From Georgenia sp. SYP-B2076 (GTDB taxonomy: Bacteria > Actinomycetota > Actinomycetes > Actinomycetales > Actinomycetaceae), in contig NZ_RXOZ01000034.1 of assembly GCF_003991205.1 (NCBI RefSeq), positions 1 through 64,000 on the forward strand: DNA of 64,000 nt, read 5' to 3'. Both the position numbers and the translations under genes were made by a program. The notes beneath the pieces were generated by a model that searched no databases, had not been told where the DNA came from, and was given only the letters and a program-made list of their open reading frames with translations. Shown in pieces: positions 1-64,000 of this stretch (its first letter is position 1; each line of letters starts with the position of its first letter).

Positions 1-1
1 C

Positions 2-787
2 GCCCTCGTCGGGCTCGCGCACCTCGCCCTGGACTCAGGGACCCTGCGCCCCGGCGCCCGCATCCGCCCCCACCTCAGTGTCACCGTCCCCTTCGACACG
101 CTGCAGCGCCTCGTCGCCGCAGCCGCCATCCGGGCGCACCGCCCCGGCTGCCCCACCACCGGCCCCGGCGCCGCGTTCGGCCTGACCGCCGTCCACACCG
201 GCCCGGTAGGCCTCACCGGCACCGCCGGGGCCGCCGGGGCCGCCGGGGCCGCGGGATTCTCCGGGACCGGCGCCGGGGCGGCGGAGGGCATCGTGGCGTG
301 TGCGGGTGGCGAGGGCTGCACCTGCGAGCCCGGCACCCTCATCGAGGCCGGCCCCGACGCTGCCGCCATGGCGGACGTGGCCGCCGCCACCTTCGAGGAC
401 GGCACGATCCTCTCCCCCGCCCTCCTAGCCCGGCTCGCCTGCGACAGCCAGATGCACCGCGTCGTCTTCGGCCCCGACTCCGAGATCCTCGACGCCGGCC
501 GCGAACAACGCCTGTTCACCGCCGCCCAGACCCGCGCCATCATCGCCCGCGACAAACGCTGCCAATACCCCCACTGCCACGCCCCACCCGGCGAGGGCGA
601 GATCCACCACTCCATCGCCTGGTGGGCCCAATTCGGCTCCACCAACATCAACCTCGGCGTCCTGCTCTGCTGGTACCACCACGACTGGGTCCACGCCCAC
701 GCCATCACCATCGAACGCCGCCACGGCCACTGGACCTTCCTCCGCCCGGACGGCACCACCATCGGCGATGCCACCCTCGCCGCCTGA
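2..787 (+). CDS. DUF222/HNH endonuclease-domain protein (13E12-repeat type), 5' end missing
   Basis: The reading frame is open from base 2, so the gene starts upstream of the window; the GTG at 293 is only an internal codon. The visible 261 residues end in a C-terminal HNH nuclease domain: a C-x4-C pair in DKRCQYPHCHAPP, then the EIHH motif, an Asn (NINLGVLLCWYHHDWVH) and the final WYHHDW-x-H. These Cys/His residues match the zinc-stabilised HNH fold typical of actinobacterial DUF222 proteins, which are often present in many copies per genome. A low-complexity Gly/Ala stretch encoded by tandem 9-bp GGGGCCGCC-like repeats lies at about 219-255, between the DUF222 part and the HNH domain. Biological role is unknown; nuclease activity is inferred from the motif only. 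Confidence 0.9.
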   Translation, partial: ALVGLAHLALDSGTLRPGARIRPHLSVTVPFDTLQRLVAAAAIRAHRPGCPTTGPGAAFGLTAVHTGPVGLTGTAGAAGAAGAAGFSGTGAGAAEGIVACAGGEGCTCEPGTLIEAGPDAAAMADVAAATFEDGTILSPALLARLACDSQMHRVVFGPDSEILDAGREQRLFTAAQTRAIIARDKRCQYPHCHAPPGEGEIHHSIAWWAQFGSTNINLGVLLCWYHHDWVHAHAITIERRHGHWTFLRPDGTTIGDATLAA

Positions 788-888
788 CACCGGGGGCCGG
801 GCGGAGGTGCGGAGAATGGGAGCAGGAGCGGTGCGCGAGAATGGCGCAGGAGCCAGGCACGACAGCCGTGGCCGGGTCGGAGGTCATC

Positions 889-1485
889 ATGAGTCAGAGC
901 ACGGGAGCTGCAGGCACGCGCGCACTCATCCTCGTCGACGTTCAGCCGACGTTCTGCGAGGGCGGCGCGCTCCCGACCGAAGGCGCCCACGCCGTGTCCG
1001 AGCGGGTGGGCCGGTACGCCACCCAGCATCGCGGGGACTACGCCGCAGTGGTGACCACCCAGGACTGGCACATCGACCCAGGCGACCACTTCTCCGAGAC
1101 GCCCGACTTCGTCGACACCTGGCCGCCGCACGGCGTCGCGGGCACCCCGGAGGCCGAGCTCCACCCCGCGCTCGCTGGTCTGCCCCTGGACGCGTCGGTG
1201 AAGAAGGGGATGTACGCGGCCGCCTACTCCGGCTTCGAGGGCACAGACGCGGACGGCCGCACCCTGGCGCAGATCCTCGAGGCCGCCGGCATCACGGCCG
1301 TCGACGTCGTCGGACTGGTCGAGTCACACTGCGTGAAGGAGACAGCGCTCGACGCCCGCAAGCTCGGGCTGGCCACCCGCGTGTTCACCGATCTGACGGT
1401 GCCCGTCAGCCCCGAGCAGGGCGTCGCGGCCCGCGAACAGATGGCGGCGGCGGGCGTCGAGCTGACGGAGTCCGGGCAGGCGTGA
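889..1485 (+). CDS. pncA: Nicotinamidase (isochorismatase-fold hydrolase)
   Basis: 198-residue cytosolic enzyme predicted to hydrolyse nicotinamide to nicotinate and ammonia for NAD salvage. Seen: the catalytic Asp in ILVDVQPTF near the N-terminus, metal-site DWH and the following His (TQDWHIDPGDHF), the catalytic Lys in VKKGMY, and the nucleophile Cys in VESHCVKET. The order and spacing are those of the PncA family and the length is normal. I chose ATG 889 because GGAGG (879-883) sits five bases upstream; an in-frame ATG at 841 would add 16 residues without a family match. It stands alone, 101 bases after the HNH gene and convergent with rsmI. Confidence 0.93.
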   Translation: MSQSTGAAGTRALILVDVQPTFCEGGALPTEGAHAVSERVGRYATQHRGDYAAVVTTQDWHIDPGDHFSETPDFVDTWPPHGVAGTPEAELHPALAGLPLDASVKKGMYAAAYSGFEGTDADGRTLAQILEAAGITAVDVVGLVESHCVKETALDARKLGLATRVFTDLTVPVSPEQGVAAREQMAAAGVELTESGQA

Positions 1486-1495
1486 GCGCGGGCCG

Positions 1496-2449
1496 TCAGC
1501 CCTTGCGCGCCAGGGCTGCCTGATAGAGCTCACGCTTGCCCAGGCCCGTCTCGGCGGCCACGGTGGCGGCCGCGTCCTTGAGCCCGGAGCCCGAGTCTGC
1601 GAGCGTGAGCACCCGCTCCACGTGGTCCTCGACGCGCGCGAGGACCGGCGGCGCCCCGGCCACGACGATCGTGATCTCGCCTCGCACGCCGTCACCCGCC
1701 CACGTCGCGAGCGCGCCGAGCCCGTCGCGCTTGACCTCTTCATAGGTCTTCGTCAGCTCGCGGCACACCGCGGCGGGACGGTCGGCGCCGAACGCGTCCG
1801 CCATGTCCGCGAGGGTGCCGGCCAGGCGGTGCGGTGACTCGAAGAAGATCATCGTCCGCGGCTCCGTTGCGAGCGCGGCCAGCGCGCGCGAACGGTCACC
1901 GGGCTTGCGCGCGACGAAACCCTCGAAGCAGAACCTGTCGGTGGCCAGCCCGGAGATCGCGAGCGCCGTCAGGACGGCGGACGGCCCAGGCAGGACGCTG
2001 ACCCGCACGCCGGCGTCGGCGGCGACACGCACCAGGCGGTAGCCGGGGTCCGAGACGGAGGGCATGCCCGCGTCGGAGACGACGAGCACGCGCGCGCCCT
2101 CCTGCGCCGCCCTCACGAGCTCGGGTGCGCGCTCGTTCTCGTTGTGCTCCTGGTAGCTGATGAGCCTGCCCTGCACCCGCACCCCGAGCCGCCCGGCCAG
2201 CGCGCGCAGGCGCCGGGTGTCCTCGGCGGCCACGATGTCCGCCTCCTCGAGGGACCGCCGGAGCCGCGGCGGGGCGTCGGCCGCATCACCGATGGGGGTG
2301 GCGGCCAGCAGGATGACGCCCGGTGTCATGGCAGGCACCGCCGACTCGGCCGACGTCGCCGACGCGGCCTGCTCCGCGTCCGCCGGCCCGTGGTGCATGG
2401 CCTCGCCCTCCGGCCGTGGTTCACTCTCGGGCTCGACGTGGGTACTCAC
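1496..2449 (-). CDS. rsmI: 16S rRNA (cytidine-1402 2'-O) methyltransferase RsmI
   Basis: SAM-dependent tetrapyrrole-methylase-fold enzyme that 2'-O-methylates C1402 in the decoding centre of 16S rRNA. Seen: LAATPIGD, the AEDTRR motif, LISYQEHNE, the [16 protein letters not shown] signature, LPGPSA and FFESPHRL, all in family order. An N-terminal extension of about 40 Ala/Glu-rich residues precedes the conserved core, which begins at an internal ATG (2329). I placed the start at GTG 2449 because GGGGAG lies nine bases upstream; GTG 2467 and ATG 2329 remain possible. The gene is divergent from the protein mannosyltransferase gene, the same pair order as Rv1003/Rv1002c of M. tuberculosis. Confidence 0.93.
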
Positions 2450-2621
2450 CGCACCAGTCTCCCCCACCAGGCGGCACCCACTGCGGGGACGGCCGGGCGG
2501 CTGGGATCGGGCGGCCCCGGCACCGCGGACCGGGCAACCGGGTCAGCGCCGTCGTCACGTTGAAGGGGACTGGGCAGCCCGACCCGCGCCGCTTTCCCGT
2601 TGGCGGGGACTGGCATCGCAT

Positions 2622-2656
2622 CTGACACAAGGCCTGGTCCGCCTAGACTCACCGGG
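2622..2656 (+). promoter_or_regulatory. Leaderless promoter of the protein mannosyltransferase gene
   Basis: A -35-like CTGACA at 2622-2627 and a -10 TAGACT at 2644-2649 are separated by 16 bases. The GTG start at 2657 is seven bases after the -10 box, where the transcript is expected to begin, and no Shine-Dalgarno sequence is present. This indicates a leaderless mRNA. Confidence 0.7.
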
Positions 2657-4759
2657 GTGACGACGCCCGGCCCCACGCACCGTCTCGACGGCGACGCACC
2701 CGGCCCAGGTGCCAATGAGGACAGCGCGTCCCGCGCCCCCGACGAGACCGACGGCACCGACGCCCCGATGCCGCGACGCGACACGGCCCAGGCCTCACCG
2801 GGTGCCCCCGGGGACACCGTCGCATCCCCGCCCCGAGCCGTCCTGCGGCGCAGCATCCGCGACGTCGCACCCGGGGAGCCACCTTCCGCGAACCATGGCG
2901 GCAGCCGGCGCGTCGCCACCACGGCGCCAGACACCGCAACCATCGAGGACGGCCTGCGCGACCGGCTGGGACTGCGCCCGCTCGCGGCACGCCTGGACCC
3001 CACGGCGCGCCTGTGGGGATGGGTCGGGCCGCTCGCCGTCACCGTGCTGGCCGCCGTCATGCGGCTCGTGGGCCTCAACCACCCGAGCCGCCTGATCTTT
3101 GATGAGACGTACTACGTCAAGCAGGCGTACTCCCTGCTTACGCTCGGCTACGAGGGCGAGTGGCCGGCGAAGGACGCCAACAGCCGCTTCGTCCGGGGGG
3201 ACTTCTCGGACCTGTCCACGGTGGCGGACTACGTGGTCCACCCGTCGGTGGGCAAGTGGATGATTGCCGTCGGGCTGCGCCTCTTCGGCTCCGACAACGG
3301 CGCCGGCTGGCGGTTCTCCGCGGCGGTGGTCGGCACCATCTCGGTCCTGATCCTGGCCCGGATCGCCACCAGGTTCTTCCGCTCCCCCCTGCTCGGCACG
3401 ACGGCGGGCCTGCTCCTGGCGATCGACGGCGTGCACCTCACGGAGTCGCGGACCTCGCTGCTCGACATCTTCCTGATGTTCTGGGTCCTGGTGGGCTTCT
3501 GGTTCGTCCTGAAGGACCGGGAGTGGAGCCGTGCCCGCCTGGCCCGGCGTGCCGCCGTCGAGCTCGGCTCCGACGGGCATCTCGGCGACCCATGGGGCCC
3601 CCGGCTCGGGCCCCGATGGTGGCTCGTCGGCGCGGGCGTCGCCCTGGGCCTGGCCACCGGCGTGAAGTGGTCCGGGCTGTACGCCGTCGCCGTCTTCGGG
3701 ATCATGGTGTTCGTGTGGGACGCCTGCGCGCGCAGGGCCGTGAGCCGTCGCAGGTGGCTCGCCTCGGGAGTCGTCCGCGGTGGCGTGCCGGCGTTCGTCG
3801 CGCTGGTCCCCGTGGCGGCCCTGACCTACGTCGCGACCTGGTTCTCCTGGTTCACGCACCCGGACGCCTATCGGCGTCAGTGGGCGGCCGACCTGCGCGC
3901 CACCGGCGAGGCCGTGCCCCGCGGCTGGCTCCCCGACGCCGTGAACTCCTGGTGGGAGTACCACCTCGCGATGTGGCAGTTCCACAACAACCTCGAGTCG
4001 GAGCACGCCTACGCGGCGCACCCGGCCGGGTGGATCCTGCAGATCCGGCCCACGTCCTTCTACTGGCCCGACCCGGCCCCGCCGCCCAGCGCCTGCGGCT
4101 CGGACCGGTGCGTGCAGGCGATCACGTCGATCGGCAACCCCGTCATCTGGTGGCTTGCCGCCGCGGCGCTGGTGGTGCTCGTCTATCTCGCCGTGCGCCG
4201 CAGGGACTGGCGCGCCTGGGCGATCCTCGCCGGGTACGCGGCGATGTACCTGCCGTGGTTCGCCTACGCCCACCGCACCATCTTCACCTTCTACTCCGTC
4301 GCCTTCGTGCCGTACGTGGTGCTGTGCCTGACCTTCGTCCTGGGCTGGGCGATGGGCGTGGTCCGCCTTCCCGGTGACCGTGACGAGGACCGCGCCAACG
4401 ACGAGGACCACGGCCACGACGACGCGCCAGTCCCGGCCGTCACCGTCAGCGCCCGGGCCGGAGACACCCGAGGCACCGGCGGCTCCGGAGGCTCCGGCGG
4501 CACCGTCGACGGCGAGGACGCCGTCAGCCCCGACGGCGCCCCCGGTCCCCTCGAGGCGCCCGCGGCGTCGCCGTCGCGGGCGGCGCTGCTGGTGTCCGAC
4601 GACGGGTCCGTCACCGTGACACGGACCGGCTGGGTGCTCTACGGCGTGGTCGTGGCCCTCGCCGTGGCCGTGTCCGCCTTCTACTGGCCGGTGTGGACGG
4701 GGCAGACCGTCTCCTACGACTTCTGGCACCTGCACATGTGGCTGCCGAGCTGGGTCTGA
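2657..4759 (+). CDS. pmt: Dolichyl/polyprenyl-phosphate-mannose protein O-mannosyltransferase (GT39)
   Basis: Integral membrane glycosyltransferase of about 700 residues that transfers mannose from polyprenyl-phosphate-mannose to exported proteins on the outer face of the membrane. Seen: an acidic, disordered N-terminus of about 120 residues, a first TM helix followed by the catalytic-type Asp-Glu in IFDETYYVKQAYSL, about ten further hydrophobic helices, and the conserved C-terminal four-helix block ending in YDFWHLHMWLPSWV. A charged then Gly/Ala-rich loop (about residues 575-640) is inserted before the last TM helix. Start GTG 2657 is set by the leaderless promoter; upstream in-frame codons from 2600 overlap the -35 region. 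Homologue of Rv1002c by motif and neighbour. Confidence 0.92.
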   Translation: MTTPGPTHRLDGDAPGPGANEDSASRAPDETDGTDAPMPRRDTAQASPGAPGDTVASPPRAVLRRSIRDVAPGEPPSANHGGSRRVATTAPDTATIEDGLRDRLGLRPLAARLDPTARLWGWVGPLAVTVLAAVMRLVGLNHPSRLIFDETYYVKQAYSLLTLGYEGEWPAKDANSRFVRGDFSDLSTVADYVVHPSVGKWMIAVGLRLFGSDNGAGWRFSAAVVGTISVLILARIATRFFRSPLLGTTAGLLLAIDGVHLTESRTSLLDIFLMFWVLVGFWFVLKDREWSRARLARRAAVELGSDGHLGDPWGPRLGPRWWLVGAGVALGLATGVKWSGLYAVAVFGIMVFVWDACARRAVSRRRWLASGVVRGGVPAFVALVPVAALTYVATWFSWFTHPDAYRRQWAADLRATGEAVPRGWLPDAVNSWWEYHLAMWQFHNNLESEHAYAAHPAGWILQIRPTSFYWPDPAPPPSACGSDRCVQAITSIGNPVIWWLAAAALVVLVYLAVRRRDWRAWAILAGYAAMYLPWFAYAHRTIFTFYSVAFVPYVVLCLTFVLGWAMGVVRLPGDRDEDRANDEDHGHDDAPVPAVTVSARAGDTRGTGGSGGSGGTVDGEDAVSPDGAPGPLEAPAASPSRAALLVSDDGSVTVTRTGWVLYGVVVALAVAVSAFYWPVWTGQTVSYDFWHLHMWLPSWV

Positions 4760-4896
4760 CCGCCGCGCCCTCGGCAGGGGCGCCGCCCGTGCCTGTGGCC
4801 ATAATGGGCGCGGCGGGCCCGAAGACCGGTTCCGTCCGGCGCCACGGCGCGATCCGGCGTCGTCGCGGCGCCCACCCCGAACCTGAAGGAGTCCTT

Positions 4897-5718
4897 GTGA
4901 GCCGCACCGTGCGCGGGGCCCGAGTCCTCATCACCGGAGCCACCCGCGGGATGGGCGCGCTCTTCGCCCGGCGAGCGGCTGACGAGGGCGCCAGCGAGCT
5001 GACGCTGTGGGGCCGCGACGCCGCGGCCCTCGAGCGCAGCGCCGCGGGGCTGGCACGTCCTGGCCTGCGCGTGCGCACCGACGTCGTCGACCTCACTGAC
5101 CTGGCCGCCATCGACGACGCCGCACGCTCCGTGCTCGCGGGGAACGCCACGCCGGACGTGCTGGTCAACAACGCCGGGGTCATCACGGGCAACGGGTACT
5201 TCTGGGAGCAGAATCCCCGCGAGGCGGAGGAGACCCTGCTGGTCAACACCCTCGCCCCCATGCGGCTCGTGAGCCATCTCCTCCCGGCGATGATCGCGGA
5301 CGCCGACCGGCCCAAGCGGGTCCTCAACGTGGCGTCCGCGGCCGGCCTCGTGCCCAACCCCCGCATGGCCGCGTACGCGGCCAGCAAGGCGGCCGCCCTG
5401 ACCTGGAGCGACATCCTGCGCCTCGAGCTGGAGCAGGCCGATCACGGTCACGTGCTGGTGACGACCTTCTGCCCCTCCTACGTGAGCACCGGCATGTTCG
5501 CCGGCGCCGGCGCCGTGCGCATGACCCCGGCGCTGCGCCCGGAGCGGGCCGTCGACCAGGCGTGGCGCGGCATGCTCGCCGGTCGGCCGTTCGTCATCAC
5601 CCCTCCCGGCGTCCACCTCGGCCGGGCCGCGCGCGGCATGCTCCCGGCGCGGGCGTGGGACGCGATGGCCCGGGTCTTCGGGGTGCACGGCTCGATGGAG
5701 TCCTTCACCGGGCGCTGA
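4897..5718 (+). CDS. Short-chain dehydrogenase/reductase (SDR)
   Basis: 273-residue NAD(P)-dependent oxidoreductase. Seen: the nucleotide-binding TGATRGMG near residue 13, the NNAGV motif, Ser in LNVASAAG and the catalytic YAASK. It resembles SDRs annotated as sphinganine/3-oxoacyl reductases (SDR family with a C-terminal hydrophobic LPARAWDAMARVFGV segment), but the substrate cannot be read from sequence. GTG 4897 is preceded by AAGGA (4886-4890) at good spacing. It follows the mannosyltransferase gene by 137 bases, probably with its own promoter. Confidence 0.88.
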   Translation: MSRTVRGARVLITGATRGMGALFARRAADEGASELTLWGRDAAALERSAAGLARPGLRVRTDVVDLTDLAAIDDAARSVLAGNATPDVLVNNAGVITGNGYFWEQNPREAEETLLVNTLAPMRLVSHLLPAMIADADRPKRVLNVASAAGLVPNPRMAAYAASKAAALTWSDILRLELEQADHGHVLVTTFCPSYVSTGMFAGAGAVRMTPALRPERAVDQAWRGMLAGRPFVITPPGVHLGRAARGMLPARAWDAMARVFGVHGSMESFTGR

Positions 5719-6399
5719 TCAGGCGCGCGTCACCCACACCGCCTCCGCGGCGGTGAGGCCCACCTCCCGCAGCTCCGGCCGGCCGGCGACCTGCACGGTC
5801 AGGGTGCCCGCGAAGTCCCTGCGCTCGACGACCCGCAGCTCGGTGTCGAGCGTGAGGCCCAGGTCGGCGAAGTACCGCAGCACCTGCGGGTCGACGTCGG
5901 AGATCCGGGCGACCCGCACGTGCGCCCCGCCGTCCGCGAGGTGCAGCTGCATCGCCGACGGCGCGGGCACCGTGCCGCCGCGCGTGGGGATCGGGTCGCC
6001 GTGCGGGTCCCGCGTGGGGTGGCCCAGCCGCTCGTCGAGGGCGTCGACGAGCCGCTCGGAGACGGCGTGCTCGAGCACCTCCGCCTCGTCGTGGACCTCG
6101 TCCCACCCGTAGCCGAGCTCGGCCACGAGGAACGTCTCGATGATCCGGTGCCGGCGCACGACGGCGAGCGCCGACGCCCGGCCCGTCTCGGTCAGCTCGA
6201 TGAGCCCGTACCGCGCATGGGCGAGCAGCCCCTGGGCGGTGAGCTTCTTGACCGCCTCGGAGACTGTGGAGGGCGAGAGTCCGAGCTTGCGGGCCAGCAG
6301 CGTGGTGGTCACGGGCTCGTCCGACCACTCCTGGGCGGACCAGATGACCTTGAGATAGTCCTGGTTCGCGGCCGTCAGCTCGTCAGTCACGACGGCCAC
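5719..6399 (-). CDS. mntR: Manganese-dependent repressor, DtxR/MntR family
   Basis: 226-residue metal-sensing repressor. Seen: an N-terminal winged helix (DYLKVIWSAQEW, then ARKLGLSPSTVSEAVKKL), a dimerisation/metal-binding domain (VRRHRIIETFL, HDEAEVLEHAVSERLVDALD, a GHPTRDPHGDPIPT turn) and a C-terminal SH3-like FeoA domain. It is divergent from mntH with a palindrome between them, so repression of mntH in the presence of Mn(II) is the natural inference. I placed the start at GTG 6399; a GTG at 6390 is equally possible and the longer frame to 6561 runs through the mntH promoter. Fe versus Mn specificity is inferred from the neighbour. Confidence 0.88.
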   Translation of the reverse strand: MAVVTDELTAANQDYLKVIWSAQEWSDEPVTTTLLARKLGLSPSTVSEAVKKLTAQGLLAHARYGLIELTETGRASALAVVRRHRIIETFLVAELGYGWDEVHDEAEVLEHAVSERLVDALDERLGHPTRDPHGDPIPTRGGTVPAPSAMQLHLADGGAHVRVARISDVDPQVLRYFADLGLTLDTELRVVERRDFAGTLTVQVAGRPELREVGLTAAEAVWVTRA

Positions 6400-6482
6400 G
6401 CTACTTGAGGGCGCCGTCGGGCTCGGCCCGCCCGGCTCCGCGGTGGTGACGCGGCGCCCGCGCTGTGCTTGACTGGTCGGCG

Positions 6483-6508
6483 TAGATTTCGGGTCACCGA
6501 AACTTCTA
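6483..6508. promoter_or_regulatory. Palindromic operator between mntR and mntH (probable MntR box)
   Basis: Perfect inverted repeat TTTCGG-gtca-CCGAAA at 6487-6502, flanked by TAGA on the left (6483-6486) and a looser TCTA on the right (6505-6508). It lies 19 bases before the mntH start and 84 bases before mntR. Position and symmetry suit a DtxR-family dimer site; binding is inferred. Confidence 0.65.
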
Positions 6509-6526
6509 GGCCAGGGTGGTGAGAAC

Positions 6527-7765
6527 GTGGCTTCGACGGTGCTGAGCGGGACGACACCCAAGCGCCGGGTGCTACCCCTCCTCGGGCCGGCCTTCGTCGC
6601 GGCGATCGCCTACGTCGACCCCGGCAACGTCGCGGCGAACATCACCGCAGGCGCGCGCTACGGCTTCCTGCTGGTGTGGGTCCTCGTGGTTGCCAACGCC
6701 ATGGCCGTGCTCGTCCAGTACCAGTCGGCGAAGCTCGGCCTGGTCACCGGGCGCACGCTGCCGGAGCTCATCGGCCGACGGCTGCGCCGGCGTCAGCGCC
6801 TGGCCTTCTGGGCGCAGGCGGAGGTCGTCGCGGCGGCCACCGACCTCGCCGAGGTCATCGGCGGCGCCATCGCCCTGCACCTGCTGTTCGGCACGCCCCT
6901 GCTCCTCGGCGGGCTGATCGTCGGCGTCGTCTCGATGGGCATGCTGGCGGTCCAGGACCGCTACGGCCAGCGGCGGTTCGAGTCCGTCATCATCGCCCTG
7001 CTCGCGATCATCACCATCGGGTTCCTCTCGGGCCTTGTGGTCAACCCGCCCGCCGCGGGCGACGTCGTCGCCGGGCTCGTCCCCCGCTTCGCCGGCACGG
7101 ACAGCGTGCTGCTGGCCACCAGCATGCTCGGGGCGACGGTCATGCCCCACGCGATCTACGTGCACTCCGCGCTGGTCCGGGACCGCCACGGGCACGCCAC
7201 CGACCACGGGGGCCGCGTCCGGCTCCTGCGGGCCACCCGGCTGGACGTCGTCGGCGCGCTCGGCGTCGCCGGGGTCGTGAACATCGCGATGCTGCTGCTC
7301 GCCGCGACCAGCCTGCAGGGTGTGGCGGGGACGGACACGATCGACGGCGCGCACGCGGCGGTCGTCTCCGCCCTGGGCCCGGGGATCGGGCTCGTCTTCG
7401 CGATCGGGCTCCTCGCCTCCGGCCTGGCCTCCACGTCCGTGGGTTGCTACGCGGGCGCCACGATCATGCAGGGGCTGCTCGACCGGCAGGTCCCGCTCCT
7501 GCTGCGCCGGCTGATCACGATGATCCCGGCGCTGGCCCTGCTCGGCCTAGGCGTCGACCCGACGTGGGCCCTGGTCATCAGCCAGGTCGTGCTCAGCTTC
7601 GGCATCCCGTTCGCCCTGATCCCCCTGCTGCGGTTGACCAGCGACGCCGCGCTCATGGGCGGAGCAGCCAACCGGCCGGTGGTGCGCTGGGCGTTGACGG
7701 CGATCGTCGTCGTGGTCGCGGTGCTCAACCTCGTCCTGATCGCCCTCACCGTGACGGGCGTCTGA
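6527..7765 (+). CDS. mntH: Nramp-type divalent metal (Mn2+) transporter MntH
   Basis: 412-residue proton-coupled Mn(II)/Fe(II) importer of the inner membrane with about eleven TM helices. Seen: the signature DPGNVAANITAG in TM1 and MPHAIYVHSA in TM6, which carry the Asp, Asn and Met metal ligands of the Nramp family. Length is normal. GTG 6527 is the only reasonable start; GGTGAG (6517-6522) is a weak ribosome site. Divergent partner of the MntR-type repressor, from which it is separated by the palindrome at 6483-6508. Confidence 0.95.
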   Translation: MASTVLSGTTPKRRVLPLLGPAFVAAIAYVDPGNVAANITAGARYGFLLVWVLVVANAMAVLVQYQSAKLGLVTGRTLPELIGRRLRRRQRLAFWAQAEVVAAATDLAEVIGGAIALHLLFGTPLLLGGLIVGVVSMGMLAVQDRYGQRRFESVIIALLAIITIGFLSGLVVNPPAAGDVVAGLVPRFAGTDSVLLATSMLGATVMPHAIYVHSALVRDRHGHATDHGGRVRLLRATRLDVVGALGVAGVVNIAMLLLAATSLQGVAGTDTIDGAHAAVVSALGPGIGLVFAIGLLASGLASTSVGCYAGATIMQGLLDRQVPLLLRRLITMIPALALLGLGVDPTWALVISQVVLSFGIPFALIPLLRLTSDAALMGGAANRPVVRWALTAIVVVVAVLNLVLIALTVTGV

Positions 7766-8088
7766 CTCTCCCAGCCGGGCGGGACGTGACGAACCACGTC
7801 GCCGAAAACTTCGTACGGACTATCAGTACGAAGTTTTCGGCTGGTGTCCTATCAGTACGAAGTTACCGGCTGGGGTCGCGTCGCCGGGCGGCGGCGGACG
7901 GCGAGCGCTTCACCGGTGGCGGCCCTGCGGCGCCGGAGGGGGACGACGGTGGCCCCAGCGCGCCGCCGGGCCGGCCGCGGGGCGGTGCCGTACGGTGGCC
8001 CAAGATCCGCCCCTGCCCGGGAGCCGGCACCACCTCGCCGCCGCCCCGGGCCTGCCCTGGGCGTACACGCCCACCCGGGAGCGCAGCC
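7766..8088. other. Intergenic stretch with nested inverted and direct repeats
   Basis: No gene recognised. It holds the repeat structure at 7801-7873, then about 215 bases of GC-rich sequence with no clear motif other than the GGGAG ribosome site of the next gene. Confidence 0.7.
7801..7873. repeat. 16-bp perfect inverted repeat overlapped by a 25-bp direct repeat
   Basis: GCCGAAAACTTCGTAC at 7801-7816 is the exact reverse complement of 7826-7841, with nine bases between. The segment 7820-7844 (CTATCAGTACGAAG...CTGG) recurs at 7849-7873 with two base changes, a 29-base period. The sequence is AT-richer than its surroundings. It could end mntH transcription, serve as an operator array or be a mobile-element scar; no T-run follows the stem. 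Confidence 0.75.
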
Positions 8089-9291
8089 ATGACCATCCCC
8101 CCACGCGCCAGGCGCGCCCTCCCCTCCGGTCTGCTGCTGGTGGGGATCCTGCTCGTGGCGGCGAACCTGCGTCCCGTGATCACCGCCGTCGGGCCGCTGC
8201 TCCCGGAGATCGGCGCGGACACCGGCTTGCCGCCCTCGGCGCTCGGCATCCTGGCCGCCGTGCCGCTGGTGGCCTTCGGGGTCGTCTCGCCGGTGGTGCA
8301 CCGGCTGGGCAGCCGCTTCGGCGTCGAGCGCACGGTGCTGCTCGCGCTCGTGCTGCTCGCCGCGGGGACCGTGCTGCGCTCCCTCCCCGGCGCCACCCTG
8401 ACGCTGTGGGTTGGCACGGCCCTGATCGGCGCGACCATCGCCGTCGGCAACGTGCTGCTGCCGGTCGTGGTGAAGAAGGACTTCCCCACGCACCTGACGG
8501 GCGTCACCGCGGGGTACACCGCGGTCCAGAGCGTCTTCGCCTCCCTCGCGTCCGGGCTCGCCGTCCCGCTGGCCGCCGCGTCATGGGGGTCGTGGCGGCT
8601 CGCGCTGGGGGTGTGGGCCGGCCTCATGGTCGCGGCCGTCGCCGTCTGGGTGCCCCGGCTCCTCCACCCCGCGCCGGCGGCGGAGGGCCTGCCAGCGACC
8701 CGGCCGCACCGGGCGACCGGGTCGATATGGCGTTCGGGGCTGGCGTGGCAGGTGGCGGCCTACATGGGGCTGCAGTCCACGGTGTTCTACGTGCTGGTGA
8801 ACTGGCTCCCCACCCTCGAGCAGGACCTCGGTGTCGACCCCACGACCGCCGGCTGGCACCTCTTCGCCTTCCAGGCGGTGGCCATCGTCTCGAACCTGGC
8901 CGCCCCGTCGCTGATGCGCGTGGGCGGGGACCAGCGCGTCGCGGCTGCACTGTTCCCCACGCTCACGCTCGCCGCCATGCTGGGCCTCCTCCTGGCGCCC
9001 CAGCTGCTGCTCGTCTGGGTGATCCTGATCGGGATCGGCACCGGCGGGGCCTTCGTCACCGCTCTCTCCCTGGTGGGGCTGCGCGCCGCCGACACCGCCA
9101 CCGCGAGCAGGCTCTCGTCGATGTCCCAGGCGGTGGGCTACCTGGGGGCCGCCCTCAACCTCGTGCTCGCCGGCGTCCTGCGCGACCACACCGGCCCCGG
9201 CCCCCTGCTGCTGGTATGCGTGGCCGCCGTGGCCGTCGTCCAGCTGGTGGTGGGTCTCGGCGTCGGTCGCGGCCGGGTGCTGCACGCCTGA
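8089..9291 (+). CDS. MFS transporter, CynX/NimT family
   Basis: 400-residue, about 12-TM major facilitator. Seen: the N-terminal NLRPVITAVGPLLPEI motif that marks the cyanate/2-nitroimidazole (CynX/NimT) branch, an HRLGSRFGVERT loop between TM2 and TM3, and a long central cytoplasmic loop around residue 200. The family exports or imports small organic anions and amides; the substrate here is unknown. ATG 8089 has GGGAG eight bases upstream. A second member of the same branch is at 46660. Confidence 0.85.
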   Translation: MTIPPRARRALPSGLLLVGILLVAANLRPVITAVGPLLPEIGADTGLPPSALGILAAVPLVAFGVVSPVVHRLGSRFGVERTVLLALVLLAAGTVLRSLPGATLTLWVGTALIGATIAVGNVLLPVVVKKDFPTHLTGVTAGYTAVQSVFASLASGLAVPLAAASWGSWRLALGVWAGLMVAAVAVWVPRLLHPAPAAEGLPATRPHRATGSIWRSGLAWQVAAYMGLQSTVFYVLVNWLPTLEQDLGVDPTTAGWHLFAFQAVAIVSNLAAPSLMRVGGDQRVAAALFPTLTLAAMLGLLLAPQLLLVWVILIGIGTGGAFVTALSLVGLRAADTATASRLSSMSQAVGYLGAALNLVLAGVLRDHTGPGPLLLVCVAAVAVVQLVVGLGVGRGRVLHA

Positions 9292-9440
9292 CGCCGGTCC
9301 TCGCCGGTTCGAGCGCCTGCCTCACCTGCACGCCGGACGGCTCCTCGACTGGGCGGTCCGGCGGACCCGGCCCGGCACTCCTCCCATGGGGACCAGGTCG
9401 TTGGCCCAGCCTTGCAGGACGGAGGTCAGGACCCGCCAGC

Positions 9441-9661
9441 GGCGATGCGATCGCCGGTGATGTCGGCCTGTCCGGCGTCCTCTTCGGAGCGACCGTACTG
9501 GCCGCCGCCATCTCCTTGCCGGAGCTGTCCACCGGCATCGCCTCGGTGCGGCACGGGGACTTCCAGCTTGCGGTGAGCGACATCTTCGGCGGCAACGCGT
9601 TCCTTCCCGTGCTCTTCCTGCTGCCGGCTTGGTGTCCGGCACCGCCGTGCTCCCCCGCGTC
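9441..9661 (+). pseudogene. Remnant of a sodium/calcium (NCX) exchanger gene
   Basis: From 9441 the frame reads a typical cation-exchanger TM block: VLFGATVLAAAISLPELSTG followed by VRHGDFQLAVSDIFGGNAF. The LPELSTG and DIFGGN stretches are alpha-repeat-type motifs of membrane Ca/Na exchangers. At about 9627-9630 the match jumps frame (LVSGTAVLP continues one frame over), and there is neither a start codon region nor a C-terminus. A degraded fragment of roughly 75 residues. Confidence 0.7.
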
Positions 9662-9805
9662 CGGAGCCGGCGGCGAGCGCCGCCTGCAGCCGCGTCGAGG
9701 ACCCGACGGCGGCCAGCGTCGCACGCAGGCCGAACCGGACGAGACGTGGCGATGGGCGACCTCGACCGCCGTCTCCACGGCGGCCGAGGTCAGGAAGCAC
9801 CCGGC

Positions 9806-11632
9806 TCAGGCGGCGGCCTGCTGCCGGGCTGCTTCCCTCCCCGCCAGGTAGCCAAACACGAGACCCAGCGAGATCGTGCCGCCGGCGCCTCCGTAGAACC
9901 CCTTCGTGGGCGCGCCACCTGCGTTACCGGCGGCGTAGAGACCAGGGATCACGCTGCCTTCCGTGTTCAGCGCGCGCCCGAGCGCGTCGGTCTTCGGACC
10001 GCCCACGGTGCCGAGCGCGCTGGCCTCGACCTTGAGCGCGTAGTACGGCGCGGTGTCGACGGGCCCGAGCACGCTCGACCTCGGGCTCTTCAGGACGGGG
10101 CGGATGATCTTCGCGAGAGGCCCGACCACGATGGAGCGCAGCTGCTCGGGGTTGTTCTTCTTCGCCACCCGGCCCGCGAGCTTGCTCACGACCGGGCCGA
10201 TCGCCCCGGCGATGCGCGTCCGAGCCTTCGCGGTGGCGGCCGGGAACAGCGCGTCCGGCGAGAGCCTGCCCAGTCGGGGGTAGAAGGCGCCGAAGTAGCG
10301 GTCGAACATGGTGTCGCCGCGGTTGAACTGCGGGTCGCGGGCGCGTGCGGCCTCCGGGTTGAACTTGTCGACGGTGCGGAGCAGGCCCATCTCGTCGACC
10401 CCGATCTTGCCCGCCAGCTCCGACAGCGTGTTGGCGCGGTGGAGGTAGTCGGGCACCTCTCCGCCCGGCGTGATGCCGAAGATCCCGAACTTCTCCCAGT
10501 AGTGCTGGTCGAAGATCAGCCACGCCGTGGCATTCGGCATGGTGCCCGTCTCGGGGTCGACCTCGCGCATGATCTGCCCGAACTGGTCGTAGGCCAGGGC
10601 CTCGTTCGCGAAGCGCTCGCCCTTGCTGTTCACCATGATGCTGTGCGGCAGCGCACGCTCGCCGAGGAACACACGGCTGAGCGGCCGGCCCTCCAGCTCC
10701 TCACCCGGCAGCTGCACGCCGGGCATCCACCAGGCGTCCTCCATCCCGGTCAGGTCGGCGCCGACCTCCTGGGCCAGCTGCACCGCGATGCCGTCGTGGC
10801 CCTTCGGGGAGACCTGCACGCCGAAGGGCGCGTCGAGGTAGGTCGTGGCGAGCTCGGTCGAGCTCTCGAACCCGCCGCTGGCGAGCAGGACGCCCTTGGT
10901 GGCCCCCACCGTGTGCTCGACGCCGTCGGCCCGGACGACCACTCCCCGCACCCTCGACTCGTCGATGACCAGGCGGGTCGCCGGCGTCTCGACGCGCACG
11001 TCGACGCCGTTACGCAGGGCAGCCTCGAGCAGCGCTCCGACCAGCGCCGGCCCGGCGAGCCAGACGTCATCGATGCCGATCCCGCCCAGCATCCAGAACG
11101 GGAGCGGGTTCTTGGCCATGCCCGTCGTCAGGGCCGGTCGCACATACTTCGCGGCCTCGCCCAGTCCCTGCGGGGCGTACGGGCCCGGGAAGAGCGCCCG
11201 GCCGACGGACGCGCCGTCGATGTCCGAGCGGTAGTCCGGCCAGATCGTCGGGATCCACCCGAAGGAGGTGTTCTCCTCGATGAACCTCGCGACGTGCGGC
11301 CCGGTCTCGAGGAACTTCTCCACCAGGTCATGGTCGAGAACCTGGTCGCGGCCCTGGCCGTAGATGTAGCGCCGAGCCTGGTCAAGGTCGTCGTCGACCT
11401 TCAGATCCTTGCTCGAGAAGCCGTGGTTGGGGATCCAGGCGGCACCAGCGGAGATGCCGGTGGCGCCCCCGACCAGTTCTCGCGACTCGACGACGAGGAC
11501 GCGTGCGCCCGCCTTGGCCGCGGTCAGCGCAGCCATCAGGCCCGCCCCGCCGGAACCGACGATCGCCACGTCCACCTCGTCCGGGATTCCCTCCTGGGCC
11601 ACGGTCCCGATGGAGCCACGCGCGAACTTCAT
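9806..11632 (-). CDS. FAD-dependent oxidoreductase, KstD/fumarate-reductase flavoprotein family
   Basis: 608-residue flavoprotein. Seen: a Rossmann FAD site VAIVGSGGAGLMAALTAAKAG near residue 20, ESRELVGGATG, a central substrate-capping region, and a C-terminal FAD-contact block GLYAAGNAGGAPTKGFYGGAGGTISLG. The length and the GGATGISAGAAWIPNH start resemble 3-ketosteroid delta-1-dehydrogenases and related ene-oxidising flavoproteins; the substrate is not determined. Start ATG 11632 has a strong GGGAGGGAAG ribosome site. A perfect 14-bp palindrome (11684-11697) lies 52 bases upstream, so it is probably controlled by a dimeric repressor. It ends next to the NCX remnant and has no operon partner. 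Confidence 0.85.
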   Translation of the reverse strand: MKFARGSIGTVAQEGIPDEVDVAIVGSGGAGLMAALTAAKAGARVLVVESRELVGGATGISAGAAWIPNHGFSSKDLKVDDDLDQARRYIYGQGRDQVLDHDLVEKFLETGPHVARFIEENTSFGWIPTIWPDYRSDIDGASVGRALFPGPYAPQGLGEAAKYVRPALTTGMAKNPLPFWMLGGIGIDDVWLAGPALVGALLEAALRNGVDVRVETPATRLVIDESRVRGVVVRADGVEHTVGATKGVLLASGGFESSTELATTYLDAPFGVQVSPKGHDGIAVQLAQEVGADLTGMEDAWWMPGVQLPGEELEGRPLSRVFLGERALPHSIMVNSKGERFANEALAYDQFGQIMREVDPETGTMPNATAWLIFDQHYWEKFGIFGITPGGEVPDYLHRANTLSELAGKIGVDEMGLLRTVDKFNPEAARARDPQFNRGDTMFDRYFGAFYPRLGRLSPDALFPAATAKARTRIAGAIGPVVSKLAGRVAKKNNPEQLRSIVVGPLAKIIRPVLKSPRSSVLGPVDTAPYYALKVEASALGTVGGPKTDALGRALNTEGSVIPGLYAAGNAGGAPTKGFYGGAGGTISLGLVFGYLAGREAARQQAAA

Positions 11633-11683
11633 AGCACTTCCCTCCCAACTGGCCGGCATGACGCCGACCACACGGCAGCAGTC

Positions 11684-11697
11684 GATGCAATTGCATC
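11684..11697. promoter_or_regulatory. Perfect 14-bp palindrome upstream of the KstD-like gene
   Basis: GATGCAATTGCATC reads the same on both strands. It is markedly AT-richer than its surroundings and lies in the promoter region of the flavoprotein gene on the minus strand. A dimeric repressor site is the simplest reading. Confidence 0.6.
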
Positions 11698-12051
11698 TAC
11701 TTACTCGGGCCAACCCCGATCGGGCGTGAAGCATTCCCGTCGGAACCTGTCCTGGTATGCCAGGACCGTGCCGAGTACGACGGACCGCCCTGTCAGCCCC
11801 GCGGCACGTCTCTCAGGACTTCGGCGGCCGAGGCTGCAGGCACCATCGTGCCGAGCGCGCTGAGCTACTTCCCGACCGAACCGCGCCAAGGCTGCGGCGG
11901 AGGCGGTGATCGCCAAGGACCCGATGGATGCCCTGTTAAGCGCTATGCGAAGGCTTTGACCGCGATGCCGTCCGCGCGGCCCCGCCCGCCGTAGGACGCG
12001 GACGGTGACTCGCTGGTCCAGCCGGTGGCCTACATCGATGCCGGAACGACG
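11698..12051. other. Intergenic stretch without recognisable gene
   Basis: About 350 bases between the two minus-strand genes. A small inverted repeat CCTGG-tatg-CCAGG occurs at about 11751-11764. The open frames here show no family match and look like non-coding shadows or highly decayed sequence. Confidence 0.5.
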
Positions 12052-12087
12052 AAGCGGGTGGGGCGCCGCTCGGCACCCCACCCGCTT
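12052..12087 (-). terminator. Terminator of the MFS-CBS gene
   Basis: Perfect 12-bp stem AAGCGGGTGGGG (12052-12063) with CCCCACCCGCTT (12076-12087) and a 12-base loop, 25 bases past the stop codon of the minus-strand gene. No long U-tract. Confidence 0.7.
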
Positions 12088-12111
12088 AGTCGTGACCTAC
12101 GAGACGTCCGC

Positions 12112-14088
12112 TCAGGCGAGCTGCGGCTCGCGCTCGACGGCGGTCTCGTCGTCGGCGGGCTGGACCTGCCCCTCGCGGGAGGCGAGGTAGGAGAAGATGG
12201 CCAACCGGTTCACCGCGGAGCGGCTGACGATGCCGATGACCGGGCCGGTCTCGCCGCGGACCACGGGCACCTTCTTGAGGTGCTTGTCGGACAGCACGGC
12301 GACGGCGTCGGCGATCGAGGCGTTCGCGTCCACCGTGACGACCTCGCGGGTTGCCAGGCGCATCACCGGCAGAGACACCAGGTCCGCCAGGGCGTCCTCG
12401 AGGTCGTCCGACTCGCCGATCGCGAAGGAGTAGATGTTGGTCGAGCTGGGGTGTTCGGCCGACAAGTACCGCATGACGTCACCGTCGGAGAGGAAGCCGG
12501 CCAACGACCCGTTGGGGTGCAGCACGGGGGCGCCGGAGATCCCGCGCTCGGTGAACATCTGCAGGGCCTCGAGCACATTCTGCTCGGTGCTCAGCGCGTA
12601 GACGTCGGTCTTCATGAGGTCCACGACGGTGCGCGTGCGGCCGGGCTCGATGGTCTCGGCCTCGGCGGCGCGGGCGGCACGGGCCGCGCGAGCAGCCCTG
12701 GTGGCTGCGAAGGCGAGGAAGATGCCGATCACCGAGGTGAGGGCGACCAGCGCGGCGGCGCCTCGGAAGCCGAGGATCGAGGCTCCCAGCAGATCAGAGC
12801 CGTTTCCGAGGTCGAGGGTGGTCAGCGCGTTGTACACGCCGATGGCGAGCGAGGTGCCCAGACATCCGGCGATCTGGAAGCTGGTGCTGACCACGGTCAC
12901 GCCGTGGGGGCTGCTCTCACGGTCCAGGCTGGACAGCGCGAAGGTCTGTGACGGGCCGATGACCAGCGAGGTCGCCAGCACTGCGGGCACGTACAGCGCG
13001 GCGAACAGCAGCACCGACTCGTGACCGGCGGCGACGCCGACCAGCAGAGCGAAGGCAGCCATGATCGTGAAGCCGACAGGGATCATCACGCGACCGCCGT
13101 GGCGGTCGAACAGTCGGCCTGCGACCGGGCCCAGGACCACGGTCATGAGGATGCCGGGGGCCAGCGTGAGGGAGGCACCCATCGGGGTCTGGCCCTTCAC
13201 AGACTGCAGGAAGATCGGGATCACCACGTTCATGGCGAACACGAAAAGCAGACCCAGCATGGTCATGGATACGCCCAGGACAAAGGAAGTGCTGCGGAAG
13301 GGCTTCAGGTCCAGCAGCGGGTGCTCGATCCGGTTCTGGCGCACGACGAACGCCGCGAGTGCCAGGACGCCGACCACCGCGGCGATCGCGGCGATGAGTG
13401 CTGAGCCGCTGAACGCGGTGGAGATGCCGTAGAGCAGGCCCACGAGGCCGAGGGCAACGAGCAGGAAGGAGAGGACGTCGAGCACGGGGCGGCCGAGCTC
13501 GGCGACGTTGCGCAGCAGTACCGCGCCGGCCAGCAGGACGATCAGCGACAGCGCGCCGAAGACCCACATCAGGGTGCTCCAAGGAGCGATGGTGAGCAGG
13601 GCGCCGGAGACCACGATCGCCATCGACGGGCCGAGCGTGGTCATCGCGGCCATGATGCCCATGGCTAAGCCGAGCTTCTCGCGCGGGGCGACCGCGAGGG
13701 TGATGTTCATGCCGATCGGGGTGAGTAGACCGGTCCCGATCGCCTGCAGCAGGCGGCCGGCCAGTAGTACGTCGAAGCTCGGGGCGAGGGCGCCGACGAC
13801 GGAGCCGACCACGAGGAGTGCCACGGCGGCGACGAACAACGGCCGGGTGGGGAAGCGGTGGTAGAGGACGTTGGAGACCGGAACGAAGACGGCGGCGACC
13901 AGGAGGTAGCCGGTGGCCAGCCACTGCACGATGGAGACGTCGACCCCGAAGTCCGTCATGATCGGCGTGAGGGCGACGTTGAGGAAGGTCTCGTTGAAGG
14001 TGGCGAGGAAGGCCGCCGCGGCGGACACGGCGATCATGCCGATCGTGGCGCGCGAGGTGCCCTGCGCCTGGGCGTGATGGGAGGACAA
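12112..14088 (-). CDS. 14-TM MFS (DHA2-type) transporter fused to a C-terminal CBS-domain pair
   Basis: 658 residues. The first about 470 form a DHA2-family drug:H+ antiporter: ETFLNVALTPIMTDF in TM1, WLATGYLLVAAVFVP, GRLLQAIGTGLL and about 14 hydrophobic segments. A short Ala-Arg linker (AARAARAARAAEAE) leads to two CBS motifs: VVDLMKTDVYALS...GISGAPVLHPNGSLAGFLSDGD and then REVVTVDANASIADAV...KKVPVV...GIVSRS. CBS pairs usually bind adenine nucleotides or S-adenosyl compounds, so transport may be gated by such a ligand. The start is TTG 14088 with AGGAG seven bases upstream. The transported compound is unknown. Confidence 0.88.
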   Translation of the reverse strand: MSSHHAQAQGTSRATIGMIAVSAAAAFLATFNETFLNVALTPIMTDFGVDVSIVQWLATGYLLVAAVFVPVSNVLYHRFPTRPLFVAAVALLVVGSVVGALAPSFDVLLAGRLLQAIGTGLLTPIGMNITLAVAPREKLGLAMGIMAAMTTLGPSMAIVVSGALLTIAPWSTLMWVFGALSLIVLLAGAVLLRNVAELGRPVLDVLSFLLVALGLVGLLYGISTAFSGSALIAAIAAVVGVLALAAFVVRQNRIEHPLLDLKPFRSTSFVLGVSMTMLGLLFVFAMNVVIPIFLQSVKGQTPMGASLTLAPGILMTVVLGPVAGRLFDRHGGRVMIPVGFTIMAAFALLVGVAAGHESVLLFAALYVPAVLATSLVIGPSQTFALSSLDRESSPHGVTVVSTSFQIAGCLGTSLAIGVYNALTTLDLGNGSDLLGASILGFRGAAALVALTSVIGIFLAFAATRAARAARAARAAEAETIEPGRTRTVVDLMKTDVYALSTEQNVLEALQMFTERGISGAPVLHPNGSLAGFLSDGDVMRYLSAEHPSSTNIYSFAIGESDDLEDALADLVSLPVMRLATREVVTVDANASIADAVAVLSDKHLKKVPVVRGETGPVIGIVSRSAVNRLAIFSYLASREGQVQPADDETAVEREPQLA

Positions 14089-14435
14089 GGAGGTGCTCCT
14101 GACGGTGGGGTACGGAGACGCGCGGTCGACCGTGCCGTGTCAGAAGTTGCTGTGGAGCACCTCGCGTGTCGTGTCATCGACGCACCATTGCGGCTCATGA
14201 GCCGTCGTCAAACATACGGGAAGAACGTCCCTGTTCGCCGGTGGTGTGCGCGAGGTCTTGGTCACCATCACCTGCCCGCCTCCGTACGCAGGCGTCGTCA
14301 ACGGGGCCGGCTGTCACCGGGGATGTGAGGGCACGCGCGACGCCGCCCTGCGCGAGCTGGGGCACGCACTGCCCAGGTGGATGTGGGCACCGCAAGAAGC
14401 CACAGCTGCCTAGATCGACTGACCAGCTCAGGGCA

Positions 14436-14600
14436 CGAGCAGGGACTCGTGCAGGAAGCTGTTGTGGAGGTGGAGTGCCCGGTGCGCGTCGGAAACACGT
14501 ATGCATTCTCGGGGCGGCGCGCTGCGAGAATCTCCACCGCGAAGGCCGGCAACAAGGCGGCGGTCCGGGGGTGTGCAACTTGGCGCACAACTCCTCGAGC
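14436..14600 (-). pseudogene. Fused remnant of an excisionase start and a tyrosine-integrase C-terminal part
   Basis: On the minus strand about 14600-14570 reads EELCAKLHTP, matching the start of the excisionase at 24534-24777 (LDELCAKLHTTPA). From about 14567 down, another frame reads LLPAFAVEILAARRPENAYV then FPTRTG, which resembles the C-terminal region of phage-type tyrosine recombinases. The two pieces are joined out of frame, as if the middle of a xis-int module were deleted. The match is by eye and short. Confidence 0.4.
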
Positions 14601-14601
14601 G

Positions 14602-14957
14602 CACGGCGGGGCGATCATCAACACCGCCTCGGTCGCCGGCATCATCGCCGACCCCACATGGCGCCCTACGTGGCCGCCAAGCACGGCGTCGTCGGACTGA
14701 CCAAGGCCGCTGCCCTCGACTACGCCGCGGCCGGCGTCCGTGTGAACGCGCTCGCCCCCGGGCTGGTCGCCACCGGCATGACCAAGGGCTGGCTCGACAA
14801 CCCAGAGATGCGCGACGAGGTCATTGCCGGCTCCCAGCTCGGGCGCCCCGCGGAGCCTGAGGAGATGACCGGCATGGTGCTCTACCTGGCATCCCCGCTC
14901 GCATCCTTTGCCACCGGCGGCGTGTACGCCGTCGATGGCGGGCAGACCGCGCACTGA
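14602..14957 (+). pseudogene. C-terminal remnant of an SDR dehydrogenase gene, frameshifted
   Basis: Reads HGGAIINTASVAGIIADP, then after a one-base deletion at about 14653 continues in another frame as MAPYVAAKHGVVGLTKAAAL to the end VYAVDGGQTAH. The catalytic Ser (NTASVAG), Tyr and Lys (YVAAK) and the C-terminal DGG motif of classical SDRs are all present. The N-terminal nucleotide-binding half is missing. It ends with a strong terminator at 14968-15001. Confidence 0.75.
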
Positions 14958-14967
14958 CCGAACGTCG

Positions 14968-15001
14968 CGAGCGGTCCGACCCTGCCGGGTCGGACCGCTC
15001 G
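14968..15001 (+). terminator. Strong intrinsic terminator after the SDR remnant
   Basis: Perfect 15-bp stem CGAGCGGTCCGACCC (14968-14982) and its complement (14987-15001) with a TGCC tetraloop, followed by TTTGT. Confidence 0.9.
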
Positions 15002-15309
15002 TTTGTGCCGCTCCCCGACGCCAAGCGCCGGGTCTCTCATCCGAGGCCGAGGAGGCATCGGCCAGCAGGGGCCCGTGTAAGAGCACTCGCCACACCTACC
15101 ACCCTGCGAGAACTGCTTCCGCCGCCATGCCCGCACGCTGGGTAGCCACCGAATTCCAGCGACCGTTCTCCCGCACACCGCCGACATCATCGTTCACATT
15201 TTCGGTCCAAAAGTTGGCGTACGCTCAATGGTCATCCGGACCGGAGTACCGCTCATCGATCGAGCGTCCCGCCATCCTCCAAGTGGCGGGTGAGGACCGA
15301 AGGACTGCG

Positions 15310-16080
15310 ATGACCGCAACGGTGCGCTCAGTGGCCAAGGCCGTGGCGATGCTGCAGGCGTTCGACCGCCAGCACCGCCTCCTCACCGTGCGCGAGCTCA
15401 GCGCCCTCACTGGCGTACCGCGGAGCACCTGCCACGCGCTGTGCCAGACCCTGGTGGAGACAGGACTGCTGGAGATGCACGGCGCGGAGGGGTACCAGCT
15501 CGGCCAGTCGTTGGCCACGCTCGGTGGTCAGGTGATCGAGCGCACCGGACTCGTCGACGCCACCCTCGGGCCTGTCTCGACACAGCTGGCGTCCACCCGC
15601 ACCGAGATCCACGTGGCCCAGTACGTCCCCACCGGCATCGTGTACCTCCTTCGCCTGCAGAACGGCAGGCGCCTGCCCAACCGGAACCGAACCGGGCGGC
15701 ACTGGCCGCTGCACGGGAGCGCCTGCGGCCTCGCCGTGTACGCCGCCCTTCCGGCCGCCGCCCGGGCGCCCTACCGCGAGGGACTGCCGGAGGAGACGCT
15801 TGCGCTGATGGATGATGCCGCAGCGGCTTTCGTCAAACGCGGCTACATCGTCACTGAGGTCAGCCAGGAAGGCTTCCGCAGCGTCGGGGCACCCGTGCTG
15901 GATCAGCACGGGGTCGTCGTCGGCGCGATCGGCACAGGCGACGCCCGCAACCTCATGACCCCGCAGCGCACTCACGAGATCGGTGTGGCGATCCGCCGCG
16001 CCGCCGAGGCTTCCTCGCGCGTCCTCGGTTTCCTGCCGTCGCTCGCACCCGACGTCGGCCAGAAGCGCCGGCCCGCGTGA
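15310..16080 (+). CDS. IclR-family transcriptional regulator
   Basis: 256 residues: an N-terminal winged helix (SVAKAVAMLQAFDR, LTVRELSALTGVPRSTCHALCQTL) and a C-terminal effector-binding GAF-like domain ending with VGAPVLDQHGVVVGAIGTGD. It is upstream of and codirectional with the M24/hydantoinase/permease operon, 279 bases away, and is the likely local regulator, binding the pathway substrate or an intermediate. ATG 15310 has GAAGGA (15298-15303) six bases upstream. Confidence 0.88.
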   Translation: MTATVRSVAKAVAMLQAFDRQHRLLTVRELSALTGVPRSTCHALCQTLVETGLLEMHGAEGYQLGQSLATLGGQVIERTGLVDATLGPVSTQLASTRTEIHVAQYVPTGIVYLLRLQNGRRLPNRNRTGRHWPLHGSACGLAVYAALPAAARAPYREGLPEETLALMDDAAAAFVKRGYIVTEVSQEGFRSVGAPVLDQHGVVVGAIGTGDARNLMTPQRTHEIGVAIRRAAEASSRVLGFLPSLAPDVGQKRRPA

Positions 16081-16359
16081 CCCACGGGGCGCACTGGCGC
16101 GCGTGACGGCGCGGGCCTCCGCGAGCGTCACCGAGCGTCAGCTGGGAGAGCTCGGATTGCGCGAGCGCCGGGGACGTAACGCTCGCATGGCGGATCGGAC
16201 ATCCGATCGCACCGGCGCCACCGCGAGCGCGGCAGGACGATCTGGCCGCACCATCGGGGGCCGGGGCAGCTGGGACTTCGAGTGCCGTCGCACCAGTCGT
16301 GTCCAGCGATACGGGACACCCCGTGTGAGCGGCATCACAGCCTTACTTACTGTCACGCC

Positions 16360-17574
16360 ATGGCTATCGACACACTCTCTCGCCAACGCGAGCACACGTC
16401 CCTTCCCGACCACCCCATCACCTCGCTGGCCGAGCGCGACCTGCGCTGGCGCCGCCTGCACGACGCCATGGCCGCCGAGGGCTACGACGCCCTCCTCTTC
16501 GCCGCCGCCGACTACCGCGGTCACAAGGGCAGCCTGCGTTACCTCTCCGACTACAACCTGTGCCACCGGTACGGCTACGCCGTGATGTTCGCCGGCGAGG
16601 AGCCCATCGTGGTGCTCCCGCAGAACCTCGAGGCGGACCGCCGGCCGGTTGCCGGCTGGGTCTCCGACTACCGCTTCCCCTACAACCTGGGCGCCGGCCT
16701 GGCGGACATCCTGCGGTCCAAGGGCGAGGCGCTGCGCGTGGGCATCGTCGGCCTCGGCCAGGTGATGAAGGTCGAGGACTACCTCGCCGTCACCCAGGGC
16801 CTGCCGCGCAGCACCTTCGAGGACGCCTCGGCAGTCTTTGACCGGGTTCGCGCCATCAAGAGCCCGGCCGAGACGCGCGCGGTCCGTGAGGGCGCCTACA
16901 TCCTCGACCGCTGCTTCGACCGGCTCCTGGAGATTGCCAAGCCGGGCATGACGGAGCAGCAGGTCGCCGCCGAGATGTTCCGCGTGGGCGCCGAGCTCGG
17001 CGGTCAGGACCCGCTCTTCCTCACCATGTACGCCGAGGAGCGCGACGGCGTGGCCCGCGCGACCTTCGGCCAGCCCCAGGACCGGGTGCTCGGCGTCAAC
17101 GACGTCTTCACCTTCTCCTACGAGATCGTGGGCCCCTCCGGGTACTGGGTGGAGCTCTCCCGCATGGTGACCTTCGGCGCGCCCGCCGCGAGCGTGGACC
17201 ACATCGGCCGCGCCGTGGCCCTGGGCATGGACGCCGCCGCGACTGCGCTACGCCCGGGCACCGGGTTCGACGCCGTCCAGCGGGCCGTCATCGACGCCGT
17301 CGAGAGCCAGGGCGCACGCTCGGAGTACTGGTCCGGCCACGGCCTCGGCCTGGACGTCCTCGAGGAGCCCTGGGTGGGCCTCGACGTCGTCCAGGACGGC
17401 TCCAAGGCCGGCGCCGTCACCGCCGTCGAGCCCGGCATGGTCCTCGCCATCCACCCCACCCTGTGGGACGAGGACACCCGCGCCATGGGCTACATGGCCA
17501 ACACCTACGTCATCGACGACGACGGCGCCCAGGCGCTGTCCCGTCACCCCGTCGCCGTCCATCCGATCCCCTGA
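16360..17574 (+). CDS. M24 'pita-bread'-fold protein (creatinase-like, metal site degenerate)
   Basis: 404 residues with an N-terminal creatinase-type domain and a C-terminal M24 domain. By hand alignment to methionine aminopeptidase the five metal ligands are mostly lost: first Asp is Ser (VFTFSYE), second Asp is Glu (YWVELSR), the His of SGHGLGLD is kept, the first Glu is His (LAIHPTL) and the last Glu is Asn (MANTYVID). The second catalytic His (LDVLEEPW) is Leu. Creatinase also lacks these ligands and hydrolyses C-N bonds without metal. Placed first in a hydantoinase operon, it may be an amidinohydrolase-like enzyme rather than a peptidase. The start lacks a clear ribosome site. Confidence 0.85.
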   Translation: MAIDTLSRQREHTSLPDHPITSLAERDLRWRRLHDAMAAEGYDALLFAAADYRGHKGSLRYLSDYNLCHRYGYAVMFAGEEPIVVLPQNLEADRRPVAGWVSDYRFPYNLGAGLADILRSKGEALRVGIVGLGQVMKVEDYLAVTQGLPRSTFEDASAVFDRVRAIKSPAETRAVREGAYILDRCFDRLLEIAKPGMTEQQVAAEMFRVGAELGGQDPLFLTMYAEERDGVARATFGQPQDRVLGVNDVFTFSYEIVGPSGYWVELSRMVTFGAPAASVDHIGRAVALGMDAAATALRPGTGFDAVQRAVIDAVESQGARSEYWSGHGLGLDVLEEPWVGLDVVQDGSKAGAVTAVEPGMVLAIHPTLWDEDTRAMGYMANTYVIDDDGAQALSRHPVAVHPIP

Positions 17575-17585
17575 GGGGCAGACCC

Positions 17586-19370
17586 ATGACCACCACCGCA
17601 CCCCCCGTCGACCCGATCCTTGCATCGGTGCTCCAGCGCCGGCTCGACGCGATCTCCAAGGAGATGGCGACCCTGCTCATGCGGTCCTCGCGCTCGCCGA
17701 TCTTCAACGAGATCGGCGACCTCGTCACCGTCATCTTCGACGCCCACGGCCGCACCCTCGCCCAGGCGGAGTACGCCGCGATCATCGCCTTCGGCGCCCG
17801 GCCCCCGCTGGAGTACATCCTCGAGTACTTCGGGGACGACATCCACGAGGGCGACGTCATCATCCACAACGACGTCTTCACCGGCGGCAACCAGAACGCC
17901 GACACCGGCATCTACATGCCGATCTTCCACGACGGCGAGCTCGTGGCCTGGTCCGCCGCCAAGGGCCACCTGGCCGACATCGGCGGCATGACCGCCGGCG
18001 GGTACGACCCCAACGCCAAGGAGGTCTGGCAGGAGGCATTCCGCATCCCGCCGGTGAAGATCTACGAGAGCGGCGTGCTCCGCAAGGACGTGTGGGACCT
18101 CGTCGCCGCGAACATCCGCTTCAGCTTCGTCATGGAGGACGTCAAGGCCATGGTGGGCGCGTGCGCGATCGGGCGCCGCCACATCCAGGCGCTGCTGGGC
18201 CGGTACGGGCGTGCCACGTTCGACACCCACATGGAGTACGTCATCGACAGCTCCGAGCGGCAGGTGCGGGCGGAGATCTCGCGCTGGCCCGACGGCGTGT
18301 ACCACGGCGAGAGCGAGATGGTCTCGGACGGACTGGACCCCACCCGCCGGTACCGCATCGCCTGCGACATCACGATCGACGGCGAGGAGATCACCTTCGA
18401 CTTCTCCCACACCGACGACCAGGCACCCGGCTTCACCAACATGCCGCCGGCCTCCGCCTCCGGGGCGGTGCGCATCGCCTTCCTCATGCTGGTGGCCGCC
18501 GGCGACATCGTCATCCCGACCAACGAGGGCCTGTTCGCGCCCATCCGCACCGTGTTCCGCAAAGGCTCTCTGCTCAACCCGAACTTCCCGGCGGCCACGA
18601 TCTTCGGCAACCAGATGAGCGACGAGATCATGGAGTGCGTCATGTCCGCCCTCGCGGACGCCCTCCCGGACCGCGTTACCGCCGGCTGGGCGAAGTACAT
18701 GTCCACCTCGCTGCACGGCACGGACCCCACCACCGGCGAGCCGTACGTGACCCTCACGGTGTTCCAGCGCACCGGCCCGGGCGCCATGAAGGGCGCGCAC
18801 GGCTGGGACGCCCTCGGCTTCTCGGGCACGGCCGGGCAGATGCGCGCGGCGGACCCGGAGATGTTCGAGATCACCTCCCCGCACTTCATGGAGTACCACG
18901 AGTACCTGCCCGACTCCGCCGGCGCCGGCCGCTGGCGCGGCGGCCTGGGCACCCGCTCGGCCTGGCGCAGCGACGGCGTGCACGCGCACGGCGTGACCAT
19001 GGGCGAGGACATCGAGGCCGAGGGCGCCACCCCCGGGCTGGGCCTGTTCGGCGGCCACGACGCCGGCCTGAACCGGATGCTGCTGGAGTACCCCGACGGC
19101 TCCACGCACGAGTGGGGCTCGAAGGAGATCACCGACCTGCCGCCGGGCACCGTCATCCGCTCGTGGTGCGGCGGCGGCGCCGGGTACGGCGATCCGTTCC
19201 AGCGCGACGCCGGAGATGTGGCCGAGGAGGTCCGCTCGGGCCTGCTCTCGGCGGCCAAGGCGCGCGACGAGTACGGCGTCGTCGTCGACGCCGCCACCAA
19301 CCTCACCGACGAGGCCGCCACCCGCGCGCTCCGCGCGCTGCACGCCACCACTACGAAGGAGAAGAACTGA
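17586..19370 (+). CDS. hyuB: Hydantoinase B / N-methylhydantoinase (oxoprolinase) beta subunit
   Basis: 594 residues of the HyuB family. Seen: the N-terminal VDPILASVLQRRLDAISKEM, SRSPIFNEIGD, the metal-site-like EGDVIIHNDVFTGGNQNADT and KGHLADIGGMTAGGYDPNAKE, then GNQMSDEIMECVMSALADALPDRV and a C-terminal GGGAGYGDPFQRD. With HyuA it forms the ATP-dependent ring-opening enzyme acting on hydantoins, N-methylhydantoin, 5-oxoproline or (as acetone/acetophenone carboxylases) ketones. Eleven bases after the M24 gene; GAGGGG ribosome site. The stop overlaps the HyuA start by one base (TGATG), so translation is coupled. Confidence 0.93.
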   Translation: MTTTAPPVDPILASVLQRRLDAISKEMATLLMRSSRSPIFNEIGDLVTVIFDAHGRTLAQAEYAAIIAFGARPPLEYILEYFGDDIHEGDVIIHNDVFTGGNQNADTGIYMPIFHDGELVAWSAAKGHLADIGGMTAGGYDPNAKEVWQEAFRIPPVKIYESGVLRKDVWDLVAANIRFSFVMEDVKAMVGACAIGRRHIQALLGRYGRATFDTHMEYVIDSSERQVRAEISRWPDGVYHGESEMVSDGLDPTRRYRIACDITIDGEEITFDFSHTDDQAPGFTNMPPASASGAVRIAFLMLVAAGDIVIPTNEGLFAPIRTVFRKGSLLNPNFPAATIFGNQMSDEIMECVMSALADALPDRVTAGWAKYMSTSLHGTDPTTGEPYVTLTVFQRTGPGAMKGAHGWDALGFSGTAGQMRAADPEMFEITSPHFMEYHEYLPDSAGAGRWRGGLGTRSAWRSDGVHAHGVTMGEDIEAEGATPGLGLFGGHDAGLNRMLLEYPDGSTHEWGSKEITDLPPGTVIRSWCGGGAGYGDPFQRDAGDVAEEVRSGLLSAAKARDEYGVVVDAATNLTDEAATRALRALHATTTKEKN

Positions 19371-21487
19371 TGGGTACGCGTATCGGCATCGACGTCGGCG
19401 GCACGTTCACCGACTTCCTCGTGGTCGGCCCGGACGGCTCCCGCCTGGTGCACAAGACCAGCTCCATCCCCTCCGACCCGGCCCGTGCGGTGACCCAGGG
19501 CCTGCGGGAGATCGCGGAGAACCGCGGCGAGACCGTCGAAAAGTTCCTCACCGGGGTCGACACAATCGTCCACGGCACCACCGTGGCCACCAACGCCCTG
19601 CTCACCCGCCGCGGCGCGAAGACCGGCCTGCTGGTCACCGAGGGCTTCCGGGACGTGCTGCCGCTGCGCGACGGCACCCGGGAGGAGCCCTACGACAACC
19701 GGCTCCAGCCGCCGGCCCCGCTGGTCAGGCGCGAGCACACCGCCCCTATCCCGGGTCGGTTCGACGTGCACGGCCAGGAGGTCGCGCCCCTGGACGAGGA
19801 CGCCGTGCGGCGCGCCGCCCGCCTGTTCAAGGACGAGGGCATCGGCGCCGTCGCCATCTCCTTCATGCACTCCTACACCGACGACCGGCACGAGGTGCGC
19901 GCCGCCGAGATCCTCGCCGAGGAGCTTGGGGAGGCCTACGTCACCCGGTCCGCGGACCTGCTCGCCCAGGCGCGCTACTACGACCGGACCAGCAGCACGG
20001 TGCTCAACTCCTACGTGGGCCCGATCATCCGCGAGTACATCCGGGTGCTCACGGCCACGCTGGAGGAGGCCTCCTTCCGGGGCGTCCTGCTGCTCATGCA
20101 GTCCAACGGCGGGGTCGCCACGCCCGAGGAGCTCAGCGCCCGCGCGGCGCTGTCCCTCCTGTCCGGCCCGGCGTCCGGGCCGACGGCGGGGCTGCTCGAG
20201 GTGGCCGCCCACGGCTGGGACCGGTGCCTCACGGTGGACATGGGCGGCACGAGCTTCGACGCCGCCATCGTCGACGGCGGCCGCCCGCTGGTGATGACCG
20301 ACGGCAAGATCGACCGGTGGCGCATCGCCCTGCCGATGGTGGACATCCACACCATCGGCGCCGGCGGCGGCAGCATCGCGGCGGTGGACGACGGCGGGAT
20401 GCTGCGGGTGGGCCCGCAGAGCGCGGGCGCCGTCCCCGGGCCGATCTCGTACCGCCGTGGCGGGCAGGTGCCCACCACCACCGACGCCGACGTCGTGCTG
20501 GGCTACATCTCGCCGTCGAGCTTCCTCGGCGGCGGCATGAGTCTGGACGTCGACGCCGCCCAGCAGGCCATCGGGGAGCAGATCGGCAAGCCCCTGGGCC
20601 TGGACGCGATCCACGCGGCCGCCGGCATCTACGACGTCGTCAACGTCTCCATGGCCGCCGGCGTCCGGGAGATCACCGTGCGACGCGGGCTGGACCCGCG
20701 CGACTTCCCGATCGTGGTGGCCGGCGGCGCCGGCCCGGTCCACGCCGCGGCGATCGCCCGCGAGCTGGAGATCCCGCTGCTCGTAGTGCCGCGTGAGTCG
20801 TCCATCTTCTGCGCCGCCGGCATGCTCGTGTGCGACTTCAAGCACGACTACGTCCAGAGCCAGCACTGGGATCTCGCCCATGTCGACTCTGGGGAGGTCG
20901 CCGCCATCTGGCGGTCCATGGCCGAGCGCGGCACGACCACGCTGCTCGGCGAGGGCGTGCCTGAGGACAAGATCGAGTACGCCCCCTCGCTGGACATGCG
21001 CTACAAGGGCCAGTGGTTCGAGATCAACGTGCCCCTGCCCGCCGGCTCCCTCGACACCCTGGACATCACCGCCGCGGCACGGGAGTTCCACCGCCTGCAC
21101 GACATCCAGTTCGGATACCACACCGACGAGATGCCCATCGAGGTGCTCAACGTCCGGCTCACCGCCACCGGCCTAGTGGCCGGCTCCAGCGGCACCCCCG
21201 CCTGGGGCGCCGCCGGGGTGGCACAGGCGCATCGCGGGCAGCGGGAGATCTGGTCCCCCGGTCAGCGGCGCATGGTCGCCGCCGACGTCTACGCCGGTCA
21301 GGACATGGTGCCGGGCGACGAGATCCGGGGCCCGGCGGTCGTGGAGCTCGGCACCACCAGCATCGTGGTCCTGGACGAGTACGACGCCGTCGTCGACGTC
21401 ACCGGATCGTTCGTGCTCTACCTGCGGGAGCGTGCGGAGGAGATGCGCGCGCGCATCCAGACCGGGCGGACGCCCGTGACTGCCTGA
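19370..21487 (+). CDS. hyuA: Hydantoinase A / N-methylhydantoinase (oxoprolinase) alpha subunit
   Basis: 705 residues of the HyuA family with an acetate-kinase/Hsp70-like ATPase fold. Seen: the phosphate-1 motif IGIDVGGTFTDFLVV, HGTTVATNALLTRRGAKTGL, the second ATPase signature VDMGGTSFDAAIVDGG, IHTIGAGGGSIA, and VVAGGAGPVHAAAIARE. It supplies ATP-driven activation of the amide carbonyl for the HyuB partner. Good ribosome site (AAGGAGAAGAACTG) inside the end of hyuB. The HyuB/HyuA pair is next to a degenerate M24 protein and an NCS1 permease, which argues for a cyclic ureide/imide substrate instead of 5-oxoproline. Confidence 0.93.
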   Translation: MGTRIGIDVGGTFTDFLVVGPDGSRLVHKTSSIPSDPARAVTQGLREIAENRGETVEKFLTGVDTIVHGTTVATNALLTRRGAKTGLLVTEGFRDVLPLRDGTREEPYDNRLQPPAPLVRREHTAPIPGRFDVHGQEVAPLDEDAVRRAARLFKDEGIGAVAISFMHSYTDDRHEVRAAEILAEELGEAYVTRSADLLAQARYYDRTSSTVLNSYVGPIIREYIRVLTATLEEASFRGVLLLMQSNGGVATPEELSARAALSLLSGPASGPTAGLLEVAAHGWDRCLTVDMGGTSFDAAIVDGGRPLVMTDGKIDRWRIALPMVDIHTIGAGGGSIAAVDDGGMLRVGPQSAGAVPGPISYRRGGQVPTTTDADVVLGYISPSSFLGGGMSLDVDAAQQAIGEQIGKPLGLDAIHAAAGIYDVVNVSMAAGVREITVRRGLDPRDFPIVVAGGAGPVHAAAIARELEIPLLVVPRESSIFCAAGMLVCDFKHDYVQSQHWDLAHVDSGEVAAIWRSMAERGTTTLLGEGVPEDKIEYAPSLDMRYKGQWFEINVPLPAGSLDTLDITAAAREFHRLHDIQFGYHTDEMPIEVLNVRLTATGLVAGSSGTPAWGAAGVAQAHRGQREIWSPGQRRMVAADVYAGQDMVPGDEIRGPAVVELGTTSIVVLDEYDAVVDVTGSFVLYLRERAEEMRARIQTGRTPVTA

Positions 21488-21649
21488 CCCCCCGCACCAC
21501 GTCCCGACGGCGCCCGGCTCCCCCCGCCGCCGCACCTCGCTCGTCCCCACTCCGGAACCGCACACCGCTTCCAGCCTCGTTGCGCGCGGTACGCGCGCGA
21601 CGAGGCCCGGGCGGTGTGCGCCCTCAGCTCGTATTCGAAGGAGAATGCC

Positions 21650-23125
21650 ATGAGCTCAGAGCGAACCACCCCCACCCTGCGCGAGCAGATGGAGGACAAC
21701 GTCCTCAACCCGGTAGCCGCCGCCGACCGGCAGAGCGGCTGGGCACTGCTCTCCAACACCGCCGGCGTCGGCACCACCCTGGCGATGCTGCTCATCGGCG
21801 GCTCGGCCAGCTACCTCGTCGGCGTGAAGTGGGCGATCGCCATGTCCCTGGTCTCGGCCCTGTTCGGGTCGGTGGTCGGCAGCCTGGTGGGCCGCGTGTC
21901 CCAGAGCACCGGGATGTCCTCCACCGTCACCAGCCGATTCCACGGCCTCGGCGCCACCGGCTCGGTCGTGGCGTCGCTGATCTTCGCGTGGATGATCCTC
22001 AGCTTCCTGGCCCTCGAGAACGTGCTGCTCTACAACGGCACGCTGTTCATGCTGGGCTGGGCACCGAACCTGGCGAACTCGATCGGCATCTACGGCGCGC
22101 TGACCGCCCTGTGGATCTTCCTGGCGCTGTTCGGCGTCAAGCTGGTCCAGAAGACCTCCCTCGTGCTCACCCTCGTGGCGGGCGCGCTCATGATCGGGGT
22201 CGGCGTGCTGGCCCTCACCCGGTCCGAGCTGAGCGTCGGCCAGGTCTTCGGCGTCCAGCCGGAGCACGTGGGACCGGCCGAGATCATGGGCGTGCTGGCC
22301 GCCATGGTGGGCATGGCCGGGGCGCTGGCCCTCACCGGCGCAGACTTCGCCCGCTACGCACGCACACCGAAGGACGTGCGCATCATGGCGGTGGGCGGCA
22401 ACATCGTCGTCAACTTCGGCGTGGTCTCCCTCGGCGCCCTGCTCTACCAGGCCGGCGACACCGTGGTCTCCCGGTTCCTCGAAGACCCCGCCAACGCCGC
22501 GGTCGCCGCCGCGCAGGTCGGCGAGACCACCGCCGAGCAGGTGCAATTCCTCGCGCACTCCAATGCCGGCGCCTACTTCATCCTCCTGGCGGGGGTCCTG
22601 GGCTTCGTAGTCATGTACGCCGCACAGGTCAAGGCCCAAGTCATCAACGTGTACGCGGGCTCGCTCTCGCTGACGAACCTCGTCGACGCACTCCTCGGCA
22701 AGAAGGTCAGCCGCATCCTCATGGTGCTGCTTGCCAACGCCATCGCGCTGCTCGCCGTGTGGGGCGGGATCCTCGGGGTCCTGATCCAGTTCCTCGGAGC
22801 CCTAGGCATCGCCACCTTCTCCCTCGCCGCCCTGGTGGTCACCGACTTCTACATCGTGCGCCAGCGCCGGCCCGCCCCGGTGGCACGGGTGGAGCGAGTG
22901 AACTGGGCCGGCCTGATCGCCATGGCCGTGGGCTTCACCGTGTCCTACCTCCTCCTGGTGACCGGAGTGTTCCCACTCGGTTTCGTGGTCACGCTCGTCC
23001 TCACCCCGTTGGTCTACGTGGCGCTGCGCGGGACCGTACTCCCCGAGGGCCGGGGTACCAGGTTCGTGGCCGGCACGGCGGCACTGAAGGAGGTGGAGGA
23101 GCTCAAGGAAGCACCAGTGCACTGA
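21650..23125 (+). CDS. NCS1-family nucleobase/hydantoin permease
   Basis: 491 residues, about 12 TM helices. Seen: the N-terminal NPVAAADRQSGWALLSNTAG that resembles CodB/Mhp1-type NCS1 proteins, GVKWAIAMSLVSALFGSVVG, GADFARYARTPKD and a VTDFYIVRQR motif near the C-terminus. NCS1 members import cytosine, allantoin, hydantoins or thiamine with Na+ or H+. Following hyuA by 162 bases and having its own AAGGAG ribosome site, it most likely imports the substrate of the HyuAB/M24 pathway. Ends at a 13-bp terminator. Confidence 0.9.
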   Translation: MSSERTTPTLREQMEDNVLNPVAAADRQSGWALLSNTAGVGTTLAMLLIGGSASYLVGVKWAIAMSLVSALFGSVVGSLVGRVSQSTGMSSTVTSRFHGLGATGSVVASLIFAWMILSFLALENVLLYNGTLFMLGWAPNLANSIGIYGALTALWIFLALFGVKLVQKTSLVLTLVAGALMIGVGVLALTRSELSVGQVFGVQPEHVGPAEIMGVLAAMVGMAGALALTGADFARYARTPKDVRIMAVGGNIVVNFGVVSLGALLYQAGDTVVSRFLEDPANAAVAAAQVGETTAEQVQFLAHSNAGAYFILLAGVLGFVVMYAAQVKAQVINVYAGSLSLTNLVDALLGKKVSRILMVLLANAIALLAVWGGILGVLIQFLGALGIATFSLAALVVTDFYIVRQRRPAPVARVERVNWAGLIAMAVGFTVSYLLLVTGVFPLGFVVTLVLTPLVYVALRGTVLPEGRGTRFVAGTAALKEVEELKEAPVH

Positions 23126-23133
23126 CAGCTGCT

Positions 23134-23167
23134 GGGTGTGCCCCCTCACGTCGGAGGGGGCACACCC
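23134..23167 (+). terminator. Terminator of the hydantoinase/permease operon
   Basis: Perfect 13-bp stem GGGTGTGCCCCCT (23134-23146) paired with 23155-23167, with an 8-base loop, nine bases after the permease stop. Confidence 0.85.
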
Positions 23168-23900
23168 GTGCGCGGGTCCACGATCGCCCGGGCGCGCCGC
23201 CGGCGCCAATAGAATCGCCAACCGTGAGGGCAGGTGAGATGAATTCGACTGGAGGTCGCAAGCCGTTCTGCGGCTCCTTGGACCAAGCCCACCGGTACCA
23301 GTGGGCGTGGGGCAGACTCGAACCACCGTGGAGCCGGGTCGCGGCACATTGCGAACGAAACTGGACAAGAGAATGCCCGCGGGTGTGCGTCCTTGCAGGT
23401 CAGCGGCCATGCGGTTGAGCTAGAGGAACTCGAACCCTCGACCTTCTCCCGGTGGGAGGGTTGTTGCTCCGCCCAGCCAAGCCGCCAGTGATTATTAACG
23501 CCAAGGTCCAGAACGGCGGAATCTCGCAGATTTCGGGCCTTCACCGCTACTCTGGCAGACCTGATGACGCGCAATCACAACAGCTCGCGCCTGCCGCACC
23601 CGTGGCAGAACCGCGGCACGCGCCGATTCCGTGGCACAACCGTGGCACGAACTCGTCCGCCGTCTGCGGACGCGTCGCTCGCCTGGATCTGCTGACCGTC
23701 GTCATGAGGGTGGCCCGCGTCGATTACGCGGGCCACAGCACCGACAGGCCGGAGCACGTGCGAGAACGCCGTGCACTGGATGACCCCGGTGACCGACGAG
23801 GAGTACGCCGCGGCCCCGCCCGTCGACGACTGAGACCACCTGGCCAGACGAAGACTCCGGTAACGTCGCCGGCTACGGGCGACTGCTGAGAAGGGGACGG
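23168..23900. other. Left edge of the island: non-coding stretch with att core A and arm repeats
   Basis: No intact gene. 23168-23412 shows nothing recognised. The decayed tRNA-Ala 3' end lies at 23413-23449, arm-like GTGGCA repeats at about 23600-23650, and a hairpin GTGGCCCGCGT-cgatt-ACGCGGGCCAC at 23710-23736. From 23598 the sequence is the left copy of a 500-bp duplication. Confidence 0.65.
23413..23449 (-). repeat. att-like core A: decayed copy of the tRNA-Ala 3' end
   Basis: Read on the minus strand it gives GAAGGTCGAGGGTTCGAG then TTCCTCTAGCTC, matching the T-arm and acceptor end of the tRNA at 50203-50275 with several changes. The rest of the tRNA is absent: beyond the T-arm the sequence becomes an element-type sequence shared with cores B and C (CTCCCGGTnGG...CGCCCAGCCAAG). 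Interpreted as the outer (attR) site of the island. Confidence 0.65.
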
Positions 23901-24097
23901 ATGTACATCACTGCGAAGGTTCGCCACCCCGGCGAGTACGCCCACTGGCAGGGAGCGACCTACCGCGCAGCCGGGTTGCTGAGCGGTGTGGTGCAGCTGT
24001 TCGCCCGGCAGGACGACAGCCCGGGGGCAGGTTGGCGCCGGGAAGTCGACCGCCAGGGCCGGACCGAGTTCACCCGTCGCGTCTCGCTCGACGAGGT
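23598..24097. repeat. Left copy of a 500-bp near-identical direct repeat
   Basis: Aligns without gaps to 40881-41380; by eye I count about seven substitutions. It covers the arm-like repeats, a hairpin and the first 66 codons of an unknown gene. The match stops abruptly at 24097/24098, where integrase sequence begins, so this is a recombination junction. Confidence 0.9.
23901..24097 (+). pseudogene. Truncated 5' copy of the unknown gene at 41184
   Basis: Identical start to the full-length gene at 41184 (MYITAKV, then HPGEYAHWQGATYRAAG) with the same GAGAAGGGGACGG ribosome site. It diverges at 24098, after which the frame runs into antisense integrase sequence to a stop at 24275. The last about 59 residues are therefore chimeric and the product is probably not functional. 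Confidence 0.8.
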
Positions 24098-24528
24098 CGT
24101 GCCACCGTCGACGATCGAGGTGATCCAGTCCTGGCAGACCGCGGTGGTCAACTCCTGCAGCCGATATTGCCAAGCTTCGGCACCAGGTGCGTGCCGAGCA
24201 GCCGCTCATACTCATCGACCGTCTGCGACCGCCGCGGCGGGTTGGGCCACATGGACTGCACGCGCAGCTCGGTGATCCACTGCCGCGCCGCCAGGCCGAC
24301 TCGGCTGTCCGGCTTGAGCTGGGCCGACCCTCTCGGCGCGTTGAGAAGTACGTCGATCTCGGCCTGCACCGCCAAGCGCGCAGCCGGCCCGCTCTTCCGG
24401 TTCCGGGAAACCTGGGTCTCCTCGCCGTCGAATAGCCGAACGCGCACGCGGGCCCGGAACTTGCCGCTCTTGTGCCGCTTGATGAAGATCTCGCCATGCT
24501 CGCCCGGCCGGAGCTTGTCGTGAGCCAT
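24098..24528 (-). pseudogene. Truncated, frameshifted tyrosine integrase (N-terminal part)
   Basis: Starts at ATG 24528 (MAHDKLRPGEHGEIFIKRH) and reads an arm-binding/SAM-like core-binding N-terminus of a phage-type tyrosine recombinase: SGKFRARVRVRLFDGEE, then TVDEYERLLGTHLVPKLGNI. A one-base deletion at about 24155 shifts the continuation (LQELTTAVCQDWITSIVDGG) to another frame. The catalytic C-terminal domain is missing because sequence beyond 24098 has been replaced by the 500-bp repeat. It lies two codons downstream of the excisionase remnant. Confidence 0.8.
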
Positions 24529-24533
24529 GGCGG

Positions 24534-24777
24534 TCACCACCCCGAACCGTTGCCGGACGGTGACTTGTGGTCGGCTGTCGTGGCTCGGGTCTGCAGCCAG
24601 ACGCGGACGTCGGCCTCCTCGAAGAGGAGGTGCCGGCCGATGCCGTACGCCTTGGGGGCGGTGCCGCGTTTGCCCCCAGGTGTGCACGGTGGCGGGCGTG
24701 GTGTGGAGCTTCGCGCAGAGCTCGTCGAGCGTCCACATCGGGGTGCGGTTAAGTGGAGGTTCCTTCTTCTCGCTCAT
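24534..24777 (-). pseudogene. Excisionase/AlpA-type helix-turn-helix gene with one frameshift
   Basis: About 80 residues: MWTLDELCAKLHTTPATVHT (helix-turn-helix), then after one surplus G in a G-run near 24676 the frame continues KAYGIGRHLLFEEADVRVWL to a stop at 24534-24536. The layout (xis immediately before int) is that of actinobacterial integrative elements and prophages. With the extra base removed the protein would be complete, so this may be a real mutation or a sequencing error. Confidence 0.75.
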
Positions 24778-25383
24778 GCCCCTCAGGTCCGCGTCGACCA
24801 CCAGCGACCGTGGTCGTTCATGGGCATCGGCGAGCAGCGGTGATACGCGTAAGCGTGGAATCTCGCGTGGAATCAAGGGTCTCGACGTCCTCTCTGGCGA
24901 GGACTCCCGGGAATGCCGAAGGCCGCTGACCAGGGCTTTTACCCGACCAGCGGCCTCCAAGGAGTGGAGCTAGGGGATTTGAACCCCGACGTTCTCCCGG
25001 TCGGCGAGCCGCCTGACCCGCCCAGCCAAGACAACTGATTGGTCTCACCGAGCCCCAAGATCTCCGCGACATTCCGCGGATCTCGACGCCCTGACGAGAA
25101 GTTTCGCAGACGTTCGCGATGACGCGCAATCGCACGCAAACACGCTCGCTCAACCCGTGGCAGAACCGTGGCATGCGCCGATTCCGTGGCACAACCGTGG
25201 CATGAACTCGTCCGCCGTTGGGGTTATCGCGACGAATGTTCCCGCACGGATCGAAAAGTGCGTCGTCTCAGCCAGTCACCCGGGCCCATAGCGCCCTGAT
25301 ACCTGCGGCGTCGGTATCGGTGCCGGACCAGCACATGGGTGGTGGACTAGTCCCGCGCCTTCCTCCAGCGGTGCCGGGCCGTG
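24778..25383. other. Element junction B: non-coding stretch
   Basis: Holds left arm-like repeats GCGTGGAATC twice (24852-24874), a hairpin AGGCCGCTG...CAGCGGCCT (24920-24956), the att core B (24964-24990), and right arm-like repeats CCGTGGCAG/CCGTGGCAC (about 25154-25205). 25206-25383 shows nothing recognised. Confidence 0.6.
24964..24990 (-). repeat. att-like core B: decayed copy of the tRNA-Ala 3' end
   Basis: Minus strand reads GTCGGGGTTCAAATCCCC then TAGCTCCAC, matching the T-arm and acceptor strand of tRNA-Ala(CGC). Beyond the core it shares CTCCCGGTCGG and CGCCCAGCCAAGAC with cores A and C. Arm-like repeats on both sides make it look like an element-element junction. Confidence 0.65.
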
Positions 25384-26799
25384 TCATGGGTGCTGTCTTG
25401 CCGGGACGCGGTCCACGGTCGCCCCCCGACGTCCCGCGGCATCGAGCGCGACAAGACGTCCGAAAACGGCGCCCTTGCCCAGCGACGTGCCCGTCATGTA
25501 GGCGGCGCCGTGGAATCCCCCAGTAACCTCCCCGACGGCGTACAGACCCTCGATGATCTCGCCATCGATGTCGACCACCGCGCCGCGAGGGCTGATCGTG
25601 ATCCCGCAGTAGGTGGTGGTCATGAGCGACTTCGCCGGATAGGCGTAGAAGGGCGCCTCGCTGATCGGGGTGAGCTCGCCGACGCCGTTGCACAGGGCCG
25701 TGCGCCCGACCTCGTCCTCACCCTGGCCGGCAATCGCCGTGTTGTACCGGGCCACCGTTTCCGCCAGCCCGGCCGGGTCGATGCCGGCGACCTCGGCGAG
25801 CTCCTCAATGGAGCCGGCCTCGTATACGTGGCCGATCTCCTCGAGGGTGTCGATGTCCTTCAGCGGCACCCCGCGGTGGGACTGGGCGCGAACCCGGGCG
25901 TCGAAGATCTCGAAGCCGAGTCCCTCCGGCTGCCCGAGGACCACGCGCCCCAGGGTCTTGTAGTCCTGCGACTCGTCCACGAACCGCTTCCCGGCGCGGT
26001 TCACGATGATGGCGCCCATGTAGTAGGCAGTGAGGAGCTCGTGGAACTCCTCCCCCGTGTCGGGGTGCGAGCCGTAGGTGCCGGAGACGAAGGACATGTC
26101 CGCCATGCCCGCGCCCAGCTTCCACGCCATCTTCAGGCCGTCGCCGGTGTTGCCCTTTCCGCCGTACGGGATGGCCGCGAGCTGCTCGGGCGCGAAGGTC
26201 TTCAGCAGGTCCGTGCCGCGCGAGAATCCGCCAGAGGCCAGGACGACGCCGCCGCGTCCGGTGAACAGCCTCTCACCGTTCGGGGTCTGGGCACCGACAC
26301 CGGTGACCGTGCCCACGCCGTCGCGCACCAGCCGCACCGCCCGGTGCTCCAGGCGCGTCTCGCCGCCGGCCGCGGTGAAGTCCCGGTGCAGCGTCGCGAG
26401 CACCTCCTTGATGACCGAGTTGTGGCTTCGGCGGGCGGACTGTCCCGAGCTGATCTCGACCTCGCGGAACTCCACGCCGTGGGCCTTTAGCCAGCGGTAG
26501 GTCTGCTCCTGGTTGTCCAGGTAGGTCTGCAGCAGGGCCCGGTCGTTGAGGTACTCCCCCACCTCGAGCAAGTCCCGAAGGAACAGCTCGGCCGAGTCCT
26601 CCACACCTGCAGCAGATTGTTCCTCGGTCCCGGAGAACGCGAACCAGCCCCCGCTCATCGCCGACGAACCGCCCAGCGTGTCCGTCTTCTCCAGCAGGAC
26701 GACGGACAGTCCAGCTTCCGCCGCCGTGGTCGCCGCCGTCTGGCCGGCGATACCAGAACCCACGATGACTAGGTCGAACACGTGCTCTGTCGCGGTCAT
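25384..26799 (-). CDS. FAD-dependent oxidoreductase, fumarate/urocanate-reductase-type flavoprotein
   Basis: 471 residues. Seen: the FAD site FDLVIVGSGIAGQTAATTAA near residue 8, EKTDTLGGSSAMSGGWFAFS, a central cap region, an Arg-rich substrate-site-like stretch, and the C-terminal GLYAVGEVTGGFHGAAYMTG then GTSLGKGAVFGR. These are hallmarks of the FAD_binding_2 flavoprotein family that oxidises or reduces activated C=C bonds. ATG 26799 is preceded only by a weak ribosome site. It is divergent from the P450 gene and probably acts in the same oxidative pathway; the substrate is unknown. Confidence 0.85.
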   Translation of the reverse strand: MTATEHVFDLVIVGSGIAGQTAATTAAEAGLSVVLLEKTDTLGGSSAMSGGWFAFSGTEEQSAAGVEDSAELFLRDLLEVGEYLNDRALLQTYLDNQEQTYRWLKAHGVEFREVEISSGQSARRSHNSVIKEVLATLHRDFTAAGGETRLEHRAVRLVRDGVGTVTGVGAQTPNGERLFTGRGGVVLASGGFSRGTDLLKTFAPEQLAAIPYGGKGNTGDGLKMAWKLGAGMADMSFVSGTYGSHPDTGEEFHELLTAYYMGAIIVNRAGKRFVDESQDYKTLGRVVLGQPEGLGFEIFDARVRAQSHRGVPLKDIDTLEEIGHVYEAGSIEELAEVAGIDPAGLAETVARYNTAIAGQGEDEVGRTALCNGVGELTPISEAPFYAYPAKSLMTTTYCGITISPRGAVVDIDGEIIEGLYAVGEVTGGFHGAAYMTGTSLGKGAVFGRLVALDAAGRRGATVDRVPARQHP

Positions 26800-27124
26800 G
26801 CCACGCGCTCGCCGGAGGAGCGGGAGGAACTGTCTGAAACCGTTGCGCGGATTGCCCGACCGCGCCCCCGCCAACTGCTGGTCATCAAGGACTCCTTCGT
26901 CAGATGAGGTCGTGTGGTGGGGCCCGCCTACTCCGGCACGGACGCAGTGACCGCCATCCACTCCGCCGGATCGAACTCTCGGCCGGCGACCGAACAAGCC
27001 CGACCGTACATTTCCGACCTCCACCGACACGGCTGCTTTTCACCGTGAGGAAAGCCCTGGCAATCGCCCGTCCCCGACCGGAAAGTGAGGGTCATCAGCG
27101 TCGATTGCACTAAGGAGCCTCGCC
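26800..27124. other. Divergent promoter region between flavoprotein and P450 genes
   Basis: No gene recognised. It must hold both promoters, but no convincing -35/-10 pair or operator could be fixed. A short in-frame tail at about 26820-26905 (+ strand, ending SFVR-stop) could be a gene remnant but is too short to name. Confidence 0.4.
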
Positions 27125-28366
27125 ATGAGCCTGGACAGCCCAGAACGAACCTTGACCTTTCCTCTCGCCAAGCCTGAGGGTGACCCGCTGGGGCAGCCGG
27201 CCGAGTTCGCAGAGCTCCGGAGTAAGTGCCCCGTCTCCCGAGTCGACCACTGGGACGGCACCAGGCCCTGGCTCATCACTCGGTACGACGACTGCAAGAC
27301 TGCAGCGCTGAGCCACGACCACCTCAGCAACAACCCCGAGTTCGCCGGGTACCCCTCGGGTAGCCCCGCCCTCGCCGCGACGATCGACAAGGAGCGCAAC
27401 CTCCGCACGATGGACCCGCCGGAGCAGCTGACCGAGAAGGCGATGATCCAGCGCGGGCTCTCGCGCCGCGCCGTCGAGAAGATCCGACCGGTCGTGCGCG
27501 CGTACGCGCAAGAGCTCGTCGACGACTTTGATCCCTCGGGCGTGGTGGACGTCGTCGACAGGTACACCCGCTTCATCCCGGGCTACGCGATCTGCGAGCT
27601 GCTCGGAGTGCCGTACGACGATCGTGACTTCTTCGCGGAGCAGGGCGCCCTGTTCCTCTCCGGGGACTCGACCGCCGAGGTCGCGGCCGCGGCCGGCGAG
27701 AAGCTGACGGCCTACCTCGAGGGTCTCGTCCAGGCCAAGATCGACGCTCCCACCGATGACATGCTCGGTCACCTGGTCTCCAAGCACCTCCTCAAGGGTG
27801 CCATCACGCGTGACCAGGTGATCGGCTATGCGCGCATGCTGCTGGCGGGAGGATTCGAGTCCACCGCGAACGCGATGGCGCTGAGCATCCTCGCGCTGCT
27901 GGACAACCGCGACCAGCTGGCGGATTTCGTCGAGAATCTCTCCGACCGCCAGTACGTCGCCAACGCGGTGAACGAGCTCTTGCGGTTCACCTCCCCCAAC
28001 CAGACGTCCCAGCGGCGGGCGGTCAAGGCCGAGATCACCATCGGGGACCAGCTGCTCTCCGTCGGGGACGGCGCCATCATCGCTAACGCCTCGGCCAACA
28101 AGGACGAGACGAAGTTCCCCGACCCGGAGAAGCTCGACCTGCGCCGCGCGAATGCCGCGGACCACCTCGCGTTCGGGTTCGGCCCCCACCAGTGCATCGG
28201 GCAGCTCCTGGCCCGCGCTGAGCTCGAGGAGTCTCTCGAGGTCCTCTTCGCGGCCTGGCCGAAGATGACGCGGGCGACTCCCATCGAAGAGATCCCCGTG
28301 GGTGGGCCCCACGAGATCACGTTCCGCATCCGTCAGCTGGACGTGGCGCTCAACCCGACGGTGTAG
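27125..28366 (+). CDS. Cytochrome P450 monooxygenase
   Basis: 413-residue soluble bacterial P450. Seen: the I-helix AGGFESTAN, the K-helix ExxR in NELLRF, and the haem-binding loop FGFGPHQCIGQLLARAELE with the Cys ligand. The acid-alcohol pair that delivers protons to O2 reads Glu-Ser instead of the usual Asp/Glu-Thr; a hydroxyl is still present. The nearby reductase (30400) is the likely electron donor. ATG 27125 follows AAGGAGCCTCGCC. Class and substrate are not determined; the cassette suggests hydroxylation or O-dealkylation of a carboxylate or aromatic. Confidence 0.93.
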   Translation: MSLDSPERTLTFPLAKPEGDPLGQPAEFAELRSKCPVSRVDHWDGTRPWLITRYDDCKTAALSHDHLSNNPEFAGYPSGSPALAATIDKERNLRTMDPPEQLTEKAMIQRGLSRRAVEKIRPVVRAYAQELVDDFDPSGVVDVVDRYTRFIPGYAICELLGVPYDDRDFFAEQGALFLSGDSTAEVAAAAGEKLTAYLEGLVQAKIDAPTDDMLGHLVSKHLLKGAITRDQVIGYARMLLAGGFESTANAMALSILALLDNRDQLADFVENLSDRQYVANAVNELLRFTSPNQTSQRRAVKAEITIGDQLLSVGDGAIIANASANKDETKFPDPEKLDLRRANAADHLAFGFGPHQCIGQLLARAELEESLEVLFAAWPKMTRATPIEEIPVGGPHEITFRIRQLDVALNPTV

Positions 28367-28388
28367 CCGGCGCCAGAGTCGCGAGTCG

Positions 28389-28412
28389 GGCCCCGGGCGA
28401 GAGCCCGGGGCC
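28389..28412 (+). terminator. Terminator of the P450 gene
   Basis: Perfect 10-bp stem GGCCCCGGGC (28389-28398) with GCCCGGGGCC (28403-28412), GAGA tetraloop, followed by GGACTGTTTG. Confidence 0.8.
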
Positions 28413-28514
28413 GGACTGTTTGCTTCCCAGGCATGGGTTCGCACGGTCGTGGCGTCCGTCTCCGGGCGCGTTGTGCGCGCTCCGGTCGACGATGACTGCG
28501 CGCATACAACAGAT

Positions 28515-28546
28515 GGCGGCAACGGCCCTCCCGGGCCGTTGCCGCC
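28515..28546. terminator. Second hairpin, probably bidirectional terminator for P450 and IclR genes
   Basis: Perfect 14-bp stem GGCGGCAACGGCCC (28515-28528) with 28533-28546 and a TCCC tetraloop, between convergent genes. Confidence 0.8.
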
Positions 28547-28576
28547 ACCTCTCAGCTGCTACCGCGCCACTCGGCG

Positions 28577-29356
28577 TCAGACGGAAGCGGCCAGTTGGAC
28601 CTCTCGGTGCTGGAAGAGGTCCGCCTCGATCCTGTTGCGCGCGCCGATAACCCTGCCGATGAGGCCGTTGCGCACGTGCGCCTCGAACCGCTTGGACGGG
28701 CTCGCGACAGCCAGCGCCCCCACCCAACCGTCGTGCCCCTGCAGCGCAACGCCAACGCCACAGATACCCCGCTCAGCGGACTGCACGTTCGCGGCGAAGC
28801 CCTGGCGCCGGATGAGGCTGAGCTCACGCAGCAGCCCTGCAATGTCCACGGTGTGCTCCTCCGCGCGGAATAGGCGCGCCACGCTCACCTCATCCAACAG
28901 CGCCAGCATCGCCTTCCCGCCGGCCGTCTTGTACGCCGGGAGCACGGCGCCGCGGCGGTCCCCCACACAAGACGTGTGGCGCCCTTCCACCGTGCTCAGG
29001 AACCGGACGTCCAGCCCCACACGGATCATCAGGCTGACCGACTCCCCTGTCTCAGCGGCCAACTCATCCATGTACGGGCGGACGGCGTTCTTGACCGACA
29101 GCGCCGCCGTCGGGGCTGCCGCCTTGGCACCGAAAGCCGGGCCGGCAAAGTAGCGACGCCCGTCGTTCTGCACGGCGTAGCCGCGGTACACGAGCATGGA
29201 CAGGAGGCGATGCGCCGTCGACGGCGAGACGTCAAGCTCGTGCGCAGCGTCGAGAAGCCGGATCGAGCCCGTGTCCCGGAGCAGCTGGAGGAGCTGCAGG
29301 ACCTTGTCCACGGACCCGAGGACGTACGCTGGCTTCTGGTAAAGATTGTTCTCCAC
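28577..29356 (-). CDS. IclR-family transcriptional regulator
   Basis: 259 residues. Seen: winged helix VDKVLQLLQLLRDTGSIRLL with ELDVSPSTAHRLLSMLVYRGY, and a C-terminal effector domain with AGGKAMLALLDEV and CGVGVALQGHDGWVGALAV. It sits between the P450 and its reductase gene, transcribed with the reductase but separated from it, and probably controls the cassette. I chose GTG 29356 since AAGGA lies seven bases upstream; ATG 29362 overlaps that site and GTG 29383 has no ribosome site. Confidence 0.87.
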   Translation of the reverse strand: MENNLYQKPAYVLGSVDKVLQLLQLLRDTGSIRLLDAAHELDVSPSTAHRLLSMLVYRGYAVQNDGRRYFAGPAFGAKAAAPTAALSVKNAVRPYMDELAAETGESVSLMIRVGLDVRFLSTVEGRHTSCVGDRRGAVLPAYKTAGGKAMLALLDEVSVARLFRAEEHTVDIAGLLRELSLIRRQGFAANVQSAERGICGVGVALQGHDGWVGALAVASPSKRFEAHVRNGLIGRVIGARNRIEADLFQHREVQLAASV

Positions 29357-29413
29357 GGTCATTCCTTCTCGCGGCGTTGACACAGGTTGCTTCGGTGCGC
29401 TGATCGGACCGGG

Positions 29414-30400
29414 CTAGAGATCGAGCACCAGGCGGGGGCAGCGGGCTCGCGAGACGCAGATCATCATCGTTTCGCAGCTGGCGCGCTCGTCCTCGTCGAG
29501 TAGCGAGTCACGGTGGTCCGGTTCGCCGTCGATCACGTCGGTCTCGCAGGTGCCGCAAGTTCCGGCGCGGCACTGGGACTCGACGTAGATGCCGGCGTCC
29601 TCGACCACCTCGAGCACGGAGCGCCCGACGGGCACCGTCAGCTCGAGCCCCGAGCGCTCCAGGACCACCTCGAACTCGTGGTCCTCGACTGACGGGTCGA
29701 GCTCCTTCGGCACGAACCGTTCCACGTGCAGGCGCGGTGCTGAGTCGCCGGTGCAGAGCACCTCGAGGGCGCCGAGCAGGCCCGCCGGGCCGCAGCTGTA
29801 GATCTGCGTGGACGGGCTGCACGCACTGACGAGGCGGGCGAGGTCCAGCAGGCCGGTCTCATCCTGCGGGTGGAGTGCGACCAGGTCTCCGTAGAGAGCC
29901 TGCAGCTCGTCACGGAAGGCCATCGAGCTCTGCGTGCGCCCACCGTAGACCAGGCGCCACGGTGTCCCGCTCGCCTGCGCCGCCCGGAGCATGGGCAGGA
30001 TGGGAGTGATGCCGATGCCGCCGGCGATGAAGAGATACTCCTCGGCCGGCGCGAGGCTGAAATGGTTGCGGGGCCCGCGGACCTCGACGATGTCGCCGAC
30101 GGCCAGGTCCTCGTGGACGTGGCGCGACCCACCCTTGCCGTCGGGCTCGCGCAGCACCGCCACCTCCCAGTAAGGAGCGTCAGGATCGCCGCAGAGCGAG
30201 TACTGGCGGACGAGGTCCGGCCCGAGGCGCAGGTCGATGTGCGCGCCCGGCTCCCACGTGGGAAAAGGCTCGCCGACCGGATCCAGGACGAGACGGATGG
30301 TATCGGCCGCTACAGGCTCCTTCGCCACCACCCGGGCGTCGAGGGTCACCTCGACGGATCGGTCGGTTCGTCGCGCCGTGGCAACGCTGCCAACTGACAT
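29414..30400 (-). CDS. Phthalate-dioxygenase-reductase-type oxidoreductase (FMN/NAD/[2Fe-2S])
   Basis: 328 residues in three modules: an N-terminal flavin domain (AHIDLRLG, RQYSLCGDP binds FMN), an NAD(P)H domain (FIAGGIGITPILPMLRAAQ, YSCGPAGLLGAL), and a C-terminal plant-type [2Fe-2S] ferredoxin with Cys ligands in CRAGTCGTCETDV plus a fourth Cys in MMICVSR. It passes electrons from NAD(P)H to an oxygenase, here most simply the P450 at 27125; PDR-type partners for P450s are known but less common than for Rieske oxygenases. ATG 30400 with AGGGAG seven bases upstream. No Rieske oxygenase is in the window. Confidence 0.92.
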   Translation of the reverse strand: MSVGSVATARRTDRSVEVTLDARVVAKEPVAADTIRLVLDPVGEPFPTWEPGAHIDLRLGPDLVRQYSLCGDPDAPYWEVAVLREPDGKGGSRHVHEDLAVGDIVEVRGPRNHFSLAPAEEYLFIAGGIGITPILPMLRAAQASGTPWRLVYGGRTQSSMAFRDELQALYGDLVALHPQDETGLLDLARLVSACSPSTQIYSCGPAGLLGALEVLCTGDSAPRLHVERFVPKELDPSVEDHEFEVVLERSGLELTVPVGRSVLEVVEDAGIYVESQCRAGTCGTCETDVIDGEPDHRDSLLDEDERASCETMMICVSRARCPRLVLDL

Positions 30401-30585
30401 TGATCTGCTCCCTACATGTTCGGAACGACGCCGGATCGTCCTGCGTCACCGTGCGAGTGGGGCTCGCGCGACCTTGCCTCATTCGCGAGGCCCCACTTCG
30501 ACGTCGATCGCCACCAGATACCTGGAGCAATCGGTCGAACCAAGACAATGAAGCCACACGGAGTGTGTCTTGCACAACATGACGC

Positions 30586-30597
30586 TAGGGTTGTTCT
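30586..30597 (+). promoter_or_regulatory. Leaderless -10 box of the IclR gene at 30598
   Basis: TAGGGT (30586-30591) followed by six bases and the GTG start. The segment TTGCACAAC...GTTGTTCTGTGC (about 30570-30602) overlaps it and carries ACAAC/GTTGT inverted halves, a possible IclR-type autoregulatory site. Confidence 0.55.
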
Positions 30598-31380
30598 GTG
30601 CAGCACAACACTGACCCGTACGCCGTCCAGTCGGTGGACCGCGCTCTGATGCTCCTGACGCTGGTGTCAGCCCGTGGCGAGCTGGGCGTGCACGACGCCG
30701 CCCGCGCTCTGAACGTCGCCGCCTCGACGACGCACCGGCTGCTCTCGACCATGGCGTTCCGTGGCTACGTCATCCAGGGTGAGGACCGTCTCTACCGCCC
30801 CGGGCCGCGGATCCTCGGCCCGCGGGTGGAGGAACGCATCCCTCACCTCATCCGGATCGTCCGCCCGTTTCTCCAGGACCTGAACGCGACCGTCCAGGAG
30901 ACGGTCCACCTCCTGATCCTGTCCGGGCAGGAGGTCAAGCTGCTGGACGGCTTCGAGAGCCACCACAACCTGCGCGTCACCCTGCGGACCGGCACCTCCG
31001 TACCGGCCCACGCCGCGGCTGCCGGCAAGGCGGTGCTCGCCGAGATGGATCCCCGCACCGTCGTGGCGCTGTACGCCGAGGGCGTACCCCCGAGCGCCGG
31101 CAATGGCCCCGGGTCGGTGACGGAGATCCTCGCCGCGCTCGGGGAGGTCCGTCAGCGCCAGTACGGGCTCAACGAGGAGGAGGTCGAACCGGGGGTCGGC
31201 GCCCTGGGAGCGTCGATCAGCCTCCCTGAGAGGGACCTGCATGCGGGGCTCTCGATCGCTGCACCGACGGTGCGCTTCGACCGATCGATCGCGGAGAAGC
31301 ATGGGCAGGCCCTGCTACGCACGTGCGAGCTCGTCCGCGCCGAGCTGCGCAGCGCATGGGACAACGAACCCTCGAGCTGA
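30598..31380 (+). CDS. IclR-family transcriptional regulator
   Basis: 260 residues: SVDRALMLLTLVSARGELGV and AARALNVAASTTHRLLSTMAF form the winged helix; the effector domain contains HAAAAGKAVLAEMDP and VGALGASISLPERDLHAGLSIAAP. Divergent from the reductase gene (197 bases apart), so it probably regulates the reductase and itself. GTG 30598 appears to be leaderless. This is the third IclR gene of the window, and the second in this cassette. Confidence 0.87.
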   Translation: MQHNTDPYAVQSVDRALMLLTLVSARGELGVHDAARALNVAASTTHRLLSTMAFRGYVIQGEDRLYRPGPRILGPRVEERIPHLIRIVRPFLQDLNATVQETVHLLILSGQEVKLLDGFESHHNLRVTLRTGTSVPAHAAAAGKAVLAEMDPRTVVALYAEGVPPSAGNGPGSVTEILAALGEVRQRQYGLNEEEVEPGVGALGASISLPERDLHAGLSIAAPTVRFDRSIAEKHGQALLRTCELVRAELRSAWDNEPSS

Positions 31381-31526
31381 CCCACCGGCCGACCTTCGAA
31401 CTGTCCACCGGCACGCTCAGGGCGCGGGCCGCCGTCGGGGTTTCCGCGCACGGGAAGTCCCGCCCGTCGGGTCCTGCGCCGTTGTTAGCGTCGCGAGATC
31501 TGTTGGACGCGCGAAGGGACCGCCCG

Positions 31527-32462
31527 TTGTTCAATCCATACCCGATGATGTTCCACCCCACGCTGGTCGTCGAGGACCTGGAGGATGCGGCCCGATGGTT
31601 CCGCCGCGTGTTCGGCCGACGCGCGGTGCGGTGGGAGGACAAGTTCGACCTCGCCGTGCTCAACCCGGACTACCCGATCAACTACTCCTACTTCTTCGTG
31701 GTCGGTGACGTGAGCCTCGACGTCCTGTGCCCGTCCCTGCTGAAGCTGCCGGGCGACCGCAGCGCGTCCGTCTACCGCGAGGGTGCGGGCCTGGTCGACA
31801 TCGCCTGGTACACCGACCACATCGAGGACGTCGCACGCGACCTGGAGCGCAACGGCTTCCGCACCCGGGACCAGGAAGGCAACATCATCCACGACGGCGA
31901 CGTGCCACCGTCCAACCTGGTCTGGGACTGCCCCATGATCTGGACGCTGCCGGAGGACACGGGGCTGACCTACGAGTTCTACCGGATGGGCCGGCGGCAC
32001 TGGCCCAAGTACTCCCAGCTCGCCGACCCGCGCCTCGACCCCGCATGGCGGCCCGACGTCGTCTCCCCCGAGGATCCGCTGGGCATCATCACCAGCGCCC
32101 ACCACACCGTGCTGACCCACGACCGCGAGCGCGCGCTCCGTTTGTTCGTGGAGGTCCTGGGCGGGCAGATCCTCGGCGAGGGGTACAGCGAGCGCCTGGA
32201 CGCCGAATTCGTGGAGGTCTTGTACGCGAAGTCCGTCATGCGGTTCGCGACGCCGCGGACGCAGCCGATCCGCGACGTCATCTCGGGTGAGGACACCCTG
32301 GCCGACCAGTACGTCGGCATCACCTTCCGTGTGACCGACCTCGACGCCGTGGCCGGACACCTGGCCGGGCAGGACATCGAGTTCTCCCGATCCGCCGAGG
32401 GCATCCACACGGTGCCGGCAGGCTCATTCGGAGCCGTGTGGGGGTTCACCCAGGCCAGCTGA
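31527..32462 (+). CDS. Two-domain VOC (glyoxalase/extradiol dioxygenase fold) protein
   Basis: 311 residues with two vicinal-oxygen-chelate domains: MMFHPTLVVEDLEDAARWFR begins domain 1 and SAHHTVLTHDRERALRLFVE begins domain 2. Candidate metal ligands are the His residues of FHPTLVV and HHTVLTH and Glu residues such as in TYEFYRMG. The fold covers ring-cleaving dioxygenases, glyoxalases and isomerases, so the reaction is open; within this cassette ring cleavage or isomerisation of an oxidised intermediate is plausible. I chose TTG 31527 because GAAGGGA precedes it; the internal ATG 31545 has no ribosome site. Confidence 0.8.
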   Translation: MFNPYPMMFHPTLVVEDLEDAARWFRRVFGRRAVRWEDKFDLAVLNPDYPINYSYFFVVGDVSLDVLCPSLLKLPGDRSASVYREGAGLVDIAWYTDHIEDVARDLERNGFRTRDQEGNIIHDGDVPPSNLVWDCPMIWTLPEDTGLTYEFYRMGRRHWPKYSQLADPRLDPAWRPDVVSPEDPLGIITSAHHTVLTHDRERALRLFVEVLGGQILGEGYSERLDAEFVEVLYAKSVMRFATPRTQPIRDVISGEDTLADQYVGITFRVTDLDAVAGHLAGQDIEFSRSAEGIHTVPAGSFGAVWGFTQAS

Positions 32463-32494
32463 GGTTGGTCGCGCGAGAACCCCGCGCGAGGCCA

Positions 32495-32555
32495 CCGGAC
32501 AGACACGACTGCGGCTTACCCGGCACGACGCCAGGTAAACCGCAGTGCCGTCCGG
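32495..32555. terminator. Bidirectional terminator between VOC and SnoaL-like genes
   Basis: ACTGCGGCTTACC (32508-32520) pairs with GGTAAACCGCAGT (32534-32546) with one mismatch, and CCGGAC (32495-32500) pairs with GTCCGG (32550-32555), forming one long stem between convergent genes. Confidence 0.75.
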
Positions 32556-32614
32556 TCTACGTGTGGTGGACGTTTCGGCGTCGCGCCAGGCGCGGTGAGC
32601 GCTTCGTACCCCAC

Positions 32615-33100
32615 TTACCTCGGGGCGCCGCCGGCGAACAGCGCCCCGGGGTTCTGTGTGACGTCCATCTCGGTGGCCCACAGCGCCTGCTGCTGGATCC
32701 CCCGGATCTGCGCGCCGTCGGGCGTGGCGACGAGCTGCGCCGTGTACGTCAGCCCACGAACCACGGCACGCTCCCCGGTGACGGCCACGGCGACACCGTG
32801 GAACGACACCGACGCCGTGGCACCGTCACACTCGACGACGTTGGGCACGAGGAAGTGCTGGGTGAGGTCCGCGAGCGCCACCCGCTGCACGAACCCGACG
32901 ATCCCGTCACGTCCGGTGACGGGATCACCGCCCGCGTACTCGGCCACGAGATCCTCGGTGAACAGCTCCTGGAACGCCACGAAGTCACGCCGGTCGAGGC
33001 AGTCCGCATAGCGGCCGACGACGTTCACCACGTCGTCGCGGGTGAGGGCCTCCACGGCACACTTCCCTGCGTTCTGCTGGGCGTTCGTCACGGACGTCAC
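32615..33100 (-). CDS. SnoaL/NTF2-like protein
   Basis: 161 residues with a cone-shaped NTF2/SnoaL fold: VVNVVGRYADCLDRRDFVAF, LFTEDLVAEYAGGDPVTGRD, HFLVPNVVECDGATASVSFHG and a last strand ending LWATEMD. Family members include small hydratases, isomerases, ring-hydroxylating dioxygenase beta subunits and polyketide cyclases, so the reaction cannot be named. GTG 33100 with GGGAGG four bases upstream; its first bases overlap the stop of the epimerase gene (GTGA), so it is the last gene of the TRAP operon. Confidence 0.82.
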   Translation of the reverse strand: MTSVTNAQQNAGKCAVEALTRDDVVNVVGRYADCLDRRDFVAFQELFTEDLVAEYAGGDPVTGRDGIVGFVQRVALADLTQHFLVPNVVECDGATASVSFHGVAVAVTGERAVVRGLTYTAQLVATPDGAQIRGIQQQALWATEMDVTQNPGALFAGGAPR

Positions 33101-34065
33101 GCCGCCTCCCGTGCGGTGCGCCGGAATTCGGCGATGCAGGCCTCGACCGCGGTGCGCAGGTCGTACTGCGCCTCCCACCCGAGCTCCTCCCGCAGGGCCG
33201 TCGAGTCGCAATCGACGCAGTCGAAGACCTCCATGTCCCCCACCTGCTGGTCGAACAGGATCGGCGCGCCGGTCAGCTCGGTGGCCACCCGCATCATCTG
33301 CCCGATCGTGACGTACTCACCCGTGCCCGTGTTGTAGATGGGCTGCTGGAGCGGTTTCGGGTGCAGACAGGTCTCGATGAACTGGGACGCACAGTCGACC
33401 GCGAAGATCGGGTTGATGTGGGCGTCCTCGGACCAGTACTTGCCCACATGGCCGGTGCGCCCCTCCGATGCCTCACCGATCGCGGCGAGCAGCTCCCCCA
33501 CGGCGCCGGTCTGCAGACCCAGACCATAGGTGGTCACGGGGCGCAGGCCGACGACGTCGAGCCCCTCGGCGGCGTAGCGCTGCGCCAGGAGCTCGCACAG
33601 CAGCTTGGTGGCGGAGTAGATGTCCCGGGGCGTGGGGGCATCGGTCTCGCTCATCGCGCCGCCGCGGCCTACGAGCTCCTCGTAATGATGCTTGCGGCCG
33701 TAGACGGCGGCAGTGCTCGCCCACACCACGCGCTCGACGCCCAGGCGGGTGGCGACGTCGAACACGTTGTTGGTGCCCAGGGCGTTGACCCGGAGCCCGC
33801 GGTCGGGGTCCGCCTGGACGTGCACGGAGAGCAGCGCGGCGAGGTGGATGATGCGGGTGACCCGGTGCTCGGTGACGACGGCCGCGAGCTGACCGCGGTC
33901 GCAGACGTCACCCTGGATCAGGGTGACCAGGTCGCGGATCGAGCCGATGTTCTGCTCGTTGATCCGCTGGTCGAACACCACGGCCTGGTGGCCGGCGCGG
34001 ACGAGGCCGGCCGCTACCGCTGAACCGAGCATCCCGGACCCGCCGGTGACGAGTACTGTCTCCAT
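33097..34065 (-). CDS. NAD-dependent epimerase/dehydratase (extended SDR)
   Basis: 322 residues. Seen: the nucleotide-binding VTGGSGMLGSAVAAGL, acidic residue for NAD (VFDQR), IIHLAALLSVH, Ser in STAAVYG and the catalytic YSATK. The C-terminal part carries YNTGTGEYVTIGQMM typical of sugar epimerases, but related enzymes act on other oxygenated compounds such as lactones and hydroxy-acids. ATG 34065 with AAGGAAG ribosome site. Encoded 70 bases after the TRAP binding protein, it likely processes the imported compound. Confidence 0.85.
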   Translation of the reverse strand: METVLVTGGSGMLGSAVAAGLVRAGHQAVVFDQRINEQNIGSIRDLVTLIQGDVCDRGQLAAVVTEHRVTRIIHLAALLSVHVQADPDRGLRVNALGTNNVFDVATRLGVERVVWASTAAVYGRKHHYEELVGRGGAMSETDAPTPRDIYSATKLLCELLAQRYAAEGLDVVGLRPVTTYGLGLQTGAVGELLAAIGEASEGRTGHVGKYWSEDAHINPIFAVDCASQFIETCLHPKPLQQPIYNTGTGEYVTIGQMMRVATELTGAPILFDQQVGDMEVFDCVDCDSTALREELGWEAQYDLRTAVEACIAEFRRTAREAA

Positions 34066-34135
34066 GACTTCCTTACTGATCGTGTTGCGACGGCGGGCGC
34101 CCCCGCCTGGTGCCGTCACTGGTCTGAGGGGAGCG

Positions 34136-35254
34136 TCAGGCGCCCTGCATCTCCATGCAGACGCCGGCGGGGGTGAATGCGTCGTCCGCGCTCTCGCGCT
34201 CCTCGACGAGCTCGACGAATCGGTCGAACAGGGCGCGGGGGTCATCGATCGCACCGCTCGCATCCTTGACCCACTTGGTGATCTGGTCATCCTGGGCGGC
34301 CTTGGCCCACGCGACGCCGTCCTCCGACGGGCCGATCGGCTGCACCGTGCCGCCGGCGTCGATGATCTTGGTGCAGTCACTCTCGGCGCCGGCGCGGGCG
34401 AAGTCCGCCACGAACCGGCCGCCGACGTCGTCAGCCGCCGCAGTCATGGCGTCCTGGGCCTCGGGGCTCAGGCTCTCCCAGAGGTCCTGGTTGATGATGG
34501 TGTGCAGGAGCACGCCGTTGCCCATGTACTCACCGACGTCGTAGATGTGCGGCGCCACCTCGAAGAGGCGGCTGGAGGAGATGCCGTCGATCGACGTCTG
34601 GATGCCGCTGACGACGCCACGCTCGATCGACTCGTAGACCTCCGCGATCGCCATGTTGACCGGGCTCACGCCGAGCCTCTCCAGGGCGATGGCGGCCTCG
34701 CCAGCGGCGCGGATGGTGGAGCCGTTGAGGGCGTCGAGGTCGGCGAACTCCTCCGCCGAGGCGAGGACGTTCGGGGCGGCGGGCGTGTTGAACATGAGGC
34801 GGATGCCCTGGCCCTCGAACTCGGCCTGCAGCTCTTCGGACTCCTCGTAGAGGGCGGTGCCGGCATCGGCCTGGGCCTGGGCGTCGTTCGTGACGACGCC
34901 GATGGTGCCGAACATGGTGATCGGCAGGAGGGAGGGCTCGTAGGCGGCGGAGGTGAAGCCCATGTCCGCCGTGCCCGTGCCGACACAGGCAACGATCTCC
35001 CCGGCCGCGCACAGCGAGCCGTTGTAGTTGGGCTCGAACGTCACGGCGCCGTCGGTCGCCTCAGTAACCTGGTCGGCCCACTCCTGGAAAGCGAGGCTGT
35101 GGGGGTTCTTCTCGTCGACGAAGGACGCGTAGCTGATCGTGACCTCGCTCGTGCCGTCACCATCGGATGCGGATGACGGGGTGCTACAACCAGCGAGGAC
35201 GATGGCGATGGCACCGGCTGCGGCGACCGCGGGGATGAGGTTGGACTTTTTCAC
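34136..35254 (-). CDS. dctP: TRAP transporter solute-binding protein (DctP family), lipoprotein
   Basis: 372 residues. The N-terminus MKKSNLIPAVAAAGAIAIVL followed by AGC is a signal peptide with a lipobox, so the protein is anchored outside the membrane by Cys23. The mature part follows the DctP pattern: YASFVDEKNPHSLAFQEWAD at the start, LNGSTIRAAGEAAIALERLG with the conserved Arg that binds substrate carboxylates, and IAEVYESIERGVVSGIQTSI. This implies a carboxylate ligand. GTG 35254 with GAGGAG. The 163-base gap to dctM is longer than other gaps of the operon. Confidence 0.92.
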   Translation of the reverse strand: MKKSNLIPAVAAAGAIAIVLAGCSTPSSASDGDGTSEVTISYASFVDEKNPHSLAFQEWADQVTEATDGAVTFEPNYNGSLCAAGEIVACVGTGTADMGFTSAAYEPSLLPITMFGTIGVVTNDAQAQADAGTALYEESEELQAEFEGQGIRLMFNTPAAPNVLASAEEFADLDALNGSTIRAAGEAAIALERLGVSPVNMAIAEVYESIERGVVSGIQTSIDGISSSRLFEVAPHIYDVGEYMGNGVLLHTIINQDLWESLSPEAQDAMTAAADDVGGRFVADFARAGAESDCTKIIDAGGTVQPIGPSEDGVAWAKAAQDDQITKWVKDASGAIDDPRALFDRFVELVEERESADDAFTPAGVCMEMQGA

Positions 35255-35417
35255 GGGGATTGCTCCTCAAGATTGATGGACCCGATGGTGACGGGCAGGT
35301 GGATGGACCGCTGTGCCTGCAAGGACAGGGATGAGCTGCGGTTAGTTGCGGGGCTCCGACGCGCGCGAGTGTCTGTCACGTGCGGCGGGCGTGACTCGCT
35401 TATTCGTGGGTCCGGTC

Positions 35418-36902
35418 TTAGTCAGGCAGCAGGTCGGGCAGCCAGGTCACGATCTCCGGGAAGACGAAGAGCAGGGCGACGACCACGAGCGAGACGAGGA
35501 AGAACGGCATCGCACCGCGGAAGACCTTCTCGATCGGGATTCTCGACGTCGTCGACGTAACGAAGACGTTCATTCCCACGGGCGGGGTGATGAGCCCGAG
35601 CTCGACCATCATGACGAAGAGGATGCCGAACCAGATCGGGTCGAACCCCAGGTCGTGGACGACAGGTGCCACCAGGGGCACCACGATCACCAGGATCGAG
35701 AGCGACTCCAGGAACATGCCGAGCGGGATGAGGCTCAGCAGGATGGCGATCACGATGATCGCTGGTGCGACGTCGAGGCTGGTAATCCATTCGCTGAGCC
35801 GGTTCGGCACCCGTGCCATGACCAGGAAGCGGGTCAGGATCATCGCCCCGATGACCATGCCGAACGCCATGGCGATGACGGACGTCGATTCCAGCGCGGA
35901 GTCTTTCAGACGGCGCAGGACGACGCGGGGACCGGACTTGCCGGACTCCACGACCATCATGACCAGCGCGAGGAGAGCCCCGACGGCGGCCGACTCGATC
36001 ACCGTGAACACCCCGGTGAACAGACCGCTCAGGATCGCGGTGAAGATGAGGACGATCCAGACAACGGCACGCACCATCTGGAACGACGTCGGGTTCTCCG
36101 GCGCCGCAGGGTCGTCGTCGCGCTCGAGCGTGGCGACGGCGGTGCCGCCGCCTGTGTGGGCACTCCCCGGTGCCGCGTTCATGGCGCGAGTGGAGGCGGT
36201 TGACTGGGCGGTGGCCGCCGCCGTCCGGGTAGTGGTGGTGGAGAGGCCGCCAGCGATGGCGAGCTCGGCCGCCAGGGTGGTTCCCGCGCCGAGATTGAGG
36301 TTCTTGGCTCGGATGAGCACATAGACGGCGTAGGCACCCGCCAGGACGATGCCGGGCACGATGCCTGCGACCAGCATGTTGCCGATCGAGACCTCGGCCA
36401 GGATCGAATACATGACGATGAGGATGCTCGGCGGGATCAGGACGCCGAGGGATCCGGCGGCAGCGACCACGCCGCCCGCCAGGGCCGGCGGGTAGCCGTA
36501 GCGGCGCATCTCGGCCGTCGCGAGCTTGCCGATCGTCGCTGCCGTGGCGATGCTCGAACCCGAGACTGCCGCGAAGCCGGCGCACGCCCCGACCGTGGCG
36601 ATACCGAGCCCGCCGGGGAGCCAGCCCAAGAGCCGACTCGCCACCGCGTACAGCCGGGTGGCGAGCTTCCCATGGAGGGCGAGCATGCCGAGCAACACGT
36701 ACATGGGGATGACGGTGAGGCCGTATTTACTGGTGGCGATGAACGGGACGGTGCCCATGGCGCCGTCGGCCACGCCGACGGACTTCAACAAGACGATTCC
36801 CAAGGCACCGGCGCCGGCGAGACAGAAGGCGATGGGCGTCTCGGCGACGAGCAGGGCCAGGAAGACGATTCCGACGATGACGAGGATCAGCTCGACGCTC
36901 AT
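35418..36902 (-). CDS. dctM: TRAP transporter large permease subunit DctM
   Basis: 494 residues, about 12-13 TM helices of the ion-transporter (IT) superfamily. Seen: PIAFCLAGAGALGIVLLKSV, the SGSSIATAATIGKL motif, the GVLIPPSILIVMYSIL motif and the C-terminal LGLITPPVGMNVFV motif. Between the two halves a polar insert of about 60 residues (Thr/Ala-rich, then a run of Asp around DDDPAAPENP) replaces the short loop of usual DctM proteins. Its start overlaps the end of dctQ by four bases (ATGA), so the two are translationally coupled. Confidence 0.92.
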   Translation of the reverse strand: MSVELILVIVGIVFLALLVAETPIAFCLAGAGALGIVLLKSVGVADGAMGTVPFIATSKYGLTVIPMYVLLGMLALHGKLATRLYAVASRLLGWLPGGLGIATVGACAGFAAVSGSSIATAATIGKLATAEMRRYGYPPALAGGVVAAAGSLGVLIPPSILIVMYSILAEVSIGNMLVAGIVPGIVLAGAYAVYVLIRAKNLNLGAGTTLAAELAIAGGLSTTTTRTAAATAQSTASTRAMNAAPGSAHTGGGTAVATLERDDDPAAPENPTSFQMVRAVVWIVLIFTAILSGLFTGVFTVIESAAVGALLALVMMVVESGKSGPRVVLRRLKDSALESTSVIAMAFGMVIGAMILTRFLVMARVPNRLSEWITSLDVAPAIIVIAILLSLIPLGMFLESLSILVIVVPLVAPVVHDLGFDPIWFGILFVMMVELGLITPPVGMNVFVTSTTSRIPIEKVFRGAMPFFLVSLVVVALLFVFPEIVTWLPDLLPD

Positions 36903-37501
36903 GCGCGCTCACCTCCGCCGACGCCTGCCATCATCGAGACTGAGGACGCGTCGTCGTTGGCGTTGGCGCCTTCGGCGTTGCCGTCAACCTCCGCCGCCGG
37001 GGTGGGCGCGGGCGCGACCACGAGGCTCGCCTGCTTGAGGAACCTCACGAGGAACTCGAAGATCAGCGCGAAGAAGCCGAGCACGACCATGATCTTGATG
37101 GGCCAGATCGGGAAGTCGACGACGCCCGCCTGCACTTCACGGACCCTGAAGGACGCGATGGCTTCCATCGCGGTGGCGCGGGTGAACCACAGCACGACGA
37201 CGAGCGCGACCAGCGTGCCGGCCGCGCGGACGGCGGCCGCGACCCGGACGGGTAGGCGGTCGGTGAGCAAGGTGACCTTCACGTTGCCGTCGGCGCGCTC
37301 CACGTAGGAGATGCCGGTGAAGACAATGACCACGAGGAGCGCCGAGGCGAGCTCGTAGGCCCCTACGAGGGAACCACCTCTCAGGAGACGATGCACGACG
37401 TCGGCCAGGATCACCGCCATGAGCAGCACGGTGACCACGCCGGAGACCATGCCCAGGACGTTGGAGACCTTTGCGACGGCTCCATCGAACTTTCCGATCA
37501 T
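36899..37501 (-). CDS. dctQ: TRAP transporter small permease subunit DctQ
   Basis: 200 residues with four TM helices: VSGVVTVLLMAVILADVVHR (TM1), YELASALLVVIVFTGISYVE (TM2), VRAAGTLVALVVVLWFTRAT (TM3) and a PIKIMVVLGFFALIFEFLVR helix (TM4), then a hydrophilic Ala/Asp-rich tail. First gene of the operon dctQ-dctM-dctP-epimerase-SnoaL. Start set at ATG 37501, which has GAGGGGG eight bases upstream; GTG 37510 overlaps that site. Confidence 0.88.
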   Translation of the reverse strand: MIGKFDGAVAKVSNVLGMVSGVVTVLLMAVILADVVHRLLRGGSLVGAYELASALLVVIVFTGISYVERADGNVKVTLLTDRLPVRVAAAVRAAGTLVALVVVLWFTRATAMEAIASFRVREVQAGVVDFPIWPIKIMVVLGFFALIFEFLVRFLKQASLVVAPAPTPAAEVDGNAEGANANDDASSVSMMAGVGGGERA

Positions 37502-38089
37502 GGGCGACACCCCCTCACAAAATCACGAAGGACGCCGACCTCGACACGGTCTACACGCCCCACGACATGGTCATCAAACATTTCGCCAACTCCTTCGTTT
37601 GCGACACGGCGAGGGCATCACGCTAACCGTGACGTTTGTGCGATTCCGCACGTTTCCAGCCTCTGGAACTTGCGCGGCGAGACTTCAGAACCTGGCCGAG
37701 GAAGGCCCATCGCGGACGGGTCGTGGGTGCGGGGAGGACAGGGCGGTCACGCTCCCCGACGGGACAGCGCGCGGCGCCGACGACAGCCCACGGCCCGGCG
37801 CCTCCCTGGAGCCAGTCTCGCGGCTGGAGCCGACCTTTCCGGCCTCGTGGCGACGTGACGGCCGGCAACGCGTGCCCCCTCAACGGAGGCGCTGCGGCGC
37901 TGGTGATTATGAGCGACAACCGTGCCAGGGAGCTGGCCCTCACGCGCTCGCGCGCATCGTGTCGACCGCCGCCAGCGGCCTCCTCCCGAGATCATGGCCC
38001 GGCCCCGGTGGAGGCCTCGCGAAAGGTGCTCCACGAGCCGCGGCGGGGTTCGCGCACCGCTGGTCGGCCTAGTTCCGCACCGACGGCCC
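37502..38089. other. TRAP operon promoter region and decayed sequence
   Basis: An AT-richer segment at about 37570-37610 with CAAAC...GTTTG halves 17 bases apart is a candidate operator. GTGCG-attc-CGCAC (about 37636-37649) is another small inverted repeat. The rest holds a thiolase remnant. Confidence 0.5.
37805..38045 (+). pseudogene. Remnant of a thiolase (acetyl-CoA acyltransferase) gene
   Basis: Reads LEPVSRLEPTF in one frame, then VTAGNACPLNGGAAALVIMS and DNRARELALT in the next, then ALARIVSTAASGL, and back to GPAPVEASRKVL. These segments are the conserved VTAGNA(S/C)xLNDGAAAL region and its continuation from the thiolase C-terminal domain, broken by at least two frameshifts. No start, no catalytic Cys and no end are present. 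Confidence 0.75.
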
Positions 38090-38734
38090 TCAGCCTGGAG
38101 TGCGGCAGGTGTGCCTCAGCTCCTGGCTCTCAAGTAGGTGGTTCAGCCCCTCGCACACGGGTTGCAGTGCGTCTCGCATCCGTTGGATTACGTCGCCTCC
38201 GTAGTCTTCCGTGTGGAGCCATGTCCGTAGGGTCGCTGCGAAGGCTGCTTGGGCGGCGCCGCCGACGGCGGCGGGGATGACGTCATCGGGACGGGTGCCG
38301 GTTCGCTCAGCGACGAAGGCGGCGACGATTTGCGCCCATTCCAGCCAGTGGGCAGCGAGGCCGGGGCGCAGGGCGTCGGTCTGCTGTTGGACCGCGAACC
38401 GCCGTCGCCAGAGTTGTTCTTCGTCCACGGCTTCCGCGAACGCTTGGACCGCTGCGGAGTGCACGGCGGTCGCGATAGGCAGGGCTATTGGCTGTGCGGG
38501 GAGGAGGGTAGCCAGGCGGCGTAGGTGGAGGTCGAACCCTCGCCAGACGATGTCGGCCTTGGACGGGAAGTACCGAAAGAGCGTTGCCCGTCCGATACCG
38601 CAGGCTGCGGCAACCTCCGTCATCGAGGTCTGGTCGAAGCCCTTCTCGAGGAACAGGCGCATCGCGTGGTCCTCGAGTGCTGCTGCCGATGAGACGGCCG
38701 GACGGCCCCGTCGCCGTTCGCCGAGCTGAGGCAT
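38090..38734 (-). CDS. TetR-family regulator (MftR-like)
   Basis: 214 residues. The N-terminal DNA-binding domain reads RLFLEKGFDQTSMTEVAAAC and GIGRATLFRYFPSKADIVW; the rest is an all-helical ligand domain. The RRGRPAVSS start and the RYFPSKADIVWRGFD turn resemble MftR, the regulator of mycofactocin loci. Divergent from the MftD-like oxidase gene with GGTACCAC repeats between them. Start ATG 38734 has GAGAGGAC at a slightly long distance. Confidence 0.82.
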   Translation of the reverse strand: MPQLGERRRGRPAVSSAAALEDHAMRLFLEKGFDQTSMTEVAAACGIGRATLFRYFPSKADIVWRGFDLHLRRLATLLPAQPIALPIATAVHSAAVQAFAEAVDEEQLWRRRFAVQQQTDALRPGLAAHWLEWAQIVAAFVAERTGTRPDDVIPAAVGGAAQAAFAATLRTWLHTEDYGGDVIQRMRDALQPVCEGLNHLLESQELRHTCRTPG

Positions 38735-38773
38735 CGATTTGTCGTCCTCTCGCGCGAAGTGTTTTTGATACTC

Positions 38774-38805
38774 GGTACCACTAGTGTGTGTGGTGCGGGT
38801 ACCAC
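38774..38805. promoter_or_regulatory. Operator-like repeats between TetR and MftD-like genes
   Basis: GGTACCAC occurs at 38774-38781 and again at 38798-38805, a 24-base period, and each copy contains the palindrome GGTACC. GTGGT just before the second copy adds an inverted half for the first. Good candidate for TetR binding. Confidence 0.6.
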
Positions 38806-38893
38806 CTTCCCCCATCACAGCCGATAGGCGGAATCTTGGGCGATGCACGCGTACCGCCCGGTGCCCGAGTGACCGAGCAACTGAAGGAGTGAC

Positions 38894-40153
38894 ATGGCAA
38901 GGAAGCCGATCGAGAGTTTCGCCGAGGCGCAGCGGATCGCGAAGCGGCGCATGCCCGGCCCGATCTACACCGCCCTGATCTCGGGAAACGAGAAGGGCGC
39001 CACGATCAAGAAGAACCCTGAAGCGTTCAGCCAGATCGGATGGTTGCCGCGGGTCGCGCGCGAAACCCCGGAGGAGCAGCCCCTCAAGCGTGAGCTCGCG
39101 ACCACAGCGCTCGGGATGGAGTTGTCCATGCCGGTGATGCCTGGTCCAGCTGGCGCGCAGGCCATCAATCCGGAGGCGGAGGTGGCGGTCGCGAAGGCGG
39201 CCAAGGCGGCTGGCACCGCCATGGGGCTGAGCTCGTTCGCCACGAAGCCGATGGAGGAGATCGCTGCGGCCAATCCCAACTGGCTGTACCAGCTGTACTG
39301 GACGGGGACGCGCGATGACATCCTGTGGCGGATCGAGCGCGCGAAGAAGGCCGGCGCCAAGGCGCTGATCGTCACCCTTGACGCCACCGGTGGCGGACTC
39401 GGGCGACGGGACTGGGGCAGCCCACCGGTCCCCACGCAGATCGACCTGGAGGCGGTCTTCCGCTTCGCCCCCATGGCCCTGTCCAGGCCGGGGTGGCTGA
39501 TGAAGTTCCTTGCCCAGGGAGGAATCCCGGACCTCTCGGTTCCCAACTCCGCGAACCGTCCCGGCAAGGCGCCGACGTTCAAGGAGATCTACGTCGAGCT
39601 CATGTCCACACCGGTGCCCACCTGGAGCGACATCAAGTGGCTCCGCGAGCAGTGGGATGGCCCGTTCGTCGTCAAGGGTCTGATGCGTGGCGAGGAGGCG
39701 AAGCGGGCCGTCGACATCGGCGCGGACGCCGTCGTCGTGTCCAACCATGGCGGCAACAACCTCGACAGCAGCTACGCCAGCATTCGCGTGCTTCCCGCCG
39801 TGGCCAGGGCGGTGAACGGACAGGCCGAAGTCTGGTTTGACGGCGGTATCCGCCGCGGGATGGACGTCGCGAAAGCCCTCGCCCTCGGCGCGGACATCGT
39901 CCTCGTCGGGCGACTGTGGATCTTCGGTCTCGCCGCCGGAGGCCAGCAAGGCGTCCAGGACATGCTGGAGATGATCCGCGACGGGCTCCACTGGTCCCTC
40001 GTCGGATTGGGGCACCGGTCCTTCAGAGACCTGAGTCCGGACGACATCGTCGCCCCCGACGGCTTCTTCTTCGACCCGGACACCAAGACCCGCCTCGAAG
40101 ACCTCGAACTGCGCAGAGCCAACTTCGAAATCAACCGCGCCGCAGCCAGATAG
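38894..40153 (+). CDS. FMN-dependent alpha-hydroxyacid oxidase-family protein, MftD-like
   Basis: 419 residues with a TIM-barrel FMN domain. Seen: SLPVMPGP-like FMN contacts (LSMPVMPGPAGAQAI), GLSSFATKPMEEIA, the substrate-site QLYW, the Lys in PFVVKGLMRGEEAKRAVDIG, the catalytic His in VVSNHGGNNLDSS, and FMN-phosphate contacts FDGGIRRGMDV and VLVGR. Overall it resembles the pre-mycofactocin synthase MftD more than lactate oxidase, as judged by ASIRVLPAVA and the RDWGSPPVPTQIDLEAVFRF segment. No other mft genes are in the window. GAAGGAG ribosome site. Terminator at 40177-40212. Confidence 0.85.
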   Translation: MARKPIESFAEAQRIAKRRMPGPIYTALISGNEKGATIKKNPEAFSQIGWLPRVARETPEEQPLKRELATTALGMELSMPVMPGPAGAQAINPEAEVAVAKAAKAAGTAMGLSSFATKPMEEIAAANPNWLYQLYWTGTRDDILWRIERAKKAGAKALIVTLDATGGGLGRRDWGSPPVPTQIDLEAVFRFAPMALSRPGWLMKFLAQGGIPDLSVPNSANRPGKAPTFKEIYVELMSTPVPTWSDIKWLREQWDGPFVVKGLMRGEEAKRAVDIGADAVVVSNHGGNNLDSSYASIRVLPAVARAVNGQAEVWFDGGIRRGMDVAKALALGADIVLVGRLWIFGLAAGGQQGVQDMLEMIRDGLHWSLVGLGHRSFRDLSPDDIVAPDGFFFDPDTKTRLEDLELRRANFEINRAAAR

Positions 40154-40176
40154 GCGCCAATAAGCTTCGCCCACTT

Positions 40177-40212
40177 GGTCCCCACCGGGCACGCACCAGC
40201 CCGGTGGGGACC
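40177..40212 (+). terminator. Terminator of the MftD-like gene
   Basis: Perfect 14-bp stem GGTCCCCACCGGGC (40177-40190) with 40199-40212, 8-base loop. Confidence 0.88.
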
Positions 40213-41183
40213 TGGGTGCGACACTCCAAGGAACCGCGCCGAGCATGAGGAGTTTCGGCGCGCGCCCAGCAATCTCTATCGAAGCCGCGACAGGCTCCAT
40301 CCACCTCGCGGACGGCGCCACGCTGAACGCTGACTACCTCCATCACAACGCACCGGGCCAACCCTCACCGGCTGCCGCACCGAAGGCACAGACGACGACT
40401 GATACCAGCACGTCGCTCGACGCCGACGAGATCCGTGCCGCCGCCGGCCCGCAGCCTCTCACTTCTGCACGCCACGACCCCCGAGCGCAGCCCAGCCGAC
40501 GACCACGGATCAAGAGTTGCGTCGACGGAAAGGCAGACGAGGCCACTTCCTGCCCTGGCGGACGAGTGCACCGTTGGCATCGCTTGGCATCGGTGGTCAA
40601 CCGTGGTCATCTCGCGTGGAACCACGCGTGGAATCCGAACATGACAAAGGGACCCTGCTCAGCGTTTCCGCTGATCACACGCCCCGTCTGGTGGAGCTAG
40701 AGGGATTCGAACCCCCGACCTTCTCCCGGTCGGAGGATCCCCCGCCCACCCAGCCAAGACGGCTCAGCTGGTTGTCTCAGTGAGTCAGAACACTGCGGGA
40801 TGCTGCGGGTTTCTGGCGTTCGCGACGAACTTCGCAGACCTTCCCGATGACGCGCAATCGCACCCGAACCTGCCAGCTGAACCCGTGGCAGAACCGCGGC
40901 ACGCGCCGATTCCGTGGCACAACCGTGGCACGAACTCGTCCGCCGTCTGCGGACGCGTCGCTCGCCTGGATCTGCTGTCGGTCGTCATGAGGGTGGCCCG
41001 CGTCGATTACGCGGGCCACAGCGCCGACAGGCCGGAGCACGTGCGAGAACGCCGTGCACTGGATGACCCCGGTGACCGACGAGGAGTACGCCGCGGCCCC
41101 GCCCGTCGACGACTGAGACCACCTGGCCCGACGAAGACTCCGGTAACGTCGCCGGCTCCGGGCGACTGCTGAGAAGGGGACGG
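40213..41183. other. Element junction C: non-coding stretch
   Basis: No intact gene. It contains left arm-like repeats CGCGTGGAACC/CGCGTGGAATC (40613-40635), a tRNA-terminator-like segment (about 40651-40690), att core C (40691-40730), right arm-like GTGGCA repeats (about 40883-40935), a hairpin GTGGCCCGCGT-cgatt-ACGCGGGCCAC (40993-41019), and a short open tail ending at 41116 (ENAVHWMTPVTDEEYAAAPP) that has no start codon. Confidence 0.6.
40691..40730 (-). repeat. att-like core C: copy of the tRNA-Ala 3' end
   Basis: Minus strand reads GAAGGTCGGGGGTTCGAATC then CCTCTAGCTCCAC. Over the T-arm and acceptor it differs from the tRNA at 50203-50275 by a single base. Upstream of the T-arm it is element sequence (ACCGGGAGAAGG), so it cannot be a tRNA. 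The sequence beyond the acceptor end resembles the tRNA-Ala terminator (CAGCGTTTCCGCTGATCAC). Confidence 0.75.
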
Positions 41184-41380
41184 ATGTACATCACTGCGAA
41201 GGTTTGCCACCCCGGCGAGTACGCCCACTGGCAGGGAGCGACCTACCGCGCAGCCGGGTTGCTGAGCGGTGTGGTGCAGCTGTTCGCCCGGCAGGACGAC
41301 AGCCCGGGGGCAGGTTGGCGCCGGGAAGTCGACCGCCAGGGCCGGACCGAGTTCACCCGTCGCGTCCCGCTCGACGAGGT
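40881..41380. repeat. Right copy of the 500-bp near-identical direct repeat
   Basis: Pairs with 23598-24097 (offset 17283). It covers the arm-like repeats, the 40993-41019 hairpin and the first 66 codons of the gene at 41184. Confidence 0.9.
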
Positions 41381-42140
41381 GGACTCGTGGATAGCCGTGA
41401 GTGTCGACGCCACCTGGGAGGGGCTGGAATTCGGGATCATGCGCGTGGATCCCGACGGCATGGCTGGGGGCTACCTCGACGACCGGTGCACGAGCGCGCA
41501 TGCCGCCATCGCCGAGCGGCAGGGTGGCACGCTCGAGCGGGTGGACCGCGGGGAGGTGCACCTGCGCGTCCCGCTGAGGTACCTGGAGGACCTCCGTGAA
41601 CGCGTCAGCGACATGAAGGCCTCTGCCCTCAAGCGCCTGTCCCCGGAGTGGATCGCGGAACAAGCACGCGCCGCCGAGCAGGCCCGTATCGATCGCGAGA
41701 CCGCCGTGGCGCGGGCCGCTGCGGAACAGGAGCAGCGTCGGCAAGAAGCTCTCAACGCGATCGCTGACTCGCTGGAGGACGACCTCGCACCCGGCTGGAG
41801 TGCAGCGCGGGTCGAGACCACGCTCGTGGGCTATGACCGGCGCGTCAACCTGCTCGTCACCCGCGGCGACGACGAGCGGCCCGAGCCGCCCCCGCACGAC
41901 CTGCTGCCGCTGCTGCAGGACCTCCGGCACGTCGACCGTCGGTCCGACGGCGAGGGGACCTGGCTCTCCGCCACGCTCGCCGTCGAGCGTGGGAGCACCC
42001 GTGTGGTCGAGGAGAACCGGCACGCCGAGCCATCTGTGCAACCGCCCATCTCGGCGGCGGACTACGACGCAGAGCAGCTCTTCCAGCAGCGCAGCCATCC
42101 CCACCTACCGGGCTGGTGGCAAGAGAAGCTGGGCCGCTGA
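41184..42140 (+). CDS. Hypothetical protein, two-part, possibly immunity-like
   Basis: 318 residues, not assigned to a family with confidence. Residues 1-130 form a mixed alpha/beta part (MYITAKVCHPGEYAHWQGAT at the start), 130-195 a long Ala/Glu/Arg-rich helix that looks like a coiled coil (EQARAAEQARIDRETAVARA), and the C-terminal part ends in SAADYDAEQLFQQRSHPHLP then GWWQEKLGR. That last pattern (acidic, Tyr, then P-x-WW) resembles immunity proteins of polymorphic toxins, which is a weak inference. Strong ribosome site. It lies at the left end of the C-D segment, next to the att site, and a truncated copy lies at the same place beside core A. Confidence 0.75.
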   Translation: MYITAKVCHPGEYAHWQGATYRAAGLLSGVVQLFARQDDSPGAGWRREVDRQGRTEFTRRVPLDEVDSWIAVSVDATWEGLEFGIMRVDPDGMAGGYLDDRCTSAHAAIAERQGGTLERVDRGEVHLRVPLRYLEDLRERVSDMKASALKRLSPEWIAEQARAAEQARIDRETAVARAAAEQEQRRQEALNAIADSLEDDLAPGWSAARVETTLVGYDRRVNLLVTRGDDERPEPPPHDLLPLLQDLRHVDRRSDGEGTWLSATLAVERGSTRVVEENRHAEPSVQPPISAADYDAEQLFQQRSHPHLPGWWQEKLGR

Positions 42141-42146
42141 CGGCGA

Positions 42147-42365
42147 CTACGCGCTCTCGACGAGCGCCGCGTGGTCAGTGCGTACGAAGAACTGGTGAAT
42201 GGCCTGCCGGCTGCGGGTGAGGCAGCTGATGCGCGCGTCGAGTTCAGTCAGCTCGGCTGCGAGCAGCTGCGCGACGTCCCGGCTGCACCTGGCGGCAAGC
42301 TCGGCGCCGCCTTGCCCCTTGAACTCGGTCTGTGCGGCGACGAGCGGAGTGTGCGCCCAGGCGAG
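42147..42365 (-). pseudogene. Remnant of a MerR-type regulator C-terminus
   Basis: A 73-codon frame without start codon reads LAWAHTPLVAAQTEFKGQGG, then RCSRDVAQLLAAELTELDAR and ISCLTRSRQAIHQFF to a stop. The ELxELDARIxxLxRxRxAI helix is typical of the dimerisation helix of MerR-family regulators. The DNA-binding half is missing. Low-to-moderate certainty. Confidence 0.4.
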
Positions 42366-42414
42366 AAAAGTGCACGTCCTCCCGGCGTCACGAGCGGCGA
42401 GGGCTCCGCGACGG

Positions 42415-42743
42415 TCAGGCGCGGTCGAGGGCGTCGAGGTGCTTCGGGCCGACCGCGACCACGTCCGCGGCGTACCCTTTGTGCCGGTCCAGGAACGCGC
42501 GGATGTACGGGCACACCGGCACGATCTTCAGTCCGGCGGCCACCGTGCTGTCCAAGGCGAAGGTCGCCAGCTTCGAGCCTGCCCCTCGTACTCCTCGGCG
42601 ACAACCGCGTGGTAGTAGATCCGCTCTGGCACGGCGGCGTCGCGCAGCAGGTAGCGGGCCGTGCCGATGACCTTCCCGTGGTCGACGAGCTCGAAACGGC
42701 CGGCGCCGGGGTTGCCGCGGACGGTGATCGTGGCGGTGTCCAT
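42415..42743 (-). pseudogene. GNAT-type (YidJ/OATC-like) N-acetyltransferase gene with one frameshift
   Basis: ATG 42743 opens MDTATITVRGNPGAGRFELV, continuing to HAVVAEEYEGQ; then one G is missing near 42577 (CAGGCTCG for CAGGGCTCG) and the protein continues in the next frame as SKLATFALDSTVAAGLKIVP, VCPYIRAFLDRHKGYAADVV to a normal stop at 42415. With the base restored it would be an intact small GCN5-like acetyltransferase of about 109 residues with the EGQGSKL acetyl-CoA loop. Either a recent mutation or a sequencing error. Confidence 0.8.
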
Positions 42744-42771
42744 CCTTTTCCAGGCTCGGCGGACGGGATTC

Positions 42772-43235
42772 TCAGGGGCGGGTCCGGACGGGGTGCCGGC
42801 TCACGATCGACACCCGGTTGTAGATGTTGACTGCGATGGCCGCCGAGGCCAGGCGGAGAACTGCTCGTCGGTCAGGGGCTCACGTGCCCGGGCGAGCTCC
42901 GCGGTGCGGGGTCTCCTCCTCCGGCAGGGACGTCACCGCCTCCGCCACCCGCAGCGCCGCCATCTCGACCTTCCGAGAACAGCGCGGTGTCGCGCCAGGC
43001 CGACAGCACGGCAAGGCGCTGGGCCGTCTCGCCCGCTTCGAGAGCGAGCCGGGTGTGCATGTCGAGGCGGTAGGCGCACCCGTTCAGCTGGAGGCCCGCA
43101 CGTTCATGAGCTCGACGAGCGTGCCCGGCAGGCCCGCCCCGTCTGTTGCGGCGCGGACCTTGAGCACAAACGCGTTGAGCGACATCCAGGCCGTGGGTCC
43201 GACATGTCCAGGTCGAGGTCCTCCGGTGTGCTCAT
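42772..43235 (-). pseudogene. AhpD/carboxymuconolactone-decarboxylase-family gene, multiply frameshifted
   Basis: Across three frames the minus strand gives AWMSLNAFVLKVRAATDGAG, LVELMNVRASQLNGCAYRLD, MHTRLALEAGETAQRLAVLS, and AAIAVNIYNRVSIVSRHPVR to the end. This is the alkylhydroperoxidase AhpD-type fold. The active-site CxxC has decayed to CAYR (second Cys replaced by Arg). Several indels make it non-functional. It is next to the MarR gene, typical company for peroxidase-type genes. Confidence 0.78.
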
Positions 43236-43290
43236 CGTGCTCCCGCTGCCCGTTCCTGCGTCTCTGCCCTCGTCGGACTGCGGTTTGGAG

Positions 43291-43785
43291 CTAGTTCGTC
43301 GTTTGCTTGTTGGTTCGGTAGAGCTCGGTCATGGCATCGGCAACGAGGCGGGCCCGGTCCGGTCCGAGGACCTCGATGAAGTGGGAGCGGTTGATGTCGG
43401 CGACGAGGTGAGCAAGCTCGGCGGCGAGCTCGGTGCCGGCCGGCGTGAGCTCGAGGAAGGTGACGCGCCGGTCCTCGGCGCACGCGACCCGGGCTGCGAG
43501 GCCTCGGCTGACGAGCTTGTCCGCGATCTTGGTGTAGCCGCCGCTGGTGAACGAGGCCGCCCGGGCGAGCGTCGTCAGCGGCGCACGGCGCTCCACCTTG
43601 CGGTGGAGGCTGAGCAAGGTCTCGGCCTCGGCCTCGTTGAGGTTGACAGCGCCCTTGATGGCACTGTGTAACCGCCGGTTGGTCACCTGGAAGCCCTTGA
43701 TGACCCGGCCCCAGAGCTCGACGGCGGTGATGTCGTCGATGTCGGCCGCGGACTCGTGGGTGGTCTCGATCGTGGTCTTGGCCAT
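43291..43785 (-). CDS. MarR-family transcriptional regulator
   Basis: 164 residues. Seen: a helical start (AVELWGRVIKGFQVTNRRLH), NLNEAEAETLLSLHRKVERR, LTTLARAASFTSGGYTKIAD (recognition helix), the wing VACAEDRRVTFLELTPAG, and a C-terminal dimerisation helix. It has a well-formed promoter (43820-43848), and repeated AAAGTA elements around it suggest autoregulation. It may also act on the PQQ-dehydrogenase/SDR promoters 1.8 kb away, which carry a palindrome. Confidence 0.88.
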   Translation of the reverse strand: MAKTTIETTHESAADIDDITAVELWGRVIKGFQVTNRRLHSAIKGAVNLNEAEAETLLSLHRKVERRAPLTTLARAASFTSGGYTKIADKLVSRGLAARVACAEDRRVTFLELTPAGTELAAELAHLVADINRSHFIEVLGPDRARLVADAMTELYRTNKQTTN

Positions 43786-43819
43786 TGGGGGCTCCGTCCT
43801 ACAGGTGGCTGAGACACTC

Positions 43820-43848
43820 AATTTACTTTGTGCGGAAGATACTTTCAA
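43820..43848 (-). promoter_or_regulatory. Sigma-70-type promoter of marR
   Basis: On the minus strand TTGAAA (43843-43848) and TAAATT (43820-43825) are separated by exactly 17 bases. AAAGTA occurs twice inside this segment, a possible MarR site. The region is AT-rich against a GC-rich background. Confidence 0.75.
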
Positions 43849-43930
43849 GCGAGTTAAGCAGTGTCGGCTGTCACCTGGCGTGCGGGGCGCCACCATGTGC
43901 GGAGAAGGGCCAGACGACGATGTCGAGGAT

Positions 43931-43980
43931 CGGCACGGGCCCCGGAGCAGCCGTTCCTGGCTGGTCCTGGGCCCGTGCCG
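43931..43980 (-). terminator. Terminator of the PQQ-dehydrogenase gene
   Basis: CGGCACGGGCCC (43931-43942) pairs with 43969-43980 exactly; an inner CAGCC/GGCTG stem sits in the 26-base loop, giving a compound hairpin past the stop codon of the minus-strand gene. Confidence 0.7.
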
Positions 43981-44026
43981 TCCACAGCTTCCCCCCGAAG
44001 CTGCGGCAGCCCGTCGAGCGGAGTGC

Positions 44027-45481
44027 TCAGTTGCCGGTGTAGGTGAAGGTGAGCAGGGCGCCAGGGTTCTCCAGCTCGGTGGTGGAGTCACCGTCCGTGC
44101 CACGCGCGAGGCCGCCGGAGTCGGTGGCCACGATGATGGTGGCGCCGTCGGGGCTGGTGGCGGTGTCGCGGTAGCGGTTGACCGAGCGGAACAGCCGCTG
44201 GGACTCGCCGACCTTCTCGCCGTCCTCGGTCAGCTGCACCCGGAAGAGCTCGCCGCTCTTGAGGGTGGGCATGAGGAGGGAGTCCTCCCAGCCCGGGATG
44301 GCCGTCTGGTCGTAGTGGTCAAGGCTGGAGGGCGCGATCGTCGGGTAGCAGATGAAGTACAGCCCGGAGGGGTCGCAGGCGTCGCCCTTGAAGTCGTGGT
44401 TGTCGGCGACGGTGAAGTAGGTGCGCAGCGGCTCGACGAAGTTGGCGGCGGTGAAGTCATGCTCGGCGTACTGCGGAACCTCGTCGGGGATGTTGAACCC
44501 GTCGTAGGGCAGCGTGGTGCCGGCGGACCAGTCACCGAACACGTAGGCGCTGTCGTCCTTGTACCCGGAGACGTAGGGCCAGCCGTAGTTGCCGCCGGCC
44601 TTGAGGAGGTTGAGCTCGTCGTCGCCCTTAGGGCCCTGCTCCGAGGAGTAGAGCTTGCCGTTCGCGAAGGTCAGTCCCTGAGCGTTGCGGTGGCCGTAGG
44701 TGAAGACGTGACTCTTGACGCCGTCGAGCTTGGGGTTGTCCTTGGGGATGGACCCGTCCAGGTTCAGGCGCAGGGTCTTGCCCTGGTAGGCGGTCCAGTC
44801 CTGGGCGTCGACCTCGTCCTGGGTGGGCAGGCGCTGCGCCTCGTTGGGCTTGTAGGCGTTGAGGTCCTGGTTGTTCCCGCGGTCGCCGATCGTGTAGTAG
44901 AGCGTCTTGTCGGGCCCGAAGACCAGGCGGCCGGAGTTGTGGTCGTCGCTGGCCGGCATGCCCTCGATCAGGGTCGTCGGGTCGACCAGGGTGTTGGCCT
45001 TGGCGTCGTAGATGTAGCGAACGATCCGCTGACGACGGTCGAGCTCCTCCCCCGCGGGGCCGGTGCCGCCGCCGTCGTAGGTGTAGGAGAGATAGACGTA
45101 CTGGTTGTTCTTCTTGTTGTCCTTGAGCAGGTCGGGGTGCAGGGCCATGCCCAGGAGCCCGTCCTGCTCCCCGGCCGTGGCCAGGACCTCGTCGATGGTC
45201 AGGATCGTGGTCTTCTCCCCGGTGGCCGGGTCGACCTGGGTGACCCGGCCGGCGGTGCGCTCGGTCAGCCACAGCTTCCCGCCGGGGCCGTAGAGCACCT
45301 CGAACGGGTTCTCCAGTCCGGTCGTGAGCACCTTGCGCTCGAAGTCCACGGTCACGGCCGGGGCGGTGGTGGTGCCGCTGCCGCCGTCGCTGGGCGGGGC
45401 CGCGTCAGCGAACGCCGGGGCCGCCAGGCCGAGCAGCGAGACAGAGGCGAGGGCGGTAACGAGCGGGCGATTGCGTCGCAT
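44027..45481 (-). CDS. Secreted soluble PQQ-dependent glucose/sorbosone dehydrogenase-like protein
   Basis: 484 residues with an N-terminal signal peptide (RPLVTALASVSLLGLAAPAF ending ADA). The mature part is a six-bladed beta-propeller of the GSDH family and follows soluble glucose dehydrogenase of Acinetobacter closely: GEQDGLLGMALHPDL, DHNSGRLVFGPD, YTIGDRGNNQ, GKTLRLNLDGSIPKDNPKLD, YGHRNAQGL, SEQGPKGDDELNLLKAGGNY and GWPYVSGYKDD. These include the catalytic His and the PQQ and Ca2+ contacts. It would oxidise aldoses outside the membrane using PQQ; no PQQ synthesis genes are in this window. ATG 45481 with GAAGGTG upstream. Confidence 0.9.
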   Translation of the reverse strand: MRRNRPLVTALASVSLLGLAAPAFADAAPPSDGGSGTTTAPAVTVDFERKVLTTGLENPFEVLYGPGGKLWLTERTAGRVTQVDPATGEKTTILTIDEVLATAGEQDGLLGMALHPDLLKDNKKNNQYVYLSYTYDGGGTGPAGEELDRRQRIVRYIYDAKANTLVDPTTLIEGMPASDDHNSGRLVFGPDKTLYYTIGDRGNNQDLNAYKPNEAQRLPTQDEVDAQDWTAYQGKTLRLNLDGSIPKDNPKLDGVKSHVFTYGHRNAQGLTFANGKLYSSEQGPKGDDELNLLKAGGNYGWPYVSGYKDDSAYVFGDWSAGTTLPYDGFNIPDEVPQYAEHDFTAANFVEPLRTYFTVADNHDFKGDACDPSGLYFICYPTIAPSSLDHYDQTAIPGWEDSLLMPTLKSGELFRVQLTEDGEKVGESQRLFRSVNRYRDTATSPDGATIIVATDSGGLARGTDGDSTTELENPGALLTFTYTGN

Positions 45482-45901
45482 CGAGATTCACCTTCCAGGT
45501 AGTGGCCCCGGCGAGCCGGGACCGGGTCGAACCGAGGGCCCTGCGCCGAGCTCAGCGCAGGCAGGACCCCTGGTGCTCCACGGGGAAGCAGAGCCCGGCG
45601 AACGTAACCACGCGACGACGTAGTTGACAATTTAACTACCCGCTCGTAACGGGCCCCTCGGGTGTGGGGTTTCCCACCGCAGGCAAGCCACCGAACCTGC
45701 CACACCAAAGCGCACCGCCATGGCGTTGGTCACAGCGGACCTCGCACTTTCGGCGCCAAACGGCCGCTTGGCAACGGTTGCCCGCAACTCCTCACCCCGG
45801 CGTGCGATCCGCACCCCTTGCACGGGACGGCTTTCTCGGATACATCTTGCTCGCAAGCAATTGGCCTCGAAGGGGCCTCACGTCTGGAGAAGGGCAAGAA
45901 C
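45482..45901. other. Divergent promoter region, PQQ dehydrogenase / SDR operon
   Basis: Holds the operator and both promoters at about 45603-45652. The remaining sequence up to the SDR start shows no gene and no further motif I can support. Confidence 0.6.
45620..45639. promoter_or_regulatory. Palindromic operator overlapping divergent -35 boxes
   Basis: GTAGTT-gacaattt-AACTAC (45620-45639) is an inverted repeat with six-base arms. On the plus strand it contains TTGACA (45624-45629), on the minus strand TTGTCA with a TTACGT 17 bases further on. One bound regulator would cover both promoters; the MarR protein at 43291 is the nearest candidate. Confidence 0.65.
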
Positions 45902-46663
45902 ATGACTCAGCGGGTACTCGTCACGGCCGGCGCCAACGGCATCGGCCTGGCCATCGCCAAGGCCTACGCGGCCGGAGGCGCCAGGGTGCACATCGCCGAC
46001 GTGAACGCCGAAGCCGTCGAGGCGGTCGTCTCTGCGAACCAGAACATCACCGGCTCGGTCACCGACGTCAGCGACGGTGCGGCGGTGGACGCCCTGTTCG
46101 CCGACGTGAAGCGGGAGCTGGGCGGGCTGGACGTCCTGATCAACAACGCGGGCATCTCCGGTCCCACCGCCCCGGCGGAGGAACTGGCCTTCGAGGACTG
46201 GAACGCCGTCGTCAACGTCAACCTGCACGGCACCTTCCAGGTGACCCAGCGCGCGATCCCGCTCCTGAAGCAGTCGGACGCCGGATCCGTGGTGACCATG
46301 TCCTCGCTCGCCGGGCGCTTCGGCTACCCCAACCGCATCGCGTACTCCACCACCAAGTGGGCGCTGGTCGGCTTCAGCAAGACCCTCGCGCTCGAGCTCG
46401 GTGAGTTCGGCATCACCGCCAACACGATCCACCCCGGCGCCGTCAAGGGACCGCGCATGAACGCCGTCCTCGAGGGCCGCGCGCAGGCCAACGGCACCAC
46501 CGTCGAGGAGGAGACCACCAACGCGCTGAACAACCAGTCGATCAAGGACTTCATCGACCCGGCCGACATCGCCGCGCTGGTCTTGTTCCTCACGGGCCCG
46601 CACGGACGGACCATCTCCGGCCAGCTCTTCCCGATCGACGCTGACTCGAAGGCGGCGGCATGA
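45902..46663 (+). CDS. Short-chain dehydrogenase/reductase (SDR)
   Basis: 253 residues, classical SDR: VLVTAGANGIGLAIAKAYAA with the glycine-rich NAD(P) site, an acidic residue at IADVN suggesting NAD over NADP, LINNAGISGP, Ser in VVTMSSLAGR, the catalytic YSTTK, and IHPGAVKGPRM. First gene of a four-gene operon with MFS transporter, 3-hydroxyacyl-CoA dehydrogenase-like and FMN-reductase genes. ATG 45902 has GGAGAAGGGCAAGAAC upstream. The stop overlaps the next start (ATGA). Confidence 0.9.
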   Translation: MTQRVLVTAGANGIGLAIAKAYAAGGARVHIADVNAEAVEAVVSANQNITGSVTDVSDGAAVDALFADVKRELGGLDVLINNAGISGPTAPAEELAFEDWNAVVNVNLHGTFQVTQRAIPLLKQSDAGSVVTMSSLAGRFGYPNRIAYSTTKWALVGFSKTLALELGEFGITANTIHPGAVKGPRMNAVLEGRAQANGTTVEEETTNALNNQSIKDFIDPADIAALVLFLTGPHGRTISGQLFPIDADSKAAA

Positions 46664-47970
46664 CCTCCGTCGACCTCCGCAACGCTGCCGGACACCGCGG
46701 GGATACCGTCGCGGAGGCCCCACGGCCCTCACCTACCGACATCGCACCGCCGGCCGGACCCGCGCCGCAGCCCTGGCGCGGCCGCATCATCTACTTCGTC
46801 GGCCTCATCCTCCTGGCCCTCTCGCTGCGCCACGCCGTCACCGGCATCTCCCCGCTGCTGACCCGCATCGGCGAGGACGTCGCGCTTGGCGCCGCCGGCA
46901 CGACCATCCTCGGCATGCTGCCCACCATCGCGTTCGGCCTGGCCGGATTCATCGCCCCCGCCCTGATCCGCCGGTTCGGGCCCGCACGGATCGCCGTCGT
47001 CGCCCTCGGCCTGGGCGCCGCCGGCACCATCGCCCGGGTCCTGGGCGACTCCGCCGTCGGCTTCCTCGGGTTCGGCCTCCTCGCGCTGTTCGGCATGGGC
47101 ATGGGCAACGTCGTCGGCCCACCCCTGGTCAAGCGGTACTTCGCCGACCGGCAGGCCACGGCCATGACCGTGCTCACCCTCATGACCCAGGCCGGCGCCA
47201 CCATCCCCGCGATGCTCGCCGTGCCCATGGCCGACGCAGCCGGCTGGCGCACCTCGGTCGGCTCCTACGCGGTTTTGATGCTGCTCGCCGCGCTGCCGTG
47301 GACCCTCGCGGCCGTGCGCTCGGGCAGGGAAGGCCAGCCGGGCGCGACCGCGGCCGCCACGCCGGCCCAGAAGTTCGGCGCACGGAAGCTCTTCACCAAC
47401 CCGGTCTCCCTCGGCGGCGCGATCTTCTACAGCATGGCCGCCCTGAACACCTACGCCATGCTCGCCTGGCTGCCCACCATCTTCCAGGCACAAGGAGCCA
47501 GTGAAGCCGCAGCGGCCGGGATGTACTCGATCTACACCTTCCTGACCCTGCCGATGGCGCTGATCACCCCGATCATCGCCTCGAAGCTGAAGAACCCCCT
47601 GTGGCTCGGCGTGCTGTTCCCCATCGCCTCGGTCGTCGGCTATCTCGGCATCATCACCGCCCCGTCCGCGGGCATCGTCTGGGCCTTCATCGCCGGCATC
47701 TCCGGCGGGGCGTTCCCCTTCGCGATGGTGATGTTCAACCGCCGCACCCGCACCCCCGAGGGCTCGGCCGCGGTCACCGGGTTCAGCCTGGGCATCGGCT
47801 ACGCCTTCGGCACCGTCGGCCCGTTCCTGGGCGGCCTGCTGTCGAACCTCACCGGCGGCTGGACCCTCCCCCTGCTCGTCTTCGTCGCCTCCGCCGCGGT
47901 CATGGTCCTCGGGACCGCGCTCCTCAGCCGCGACCGCAAGTTCGAAGACACCCTCGCCGCGGCCCGATAA
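46660..47970 (+). CDS. MFS transporter, CynX/NimT family
   Basis: 436 residues, about 12 TM helices: LILLALSLRHAVTGISPLLT marks the CynX/NimT branch also seen at 8089, though the usual NLRP is LSLR here. A central loop with GREGQPGATAAATPAQKFGA precedes the second half. Coupled to the SDR by a four-base overlap, so uptake of a small organic acid feeding the dehydrogenases of the operon is plausible. Confidence 0.87.
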   Translation: MTSVDLRNAAGHRGDTVAEAPRPSPTDIAPPAGPAPQPWRGRIIYFVGLILLALSLRHAVTGISPLLTRIGEDVALGAAGTTILGMLPTIAFGLAGFIAPALIRRFGPARIAVVALGLGAAGTIARVLGDSAVGFLGFGLLALFGMGMGNVVGPPLVKRYFADRQATAMTVLTLMTQAGATIPAMLAVPMADAAGWRTSVGSYAVLMLLAALPWTLAAVRSGREGQPGATAAATPAQKFGARKLFTNPVSLGGAIFYSMAALNTYAMLAWLPTIFQAQGASEAAAAGMYSIYTFLTLPMALITPIIASKLKNPLWLGVLFPIASVVGYLGIITAPSAGIVWAFIAGISGGAFPFAMVMFNRRTRTPEGSAAVTGFSLGIGYAFGTVGPFLGGLLSNLTGGWTLPLLVFVASAAVMVLGTALLSRDRKFEDTLAAAR

Positions 47971-48013
47971 CCCGCACCGCCACGGCCCAAGAAGTCAGAA
48001 GGACGTGACAGAC

Positions 48014-48952
48014 ATGACCAACACCTCCCGCACCGTCGCCGTCGTGGGCACCGGCGTCATCGGCGCCAGCTGGACCGCGTACTACCTCTCCCGCGGCTTC
48101 ACCGTCGCCGCGGCCGACCCCGCCGAGGGCGCCGAGGAGCGCCTACGCGCCTGGGTCGAGCAGTTCTCGCCCGCGCTGGCGACCCTCGGCCTGGCCGACG
48201 GCGCCTCGACGGCGAACCTCCGGTTCACCTCGTCGATCGCCGACGCGGTCCGCGACGCCGAGTTCGTTCAGGAGAACGGGCCCGAGCGCCTCGAGGTCAA
48301 GCGGGCCATGCTCGCCGAGATCGAGTCCACCCTGGCGCCGAACGCGATCATCGCCACCTCGTCCTCGGGCCTGCTGATCTCCGATGTGCAGGAGGGCATG
48401 CGCCACCCCGAACGTATGGTCCTCGGGCACCCGTTCAACCCCCCGCACCTCATCCCGCTCGTCGAGGTCCTCGGCGGCCGGCAGACGTCGGCCGAGAACG
48501 TCGACAAAGCCATCGCCTTCTACGACGAGATCGGCAAGAAGCCCATCCGCATCAACAAGGAGATGCCCGGCCACGTCGCCAACCGGCTTCAGGTGGCGCT
48601 CTGGCGCGAGGCGTTCCACCTCGTCGAGAGCGGGGTGGCCAGCGTCAAGGACATCGACACCGCCATCGCCAACGGACCCGGACTGCGCTGGGCCCTGCTC
48701 GGCCCGTTCCTGAACCTGCACGCCTCGGGGGGCGACGGTGGCATCACCCACGTCCTCGAGCACATCGGCCCCGCCCAACGGGAGTGGGCCCGCACCCTCG
48801 GCGAGTACCCCGAGACCGACGGCTACATCCCCGTCATGGCCGAGGGAGTCGAGGCCGAGCTCGACGGCTACGACTGGGCCGAGACCCTCCGCACACGCGA
48901 CGAACTGCTCCTCGAGCTCCTCGCCGCCAAGAACGCCACGCAACTGCCGTAA
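48014..48952 (+). CDS. 3-hydroxyacyl-CoA dehydrogenase-like (L-carnitine dehydrogenase type)
   Basis: 312 residues. Seen: VAVVGTGVIGASWTAYYLSR (NAD site), FVQENGPERLEVKRAMLAEI, IIATSSSGLLISDVQEGMRH, LGHPFNPPHLIPLVEVLGG with the catalytic His, MPGHVANRLQVALWREAFHL, and a C-terminal helical domain. It lacks the enoyl-CoA hydratase part of fatty-acid oxidation complexes; single-domain relatives include L-carnitine dehydrogenase and L-gulonate dehydrogenase. I chose ATG 48014, ten bases after GAAGGA; GTG 48005 lies too close to it. Confidence 0.87.
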   Translation: MTNTSRTVAVVGTGVIGASWTAYYLSRGFTVAAADPAEGAEERLRAWVEQFSPALATLGLADGASTANLRFTSSIADAVRDAEFVQENGPERLEVKRAMLAEIESTLAPNAIIATSSSGLLISDVQEGMRHPERMVLGHPFNPPHLIPLVEVLGGRQTSAENVDKAIAFYDEIGKKPIRINKEMPGHVANRLQVALWREAFHLVESGVASVKDIDTAIANGPGLRWALLGPFLNLHASGGDGGITHVLEHIGPAQREWARTLGEYPETDGYIPVMAEGVEAELDGYDWAETLRTRDELLLELLAAKNATQLP

Positions 48953-49029
48953 CCGGCACGTCACCCCTGTGCACTGAACGGCGGGCACTGAACCCGTCGA
49001 CGAACGAAGCATCAGAAAGAGAAGACAGA

Positions 49030-49617
49030 ATGACCAAGATCGCCATCGTCACCGGCAGCGTCCGCCCGGGCCGCCAGAGCCTGAACGTCGCCAACTGGGT
49101 CAAGTCCATCGCCGACCAGCGCTCCGACGCCGAGTTCGAGGTCGTCGACATCGCGGACTACAACCTGCAGGTGTGGGCCGAGGCCACCCCGCCTTCCTAC
49201 GGCCCCGGCGAGGGCGTCGAGGGTCGCGCCTGGGGCGCCAAGATGGCCGAGTTCGACGGCTACGTCTTCGTCGTCTCCGAGTACAACCACTCCATCACCG
49301 GCGCCCTGAAGAACGCCCTGGACTACGTCTACGGCCAGCTCAACAATAAGGCCGCCGCGTTCGTCTCCTACGGCTCCGCCGGCGGCGCCCGCGCCGTCGA
49401 GCACCTGCGCGGCATCCTCTCGGAGATGCAGGTCGCCCACGTGCGCAACGCCGTCCTGATGTCCCTGTTCACCGACTTCGAGAACTTCTCGGTCTTCACC
49501 CCGACCGAGCCGGCCACCGCCGCCGTCGAGCCCATGCTCGACCAGCTCCTCGCTTGGACCAAGGCTATGGAGGGCGTGCGCGCCGGTCAGTTCTCTCCGG
49601 TGGGCGCCAACGCCTGA
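49030..49617 (+). CDS. NADPH-dependent FMN reductase (flavodoxin-like)
   Basis: 195 residues: IVTGSVRPGRQSLNVANWV with the FMN-phosphate loop, FVVSEYNHSITGALKNALDY over the flavin ring, and KAAAFVSYGSAGGARAVEHL. Small cytosolic NAD(P)H:FMN reductases of this type supply reduced flavin or reduce quinones. Last gene of the SDR operon, 77 bases after the dehydrogenase; its terminator is 41 bases downstream. Confidence 0.92.
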   Translation: MTKIAIVTGSVRPGRQSLNVANWVKSIADQRSDAEFEVVDIADYNLQVWAEATPPSYGPGEGVEGRAWGAKMAEFDGYVFVVSEYNHSITGALKNALDYVYGQLNNKAAAFVSYGSAGGARAVEHLRGILSEMQVAHVRNAVLMSLFTDFENFSVFTPTEPATAAVEPMLDQLLAWTKAMEGVRAGQFSPVGANA

Positions 49618-49658
49618 GTGGCTTCAGCCTGATCCCTAGAATCAGGTCTGCCGTCGAG

Positions 49659-49688
49659 GAGGGCGGCCCGGCATTCCGGGCCGCCCTC
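49659..49688 (+). terminator. Terminator of the SDR-MFS-dehydrogenase-FMN reductase operon
   Basis: Perfect 13-bp stem GAGGGCGGCCCGG (49659-49671) with 49676-49688 and a CATT tetraloop. Confidence 0.88.
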
Positions 49689-50202
49689 TCGTCCCCCAAC
49701 GTCAAAGGGCGACAACAGAAAATCAGCAAGAGTGTTGAGTCGCCGAGCTCGCGGACCCCAGCACCGCCTGCGATCTCGCCCCCTCCGAGCTCAACACTTC
49801 CCTCGTCGCCAAAACCGGACCTCTATGACGAGCAGGCCGTACGCGCCCTCGAACAGCGTCCAGCGGGCGCCCCAGCGTGACATCCGCCCAACCGGAGGCG
49901 GCGGTAAGCAGAGTAACTGCGAACGCCATGACCACCGCCGTCACCGGCGAACTGACGAACGGAGGACCGAACCGGCCCCGACGGGACACCACGACTCCAT
50001 CGACTACTTCGGCGCCGACGCCGCACAGCGCGGGACGATCGTTGAATGTTTGACTCGGCGGGCGGATGGAGTCCGTCCCCGGGGGTGCGACCCCGGGATA
50101 CGTGGAATATTCCACGCGTCAGACCTTGATTGCGGTTCGAAACCCGGCAGAGACGAAGGGCCTCTGATCAGCGTTTCCGCTGGTCACAGGCCCTTCACCG
50201 GG
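49689..50202. other. Right edge of the island: non-coding stretch
   Basis: No gene recognised. It contains the 16-bp palindrome CGTGGAATATTCCACG (50101-50116), whose half site matches the left arm-like repeats of cores B and C, and the tRNA terminator-like hairpin at 50159-50194. Confidence 0.6.
50159..50194 (-). terminator. tRNA-Ala terminator-like hairpin
   Basis: GGGCCTCTGATCAGCG (50159-50174) and CGCTGGTCACAGGCCC (50179-50194) form a 16-bp stem with two mismatches and a short TTTC loop, just downstream of the tRNA on its strand. A similar segment follows att core C. Confidence 0.7.
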
Positions 50203-50275
50203 TGGAGCTAGGGGGATTCGAACCCCCGACCTTCTCATTGCGAACGAGACGCGCTACCAACTGCGCCATAGCCCC
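50203..50275 (-). tRNA. tRNA-Ala (anticodon CGC)
   Basis: 73 bases on the minus strand. Acceptor GGGGCTA pairs with TAGCTCC (one G-T); D-arm GCGCAGTTGGTAGCGC; anticodon loop TTCGCAA at 50238-50244 with anticodon CGC (50240-50242 on the complement); T-arm GGGGGTTCGAATCCCCC; discriminator base A. CCA is not encoded. It decodes GCG, and its 3' end is the sequence repeated at the three att-like cores. Confidence 0.95.
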
Positions 50276-50369
50276 TTGCATGCCCTCGCGAGCACAAGCC
50301 ACTCTAACACCGAGCCGGCCCCGCCTACGAAATCGGAGGTGGCCCGGGCGGCGTTGCGCTCGTCACACC

Positions 50370-51638
50370 TCACTCGCCGGCCGCGCGCCGGCGGGCCAGC
50401 ACTGCGTCGAGGTCGAGCTTCACGGCGACCGGCTCGAGCAGCGCGGCGGCGGCGGACGCCGGCGACGCCACGGTCGGGCGCTGGGGCACCGCGGAGTGGG
50501 TGTCCGGGGCGGCGTCGGCGTAGGGCGCCACGTCGCGGCGGGGCACGTCGGGCTTGAGCGTGTACGAGGGCACCGGGACCGGCACGGGGGTCCACGTCTC
50601 GTGCGAGGCGCCCTGCGCCCCGCGCTCGGCCCAGGCGGTGTCCGGTGCCGCGGTGGCCGGAGGCGCGCCGACGTCCGTCCCCGTGTCGGGGCGGCCTGTC
50701 CCGGCCGGCGCCTCGAGGTCGTCCTCACCGTCGTCGCGGCGAGAGTCGGTCGAGGCGCTGCGGTCGGCGGAGGCCGGGCCGGCAGGGGCGCGCCCGACGG
50801 CGACGCTGTCAGTCGAGGCCCGGTCGGCAGTAGCACGGTCGACGGCGAGAGAGCCGGCGTCCGCTGGCCGGCCGGGGGTGGCCGACGCATCGGCAGACGT
50901 ACCGGCCGACGTGCTCGCGTCTGCCGCCGCACCGGGGGCCGCACTCGCGTCCGCGTCCGCCGACGCGCCCGCCTCGGCGCCACGCGCACGCCCCGCGGCA
51001 GCCGACGCCACGCGCCGGGACGGGGGCCGCTGGGCGGCGGCGCGGCGGGTGATCTCGCGCAGGTCCGCCTGCAACCGGGCCATCTCGGCGCGGTCCCGCT
51101 TGTCGTGCGCCAGGGCCTGCACGGCCGTCCGGCGCCCGAGCACGAGAACCATGACGAGCAGGAGCGTGGGGACGACCGGCAGCAGCCAGGACGCGCCCAC
51201 CAGCGGGACGGCCGCCCACGCACCCACGGAGACCACCAGCAGCAGGGTGGTGAGGATCAGCCGGCGGCGGGCGGCGGCGGCGCGCCGCGACACCCGGGCG
51301 GCGCGGGCGGCTCGCGCGGCCGCCAGGGCACGCGCGTCCTGCGGCGCGCGCCCGGCCGGTGCGTGAGGCCTGTTCGCCAAGGATGACTCCGGTCGTCGGC
51401 TGGGATCGTGCAGGTACGGACGGGTGGTCACCTGCGCGTGGTGCGTGCCGCCGTCGGCCGTGCCCGTCCGCCCGGCGAGGGCGGCGGTGCCGGCCGTGGC
51501 CAGGATCCGCAGGTCACCGGAGAACCGGTCCTCCACGCGCGAGTCGAGCAGCAGCTGCCGGCTGCGCACGAGGTTCGGCAGCAGGTAACCAAGGAGCACC
51601 AGGGTGAGCGCGATGAACACATAACCCTGGAGCTCCAC
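50370..51638 (-). CDS. Actinobacterial membrane protein downstream of rimJ (Rv0996-like)
   Basis: 422 residues. One N-terminal TM helix (YVFIALTLVLLGYLLPNLV), a positively charged Ala/Arg loop, then two adjacent TM helices (LILTTLLLVVSVGAWAAVPL and SWLLPVVPTLLLVMVLVLG), followed by a helical stretch and about 200 Ala/Asp/Pro-rich residues probably disordered in the cytoplasm. No enzymatic motif. Function unknown; gene order galU-moeA-rimJ-this gene matches Rv0993-Rv0996 of M. tuberculosis. GTG 51638 appears leaderless, with TAGCGT six bases upstream. Confidence 0.82.
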   Translation of the reverse strand: MELQGYVFIALTLVLLGYLLPNLVRSRQLLLDSRVEDRFSGDLRILATAGTAALAGRTGTADGGTHHAQVTTRPYLHDPSRRPESSLANRPHAPAGRAPQDARALAAARAARAARVSRRAAAARRRLILTTLLLVVSVGAWAAVPLVGASWLLPVVPTLLLVMVLVLGRRTAVQALAHDKRDRAEMARLQADLREITRRAAAQRPPSRRVASAAAGRARGAEAGASADADASAAPGAAADASTSAGTSADASATPGRPADAGSLAVDRATADRASTDSVAVGRAPAGPASADRSASTDSRRDDGEDDLEAPAGTGRPDTGTDVGAPPATAAPDTAWAERGAQGASHETWTPVPVPVPSYTLKPDVPRRDVAPYADAAPDTHSAVPQRPTVASPASAAAALLEPVAVKLDLDAVLARRRAAGE

Positions 51639-51650
51639 GGCTCAACGCTA
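51639..51650 (-). promoter_or_regulatory. Leaderless -10 box of the membrane-protein gene
   Basis: On the minus strand TAGCGT (51645-51650) is followed by six bases and GTG 51638, with no ribosome site. Confidence 0.55.
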
Positions 51651-51714
51651 GTGGGCACAGTCGGGGACGGCCGGACCACCGGCGGCGTGTCTGCGGTGGA
51701 GACGGCTACAGATG

Positions 51715-52326
51715 TTAACGGACGCCTCCGCCCGCCTGGTGCCAGCGGCGCAGCAGGCCGCCGGGGACCTCCTCGGCGGTCAGCGCGTAGGAGCGGTGGT
51801 CGCGCCAGTCGCCCTGGATGTGCAGGAACCGCCGGCGCACCCCCTCGTCGCGGAACCCCAGCTTCTCCACCACCCGCCGCGAGGCGGCGTTCTCGGGCCG
51901 GATGTTGATCTCCACGCGGTGCAGCCCGAGCTCGAACCAGCAGTAGTCGCACACCATGGCCACGGCGGTCGGCGTCACCCCGCGGCCGGCGACGTGCTCG
52001 CCGACCCAGTACCCGATCACCGCGTTGTGGAAGGACCCGCGGGTGATGGAGGAGGCCGTCAGCTGGCCCACGAGCTCCCCGCCCAGCTCGATCACGAACG
52101 GCAGCGCCTGCCCGGCCCGGGCCTGCCGGTCCATGGCGCGGACGTACTCGTGGAAGGACGACGGCGGCGCCGCGGTGGGCGAGGTGGCCTCCCACCGCTC
52201 CAACCAGGCGACGTTAGCGCGGCGCAGCTCCTCCCACTCGCGCCGGTCCCGCAGGCGGAGCGGGCGCAACACGAGGAGTCCCTCCTCCAGGCGCGCCGGC
52301 CGGCGCACCGGCCAGTCCCCGCTCAC
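51715..52326 (-). CDS. rimJ: RimJ-type GNAT N-acetyltransferase
   Basis: 203 residues. Seen: LLVLRPLRLRDRREWEELRR, ELVGQLTASSITRGSFHNAV, the RimJ/RimL signature GYWVGEHVAGRGVTPTAVAM where Q/R-x-x-G-x-A-type residues bind acetyl-CoA, HRVEINIRPENAASRRVVEK and LGFRDEGV. Family members acetylate the N-terminus of ribosomal protein S5 and other proteins. Start GTG 52326 overlaps the moeA stop by four bases, so it is coupled to moeA. Confidence 0.88.
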   Translation of the reverse strand: MSGDWPVRRPARLEEGLLVLRPLRLRDRREWEELRRANVAWLERWEATSPTAAPPSSFHEYVRAMDRQARAGQALPFVIELGGELVGQLTASSITRGSFHNAVIGYWVGEHVAGRGVTPTAVAMVCDYCWFELGLHRVEINIRPENAASRRVVEKLGFRDEGVRRRFLHIQGDWRDHRSYALTAEEVPGGLLRRWHQAGGGVR

Positions 52327-53537
52327 GCGTCCAGCAGGAGGCAGTGCAGGCGGTCACCGGCCCGGACGTCCGTGACGTCCTCCGGCACGACCGCGAGCGC
52401 GTTGGACCGGGCCAGCGCGGAAAGCAGCAGCGCGGCCGGCGCCCCCATCGGCTCGGCCTGGTAGCCCTGCTCCGGGGAGCCGGTCAGGTGCACACGGACG
52501 AACTCGCGGCGGCCGGCCGGCGAGTACCAGCCGCTCGCCACCGCCGCCGGCACCGAGGGCCGGTACAGCTCGGTGTAGCCCGCCATGGCCCGCAGCGCGG
52601 GGCGCACGAAGGTCTCGAAGGCCACCTGCACGGCCACGGGGTCGCCCGGCAGCGCGAAGATCGGCGTGTCGTCGCCGATGTGCCCGACGCCAAGCTGCCG
52701 GCCCGGCCACATGGCCACGTTGTCGAAGCGCACGGTGCCCAGCGGGCCGAGGACCTCCTTGACGGTGTCGTTGGCGCCGTAGCTCAGCCCCCCGGTGGTG
52801 ATGACCAGGTCCGCGCGCACGAGCTGGTCCTCGAGGGTCTCGCGCAGCTCGCGCCGCTCGTCCGGCACCGCGGCGACGCGGAACGTGGCGCCGCCCGCGT
52901 CCTGCACGGCGGTGGCCAGGGCGTGGCCGTTGGCGTCGTAGACCTCGCCGGGCTGGGCGGGGCGTCCGGGCTCCACCAGCTCGTCGCCGACCGAGACGAT
53001 CACCACCCGCGGCCGCGGGTGCACGCTCACGCGCCCCCGCCCGACGGCCGCGAGCAGCGCGACCTGCCGGGCCCCGACCCGCTCCCCCGCCGGGAGCACC
53101 ACCTCCCCCGCGCGCAGGTCCTCGGCGCGCCGGCGCACGTTCTCCCCGGCTGCGACGGCGCTGCGGACCGCCACCTCGGCCCGGCCGAAGTCGGTCTGCT
53201 CGACCGGGACGACGGCGTCCGCGTCCAGCGGCAGGGGCGCGCCGGAGGCGATGCGCACGGCCGCGCGGGGCACGAGGCGGAGCTGGTCGACCTGCCCGGC
53301 CCGCAGCTCGTCGGTCACCCGGAGGGTCACCGGCTCCTGCGGGCGGGCGTCCGCGACGTCGGCCGAGCGGACGGCGTACCCGTCGAGCGCCGCCAGGTCG
53401 GCGACGGGCAGGTCACCGGCGGCCACCACGTCCTCCGCGAGGATGCAGCCGACGGCGTCGGGCAGCACCACCTCGAGCGGGGGAAGCGGGCCCACCGCCG
53501 CCAGGCACGCCGCGAGGTGGTCCTGGACGCTCCTCAC
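52323..53537 (-). CDS. moeA: Molybdopterin molybdotransferase MoeA
   Basis: 404 residues; inserts molybdate into adenylylated molybdopterin in Moco synthesis. Seen: the N-terminal signature DLPVADLAALDGYAV, IASGAPLPLDADAVVPVEQT, GENVRRRAEDL, the MoaB-like domain with VVIVSVGDELVEPGRP, VITTGGLSYGANDTVKEVL and FALPGDPVAVQVAFETFV (usual GNP is GDP). Sits between galU and rimJ with four-base overlaps on both sides. No other Moco gene is nearby. Confidence 0.93.
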   Translation of the reverse strand: MRSVQDHLAACLAAVGPLPPLEVVLPDAVGCILAEDVVAAGDLPVADLAALDGYAVRSADVADARPQEPVTLRVTDELRAGQVDQLRLVPRAAVRIASGAPLPLDADAVVPVEQTDFGRAEVAVRSAVAAGENVRRRAEDLRAGEVVLPAGERVGARQVALLAAVGRGRVSVHPRPRVVIVSVGDELVEPGRPAQPGEVYDANGHALATAVQDAGGATFRVAAVPDERRELRETLEDQLVRADLVITTGGLSYGANDTVKEVLGPLGTVRFDNVAMWPGRQLGVGHIGDDTPIFALPGDPVAVQVAFETFVRPALRAMAGYTELYRPSVPAAVASGWYSPAGRREFVRVHLTGSPEQGYQAEPMGAPAALLLSALARSNALAVVPEDVTDVRAGDRLHCLLLDA

Positions 53538-54553
53538 CGGGCGCTCGGGGTCCCAGGGGTCGGGGCCGCGGGACGGCCGGCGGCCGCGGGGTCCGAGCCG
53601 AGCTCGACGTGGCGGCCGGCCACGTACTCGGTCAGCCAGGCGCTGAAGTCGGGGCCGAGGTCCTCACGGTCGGCGGCGAGGCGCACGACAGCCTTGAGGT
53701 AGTCGAGCTTGTCGCCGGTGTCGTAGCGGCGCCCGCGGAAGACGACGCCGTGGACGCCTCCGCCGTCGGCCGGGTCCATGCGGGCGAGCGTCTGGAGCGC
53801 GTCGGTGAGCTGGATCTCGCCGCCGCGCCCGGGGGCGGTCTCCTCGAGCACGGCGAAGACGGCCGGGTCGAGCACGTACCGGCCGATGACGGCGAGGTTG
53901 GAGGGGGCGTCCTCCACGGCGGGCTTCTCCACGAGCTCGGTGACCTTGACGACGTCGCCCGCGGCGAGGGTGCCGACGGCGCCCGCGGCGGCCGGCTCGA
54001 CGGCGGCGCAGCCGTAGAGGTTGATCTGCGCGGGGTCAACCTCGAGCAGCGCGATGACGGACCCGCCCAGGCGCTCGCGCACGGCGATCATGTCGGTGAG
54101 CAGGGTGTCGCGGGCGTCGATGAGGTCGTCGCCGAGCAGGACGGCGAAGGGCTCGGCCGCCACGTGGTCCTTGCCCTGCAGCACCGCGTGGCCCAGGCCC
54201 TTCGGCTCGCCCTGGCGCACGAAGTGCACGTGGGCGAGGCCGGTGGAGTCGCGGACCGCGGCGAGGCGGCCGTCGTCGCCCTTCTTCTCCAGGTTCGCCT
54301 CCAGCTCGGGGGCGGAGTCGAAGTGGTCCTCGATGGCGCCCTTGCCGCGGCCGGTGACCATGAGGACGTCGTCGATGCCGGCGCCGGCGATCTCCTCGAC
54401 CACGTACTGGATGGCGGGCTTGTCCACGACGGGGAGCATCTCCTTGGGGATGGCCTTCGTGGCGGGGACGAATCGGGTGCCCAGTCCGGCGACGGGGACC
54501 ACGGCCTTCCGGACGGTGGACACAACGGCCTCGGGCGACGTGTTCGCAGACAT
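53534..54553 (-). CDS. galU: UTP-glucose-1-phosphate uridylyltransferase
   Basis: 339 residues; makes UDP-glucose for cell-wall glycans and trehalose. Seen: AVVPVAGLGTRFVPATKAIP then KEMLPVVDKP (nucleotidyltransferase signature), VEEIAGAGIDDVLMVTGRGK, GLGHAVLQGKDHV, LLGDDLI with the metal Asp, ELVEKP, and RRYDTGDKLDYLKAVV. The C-terminus is a short Ala/Pro tail. Head of the galU-moeA-rimJ unit. ATG 54553 is leaderless, with TAGCCT six bases upstream. Confidence 0.94.
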   Translation of the reverse strand: MSANTSPEAVVSTVRKAVVPVAGLGTRFVPATKAIPKEMLPVVDKPAIQYVVEEIAGAGIDDVLMVTGRGKGAIEDHFDSAPELEANLEKKGDDGRLAAVRDSTGLAHVHFVRQGEPKGLGHAVLQGKDHVAAEPFAVLLGDDLIDARDTLLTDMIAVRERLGGSVIALLEVDPAQINLYGCAAVEPAAAGAVGTLAAGDVVKVTELVEKPAVEDAPSNLAVIGRYVLDPAVFAVLEETAPGRGGEIQLTDALQTLARMDPADGGGVHGVVFRGRRYDTGDKLDYLKAVVRLAADREDLGPDFSAWLTEYVAGRHVELGSDPAAAGRPAAPTPGTPSAR

Positions 54554-54565
54554 GACGTGAGGCTA
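54554..54565 (-). promoter_or_regulatory. Leaderless -10 box of galU
   Basis: Minus-strand TAGCCT (54560-54565), six bases, then ATG 54553. No purine-rich ribosome site in between. Confidence 0.6.
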
Positions 54566-54651
54566 TCGGGGGCGGCGACGACACGGCGAGTCCCATCTGC
54601 CCTGCGGCTCCGCTCCGCGCCGGTTCTCGTGCGGGCGTGCCGCTGGACCGC

Positions 54652-55323
54652 TCAGCCGGCGGGTGTCGCCGCGACCTCGTGCACGAACGCGGCGACGGCG
54701 TCGAGCCACTCGTCGGCGCCGGCGGCGGGGTCCTTCCGCGAGCGCGCGAGGGAGTGGTCGGCGCCCGGGATCTCGAGGTGCCGGGCGCCGCGGACCCCCG
54801 CCAGCGCCGCCCGCAGCAGCGCCGGCCGGCACAGCGGGTCCTTCTCGCCCTGCACGAACAGCTGGGGGACGGGCACGTCGGCCAGGTGCACGGCGCGCAG
54901 CTTCTCCGGCCGGCCCGCGGGGTGGAGCGGGTAGCCGAGGTACACGGCGCCGACCGTCTCGGGCGCCCGCCCCTGCGCGAGGAGCATGGACGCCATCCGC
55001 CCGCCCATGCTCTTGCCGCCGATGACGAGGGGGCCGTGGCGGCGCATCGCGAGCGCGCAGTCGACCATGGCCCGCCAGGTGGTGAGCATGCGGGCGGCGG
55101 GGTCCGGCGGCCGGCGTCGTCCGGTGCGCTGCGCCTCTTCCATGGAGGGGAAGTGGAAGCGGACCACGCACAGCCCGCGCCCGACCAGGCCCTGGGCGGC
55201 CAGCTCCATGAAGGGGCTCGTGTACGGCGCGCCGGCGCCGTGCGCGAGGACCAGGAGCGGGCGGCCGGCGAGCGCCCCGTCGCGCCGCCAGCTCACCGGA
55301 CGACCGTCGACCTCGAGCTCCAT
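54652..55323 (-). CDS. Alpha/beta hydrolase (KANL3/Tex30-like)
   Basis: 223 residues. Seen: LLVLAHGAGAPYTSPFMELA (oxyanion region), VVRFHFPSMEEAQRTGRRRP, the nucleophile elbow GGKSMGGRMA with Ser, acid Asp in LFVQGEKDPL, and His in EIPGADHSLARS. The pattern fits the small alpha/beta hydrolases related to human TEX30/KANL3; the substrate is not known. ATG 55323 follows GAGGGTG. Confidence 0.85.
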   Translation of the reverse strand: MELEVDGRPVSWRRDGALAGRPLLVLAHGAGAPYTSPFMELAAQGLVGRGLCVVRFHFPSMEEAQRTGRRRPPDPAARMLTTWRAMVDCALAMRRHGPLVIGGKSMGGRMASMLLAQGRAPETVGAVYLGYPLHPAGRPEKLRAVHLADVPVPQLFVQGEKDPLCRPALLRAALAGVRGARHLEIPGADHSLARSRKDPAAGADEWLDAVAAFVHEVAATPAG

Positions 55324-55522
55324 GGGCGCACCCTCGCGCACGGACGTGGTCCGGCGCAACGAGACGCCGTGGGGCCGGCGCGGGAACGGGGCGGCACGGG
55401 AACGGGGCGCGGCGCGGCGTGGCGCGGGCAAGGCGCGGAGCGGCCGCGGGCGCCTGTCCGCGCAGGGCGGAATGGCTCCCGAACCGGTGGTTGGTGTCCG
55501 TGGTGGCTGGGATGCTGGGGCC

Positions 55523-56212
55523 ATGTCACGCGCCCAGCTCTCCCTTCCCCGCACCGACGGCTACGAGGCCGAGGACGCCAAGCAGCTTCTGCGGCGCCTG
55601 GTGCGGGAGGCGCGGGCGCAGCGCACGGAGCGCGAGCGCGAGCAGGCCGGTGTCGCCCTGGCCGCCCTGGGCCTCCAGGCCGTCGGGGACGCCGGCTGCG
55701 TGGCGGCGTACGTCTCGCAGGGCTCCGAGCCGCGCTCGTTGCAGCTGCTCGAGGCGTTGCGTGAGCGGGGCACGCGCGTGCTCCTGCCGGTCCTGGGCCC
55801 CGGGCTCGCCCGCACCTGGGCGGAGTACAAGGGCCCGGACGACCTCCAGGTGCGCGCCCCCGGGCGGCCGCCGGAGCCGTCGGGGCCGGTGATGCCGGCG
55901 GAGGCGATCGCGGAGGCGGACGCCGTCGTCGCGCCGGCCCTGGCCATCGACGCCGCCGGCACCCGCCTGGGGCAGGGCGGCGGGTGGTACGACAGGTGCC
56001 TGAAGCTGACGCTGCCCGGCACGCCCGTCTTCGGGATGATCTACGCGGAGGAGCTCGTCGCGGAGATTCTCCTGCCGGCGGCAGAGCACGACGTCCCGGT
56101 GGGCGCGGTGGTCACGCCGGAGGAGTGGTTCCTGCTGGAGGGCTCGGCGTTCCGGACGGCGTCCCGGGCGGCTCGGTCCGCGCCCGGGCCGGAGCAGCGC
56201 CCCGCTCGGTAG
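55523..56212 (+). CDS. 5-formyltetrahydrofolate cyclo-ligase
   Basis: 229 residues; ATP-dependent conversion of 5-formyl-THF to 5,10-methenyl-THF. Seen: a basic N-terminal segment with KQLLRRLVREAR, VAAYVSQGSEPRSLQLLEAL, VVAPALAIDAAGTRLGQGGG, then WYDR (the GxGGGWYDR ATP/folate signature), and VGAVVTPEEW. Same neighbourhood as Rv0992c next to galU. It is convergent with the penicillin acylase gene. Confidence 0.92.
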   Translation: MSRAQLSLPRTDGYEAEDAKQLLRRLVREARAQRTEREREQAGVALAALGLQAVGDAGCVAAYVSQGSEPRSLQLLEALRERGTRVLLPVLGPGLARTWAEYKGPDDLQVRAPGRPPEPSGPVMPAEAIAEADAVVAPALAIDAAGTRLGQGGGWYDRCLKLTLPGTPVFGMIYAEELVAEILLPAAEHDVPVGAVVTPEEWFLLEGSAFRTASRAARSAPGPEQRPAR

Positions 56213-56289
56213 CGGGTCGCCTCCCGCCCGAACTGGGGTCGCCGCTCCCCCGCCGGCGGCGGCCGTGCCGCGGCGACGGCGCCGCCCCC

Positions 56290-59088
56290 TCACTCCGGCG
56301 GACGCAGCGTGAGCGTCTCCCTGGCGCCGTGCTCGGCCGCGGCACGAGGGCCCGGCCACGGGAACGTCTCGCCCGCCGCCCAGGCCGCGGTCTGGTCCGT
56401 GTAGTGCGTGGAGCCCGGGTGGCCCGAGACGCCGGTCGTGACCACCCAGGTGGAGGCGTCGCGGTCGCCGAGGTCGACCACCATGCGCATGGACGGCCCG
56501 TCCGCGACGGTGTAGTCGCCGCGCCCGAGGTCGTCGTGGGCGGACGCGTTGTAGCTCATGGCGTTGACGACGGCGGCGCCGCCGGGCACCTCGACGGGGC
56601 TGGGGTTGACGAGCCTGCGCACCATCTCGGGCGCCTCCGGGCCGCCGAGCACGGGGTGGGTCAGCCGCACCTCGTGCATCTTCCCCCACCGCCACTCCGC
56701 CGGGTTCTTCCCCAGCGAGTTCGTCAGCTGGTGCCGCGCCCCCACGAGCGCCTGCCGGAGGATCTCGTCGCGTCCCTCGACGATGTTCACGGTCGTCCGG
56801 TCGTCCCACCACGGGTTCTCCGGGTCCTTCATGAGGGCCTGGACCACCTGCAGCCAGCGGGCGCCGCCGTCGGGCGCCTCGGAGGCGGGCAGGTCGTCCG
56901 CGAAGGTCAGCCGCAGCAGGTTGGCCCACACGGCGTTGAAGTAGGCCGCGCCCGGCGAGTCGGTGCCGGTCGGGTAGCCGTTGGCCGACCACGTGCGCAG
57001 CAGGTCCACGGCCTGGGCGACGAACGCGTCCTCGACATCGACGTGGAGCAGGTCGGGGACCAGCACGGGTCCGAAGGGGCTGACGTCGTCGAGCATGACG
57101 GCGTTCATCGCGCCCACGTCGAACGGCCTGCCGCCCGCGATCCGTTCCTCCAGGAGCGTCCGGATCCGCGCGGCCCGGTAGCCGGGGTCCCAGTCGCCCG
57201 TCAGGAAGGGGCCTGAGCCCGGGGTGGTGACGGCCTGGTTGGCGGTGACGATGAAGCCCTCGGGCGGGTTGAGCTCGGCGGGCATGGCCTCCGGCGGGAC
57301 GAAGCCCTGCCAGTCGTACCGCGAGTCCCAGCCCGGTCGCGGCCACGAGCCGTCGGAGGGGACGGGCGCGCCCTTGACGTCGGCGCGGACCGGGACGCGC
57401 CCGGCGGCCTGGTAGCCGATGTCCCCGTCCGCCGTCGCGAAGGTGATGTTCTGCGACGGCACGTCGAGGTCCGCGGCCGCCGCGGCGACGTCCGCGGCGG
57501 AGGCCGCCCGGTCGAGCGCGAAGATCGCCGCGCCGGCGCGCCCCGGCGTCAGCGCCGTCCACTGCAGGGCGACAACGTAGCCCGAGAAGCCCGCCGGCGG
57601 TGCGCCCTCGGGCACCGGCACTGTGCCCGTCACACCGGTCTCGGGCAGCACGTCCGAGACGATCGGCCCGTGCACCGTGCTGCTGACGGTCACGGTCACC
57701 GGGTCGCCGCCGTTGACCTCGATCGTCTCGCGGCGCTGCTCGAGCGGGACGCGCTCGCCGTCGCGCAGGTAGGTGCCGTCGTCGTAGACGCGCTCGAGCG
57801 TCAGGTCCATCACGTCCGCGCCCAGGTTGGTCAGGCCCCAGGCGAGGTGGGCGTTCTGGCCGATGATGACGCCGGGCATGCCGGAGAAGCTGAAGCCCGA
57901 GACGTCGAAGGTGCACTCCGGGGTCGCCTTCGTGCAGTGCAGGCCCACCTGGTACCAGATGCCGGGGGCGCTCAGACGCAGGTGGGGGTCGTTCGCGAGC
58001 ATCGGCTTGCCGGTGCTCGTGTGCGCCCCCGCGACGACGAAGGAGTTCGACCCGATGGCCTCGCCCTCACCGATCATGACCGGGACGGCCGAGACTGCCG
58101 CGGAGGCGTCGGCCAAAGCGCGCTGGACGGCGTGCCCGCCGGGGACCGCGCCCGCCGCCGGTTCCGGTTCCGGCCCGGCCGCCGGTGCCGGTTCCGGCCC
58201 GGCCGCCCGTCCGGCCGGCGCCGCCGGTTCCGGCCCGGCCGCCCGTCCGGCCGGCGCCGCCGGTTCCGACCCCACCGCCGTCGCGGGGTCCGTCGCCGCC
58301 GTTGCCGCCCCCACGGTCGCCCCGTCCACACCGGACGGTCCCGCCGGCAGGGATTGCACCGCCGGGGCGGCCGAGGCGGGCGCCATGATCGGGGCGTTCG
58401 TGGCGTAGGGGTAGTCCGGGTAGAGCTCCTCCACCCGGGTGACGTTGTCGGCCAACGGTCGCAGCGCGGCCGCGCGGCCGAGCTCCGCCTGGTAGTTGCG
58501 GCTGAGCTCCCAGGCCATCGCCTTGAGCCACACGAGCGAGTCGACCGGGGTCCATGGCTCAACGGCCTCGAGCGTGGTGGTCATGCCGAGCACGGTGTAC
58601 TCCACGCCGAGCCGGGAGGCCTCGCGCCCGTCGAGGTAGGCGTTGACGCCCGCGGCGTAGGCCTCGTACAGGGCGCGCGACGCGTCGTCGAGCTGCTCCC
58701 ACTCCTGCTCGGCCACCTGGCGCCAGCCGAGCGTGCGCACCACCTGGTCGGCGGCCAGGGCACGCTCGTTCGGTCCGACGAGCTCCGAGAGCCGTCCCGA
58801 GGCGACGTGCCGCCGGTAGTCCATCTCGAAGAACCGGTCCTGCGCGTGCACGTAGCCCTCGGCGCGCATGAGGTCGACGTCGGAGCTGGCGTAGATCCGT
58901 GGGACGCCCTGGCCGTCGCGCACGACCTGGACCTCCGCCCCGAGCACGTCCAGGGTCTCGGCGCCGGCGTCGTCCGGCAGCGGCCGGCGCACCAGGACGG
59001 TGGCGAGGCCGACCGCGACGACGAGCACGACCACGAGGAGCGCGCAGACGGCGATCGCCGCCTTGCGCACCACAGACATACGTTGCAC
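56290..59088 (-). CDS. Penicillin acylase family Ntn-hydrolase (S45), membrane-anchored
   Basis: 932 residues. An N-terminal TM anchor (AAIAVCALLVVVLVVAVGLA) precedes the alpha-chain, which holds VVRDGQGVPRIYASSDVDLM and YVHAQDRFFEMDYRRHVASG. A spacer of about 75 Ala/Pro/Gly residues follows, then the autocatalytic Ser of GSNSFVVAG starts the beta-chain with KPMLANDPHLRLSAPGIWYQ and GMPGVIIGQNAHLAWGLTNL. Members hydrolyse amides such as beta-lactam side chains or N-acyl homoserine lactones; the substrate is unknown. The spacer contains two perfect 36-bp repeats. GTG 59088 is leaderless (TACGCT six bases upstream). Confidence 0.92.
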   Translation of the reverse strand: MQRMSVVRKAAIAVCALLVVVLVVAVGLATVLVRRPLPDDAGAETLDVLGAEVQVVRDGQGVPRIYASSDVDLMRAEGYVHAQDRFFEMDYRRHVASGRLSELVGPNERALAADQVVRTLGWRQVAEQEWEQLDDASRALYEAYAAGVNAYLDGREASRLGVEYTVLGMTTTLEAVEPWTPVDSLVWLKAMAWELSRNYQAELGRAAALRPLADNVTRVEELYPDYPYATNAPIMAPASAAPAVQSLPAGPSGVDGATVGAATAATDPATAVGSEPAAPAGRAAGPEPAAPAGRAAGPEPAPAAGPEPEPAAGAVPGGHAVQRALADASAAVSAVPVMIGEGEAIGSNSFVVAGAHTSTGKPMLANDPHLRLSAPGIWYQVGLHCTKATPECTFDVSGFSFSGMPGVIIGQNAHLAWGLTNLGADVMDLTLERVYDDGTYLRDGERVPLEQRRETIEVNGGDPVTVTVSSTVHGPIVSDVLPETGVTGTVPVPEGAPPAGFSGYVVALQWTALTPGRAGAAIFALDRAASAADVAAAAADLDVPSQNITFATADGDIGYQAAGRVPVRADVKGAPVPSDGSWPRPGWDSRYDWQGFVPPEAMPAELNPPEGFIVTANQAVTTPGSGPFLTGDWDPGYRAARIRTLLEERIAGGRPFDVGAMNAVMLDDVSPFGPVLVPDLLHVDVEDAFVAQAVDLLRTWSANGYPTGTDSPGAAYFNAVWANLLRLTFADDLPASEAPDGGARWLQVVQALMKDPENPWWDDRTTVNIVEGRDEILRQALVGARHQLTNSLGKNPAEWRWGKMHEVRLTHPVLGGPEAPEMVRRLVNPSPVEVPGGAAVVNAMSYNASAHDDLGRGDYTVADGPSMRMVVDLGDRDASTWVVTTGVSGHPGSTHYTDQTAAWAAGETFPWPGPRAAAEHGARETLTLRPPE
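58190..58261. repeat. Two perfect tandem 36-bp repeats in the acylase spacer
   Basis: 58190-58225 and 58226-58261 are identical; each encodes the 12-residue unit AAPAGRAAGPEP in the removable spacer between alpha and beta chains. Partial copies flank them. Variable in copy number by nature. Confidence 0.9.
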
Positions 59089-59100
59089 CCGGCGAGCGTA
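59089..59100 (-). promoter_or_regulatory. Leaderless -10 box of the penicillin acylase gene
   Basis: Minus-strand TACGCT (59095-59100), six bases, then GTG 59088. Confidence 0.55.
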
Positions 59101-59149
59101 ACCGGGGTGGGCAGGCTCACTGGGCCGGCGGCGCCGAGAGAGCGTAGGA

Positions 59150-59176
59150 TTGGCACTCGGTGAGGTGGAGTGCCAA
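59150..59176 (+). promoter_or_regulatory. CIRCE element (HrcA operator) before the Ruc/FmdB-type gene
   Basis: TTGGCACTC (59150-59158), nine bases, GAGTGCCAA (59168-59176): the exact 9-9-9 architecture of CIRCE, with each half differing from the TTAGCACTC/GAGTGCTAA consensus by one base. TAGGAT (59145-59150) just before it is a suitable -10 box, so HrcA would cover the transcription start. Confidence 0.9.
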
Positions 59177-59204
59177 CCACTCCCTCAAGTCCTTGGAGGG
59201 TCCC

Positions 59205-59525
59205 GTGCCTACCTATGCGTACCGGTGCACCGTGTGCGGCAACGAGTTCGACGTCAAGCAGTCGTTCAGCGACGACGCCCTGACCGTGTGCCCCACGTGC
59301 GGCGGAGGGCTGCGCAAGCTGTTCTCCTCTGTCGGTGTGGTCTTCAAGGGCGCGGGCTTCTACCACAACGACTCCCGGTCGACGACGACCTCCACGACCG
59401 CCGGGGCGCCCGCCGCCACCGAGAAGGCCGGCACGACGGCGAGCCCCGCCCCCGCCGGCTCCACGCCGGCGGCCGCCACGAGCTCGTCCTCCAGCACCGG
59501 CTCGTCCGCGAGCGCCGCCGGCTGA
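59205..59525 (+). CDS. ruc: FmdB-type zinc-ribbon protein, Ruc (redox-regulated chaperone) homologue
   Basis: 106 residues: PTYAYRCTVCGNEFDVKQSF with the first CxxC, then DALTVCPTCGGGLRKLFSSV with the second, binding one zinc. The C-terminal half (from about residue 55) is a disordered Ser/Thr/Ala-rich tail. The M. tuberculosis homologue Rv0991c, at the same position beside the 5-FTHF cyclo-ligase, is known as the redox-regulated chaperone Ruc and is HrcA-controlled; the CIRCE element here agrees. GTG 59205 with GGAGGG upstream. Confidence 0.9.
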   Translation: MPTYAYRCTVCGNEFDVKQSFSDDALTVCPTCGGGLRKLFSSVGVVFKGAGFYHNDSRSTTTSTTAGAPAATEKAGTTASPAPAGSTPAAATSSSSSTGSSASAAG

Positions 59526-59683
59526 CGCGCCCCCGGTAGCGGCGGCGTCCGTGGGCGCCGCTGCCAGCTCCACAGCCACGCGCGCTGAGCCGCCCGGGCG
59601 CGCCGCCGCGTCCACAGCCACGCGCGCTGCCACCGCGTCCACAGCGACCTCTGGCGGCCCGGCCTACCCCAACACGGTCGGCC

Positions 59684-59695
59684 TACGGTCCGGGG
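59684..59695 (+). promoter_or_regulatory. Leaderless -10 box of the SAF-domain gene
   Basis: TACGGT (59684-59689), six bases, then ATG 59696. Confidence 0.55.
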
Positions 59696-60364
59696 ATGCG
59701 CCCGCGCCGTCCCCCGCCCCCCTCGCGCTCGGTCGCCGCGCGGCTCCGGCGCACCCTGTGGCGCCGTCGGTACCCCTTTGTCGCGCTGTGCCTGGGCCTC
59801 GCCGTCGCGACCGGGCTCGGCGTGCTGCGCCCGCCCGAACCGCCCGGCGAGCCGGCACTCGTCCTCGCCGCGGACGTGGCCGCCGGCACGCCGCTCACCG
59901 GCGCCGACCTGGTGGTGCGCACCGTGGTCGCGGGCACCGTTCCGCCGTCGGCGCTCCGCGACGAGCGGGCGGCGCTCGGCCGGCCCCTCGCGGTGGGCCT
60001 CCCCGCCGGCACGGTGCTGATGGCGTCCATGCTGACCGGGCCCGGCCTGGCGGACGGCGCACCACCCGGCACCGTGGTGGTGCCCGTCCCCGTGGCCGAC
60101 GCCGGCTCCGCCCGCCTCGCCCAGCCCGGGCAGCGCATCAACCTCGTCGCGGCGGGCGGCGAGGCCGCCGGTGTCCCGGGCGGCGCGGAGGTGGTCGCCC
60201 GCGACGTCGTCGTGCTGGCGGTCCAGGAGTCCGGGGGCGGGAGCCTGCTCGGCTCCGGCGTGGCAGGAGTCACCTTCATCTTCGTGGCTGCCCCCGAGCA
60301 GGTCGCTACGGTACTTCTTGGCTCCAGCGCCTGGGCCCCCCTCAGGGCGGTCCTCCGACCGTGA
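59696..60364 (+). CDS. SAF-domain protein (CpaB/RcpC-like)
   Basis: 222 residues: a basic N-terminus, one TM helix (YPFVALCLGLAVATGLGVLR), then an extracytoplasmic SAF domain (VLAADVAAGTPLTGADLVVR and LGRPLAVGLPAGTVLMASML) followed by a second beta-rich part (TVVVPVPVADAGSARLAQPG). Such proteins occur in Flp-pilus assembly (CpaB), but no other tad/pilus gene is near, and stand-alone SAF proteins upstream of mscL are common in this group as far as I recall. Function unknown. Probably leaderless. Confidence 0.85.
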   Translation: MRPRRPPPPSRSVAARLRRTLWRRRYPFVALCLGLAVATGLGVLRPPEPPGEPALVLAADVAAGTPLTGADLVVRTVVAGTVPPSALRDERAALGRPLAVGLPAGTVLMASMLTGPGLADGAPPGTVVVPVPVADAGSARLAQPGQRINLVAAGGEAAGVPGGAEVVARDVVVLAVQESGGGSLLGSGVAGVTFIFVAAPEQVATVLLGSSAWAPLRAVLRP

Positions 60365-60430
60365 CCCGGCGGGCGCGGCGGGGCCGCCATCATCCCGGGG
60401 CCCGTGGCCCCCGACATCAAGGATCAGTGC

Positions 60431-60853
60431 ATGCTTCAGGGCTTCAAGGAGTTCATCTCGCGCGGCAACGCCGTCGACCTCGCCGTCGGCGTGGTCATCG
60501 GCGCCGCGTTCACCGGCATCGTCAATTCACTCGTGAACAACGTCCTCAACCCGCTCATCGGCGGGCTCTTCGGGACGCCCAACTTCGACCGCACGTGGGT
60601 GTGGACGCTCGGTGCGGGCGACGACGTGGCGGAGGTCCTGCCGTTCTCCATGGTGACAGCCGCGGTGAACTTCCTGCTCGTGGCGGCTGCGCTGTACTTC
60701 TTCGTGGTGCTGCCCATGAACACGCTGGCAGCGCGACGCAAGATCGAGGTGACCGAGCCCGAGGCACCGGCGGACGACGTGCGGATCCTCACCGAGATCC
60801 GGGACCTGCTCGCCGCCGACCGCGCCGACCGTGCCGGCACGAGGAGCTTCTGA
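60431..60853 (+). CDS. mscL: Large-conductance mechanosensitive channel MscL
   Basis: 140 residues, homopentameric osmotic safety valve. Seen: the N-terminal MLQGFKEFISRGNAVDLAVG with amphipathic helix and TM1 (VVIGAAFTGIVNSLVNNVLN), a periplasmic loop, TM2 (AAVNFLLVAAALYFFVVLPM), and a cytoplasmic helix with EVTEPEAPADDVRILTEIRD. ATG 60431 has AAGGATC upstream; the in-frame extension to 60404 is not part of the family. 66 bases after the SAF gene, probably cotranscribed. Confidence 0.95.
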   Translation: MLQGFKEFISRGNAVDLAVGVVIGAAFTGIVNSLVNNVLNPLIGGLFGTPNFDRTWVWTLGAGDDVAEVLPFSMVTAAVNFLLVAAALYFFVVLPMNTLAARRKIEVTEPEAPADDVRILTEIRDLLAADRADRAGTRSF

Positions 60854-60980
60854 CCGCTCCGGGGCAGGCCTGCGGGCGGTGAATGCACGGATTGCCCCAC
60901 GAACGGTGCCGATGTGACGGGTGGTAGGTGTTGCTGCGCCTCATGGGTGCACTCCCGCCCCAGTGGTGGGGCAACCTGCC
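60854..60980. other. Short convergent intergenic region
   Basis: Between mscL and the minus-strand unit. A weak GCCCCAGTGGTGGGGC hairpin at about 60957-60972 may act as terminator. Confidence 0.4.
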
Positions 60981-61346
60981 TCAGATCCTGCCCCAGTGCG
61001 GCGGGACGTCACGCCTGAGCCGTTCGTCGTTGGCGTCCCCGCCCTGCCCGGGTGCGGGCCCCGGCGCGGGCCGTACCGGCGGGGCGTCCCCCTGGTGGAG
61101 GGCGGCGACCTCGCTGGCGAGCTCCCCGGACGCGAGCCGCTCGCGGTCGACCGCGGACAGGGCCACGACCCGGCGGTGGCGGCGCCGGTGGGCATCGGCC
61201 GGGATGGGGTGGCCGGTGGGTTCCTCGCCCGCCGGGCCGGCCGCGCCCGACGACTCCGGTGCGTCGGCCCCCGCCGCCGCGGCCGGCCCCGACGACTCCG
61301 GTCCCGCCGCGCCCGGCGCGGCGGCGTGCCCCGGGCCGTCGGTCAC
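60981..61346 (-). CDS. Small hypothetical protein coupled to the helicase gene
   Basis: 121 residues, start GTG 61346 overlapping the helicase stop by four bases (GTGA), which supports it as a real gene. The N-terminal 45 residues are Ala/Pro/Gly-rich; the conserved-looking part is RRVVALSAVDRERLASGELA followed by a C-terminal NDERLRRDVPPHWGRI. The ending RDVPPHWG is a pattern seen at the end of small actinobacterial proteins of unknown function. No enzymatic motif. Confidence 0.7.
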   Translation of the reverse strand: MTDGPGHAAAPGAAGPESSGPAAAAGADAPESSGAAGPAGEEPTGHPIPADAHRRRHRRVVALSAVDRERLASGELASEVAALHQGDAPPVRPAPGPAPGQGGDANDERLRRDVPPHWGRI

Positions 61347-64000
61347 CGGGACCGCCGCCGCACGACGTGACCGAGCACGGCCTCCGTCTGGGCGCCGCGC
61401 CGGGTCAGGGCCAGCTCGCCCCGCAGCTCCTCGACGAGCGCGTCGTCCTCACGCTCGGCGCCGTCGGAGACGATCCACGCCAGCAGGTCGTCGAGCTGGT
61501 CGTCGCTGTAGGCGGCGAGCGGGAGTCCAGGCGCCACGGGCGGGCGGGGACCCCGCTCGCGCAGGGCCACGGGCGGGCGGGGACCCCGCTCGCGCAGGGC
61601 CACGGGCGCGCCACCCGTCGGCGCGTCGCCCGCCGTCGTCGCGCTGCCCGTCGGCGCCGCGTCCCCCGCCGTCGCCGCGTCCGCGCCGCCCTGCCCCGCG
61701 ACCTCACCACCGGCGGTGCCGGGCCCGGCCCCGGCGGCGGCGCCGGGCCGTATCCCACCGTCCGTGCCGGGCTGAGCGCCGGCCGGCCCACCCTCGGCCT
61801 GCCCCGTGGCCTCATCACCAGCAATGCCGCCCGGACCGTCGGCACCTGCCGGCGGTGCCACGACCGCCGGCGTGGGCGTGCGCTGCCCGCGCCGCTCCTC
61901 GACGACCTCCATCACCTCGGCGAGGATGGCCTGCGCCTCCGCCTGCGGGTCCATGAACACCGCGGTGGAGAATGCGGTGCGCACCCGCCAGCCGCGCGCG
62001 GTCAGCCGCTGGACCCAGTGCCGGTCGCGGCGGCGCAGGCTCGGCTCGGCGACGTACTCGGCGTCGTCCGTGAGCACGGCCACGAGCAGCTCGCCCGGCA
62101 GGTCGGGGTGCCCGATGGCCAGCGGGATGCGCACCCCGCCCTCGAGGCCGTAGCGCGGCACCACGGTCAGCCCCAGGCGCCAGAGCCGCTCGGCGAGGTC
62201 GACGAGGAGCTGGTCGGGGCTCTCCTCGGGCGCGCTCGTGGGGGTCTCGCCCGCGAGGGTGCCGACGGCGGCCTGGTCGAGCAGGTCGGCGAGCAGCTGC
62301 GGGCCCGGATGGCGGAGCCGCTCGCGGTCGATCTCGCCCGGGGCGATGCAGCTGACGATGACGAGCTGGTGGCGCACGGCGTCCAGGGCGTCCACCAGGC
62401 ACGCCAGCCCGTCGGGTCCGTCGATGGCACCGAAGCGGTGCAGCACCCGCCCGTGCGGCGTCTTGCCGTAGCCCAGGGAGAGCACCACGACGTCACGGCG
62501 GAGGCCGCCCGCGCCGTCGACCTCGACCACGGTGAAGGCCTCCCGCCTGTCGGGGCGGAAGAACTGGGCGACGGCGGGGCTGTCGGCCACGGCTGCGCCG
62601 ACGGCCTCGCGGACGCGGTCGGCGTGGCGGGCGTTGAGCGTCACGACCGCGAGCGACTGCTCGGGCGAGGAGAGAGCGTGGTCGATCACGAGGTCGACGA
62701 CGCGGTCGACCTCGGCCTGCACGCTCTCGATGGCGTCCGAACCCGGGGCGGGCATGCCGTAACCCCCCTCGACCACGTCCAGGCGCATGCGCGCGGTCGA
62801 CGGCGGCGCGGGCACCGAGCGGATGACCTCGCCGTAGCCGTGCTCGGCGAAGAACGCGGCGATGCCCTCGTCCCGCTCGGCCCGCCCCGTGGGCAGCGTC
62901 ACCGTCGGGAGCAGGGGCGCGAGCGCCTGGACCAGGCCGTCGCCGCCGCGCCGCGAGTCGCCCACCAGCACGACCTGGCGGGCGCGCGCCAGCACGGCCA
63001 CGGACTGCTCGACGGGCAGGTGCTGGACGCCGTCGAGCACGAGCAAGTCCACCGACGGCCCCTCGGGCAGCAGCTGGGCGGCCAGCAGGGGCGCCACCAG
63101 CCAGGCGGGCCGGACCGCGCCGACGAGGTCGGGGTGGGCGGCCAGGGCCTCCCGCAGGTGGGCGCCGCGCTCGGCCGCCAGGGCGTCGAAAAGCTGCGCG
63201 GCCTCCTCGTGCCTGTTTCGCACGGCGGCGACCAGGTTGCTCGCGACCACCCGGCGCACCGGCCCGGCCAGGCTGGCGACCTGGGCGTCGTCGAGCGCGC
63301 GGAAGCGCTCGGCCAGGGCGGTCAGCGACGGCCCGTCGAAGCCGGCGAGCGCCCGGTCCGAGCGGAGGATCTGCTCGAGCACCGAGCTCCACCACGCGAG
63401 GTCCAGCTCGGCGCCCACGAGGTCGCCCTGCACCCGGCGCTCGATGAGGTCGTCCACGAGCGGGCCGAGGCCCGAGCGGCGCAGCTGCCCCACGAGCGCG
63501 GTGCGCTCGGGCAGGACCCGCAGGGCCGGGGCGTCCAGGCCCAGCTCGCGCATCCGGGCCGTGAGCACGTCCAGCGGCACCGTGAACAGGTCGTCCCTCC
63601 CGGCGCCCGAGCCGATGACCGGCTGCAGGGCCTCGACGTCGGCGCGCACCTCCCGCTCCGCCGCCTCGATCTCGCCGAGCCCGTCGGGCAGGCGGGGCCA
63701 GCCGCCGTTCGGGTTGTACCGACGCCAGATCTCCCGCTGTTCCTGCACCCGCACCAGCTCGGCATGCAGGTCCGCCACGGGGCGCCCCGGCCGGAGCAGG
63801 TCGCGGGCCTGCTTGCGCAGCCGCCGGCGCACGGAGCCCTTCATGGACAGCCCGTGCTCGCGGCGCCACGCCCCGGTGGCCGTGGCCACGACCATGTCCG
63901 CGGCGGAGCGCTCGAAGACCTGCGGCAGGAAGACGTCGAGGGCCTCGGCGACGCCGTCGAGCATGCCGAGCTGCTCGCGCCACCCGGCCAGGGTGGTGGC
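61343..64000 (-). CDS. Large superfamily-1-type helicase/ATPase, 5' end missing
   Basis: The frame is open to the window edge, so the N-terminal ATPase part is outside. The 885 visible residues include DLLVLDGVQHLPVEQSVAVL (Walker-B region, with D-G in place of D-E), VVLVGDSRRGG (motif III), SLAVVTLNARHADRVREAVG, FTVVEVDGAGGLRRDVVVLS (motif V region, usual QG reading as DG), and a C-terminal restriction-endonuclease-like domain (VRIPLAIGHPDLPGELLVAV to RDRHWVQRLTARGWRVRTAF). This is the arrangement of Upf1-like helicases with a DUF3320/MTES-like end. Several motifs are degenerate. A Gly/Ala-rich linker with two 33-bp repeats (61534-61599) precedes a final helical segment. Confidence 0.82.
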   Translation of the reverse strand, partial: ATTLAGWREQLGMLDGVAEALDVFLPQVFERSAADMVVATATGAWRREHGLSMKGSVRRRLRKQARDLLRPGRPVADLHAELVRVQEQREIWRRYNPNGGWPRLPDGLGEIEAAEREVRADVEALQPVIGSGAGRDDLFTVPLDVLTARMRELGLDAPALRVLPERTALVGQLRRSGLGPLVDDLIERRVQGDLVGAELDLAWWSSVLEQILRSDRALAGFDGPSLTALAERFRALDDAQVASLAGPVRRVVASNLVAAVRNRHEEAAQLFDALAAERGAHLREALAAHPDLVGAVRPAWLVAPLLAAQLLPEGPSVDLLVLDGVQHLPVEQSVAVLARARQVVLVGDSRRGGDGLVQALAPLLPTVTLPTGRAERDEGIAAFFAEHGYGEVIRSVPAPPSTARMRLDVVEGGYGMPAPGSDAIESVQAEVDRVVDLVIDHALSSPEQSLAVVTLNARHADRVREAVGAAVADSPAVAQFFRPDRREAFTVVEVDGAGGLRRDVVVLSLGYGKTPHGRVLHRFGAIDGPDGLACLVDALDAVRHQLVIVSCIAPGEIDRERLRHPGPQLLADLLDQAAVGTLAGETPTSAPEESPDQLLVDLAERLWRLGLTVVPRYGLEGGVRIPLAIGHPDLPGELLVAVLTDDAEYVAEPSLRRRDRHWVQRLTARGWRVRTAFSTAVFMDPQAEAQAILAEVMEVVEERRGQRTPTPAVVAPPAGADGPGGIAGDEATGQAEGGPAGAQPGTDGGIRPGAAAGAGPGTAGGEVAGQGGADAATAGDAAPTGSATTAGDAPTGGAPVALRERGPRPPVALRERGPRPPVAPGLPLAAYSDDQLDDLLAWIVSDGAEREDDALVEELRGELALTRRGAQTEAVLGHVVRRRSR
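61534..61599. repeat. Two perfect tandem 33-bp repeats in the helicase tail
   Basis: 61534-61566 and 61567-61599 are identical; each encodes the 11-residue unit VALRERGPRPP, followed by a partial copy. Confidence 0.88.

Follow-up and report, generated by a model that had tools for sequence, protein, structure and literature searches.

The window, the whole 64,000-nucleotide stretch of Georgenia sp. SYP-B2076 DNA that was analysed, carries a tRNA-Ala(CGC) gene and three decayed copies of its 36-bp 3' end, all in the same orientation, at 23413 (A), 24963 (B) and 40690 (C). The relevant features are listed below, with other Georgenia genomes given by G numbers.

6563..7762, plus strand: Nramp-type gene, which in G006 and G007 marks the left side near the hotspot
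12112..14088, minus strand: MFS/CBS transporter gene, adjoining the tRNA in G003
14272..14278: edge of homology to the MFS-gene flank of G003 and G004
15216..23175, plus strand: cassette of M24 peptidase, hydantoinase/caprolactamase-beta-like subunit and NCS1-like permease
23310..23412, plus strand: left arm of A, second type, common to G002 and G008 cores
23413..23670, plus strand: core A (31/36; variant T-stem) and right arm
24097..24100: deletion scar, where right-end homology ends and integrase homology begins
24101..24540, minus strand: tyrosine integrase remnant, residues 1-147 of about 455, catalytic domain absent
24537..24945, minus strand: frameshifted excisionase remnant, HTH_17 type in intact relatives
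24853..24962, plus strand: left arm of B, two GCGTGGAATC boxes and a hairpin
24963..25225, plus strand: core B (two single-base deletions) and right arm
24963..40689: segment B-C, 15.7 kb (Pfam)
40614..40689, plus strand: left arm of C, two GCGTGGAA boxes
40690..40953, plus strand: core C and right arm, an attP-like junction
40690..50200: segment C-tRNA, 9.5 kb (Pfam/NCBIfam)
40954..42140, plus strand: right-end region of element C-tRNA, containing ORF 41184-42140; truncated copy at A
50101..50200, plus strand: tRNA-adjacent left (integrase-side) arm, one imperfect CGTGGAAT box (at 50101) and a hairpin
50201..50275, minus strand: tRNA-Ala(CGC), the integration target (ARAGORN)
50201-50236: core, the last 36 nt of the tRNA gene, on the array's attL side

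Core C matches the tRNA 3' end at 35 of 36 positions and core A at 31 of 36, both ungapped. The best score among 200 random Markov-1 64-kb sequences, searched on both strands, was 25/36 (mean 22.2). Core B alone is at chance level when ungapped (22/36), since two single-base deletions, read by eye, interrupt it. Together with its arm, B aligns with C at 78% over 262 columns (E 5e-49), and 24100-25217 aligns at 87% over 1,122 columns with a contiguous integrase/core/arm junction in G008. A and C match at 90% over 691 columns (23413-24097 = 40690-41380). The preliminary description of this DNA had reported the three copies in one orientation, delimiting segments of 1.6, 15.7 and 9.5 kb; both points hold, with B identified through its arm and segments A-B, B-C and C-tRNA measuring 1,550, 15,727 and 9,511 bp, respectively.

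The right arm common to A, B and C has four boxes spaced 11-18-11, and arms of about 220 bp are conserved past the tRNA part, with the right arm of B less similar to those of A and C than these are to one another. By eye, the left arms are of three types, namely that of A, that of B, and that of C and the tRNA side (40643-40725 and 50152-50236 match at 86%). The GCGTGGAA left boxes are paired at B (24853/24865) and C (40614/40626), which together with the right boxes bears out the two kinds of repeat described at these junctions. The tRNA side, said to carry left-kind repeats only, does have such a box, but it is single and imperfect, with no pair, and no integrase or excisionase gene was found beside this arm. 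The B-type left arm occurs also in G002 and at two G008 cores.

Segment A-B holds what is left of the integration module. The integrase remnant changes frame near residue 124, and its full-length relatives match Phage_integrase. No integrase of this family was found in the window outside 24.1-24.5 kb, and the genome holds only this broken fragment, its other matches being more distant (33-53%). Because only integrase residues 1-147 and a frameshifted excisionase are left, the array is dead by its own means, and it lacks the functional integrase of its own that characterises an ICE or IME.

The two larger segments carry metabolic cargo. Segment B-C encodes an FAD-dependent oxidoreductase, a partial P450, two IclR regulators, a ferredoxin reductase, a glyoxalase-type protein, a SnoaL-like protein, an epimerase, a TRAP transporter, a TetR regulator and an FMN-dependent dehydrogenase, and no integrase or transfer gene was found in it. 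Segment C-tRNA encodes a weak MarR-like regulator, a PQQ-type glucose/sorbosone dehydrogenase, an SDR, an MFS transporter, a 3-hydroxyacyl-CoA dehydrogenase and an FMN reductase, again with no integrase (including its family) or transfer gene found; a homologous cluster lies in G001 at C7:54-64 kb. A Pfam scan of 39 distinct window ORFs (35 in 23.4-50.2 kb) gave no integration or transfer gene, and short fragments could escape such a scan since it missed the integrase remnant itself. The four transfer-type proteins of G007 and G002 have no homologue in the window. Attachment sites with both arms are present at B, C and the tRNA, where the left arm has one box, and integration and transfer genes have been lost; B-C and C-tRNA would thus fit CIMEs (cis-mobilizable elements) left by accretion.

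Comparison within the genus makes tRNA-Ala(CGC) a recurrent tRNA integration hotspot. The gene is 100% identical over at least 74/75 nt in all eight same-genus genomes, and additional cores occur in seven of nine, with four further cores across about 102 kb in G008. The site is unoccupied in G006 and occupied in G007, where 35-bp cores flank an 11.4-kb element that carries an integrase and a relaxase (in the G006/G007 alignment, 15000-16623 = 10719-12373 and 16589-18000 = 23777-25229, with an overlap of 35 bp and 11.4 kb between). From this comparison, the tRNA-adjacent arm and the arm after the outer core arrive with the element, which upholds the earlier claim of stacked site-specific insertions behind the tRNA and their polarity. 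A full-length family integrase adjoins the tRNA, with an excisionase-like gene, in five of nine genomes, and three of these five have a TrwC-type relaxase nearby and two a T4CP. The full-length integrases are 63-89% identical within the genus. The G006/G007 pair supplies the unoccupied site for the hotspot; for the window itself the counterpart is only a scarred site in G003.

We consider it very probable that the window holds an accretion array, now decayed, at the tRNA-Ala(CGC) 3' end, with successive same-orientation elements separated by attP-like junctions. The integrase would recombine attP with the tRNA and restore the tRNA, and later arrivals would insert either at the tRNA's core or at one inside the array, producing the attP-like junctions B, C and A. 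Deletions in the window lineage may then have taken out the integrase and transfer genes, so that A-B would now be a 1.55-kb relic with two ends, and B-C and C-tRNA would be cargo segments of the CIME type without an integrase. At least one more layer would lie outside A, within about 9.3-23.4 kb, its recognisable outer core lost. For segments B-C and C-tRNA, mobility would now depend on the arrival of a related element that supplies integrase and transfer functions. One arrangement is unexplained by this order of events: in G001 a G006/G007-like flank adjoins the tRNA, yet there is a core 12 kb away.

An alternative, put forward in the preliminary description, is an island of 23.41-50.2 kb with three layers, in which A is the chromosomal attR and the sequence left of A is backbone. 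Core A does have a full right arm and no GCGTGGAATC boxes, and no core was found to its left (an att-profile search between 9 and 23.3 kb gave no match). However, contrary to that description, the right-hand kind of arm is not the only one at A: 23310-23413 forms a left arm of the second type, which core A connects with a right arm of the first type. Having its own left arm, A is another junction and not the final attR, and at least one further layer lies outside it. The sequence left of 23.41 kb was predicted to adjoin the tRNA in relatives. Among eight relatives, the permease from this side was detected in two, at 3.21 Mb in G008 and in G001 on a different contig from the tRNA, and in none does it adjoin the tRNA. 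In G003 the tRNA's neighbour, 64 bp away, is instead the sequence left of 14.28 kb. The cassette at 15216-23175, called from NCBIfam scores under the curated cut-offs, lies at another locus in G008 (3.2 Mb; 92-96% DNA) and G001 (76-82%), and the hydantoinase region to the left of A counts as accessory. An island edge at 23.41 kb is very unlikely.

For the accretion array, the outer edge has to be sought farther left. In G003 and G004 an element-type arm follows the 14272..14278 homology edge, and in G003 the tRNA comes next; G003 is a scarred and not a virgin site because this arm, not found in the window after 14272, lies between the MFS flank and the tRNA. Remnants of the MFS/CBS transporter gene occur in G008 beyond the outermost core, and the gene is possibly cargo of the oldest layer. 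GC content is 67-70% in the island and higher on both sides, at 73.8% to the left of 9.3 kb and 76.2% beyond the tRNA on the right. No outermost core was found, and the evidence for the outer layer consists of A's left arm together with gene order and GC; the latter two would place the edge nearer 9.3 kb. Judged from sequence, the island is 36-41 kb long with at least four layers.

Another possibility is that one large element lies here, the end of which was copied by segmental duplication to give the internal tRNA-like cores, as the 690 bp of right end common to A and C at 90% might suggest. This is highly improbable given three left-arm types, a B right arm that diverges from A and C, cargo that varies between segments, and the G008 array, two cores of which carry different full-length integrases (89% and 70% identical to the G002 one). 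A reading as chance similarity, or as pieces of a tRNA duplicate without any mobile element, finds some echo in weak core matches in the genome's other tRNA genes but has a negligible probability beside the random maximum of 25/36, the arms shared with integrase-bearing relatives and the integrase/excisionase remnants at B.

It is conceivable, if rather doubtful, that the array acts as a collector in which two element lineages, one from a different tRNA allele, cross-recombine, and in which ordinary operons from the chromosomes of congeners (the cassette at 15-23 kb, from the G008 3.2-Mb locus; the C-tRNA cargo, from the G001 C7 cluster) are gathered and re-exported when a new integrase arrives. 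Read by eye, three G002 cores have a variant T-stem with a G-C pair changed to A-T on both sides, and core A has this variant plus one more change, which disrupts another pair. Another intact tRNA as its source received no clear support: with up to two mismatches, the variant pattern had no matches in nine genomes other than att cores, tRNA-Ala(CGC) and a single truncated tRNA-like copy in G002. ARAGORN reads the G002 copy as tRNA-Gln(CTG), 96 nt long and with too large a variable arm, and we regard this as a misreading of the remnant. A tRNA-Ser(GGA) on contig C21 of the window genome has a faintly similar hairpin, with no matching integrase on that 9.4-kb contig. The exact variant core had no match in viral contigs, and a close phage or plasmid source was set aside, as the phage integrases are 32-35% identical in the best ten of 31 (all 31 below 60%) and one plasmid record is at 34%, compared with 63-89% within the genus. 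A scan of genome contigs matched one locus, in Georgenia subflava, and the array appears in no title among the matches listed for Georgenia literature on integrative elements or genomic islands.

The case is genus-wide, with the hotspot in unoccupied, single, multiple and dead states, and illustrates a high-GC actinobacterial tRNA hotspot gathering metabolic genes via accretion and decay. The corrected edge brings the hydantoinase cassette within the accessory region. In the portions of the literature drawn on here, CIME and ICE-IME accretion arrays comprise integrase-less segments that retain att ends, stacked at one site (PMC5704250). The window likewise has integrase-less, att-ended segments stacked after site-specific integration and decay, although its host is actinobacterial, its integrase lineage is its own and it is known from sequence alone. 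At Streptomyces tRNA-Arg, one to three AICEs or defective AICEs and an old remnant lie between direct repeats and vary between strains (PMC9513070, in the part consulted), a similar stacking of elements and remnant at one tRNA. Unlike those AICEs, some Georgenia relatives have a TrwC-type relaxase or T4CP, and the window segments have no transfer gene found. None of the AICE set (FtsK/SpoIIIE-type translocase, Rep, Int) matched in the 39 window ORFs, and 19 ORFs scanned from the relatives, covering a minority of those in their elements, included TrwC and TraG/T4CP and no FtsK. The Dehalococcoides ssrA islands, as described in the relevant part of PMC3146451, are tandem catabolic islands bounded by direct repeats of a small-RNA gene 3' end, 15 of 31 without an integration module. 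Tandem islands bounded by direct repeats of an RNA-gene 3' end are common to both, whereas Dehalococcoides uses a serine recombinase with ssrA as target and Georgenia a tyrosine integrase with tRNA-Ala. Island building by stacked elements is a mechanism already known, which here can be followed across related species.

The array in the window is well supported as an ordinary kind of structure. The preliminary description proposed a stacked tRNA-Ala island at 23413..50275; the stacking holds, and the island is larger and more layered than was thought. The features on which the argument draws are as follows.

50201-50275, minus strand: tRNA-Ala(CGC)
49030-49617: FMN reductase of the segment between core C and the tRNA
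12112-14088: MFS gene

The window is the beginning (1-64000) of contig C34 in a 4.28-Mb genome, and its self-comparison pairs the regions around the three decayed copies of the 36-nt tRNA 3' end (cores A at 23413, B at 24963 and C at 40690): 23413-24097 matches 40690-41380 at 90%, 24964-25218 matches 40691-40946 at 78%, 23414-23663 matches 24964-25218 at 72%, and 40643-40725 matches 50152-50236 at 86%. In ungapped comparison with the 36-nt end, core C matches at 35 positions, A at 31, and B at 22 with two deletions, the top ungapped score among 200 random sequences being 25. The right arm of each core carries four boxes spaced 11-18-11. By eye, the core starts within the anticodon stem and reaches the tRNA 3' end, the usual pattern for tRNA-targeting tyrosine integrases.

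In all eight Georgenia relatives (G001-G008) this tRNA is present, and the gene on its right is always the same SepX/GlpR-like one, a name that scored below the curated cut-off. The left flank of G006 is directly continuous with the tRNA; in G007, a 35-bp duplicate of the tRNA end interrupts the matching flank, and similarity returns only at the tRNA, 11.4 kb on. This insert encodes a TrwC relaxase, a sodium/proton exchanger, a transposase and, next to the tRNA, a tyrosine integrase. An att profile (six seeds, three runs, E 0.01) gave 30 matches, tRNA genes included, in 25 stretches picked from earlier search leads. Cores besides the tRNA genes numbered three in the window's genome (G000), one each in G001, G004 and G007, seven in G002 (one a truncated tRNA-like copy), three in G005 and four in G008, with none in the searched stretches of G003 and G006; these are lower bounds, as the profile covered chosen stretches rather than whole genomes. 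A whole-genome DNA search found no further core in G003 or G006 and one additional short match in G002 (C21:7508). The extra cores lie on the tRNA's own contig in G000, G001, G004, G007 and G008, and on other contigs in G002 and G005. In G002, G004, G005, G007 and G008, an open, full-length family integrase adjoins the tRNA, and G008 has another at the core 28.5 kb away. The G004, G007 and G008 stretches contain TrwC homologues, and the G002 and G005 stretches contain T4CP homologues. Of 121 genomes sampled from the taxonomic family, 5 gave an integrase match at E 1e-60 or better, all of them within Georgenia and one of the matches being the window's own fragment.

Several other features accompany these loci. 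The truncated G002 copy (L044 5696-5791) has the variant core and lies 11.5 kb from a further variant core; its anticodon region reads CAC by eye, and ARAGORN draws an odd 96-nt tRNA-Gln. A transposase end, presumably of IS481 type, apparently adjoins the G001 tRNA (L022 ~17270-17527) and one G008 core (L030 ~6353-6662), both of which also have beside them an apparent terminator resembling that of the G006/G007 flank. In G005 (L050; L024), an Nramp marker lies ~117 kb from the tRNA on one contig, in relative orientation opposite to the window, which suggests an inversion or another rearrangement. Beside tRNA-Ser(GGA) of the window's genome (L006; L007 6904-7039), a hairpin shows a faint likeness (74%, E 2e-4) to the left arm of tRNA-Ala, and that short contig carries no related integrase.

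The window array itself is decayed. Junction B retains a frameshifted excisionase together with integrase residues 1-147, in which the reading frame changes around residue 124. Since right-end homology ends at 24097 and integrase homology starts at 24100, segment A-B reads as a single element with its middle deleted. A scan of 39 distinct ORFs of the window, overlapping and spurious ones among them, matched no integrase, relaxase or secretion family. When the window was queried with four transfer-type proteins, two excisionases and an integrase profile from relatives, only the excisionase and integrase remnants at B matched, and none of the transfer-type proteins did.

The cargo of segments B-C and C-tRNA comprises regulators, transporters and oxidoreductases. 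Homologues of the C-tRNA cargo lie together in G001 at C7:54-64 kb (76-88%). For the sugar dehydrogenase of this cargo, G002 and G004 have matches at 90-91%, and another part of the window's own genome has one at 76%. The FMN reductase has an 89% counterpart elsewhere in that genome (C1) and looks like an imported second copy. Counterparts at 84-90% occur in all eight relatives.

Core A had been taken as the outer boundary, but 23310-23413 aligns with the left arms of G002 and G008 cores (75-79%), so A is itself a junction. To its left, a hydantoinase-like/permease cassette (15216-23175) has counterparts at 3.2 Mb in G008 (92-96%) and on G001 C34 (76-82%); its permease has no match in the other six relatives at E 0.001. 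Across 16297-23175, DNA identity to the G008 locus is 95.5%, against 74-88% for the chromosome right of the tRNA, so the cassette appears recently transferred. No tRNA was called in the G008 and G001 stretches that hold its homologues (L054/L052; L055).

Farther out, 12040-14278 is matched at 91.6% in G003, the match ending 64 bp from the tRNA. Remnants of the MFS gene lie past the last G008 core and on G001's tRNA contig, and the gene is whole in G004, on a separate contig. An element-type arm directly follows the MFS flank in G003 and G004 (51 bp at 92% and 44 bp at 95% to G004's tRNA-side arm) and is absent from window positions 14273-14400; the MFS gene may thus be cargo of an older layer. 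Gene order is common with G006 and G007 up to about 9.3 kb, and GC content is 73.8% over 1-9300, 69.6% over 9300-14278, 67-70% from 14278 to the tRNA and 76.2% beyond it. We infer an outer edge at 9.3-14.28 kb.

Each predicted insertion would restore the tRNA and leave one core behind. Core wear increases with distance from the tRNA (35/36 for C, deletions in B, 31/36 for A), as entry at the tRNA side would give; the order of insertion we infer rather than read directly, because three of core A's differences are common to G002 cores. Against this reading stand the lack of a visible core at the outer edge, a G001 tRNA flank that resembles an unoccupied one despite a core 12 kb away, and the splitting of the G002, G004 and G005 arrays over contigs.

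Published parallels include the scheme for cis-mobilizable elements (CIMEs), in which capture by decay is followed by accretion (PMC5704250), stacks at one tRNA in Streptomyces (PMC9513070), stacks at ssrA (PMC3146451), and tandem AICEs at tRNA genes of Frankia and Streptomyces avermitilis (PMC3218068).
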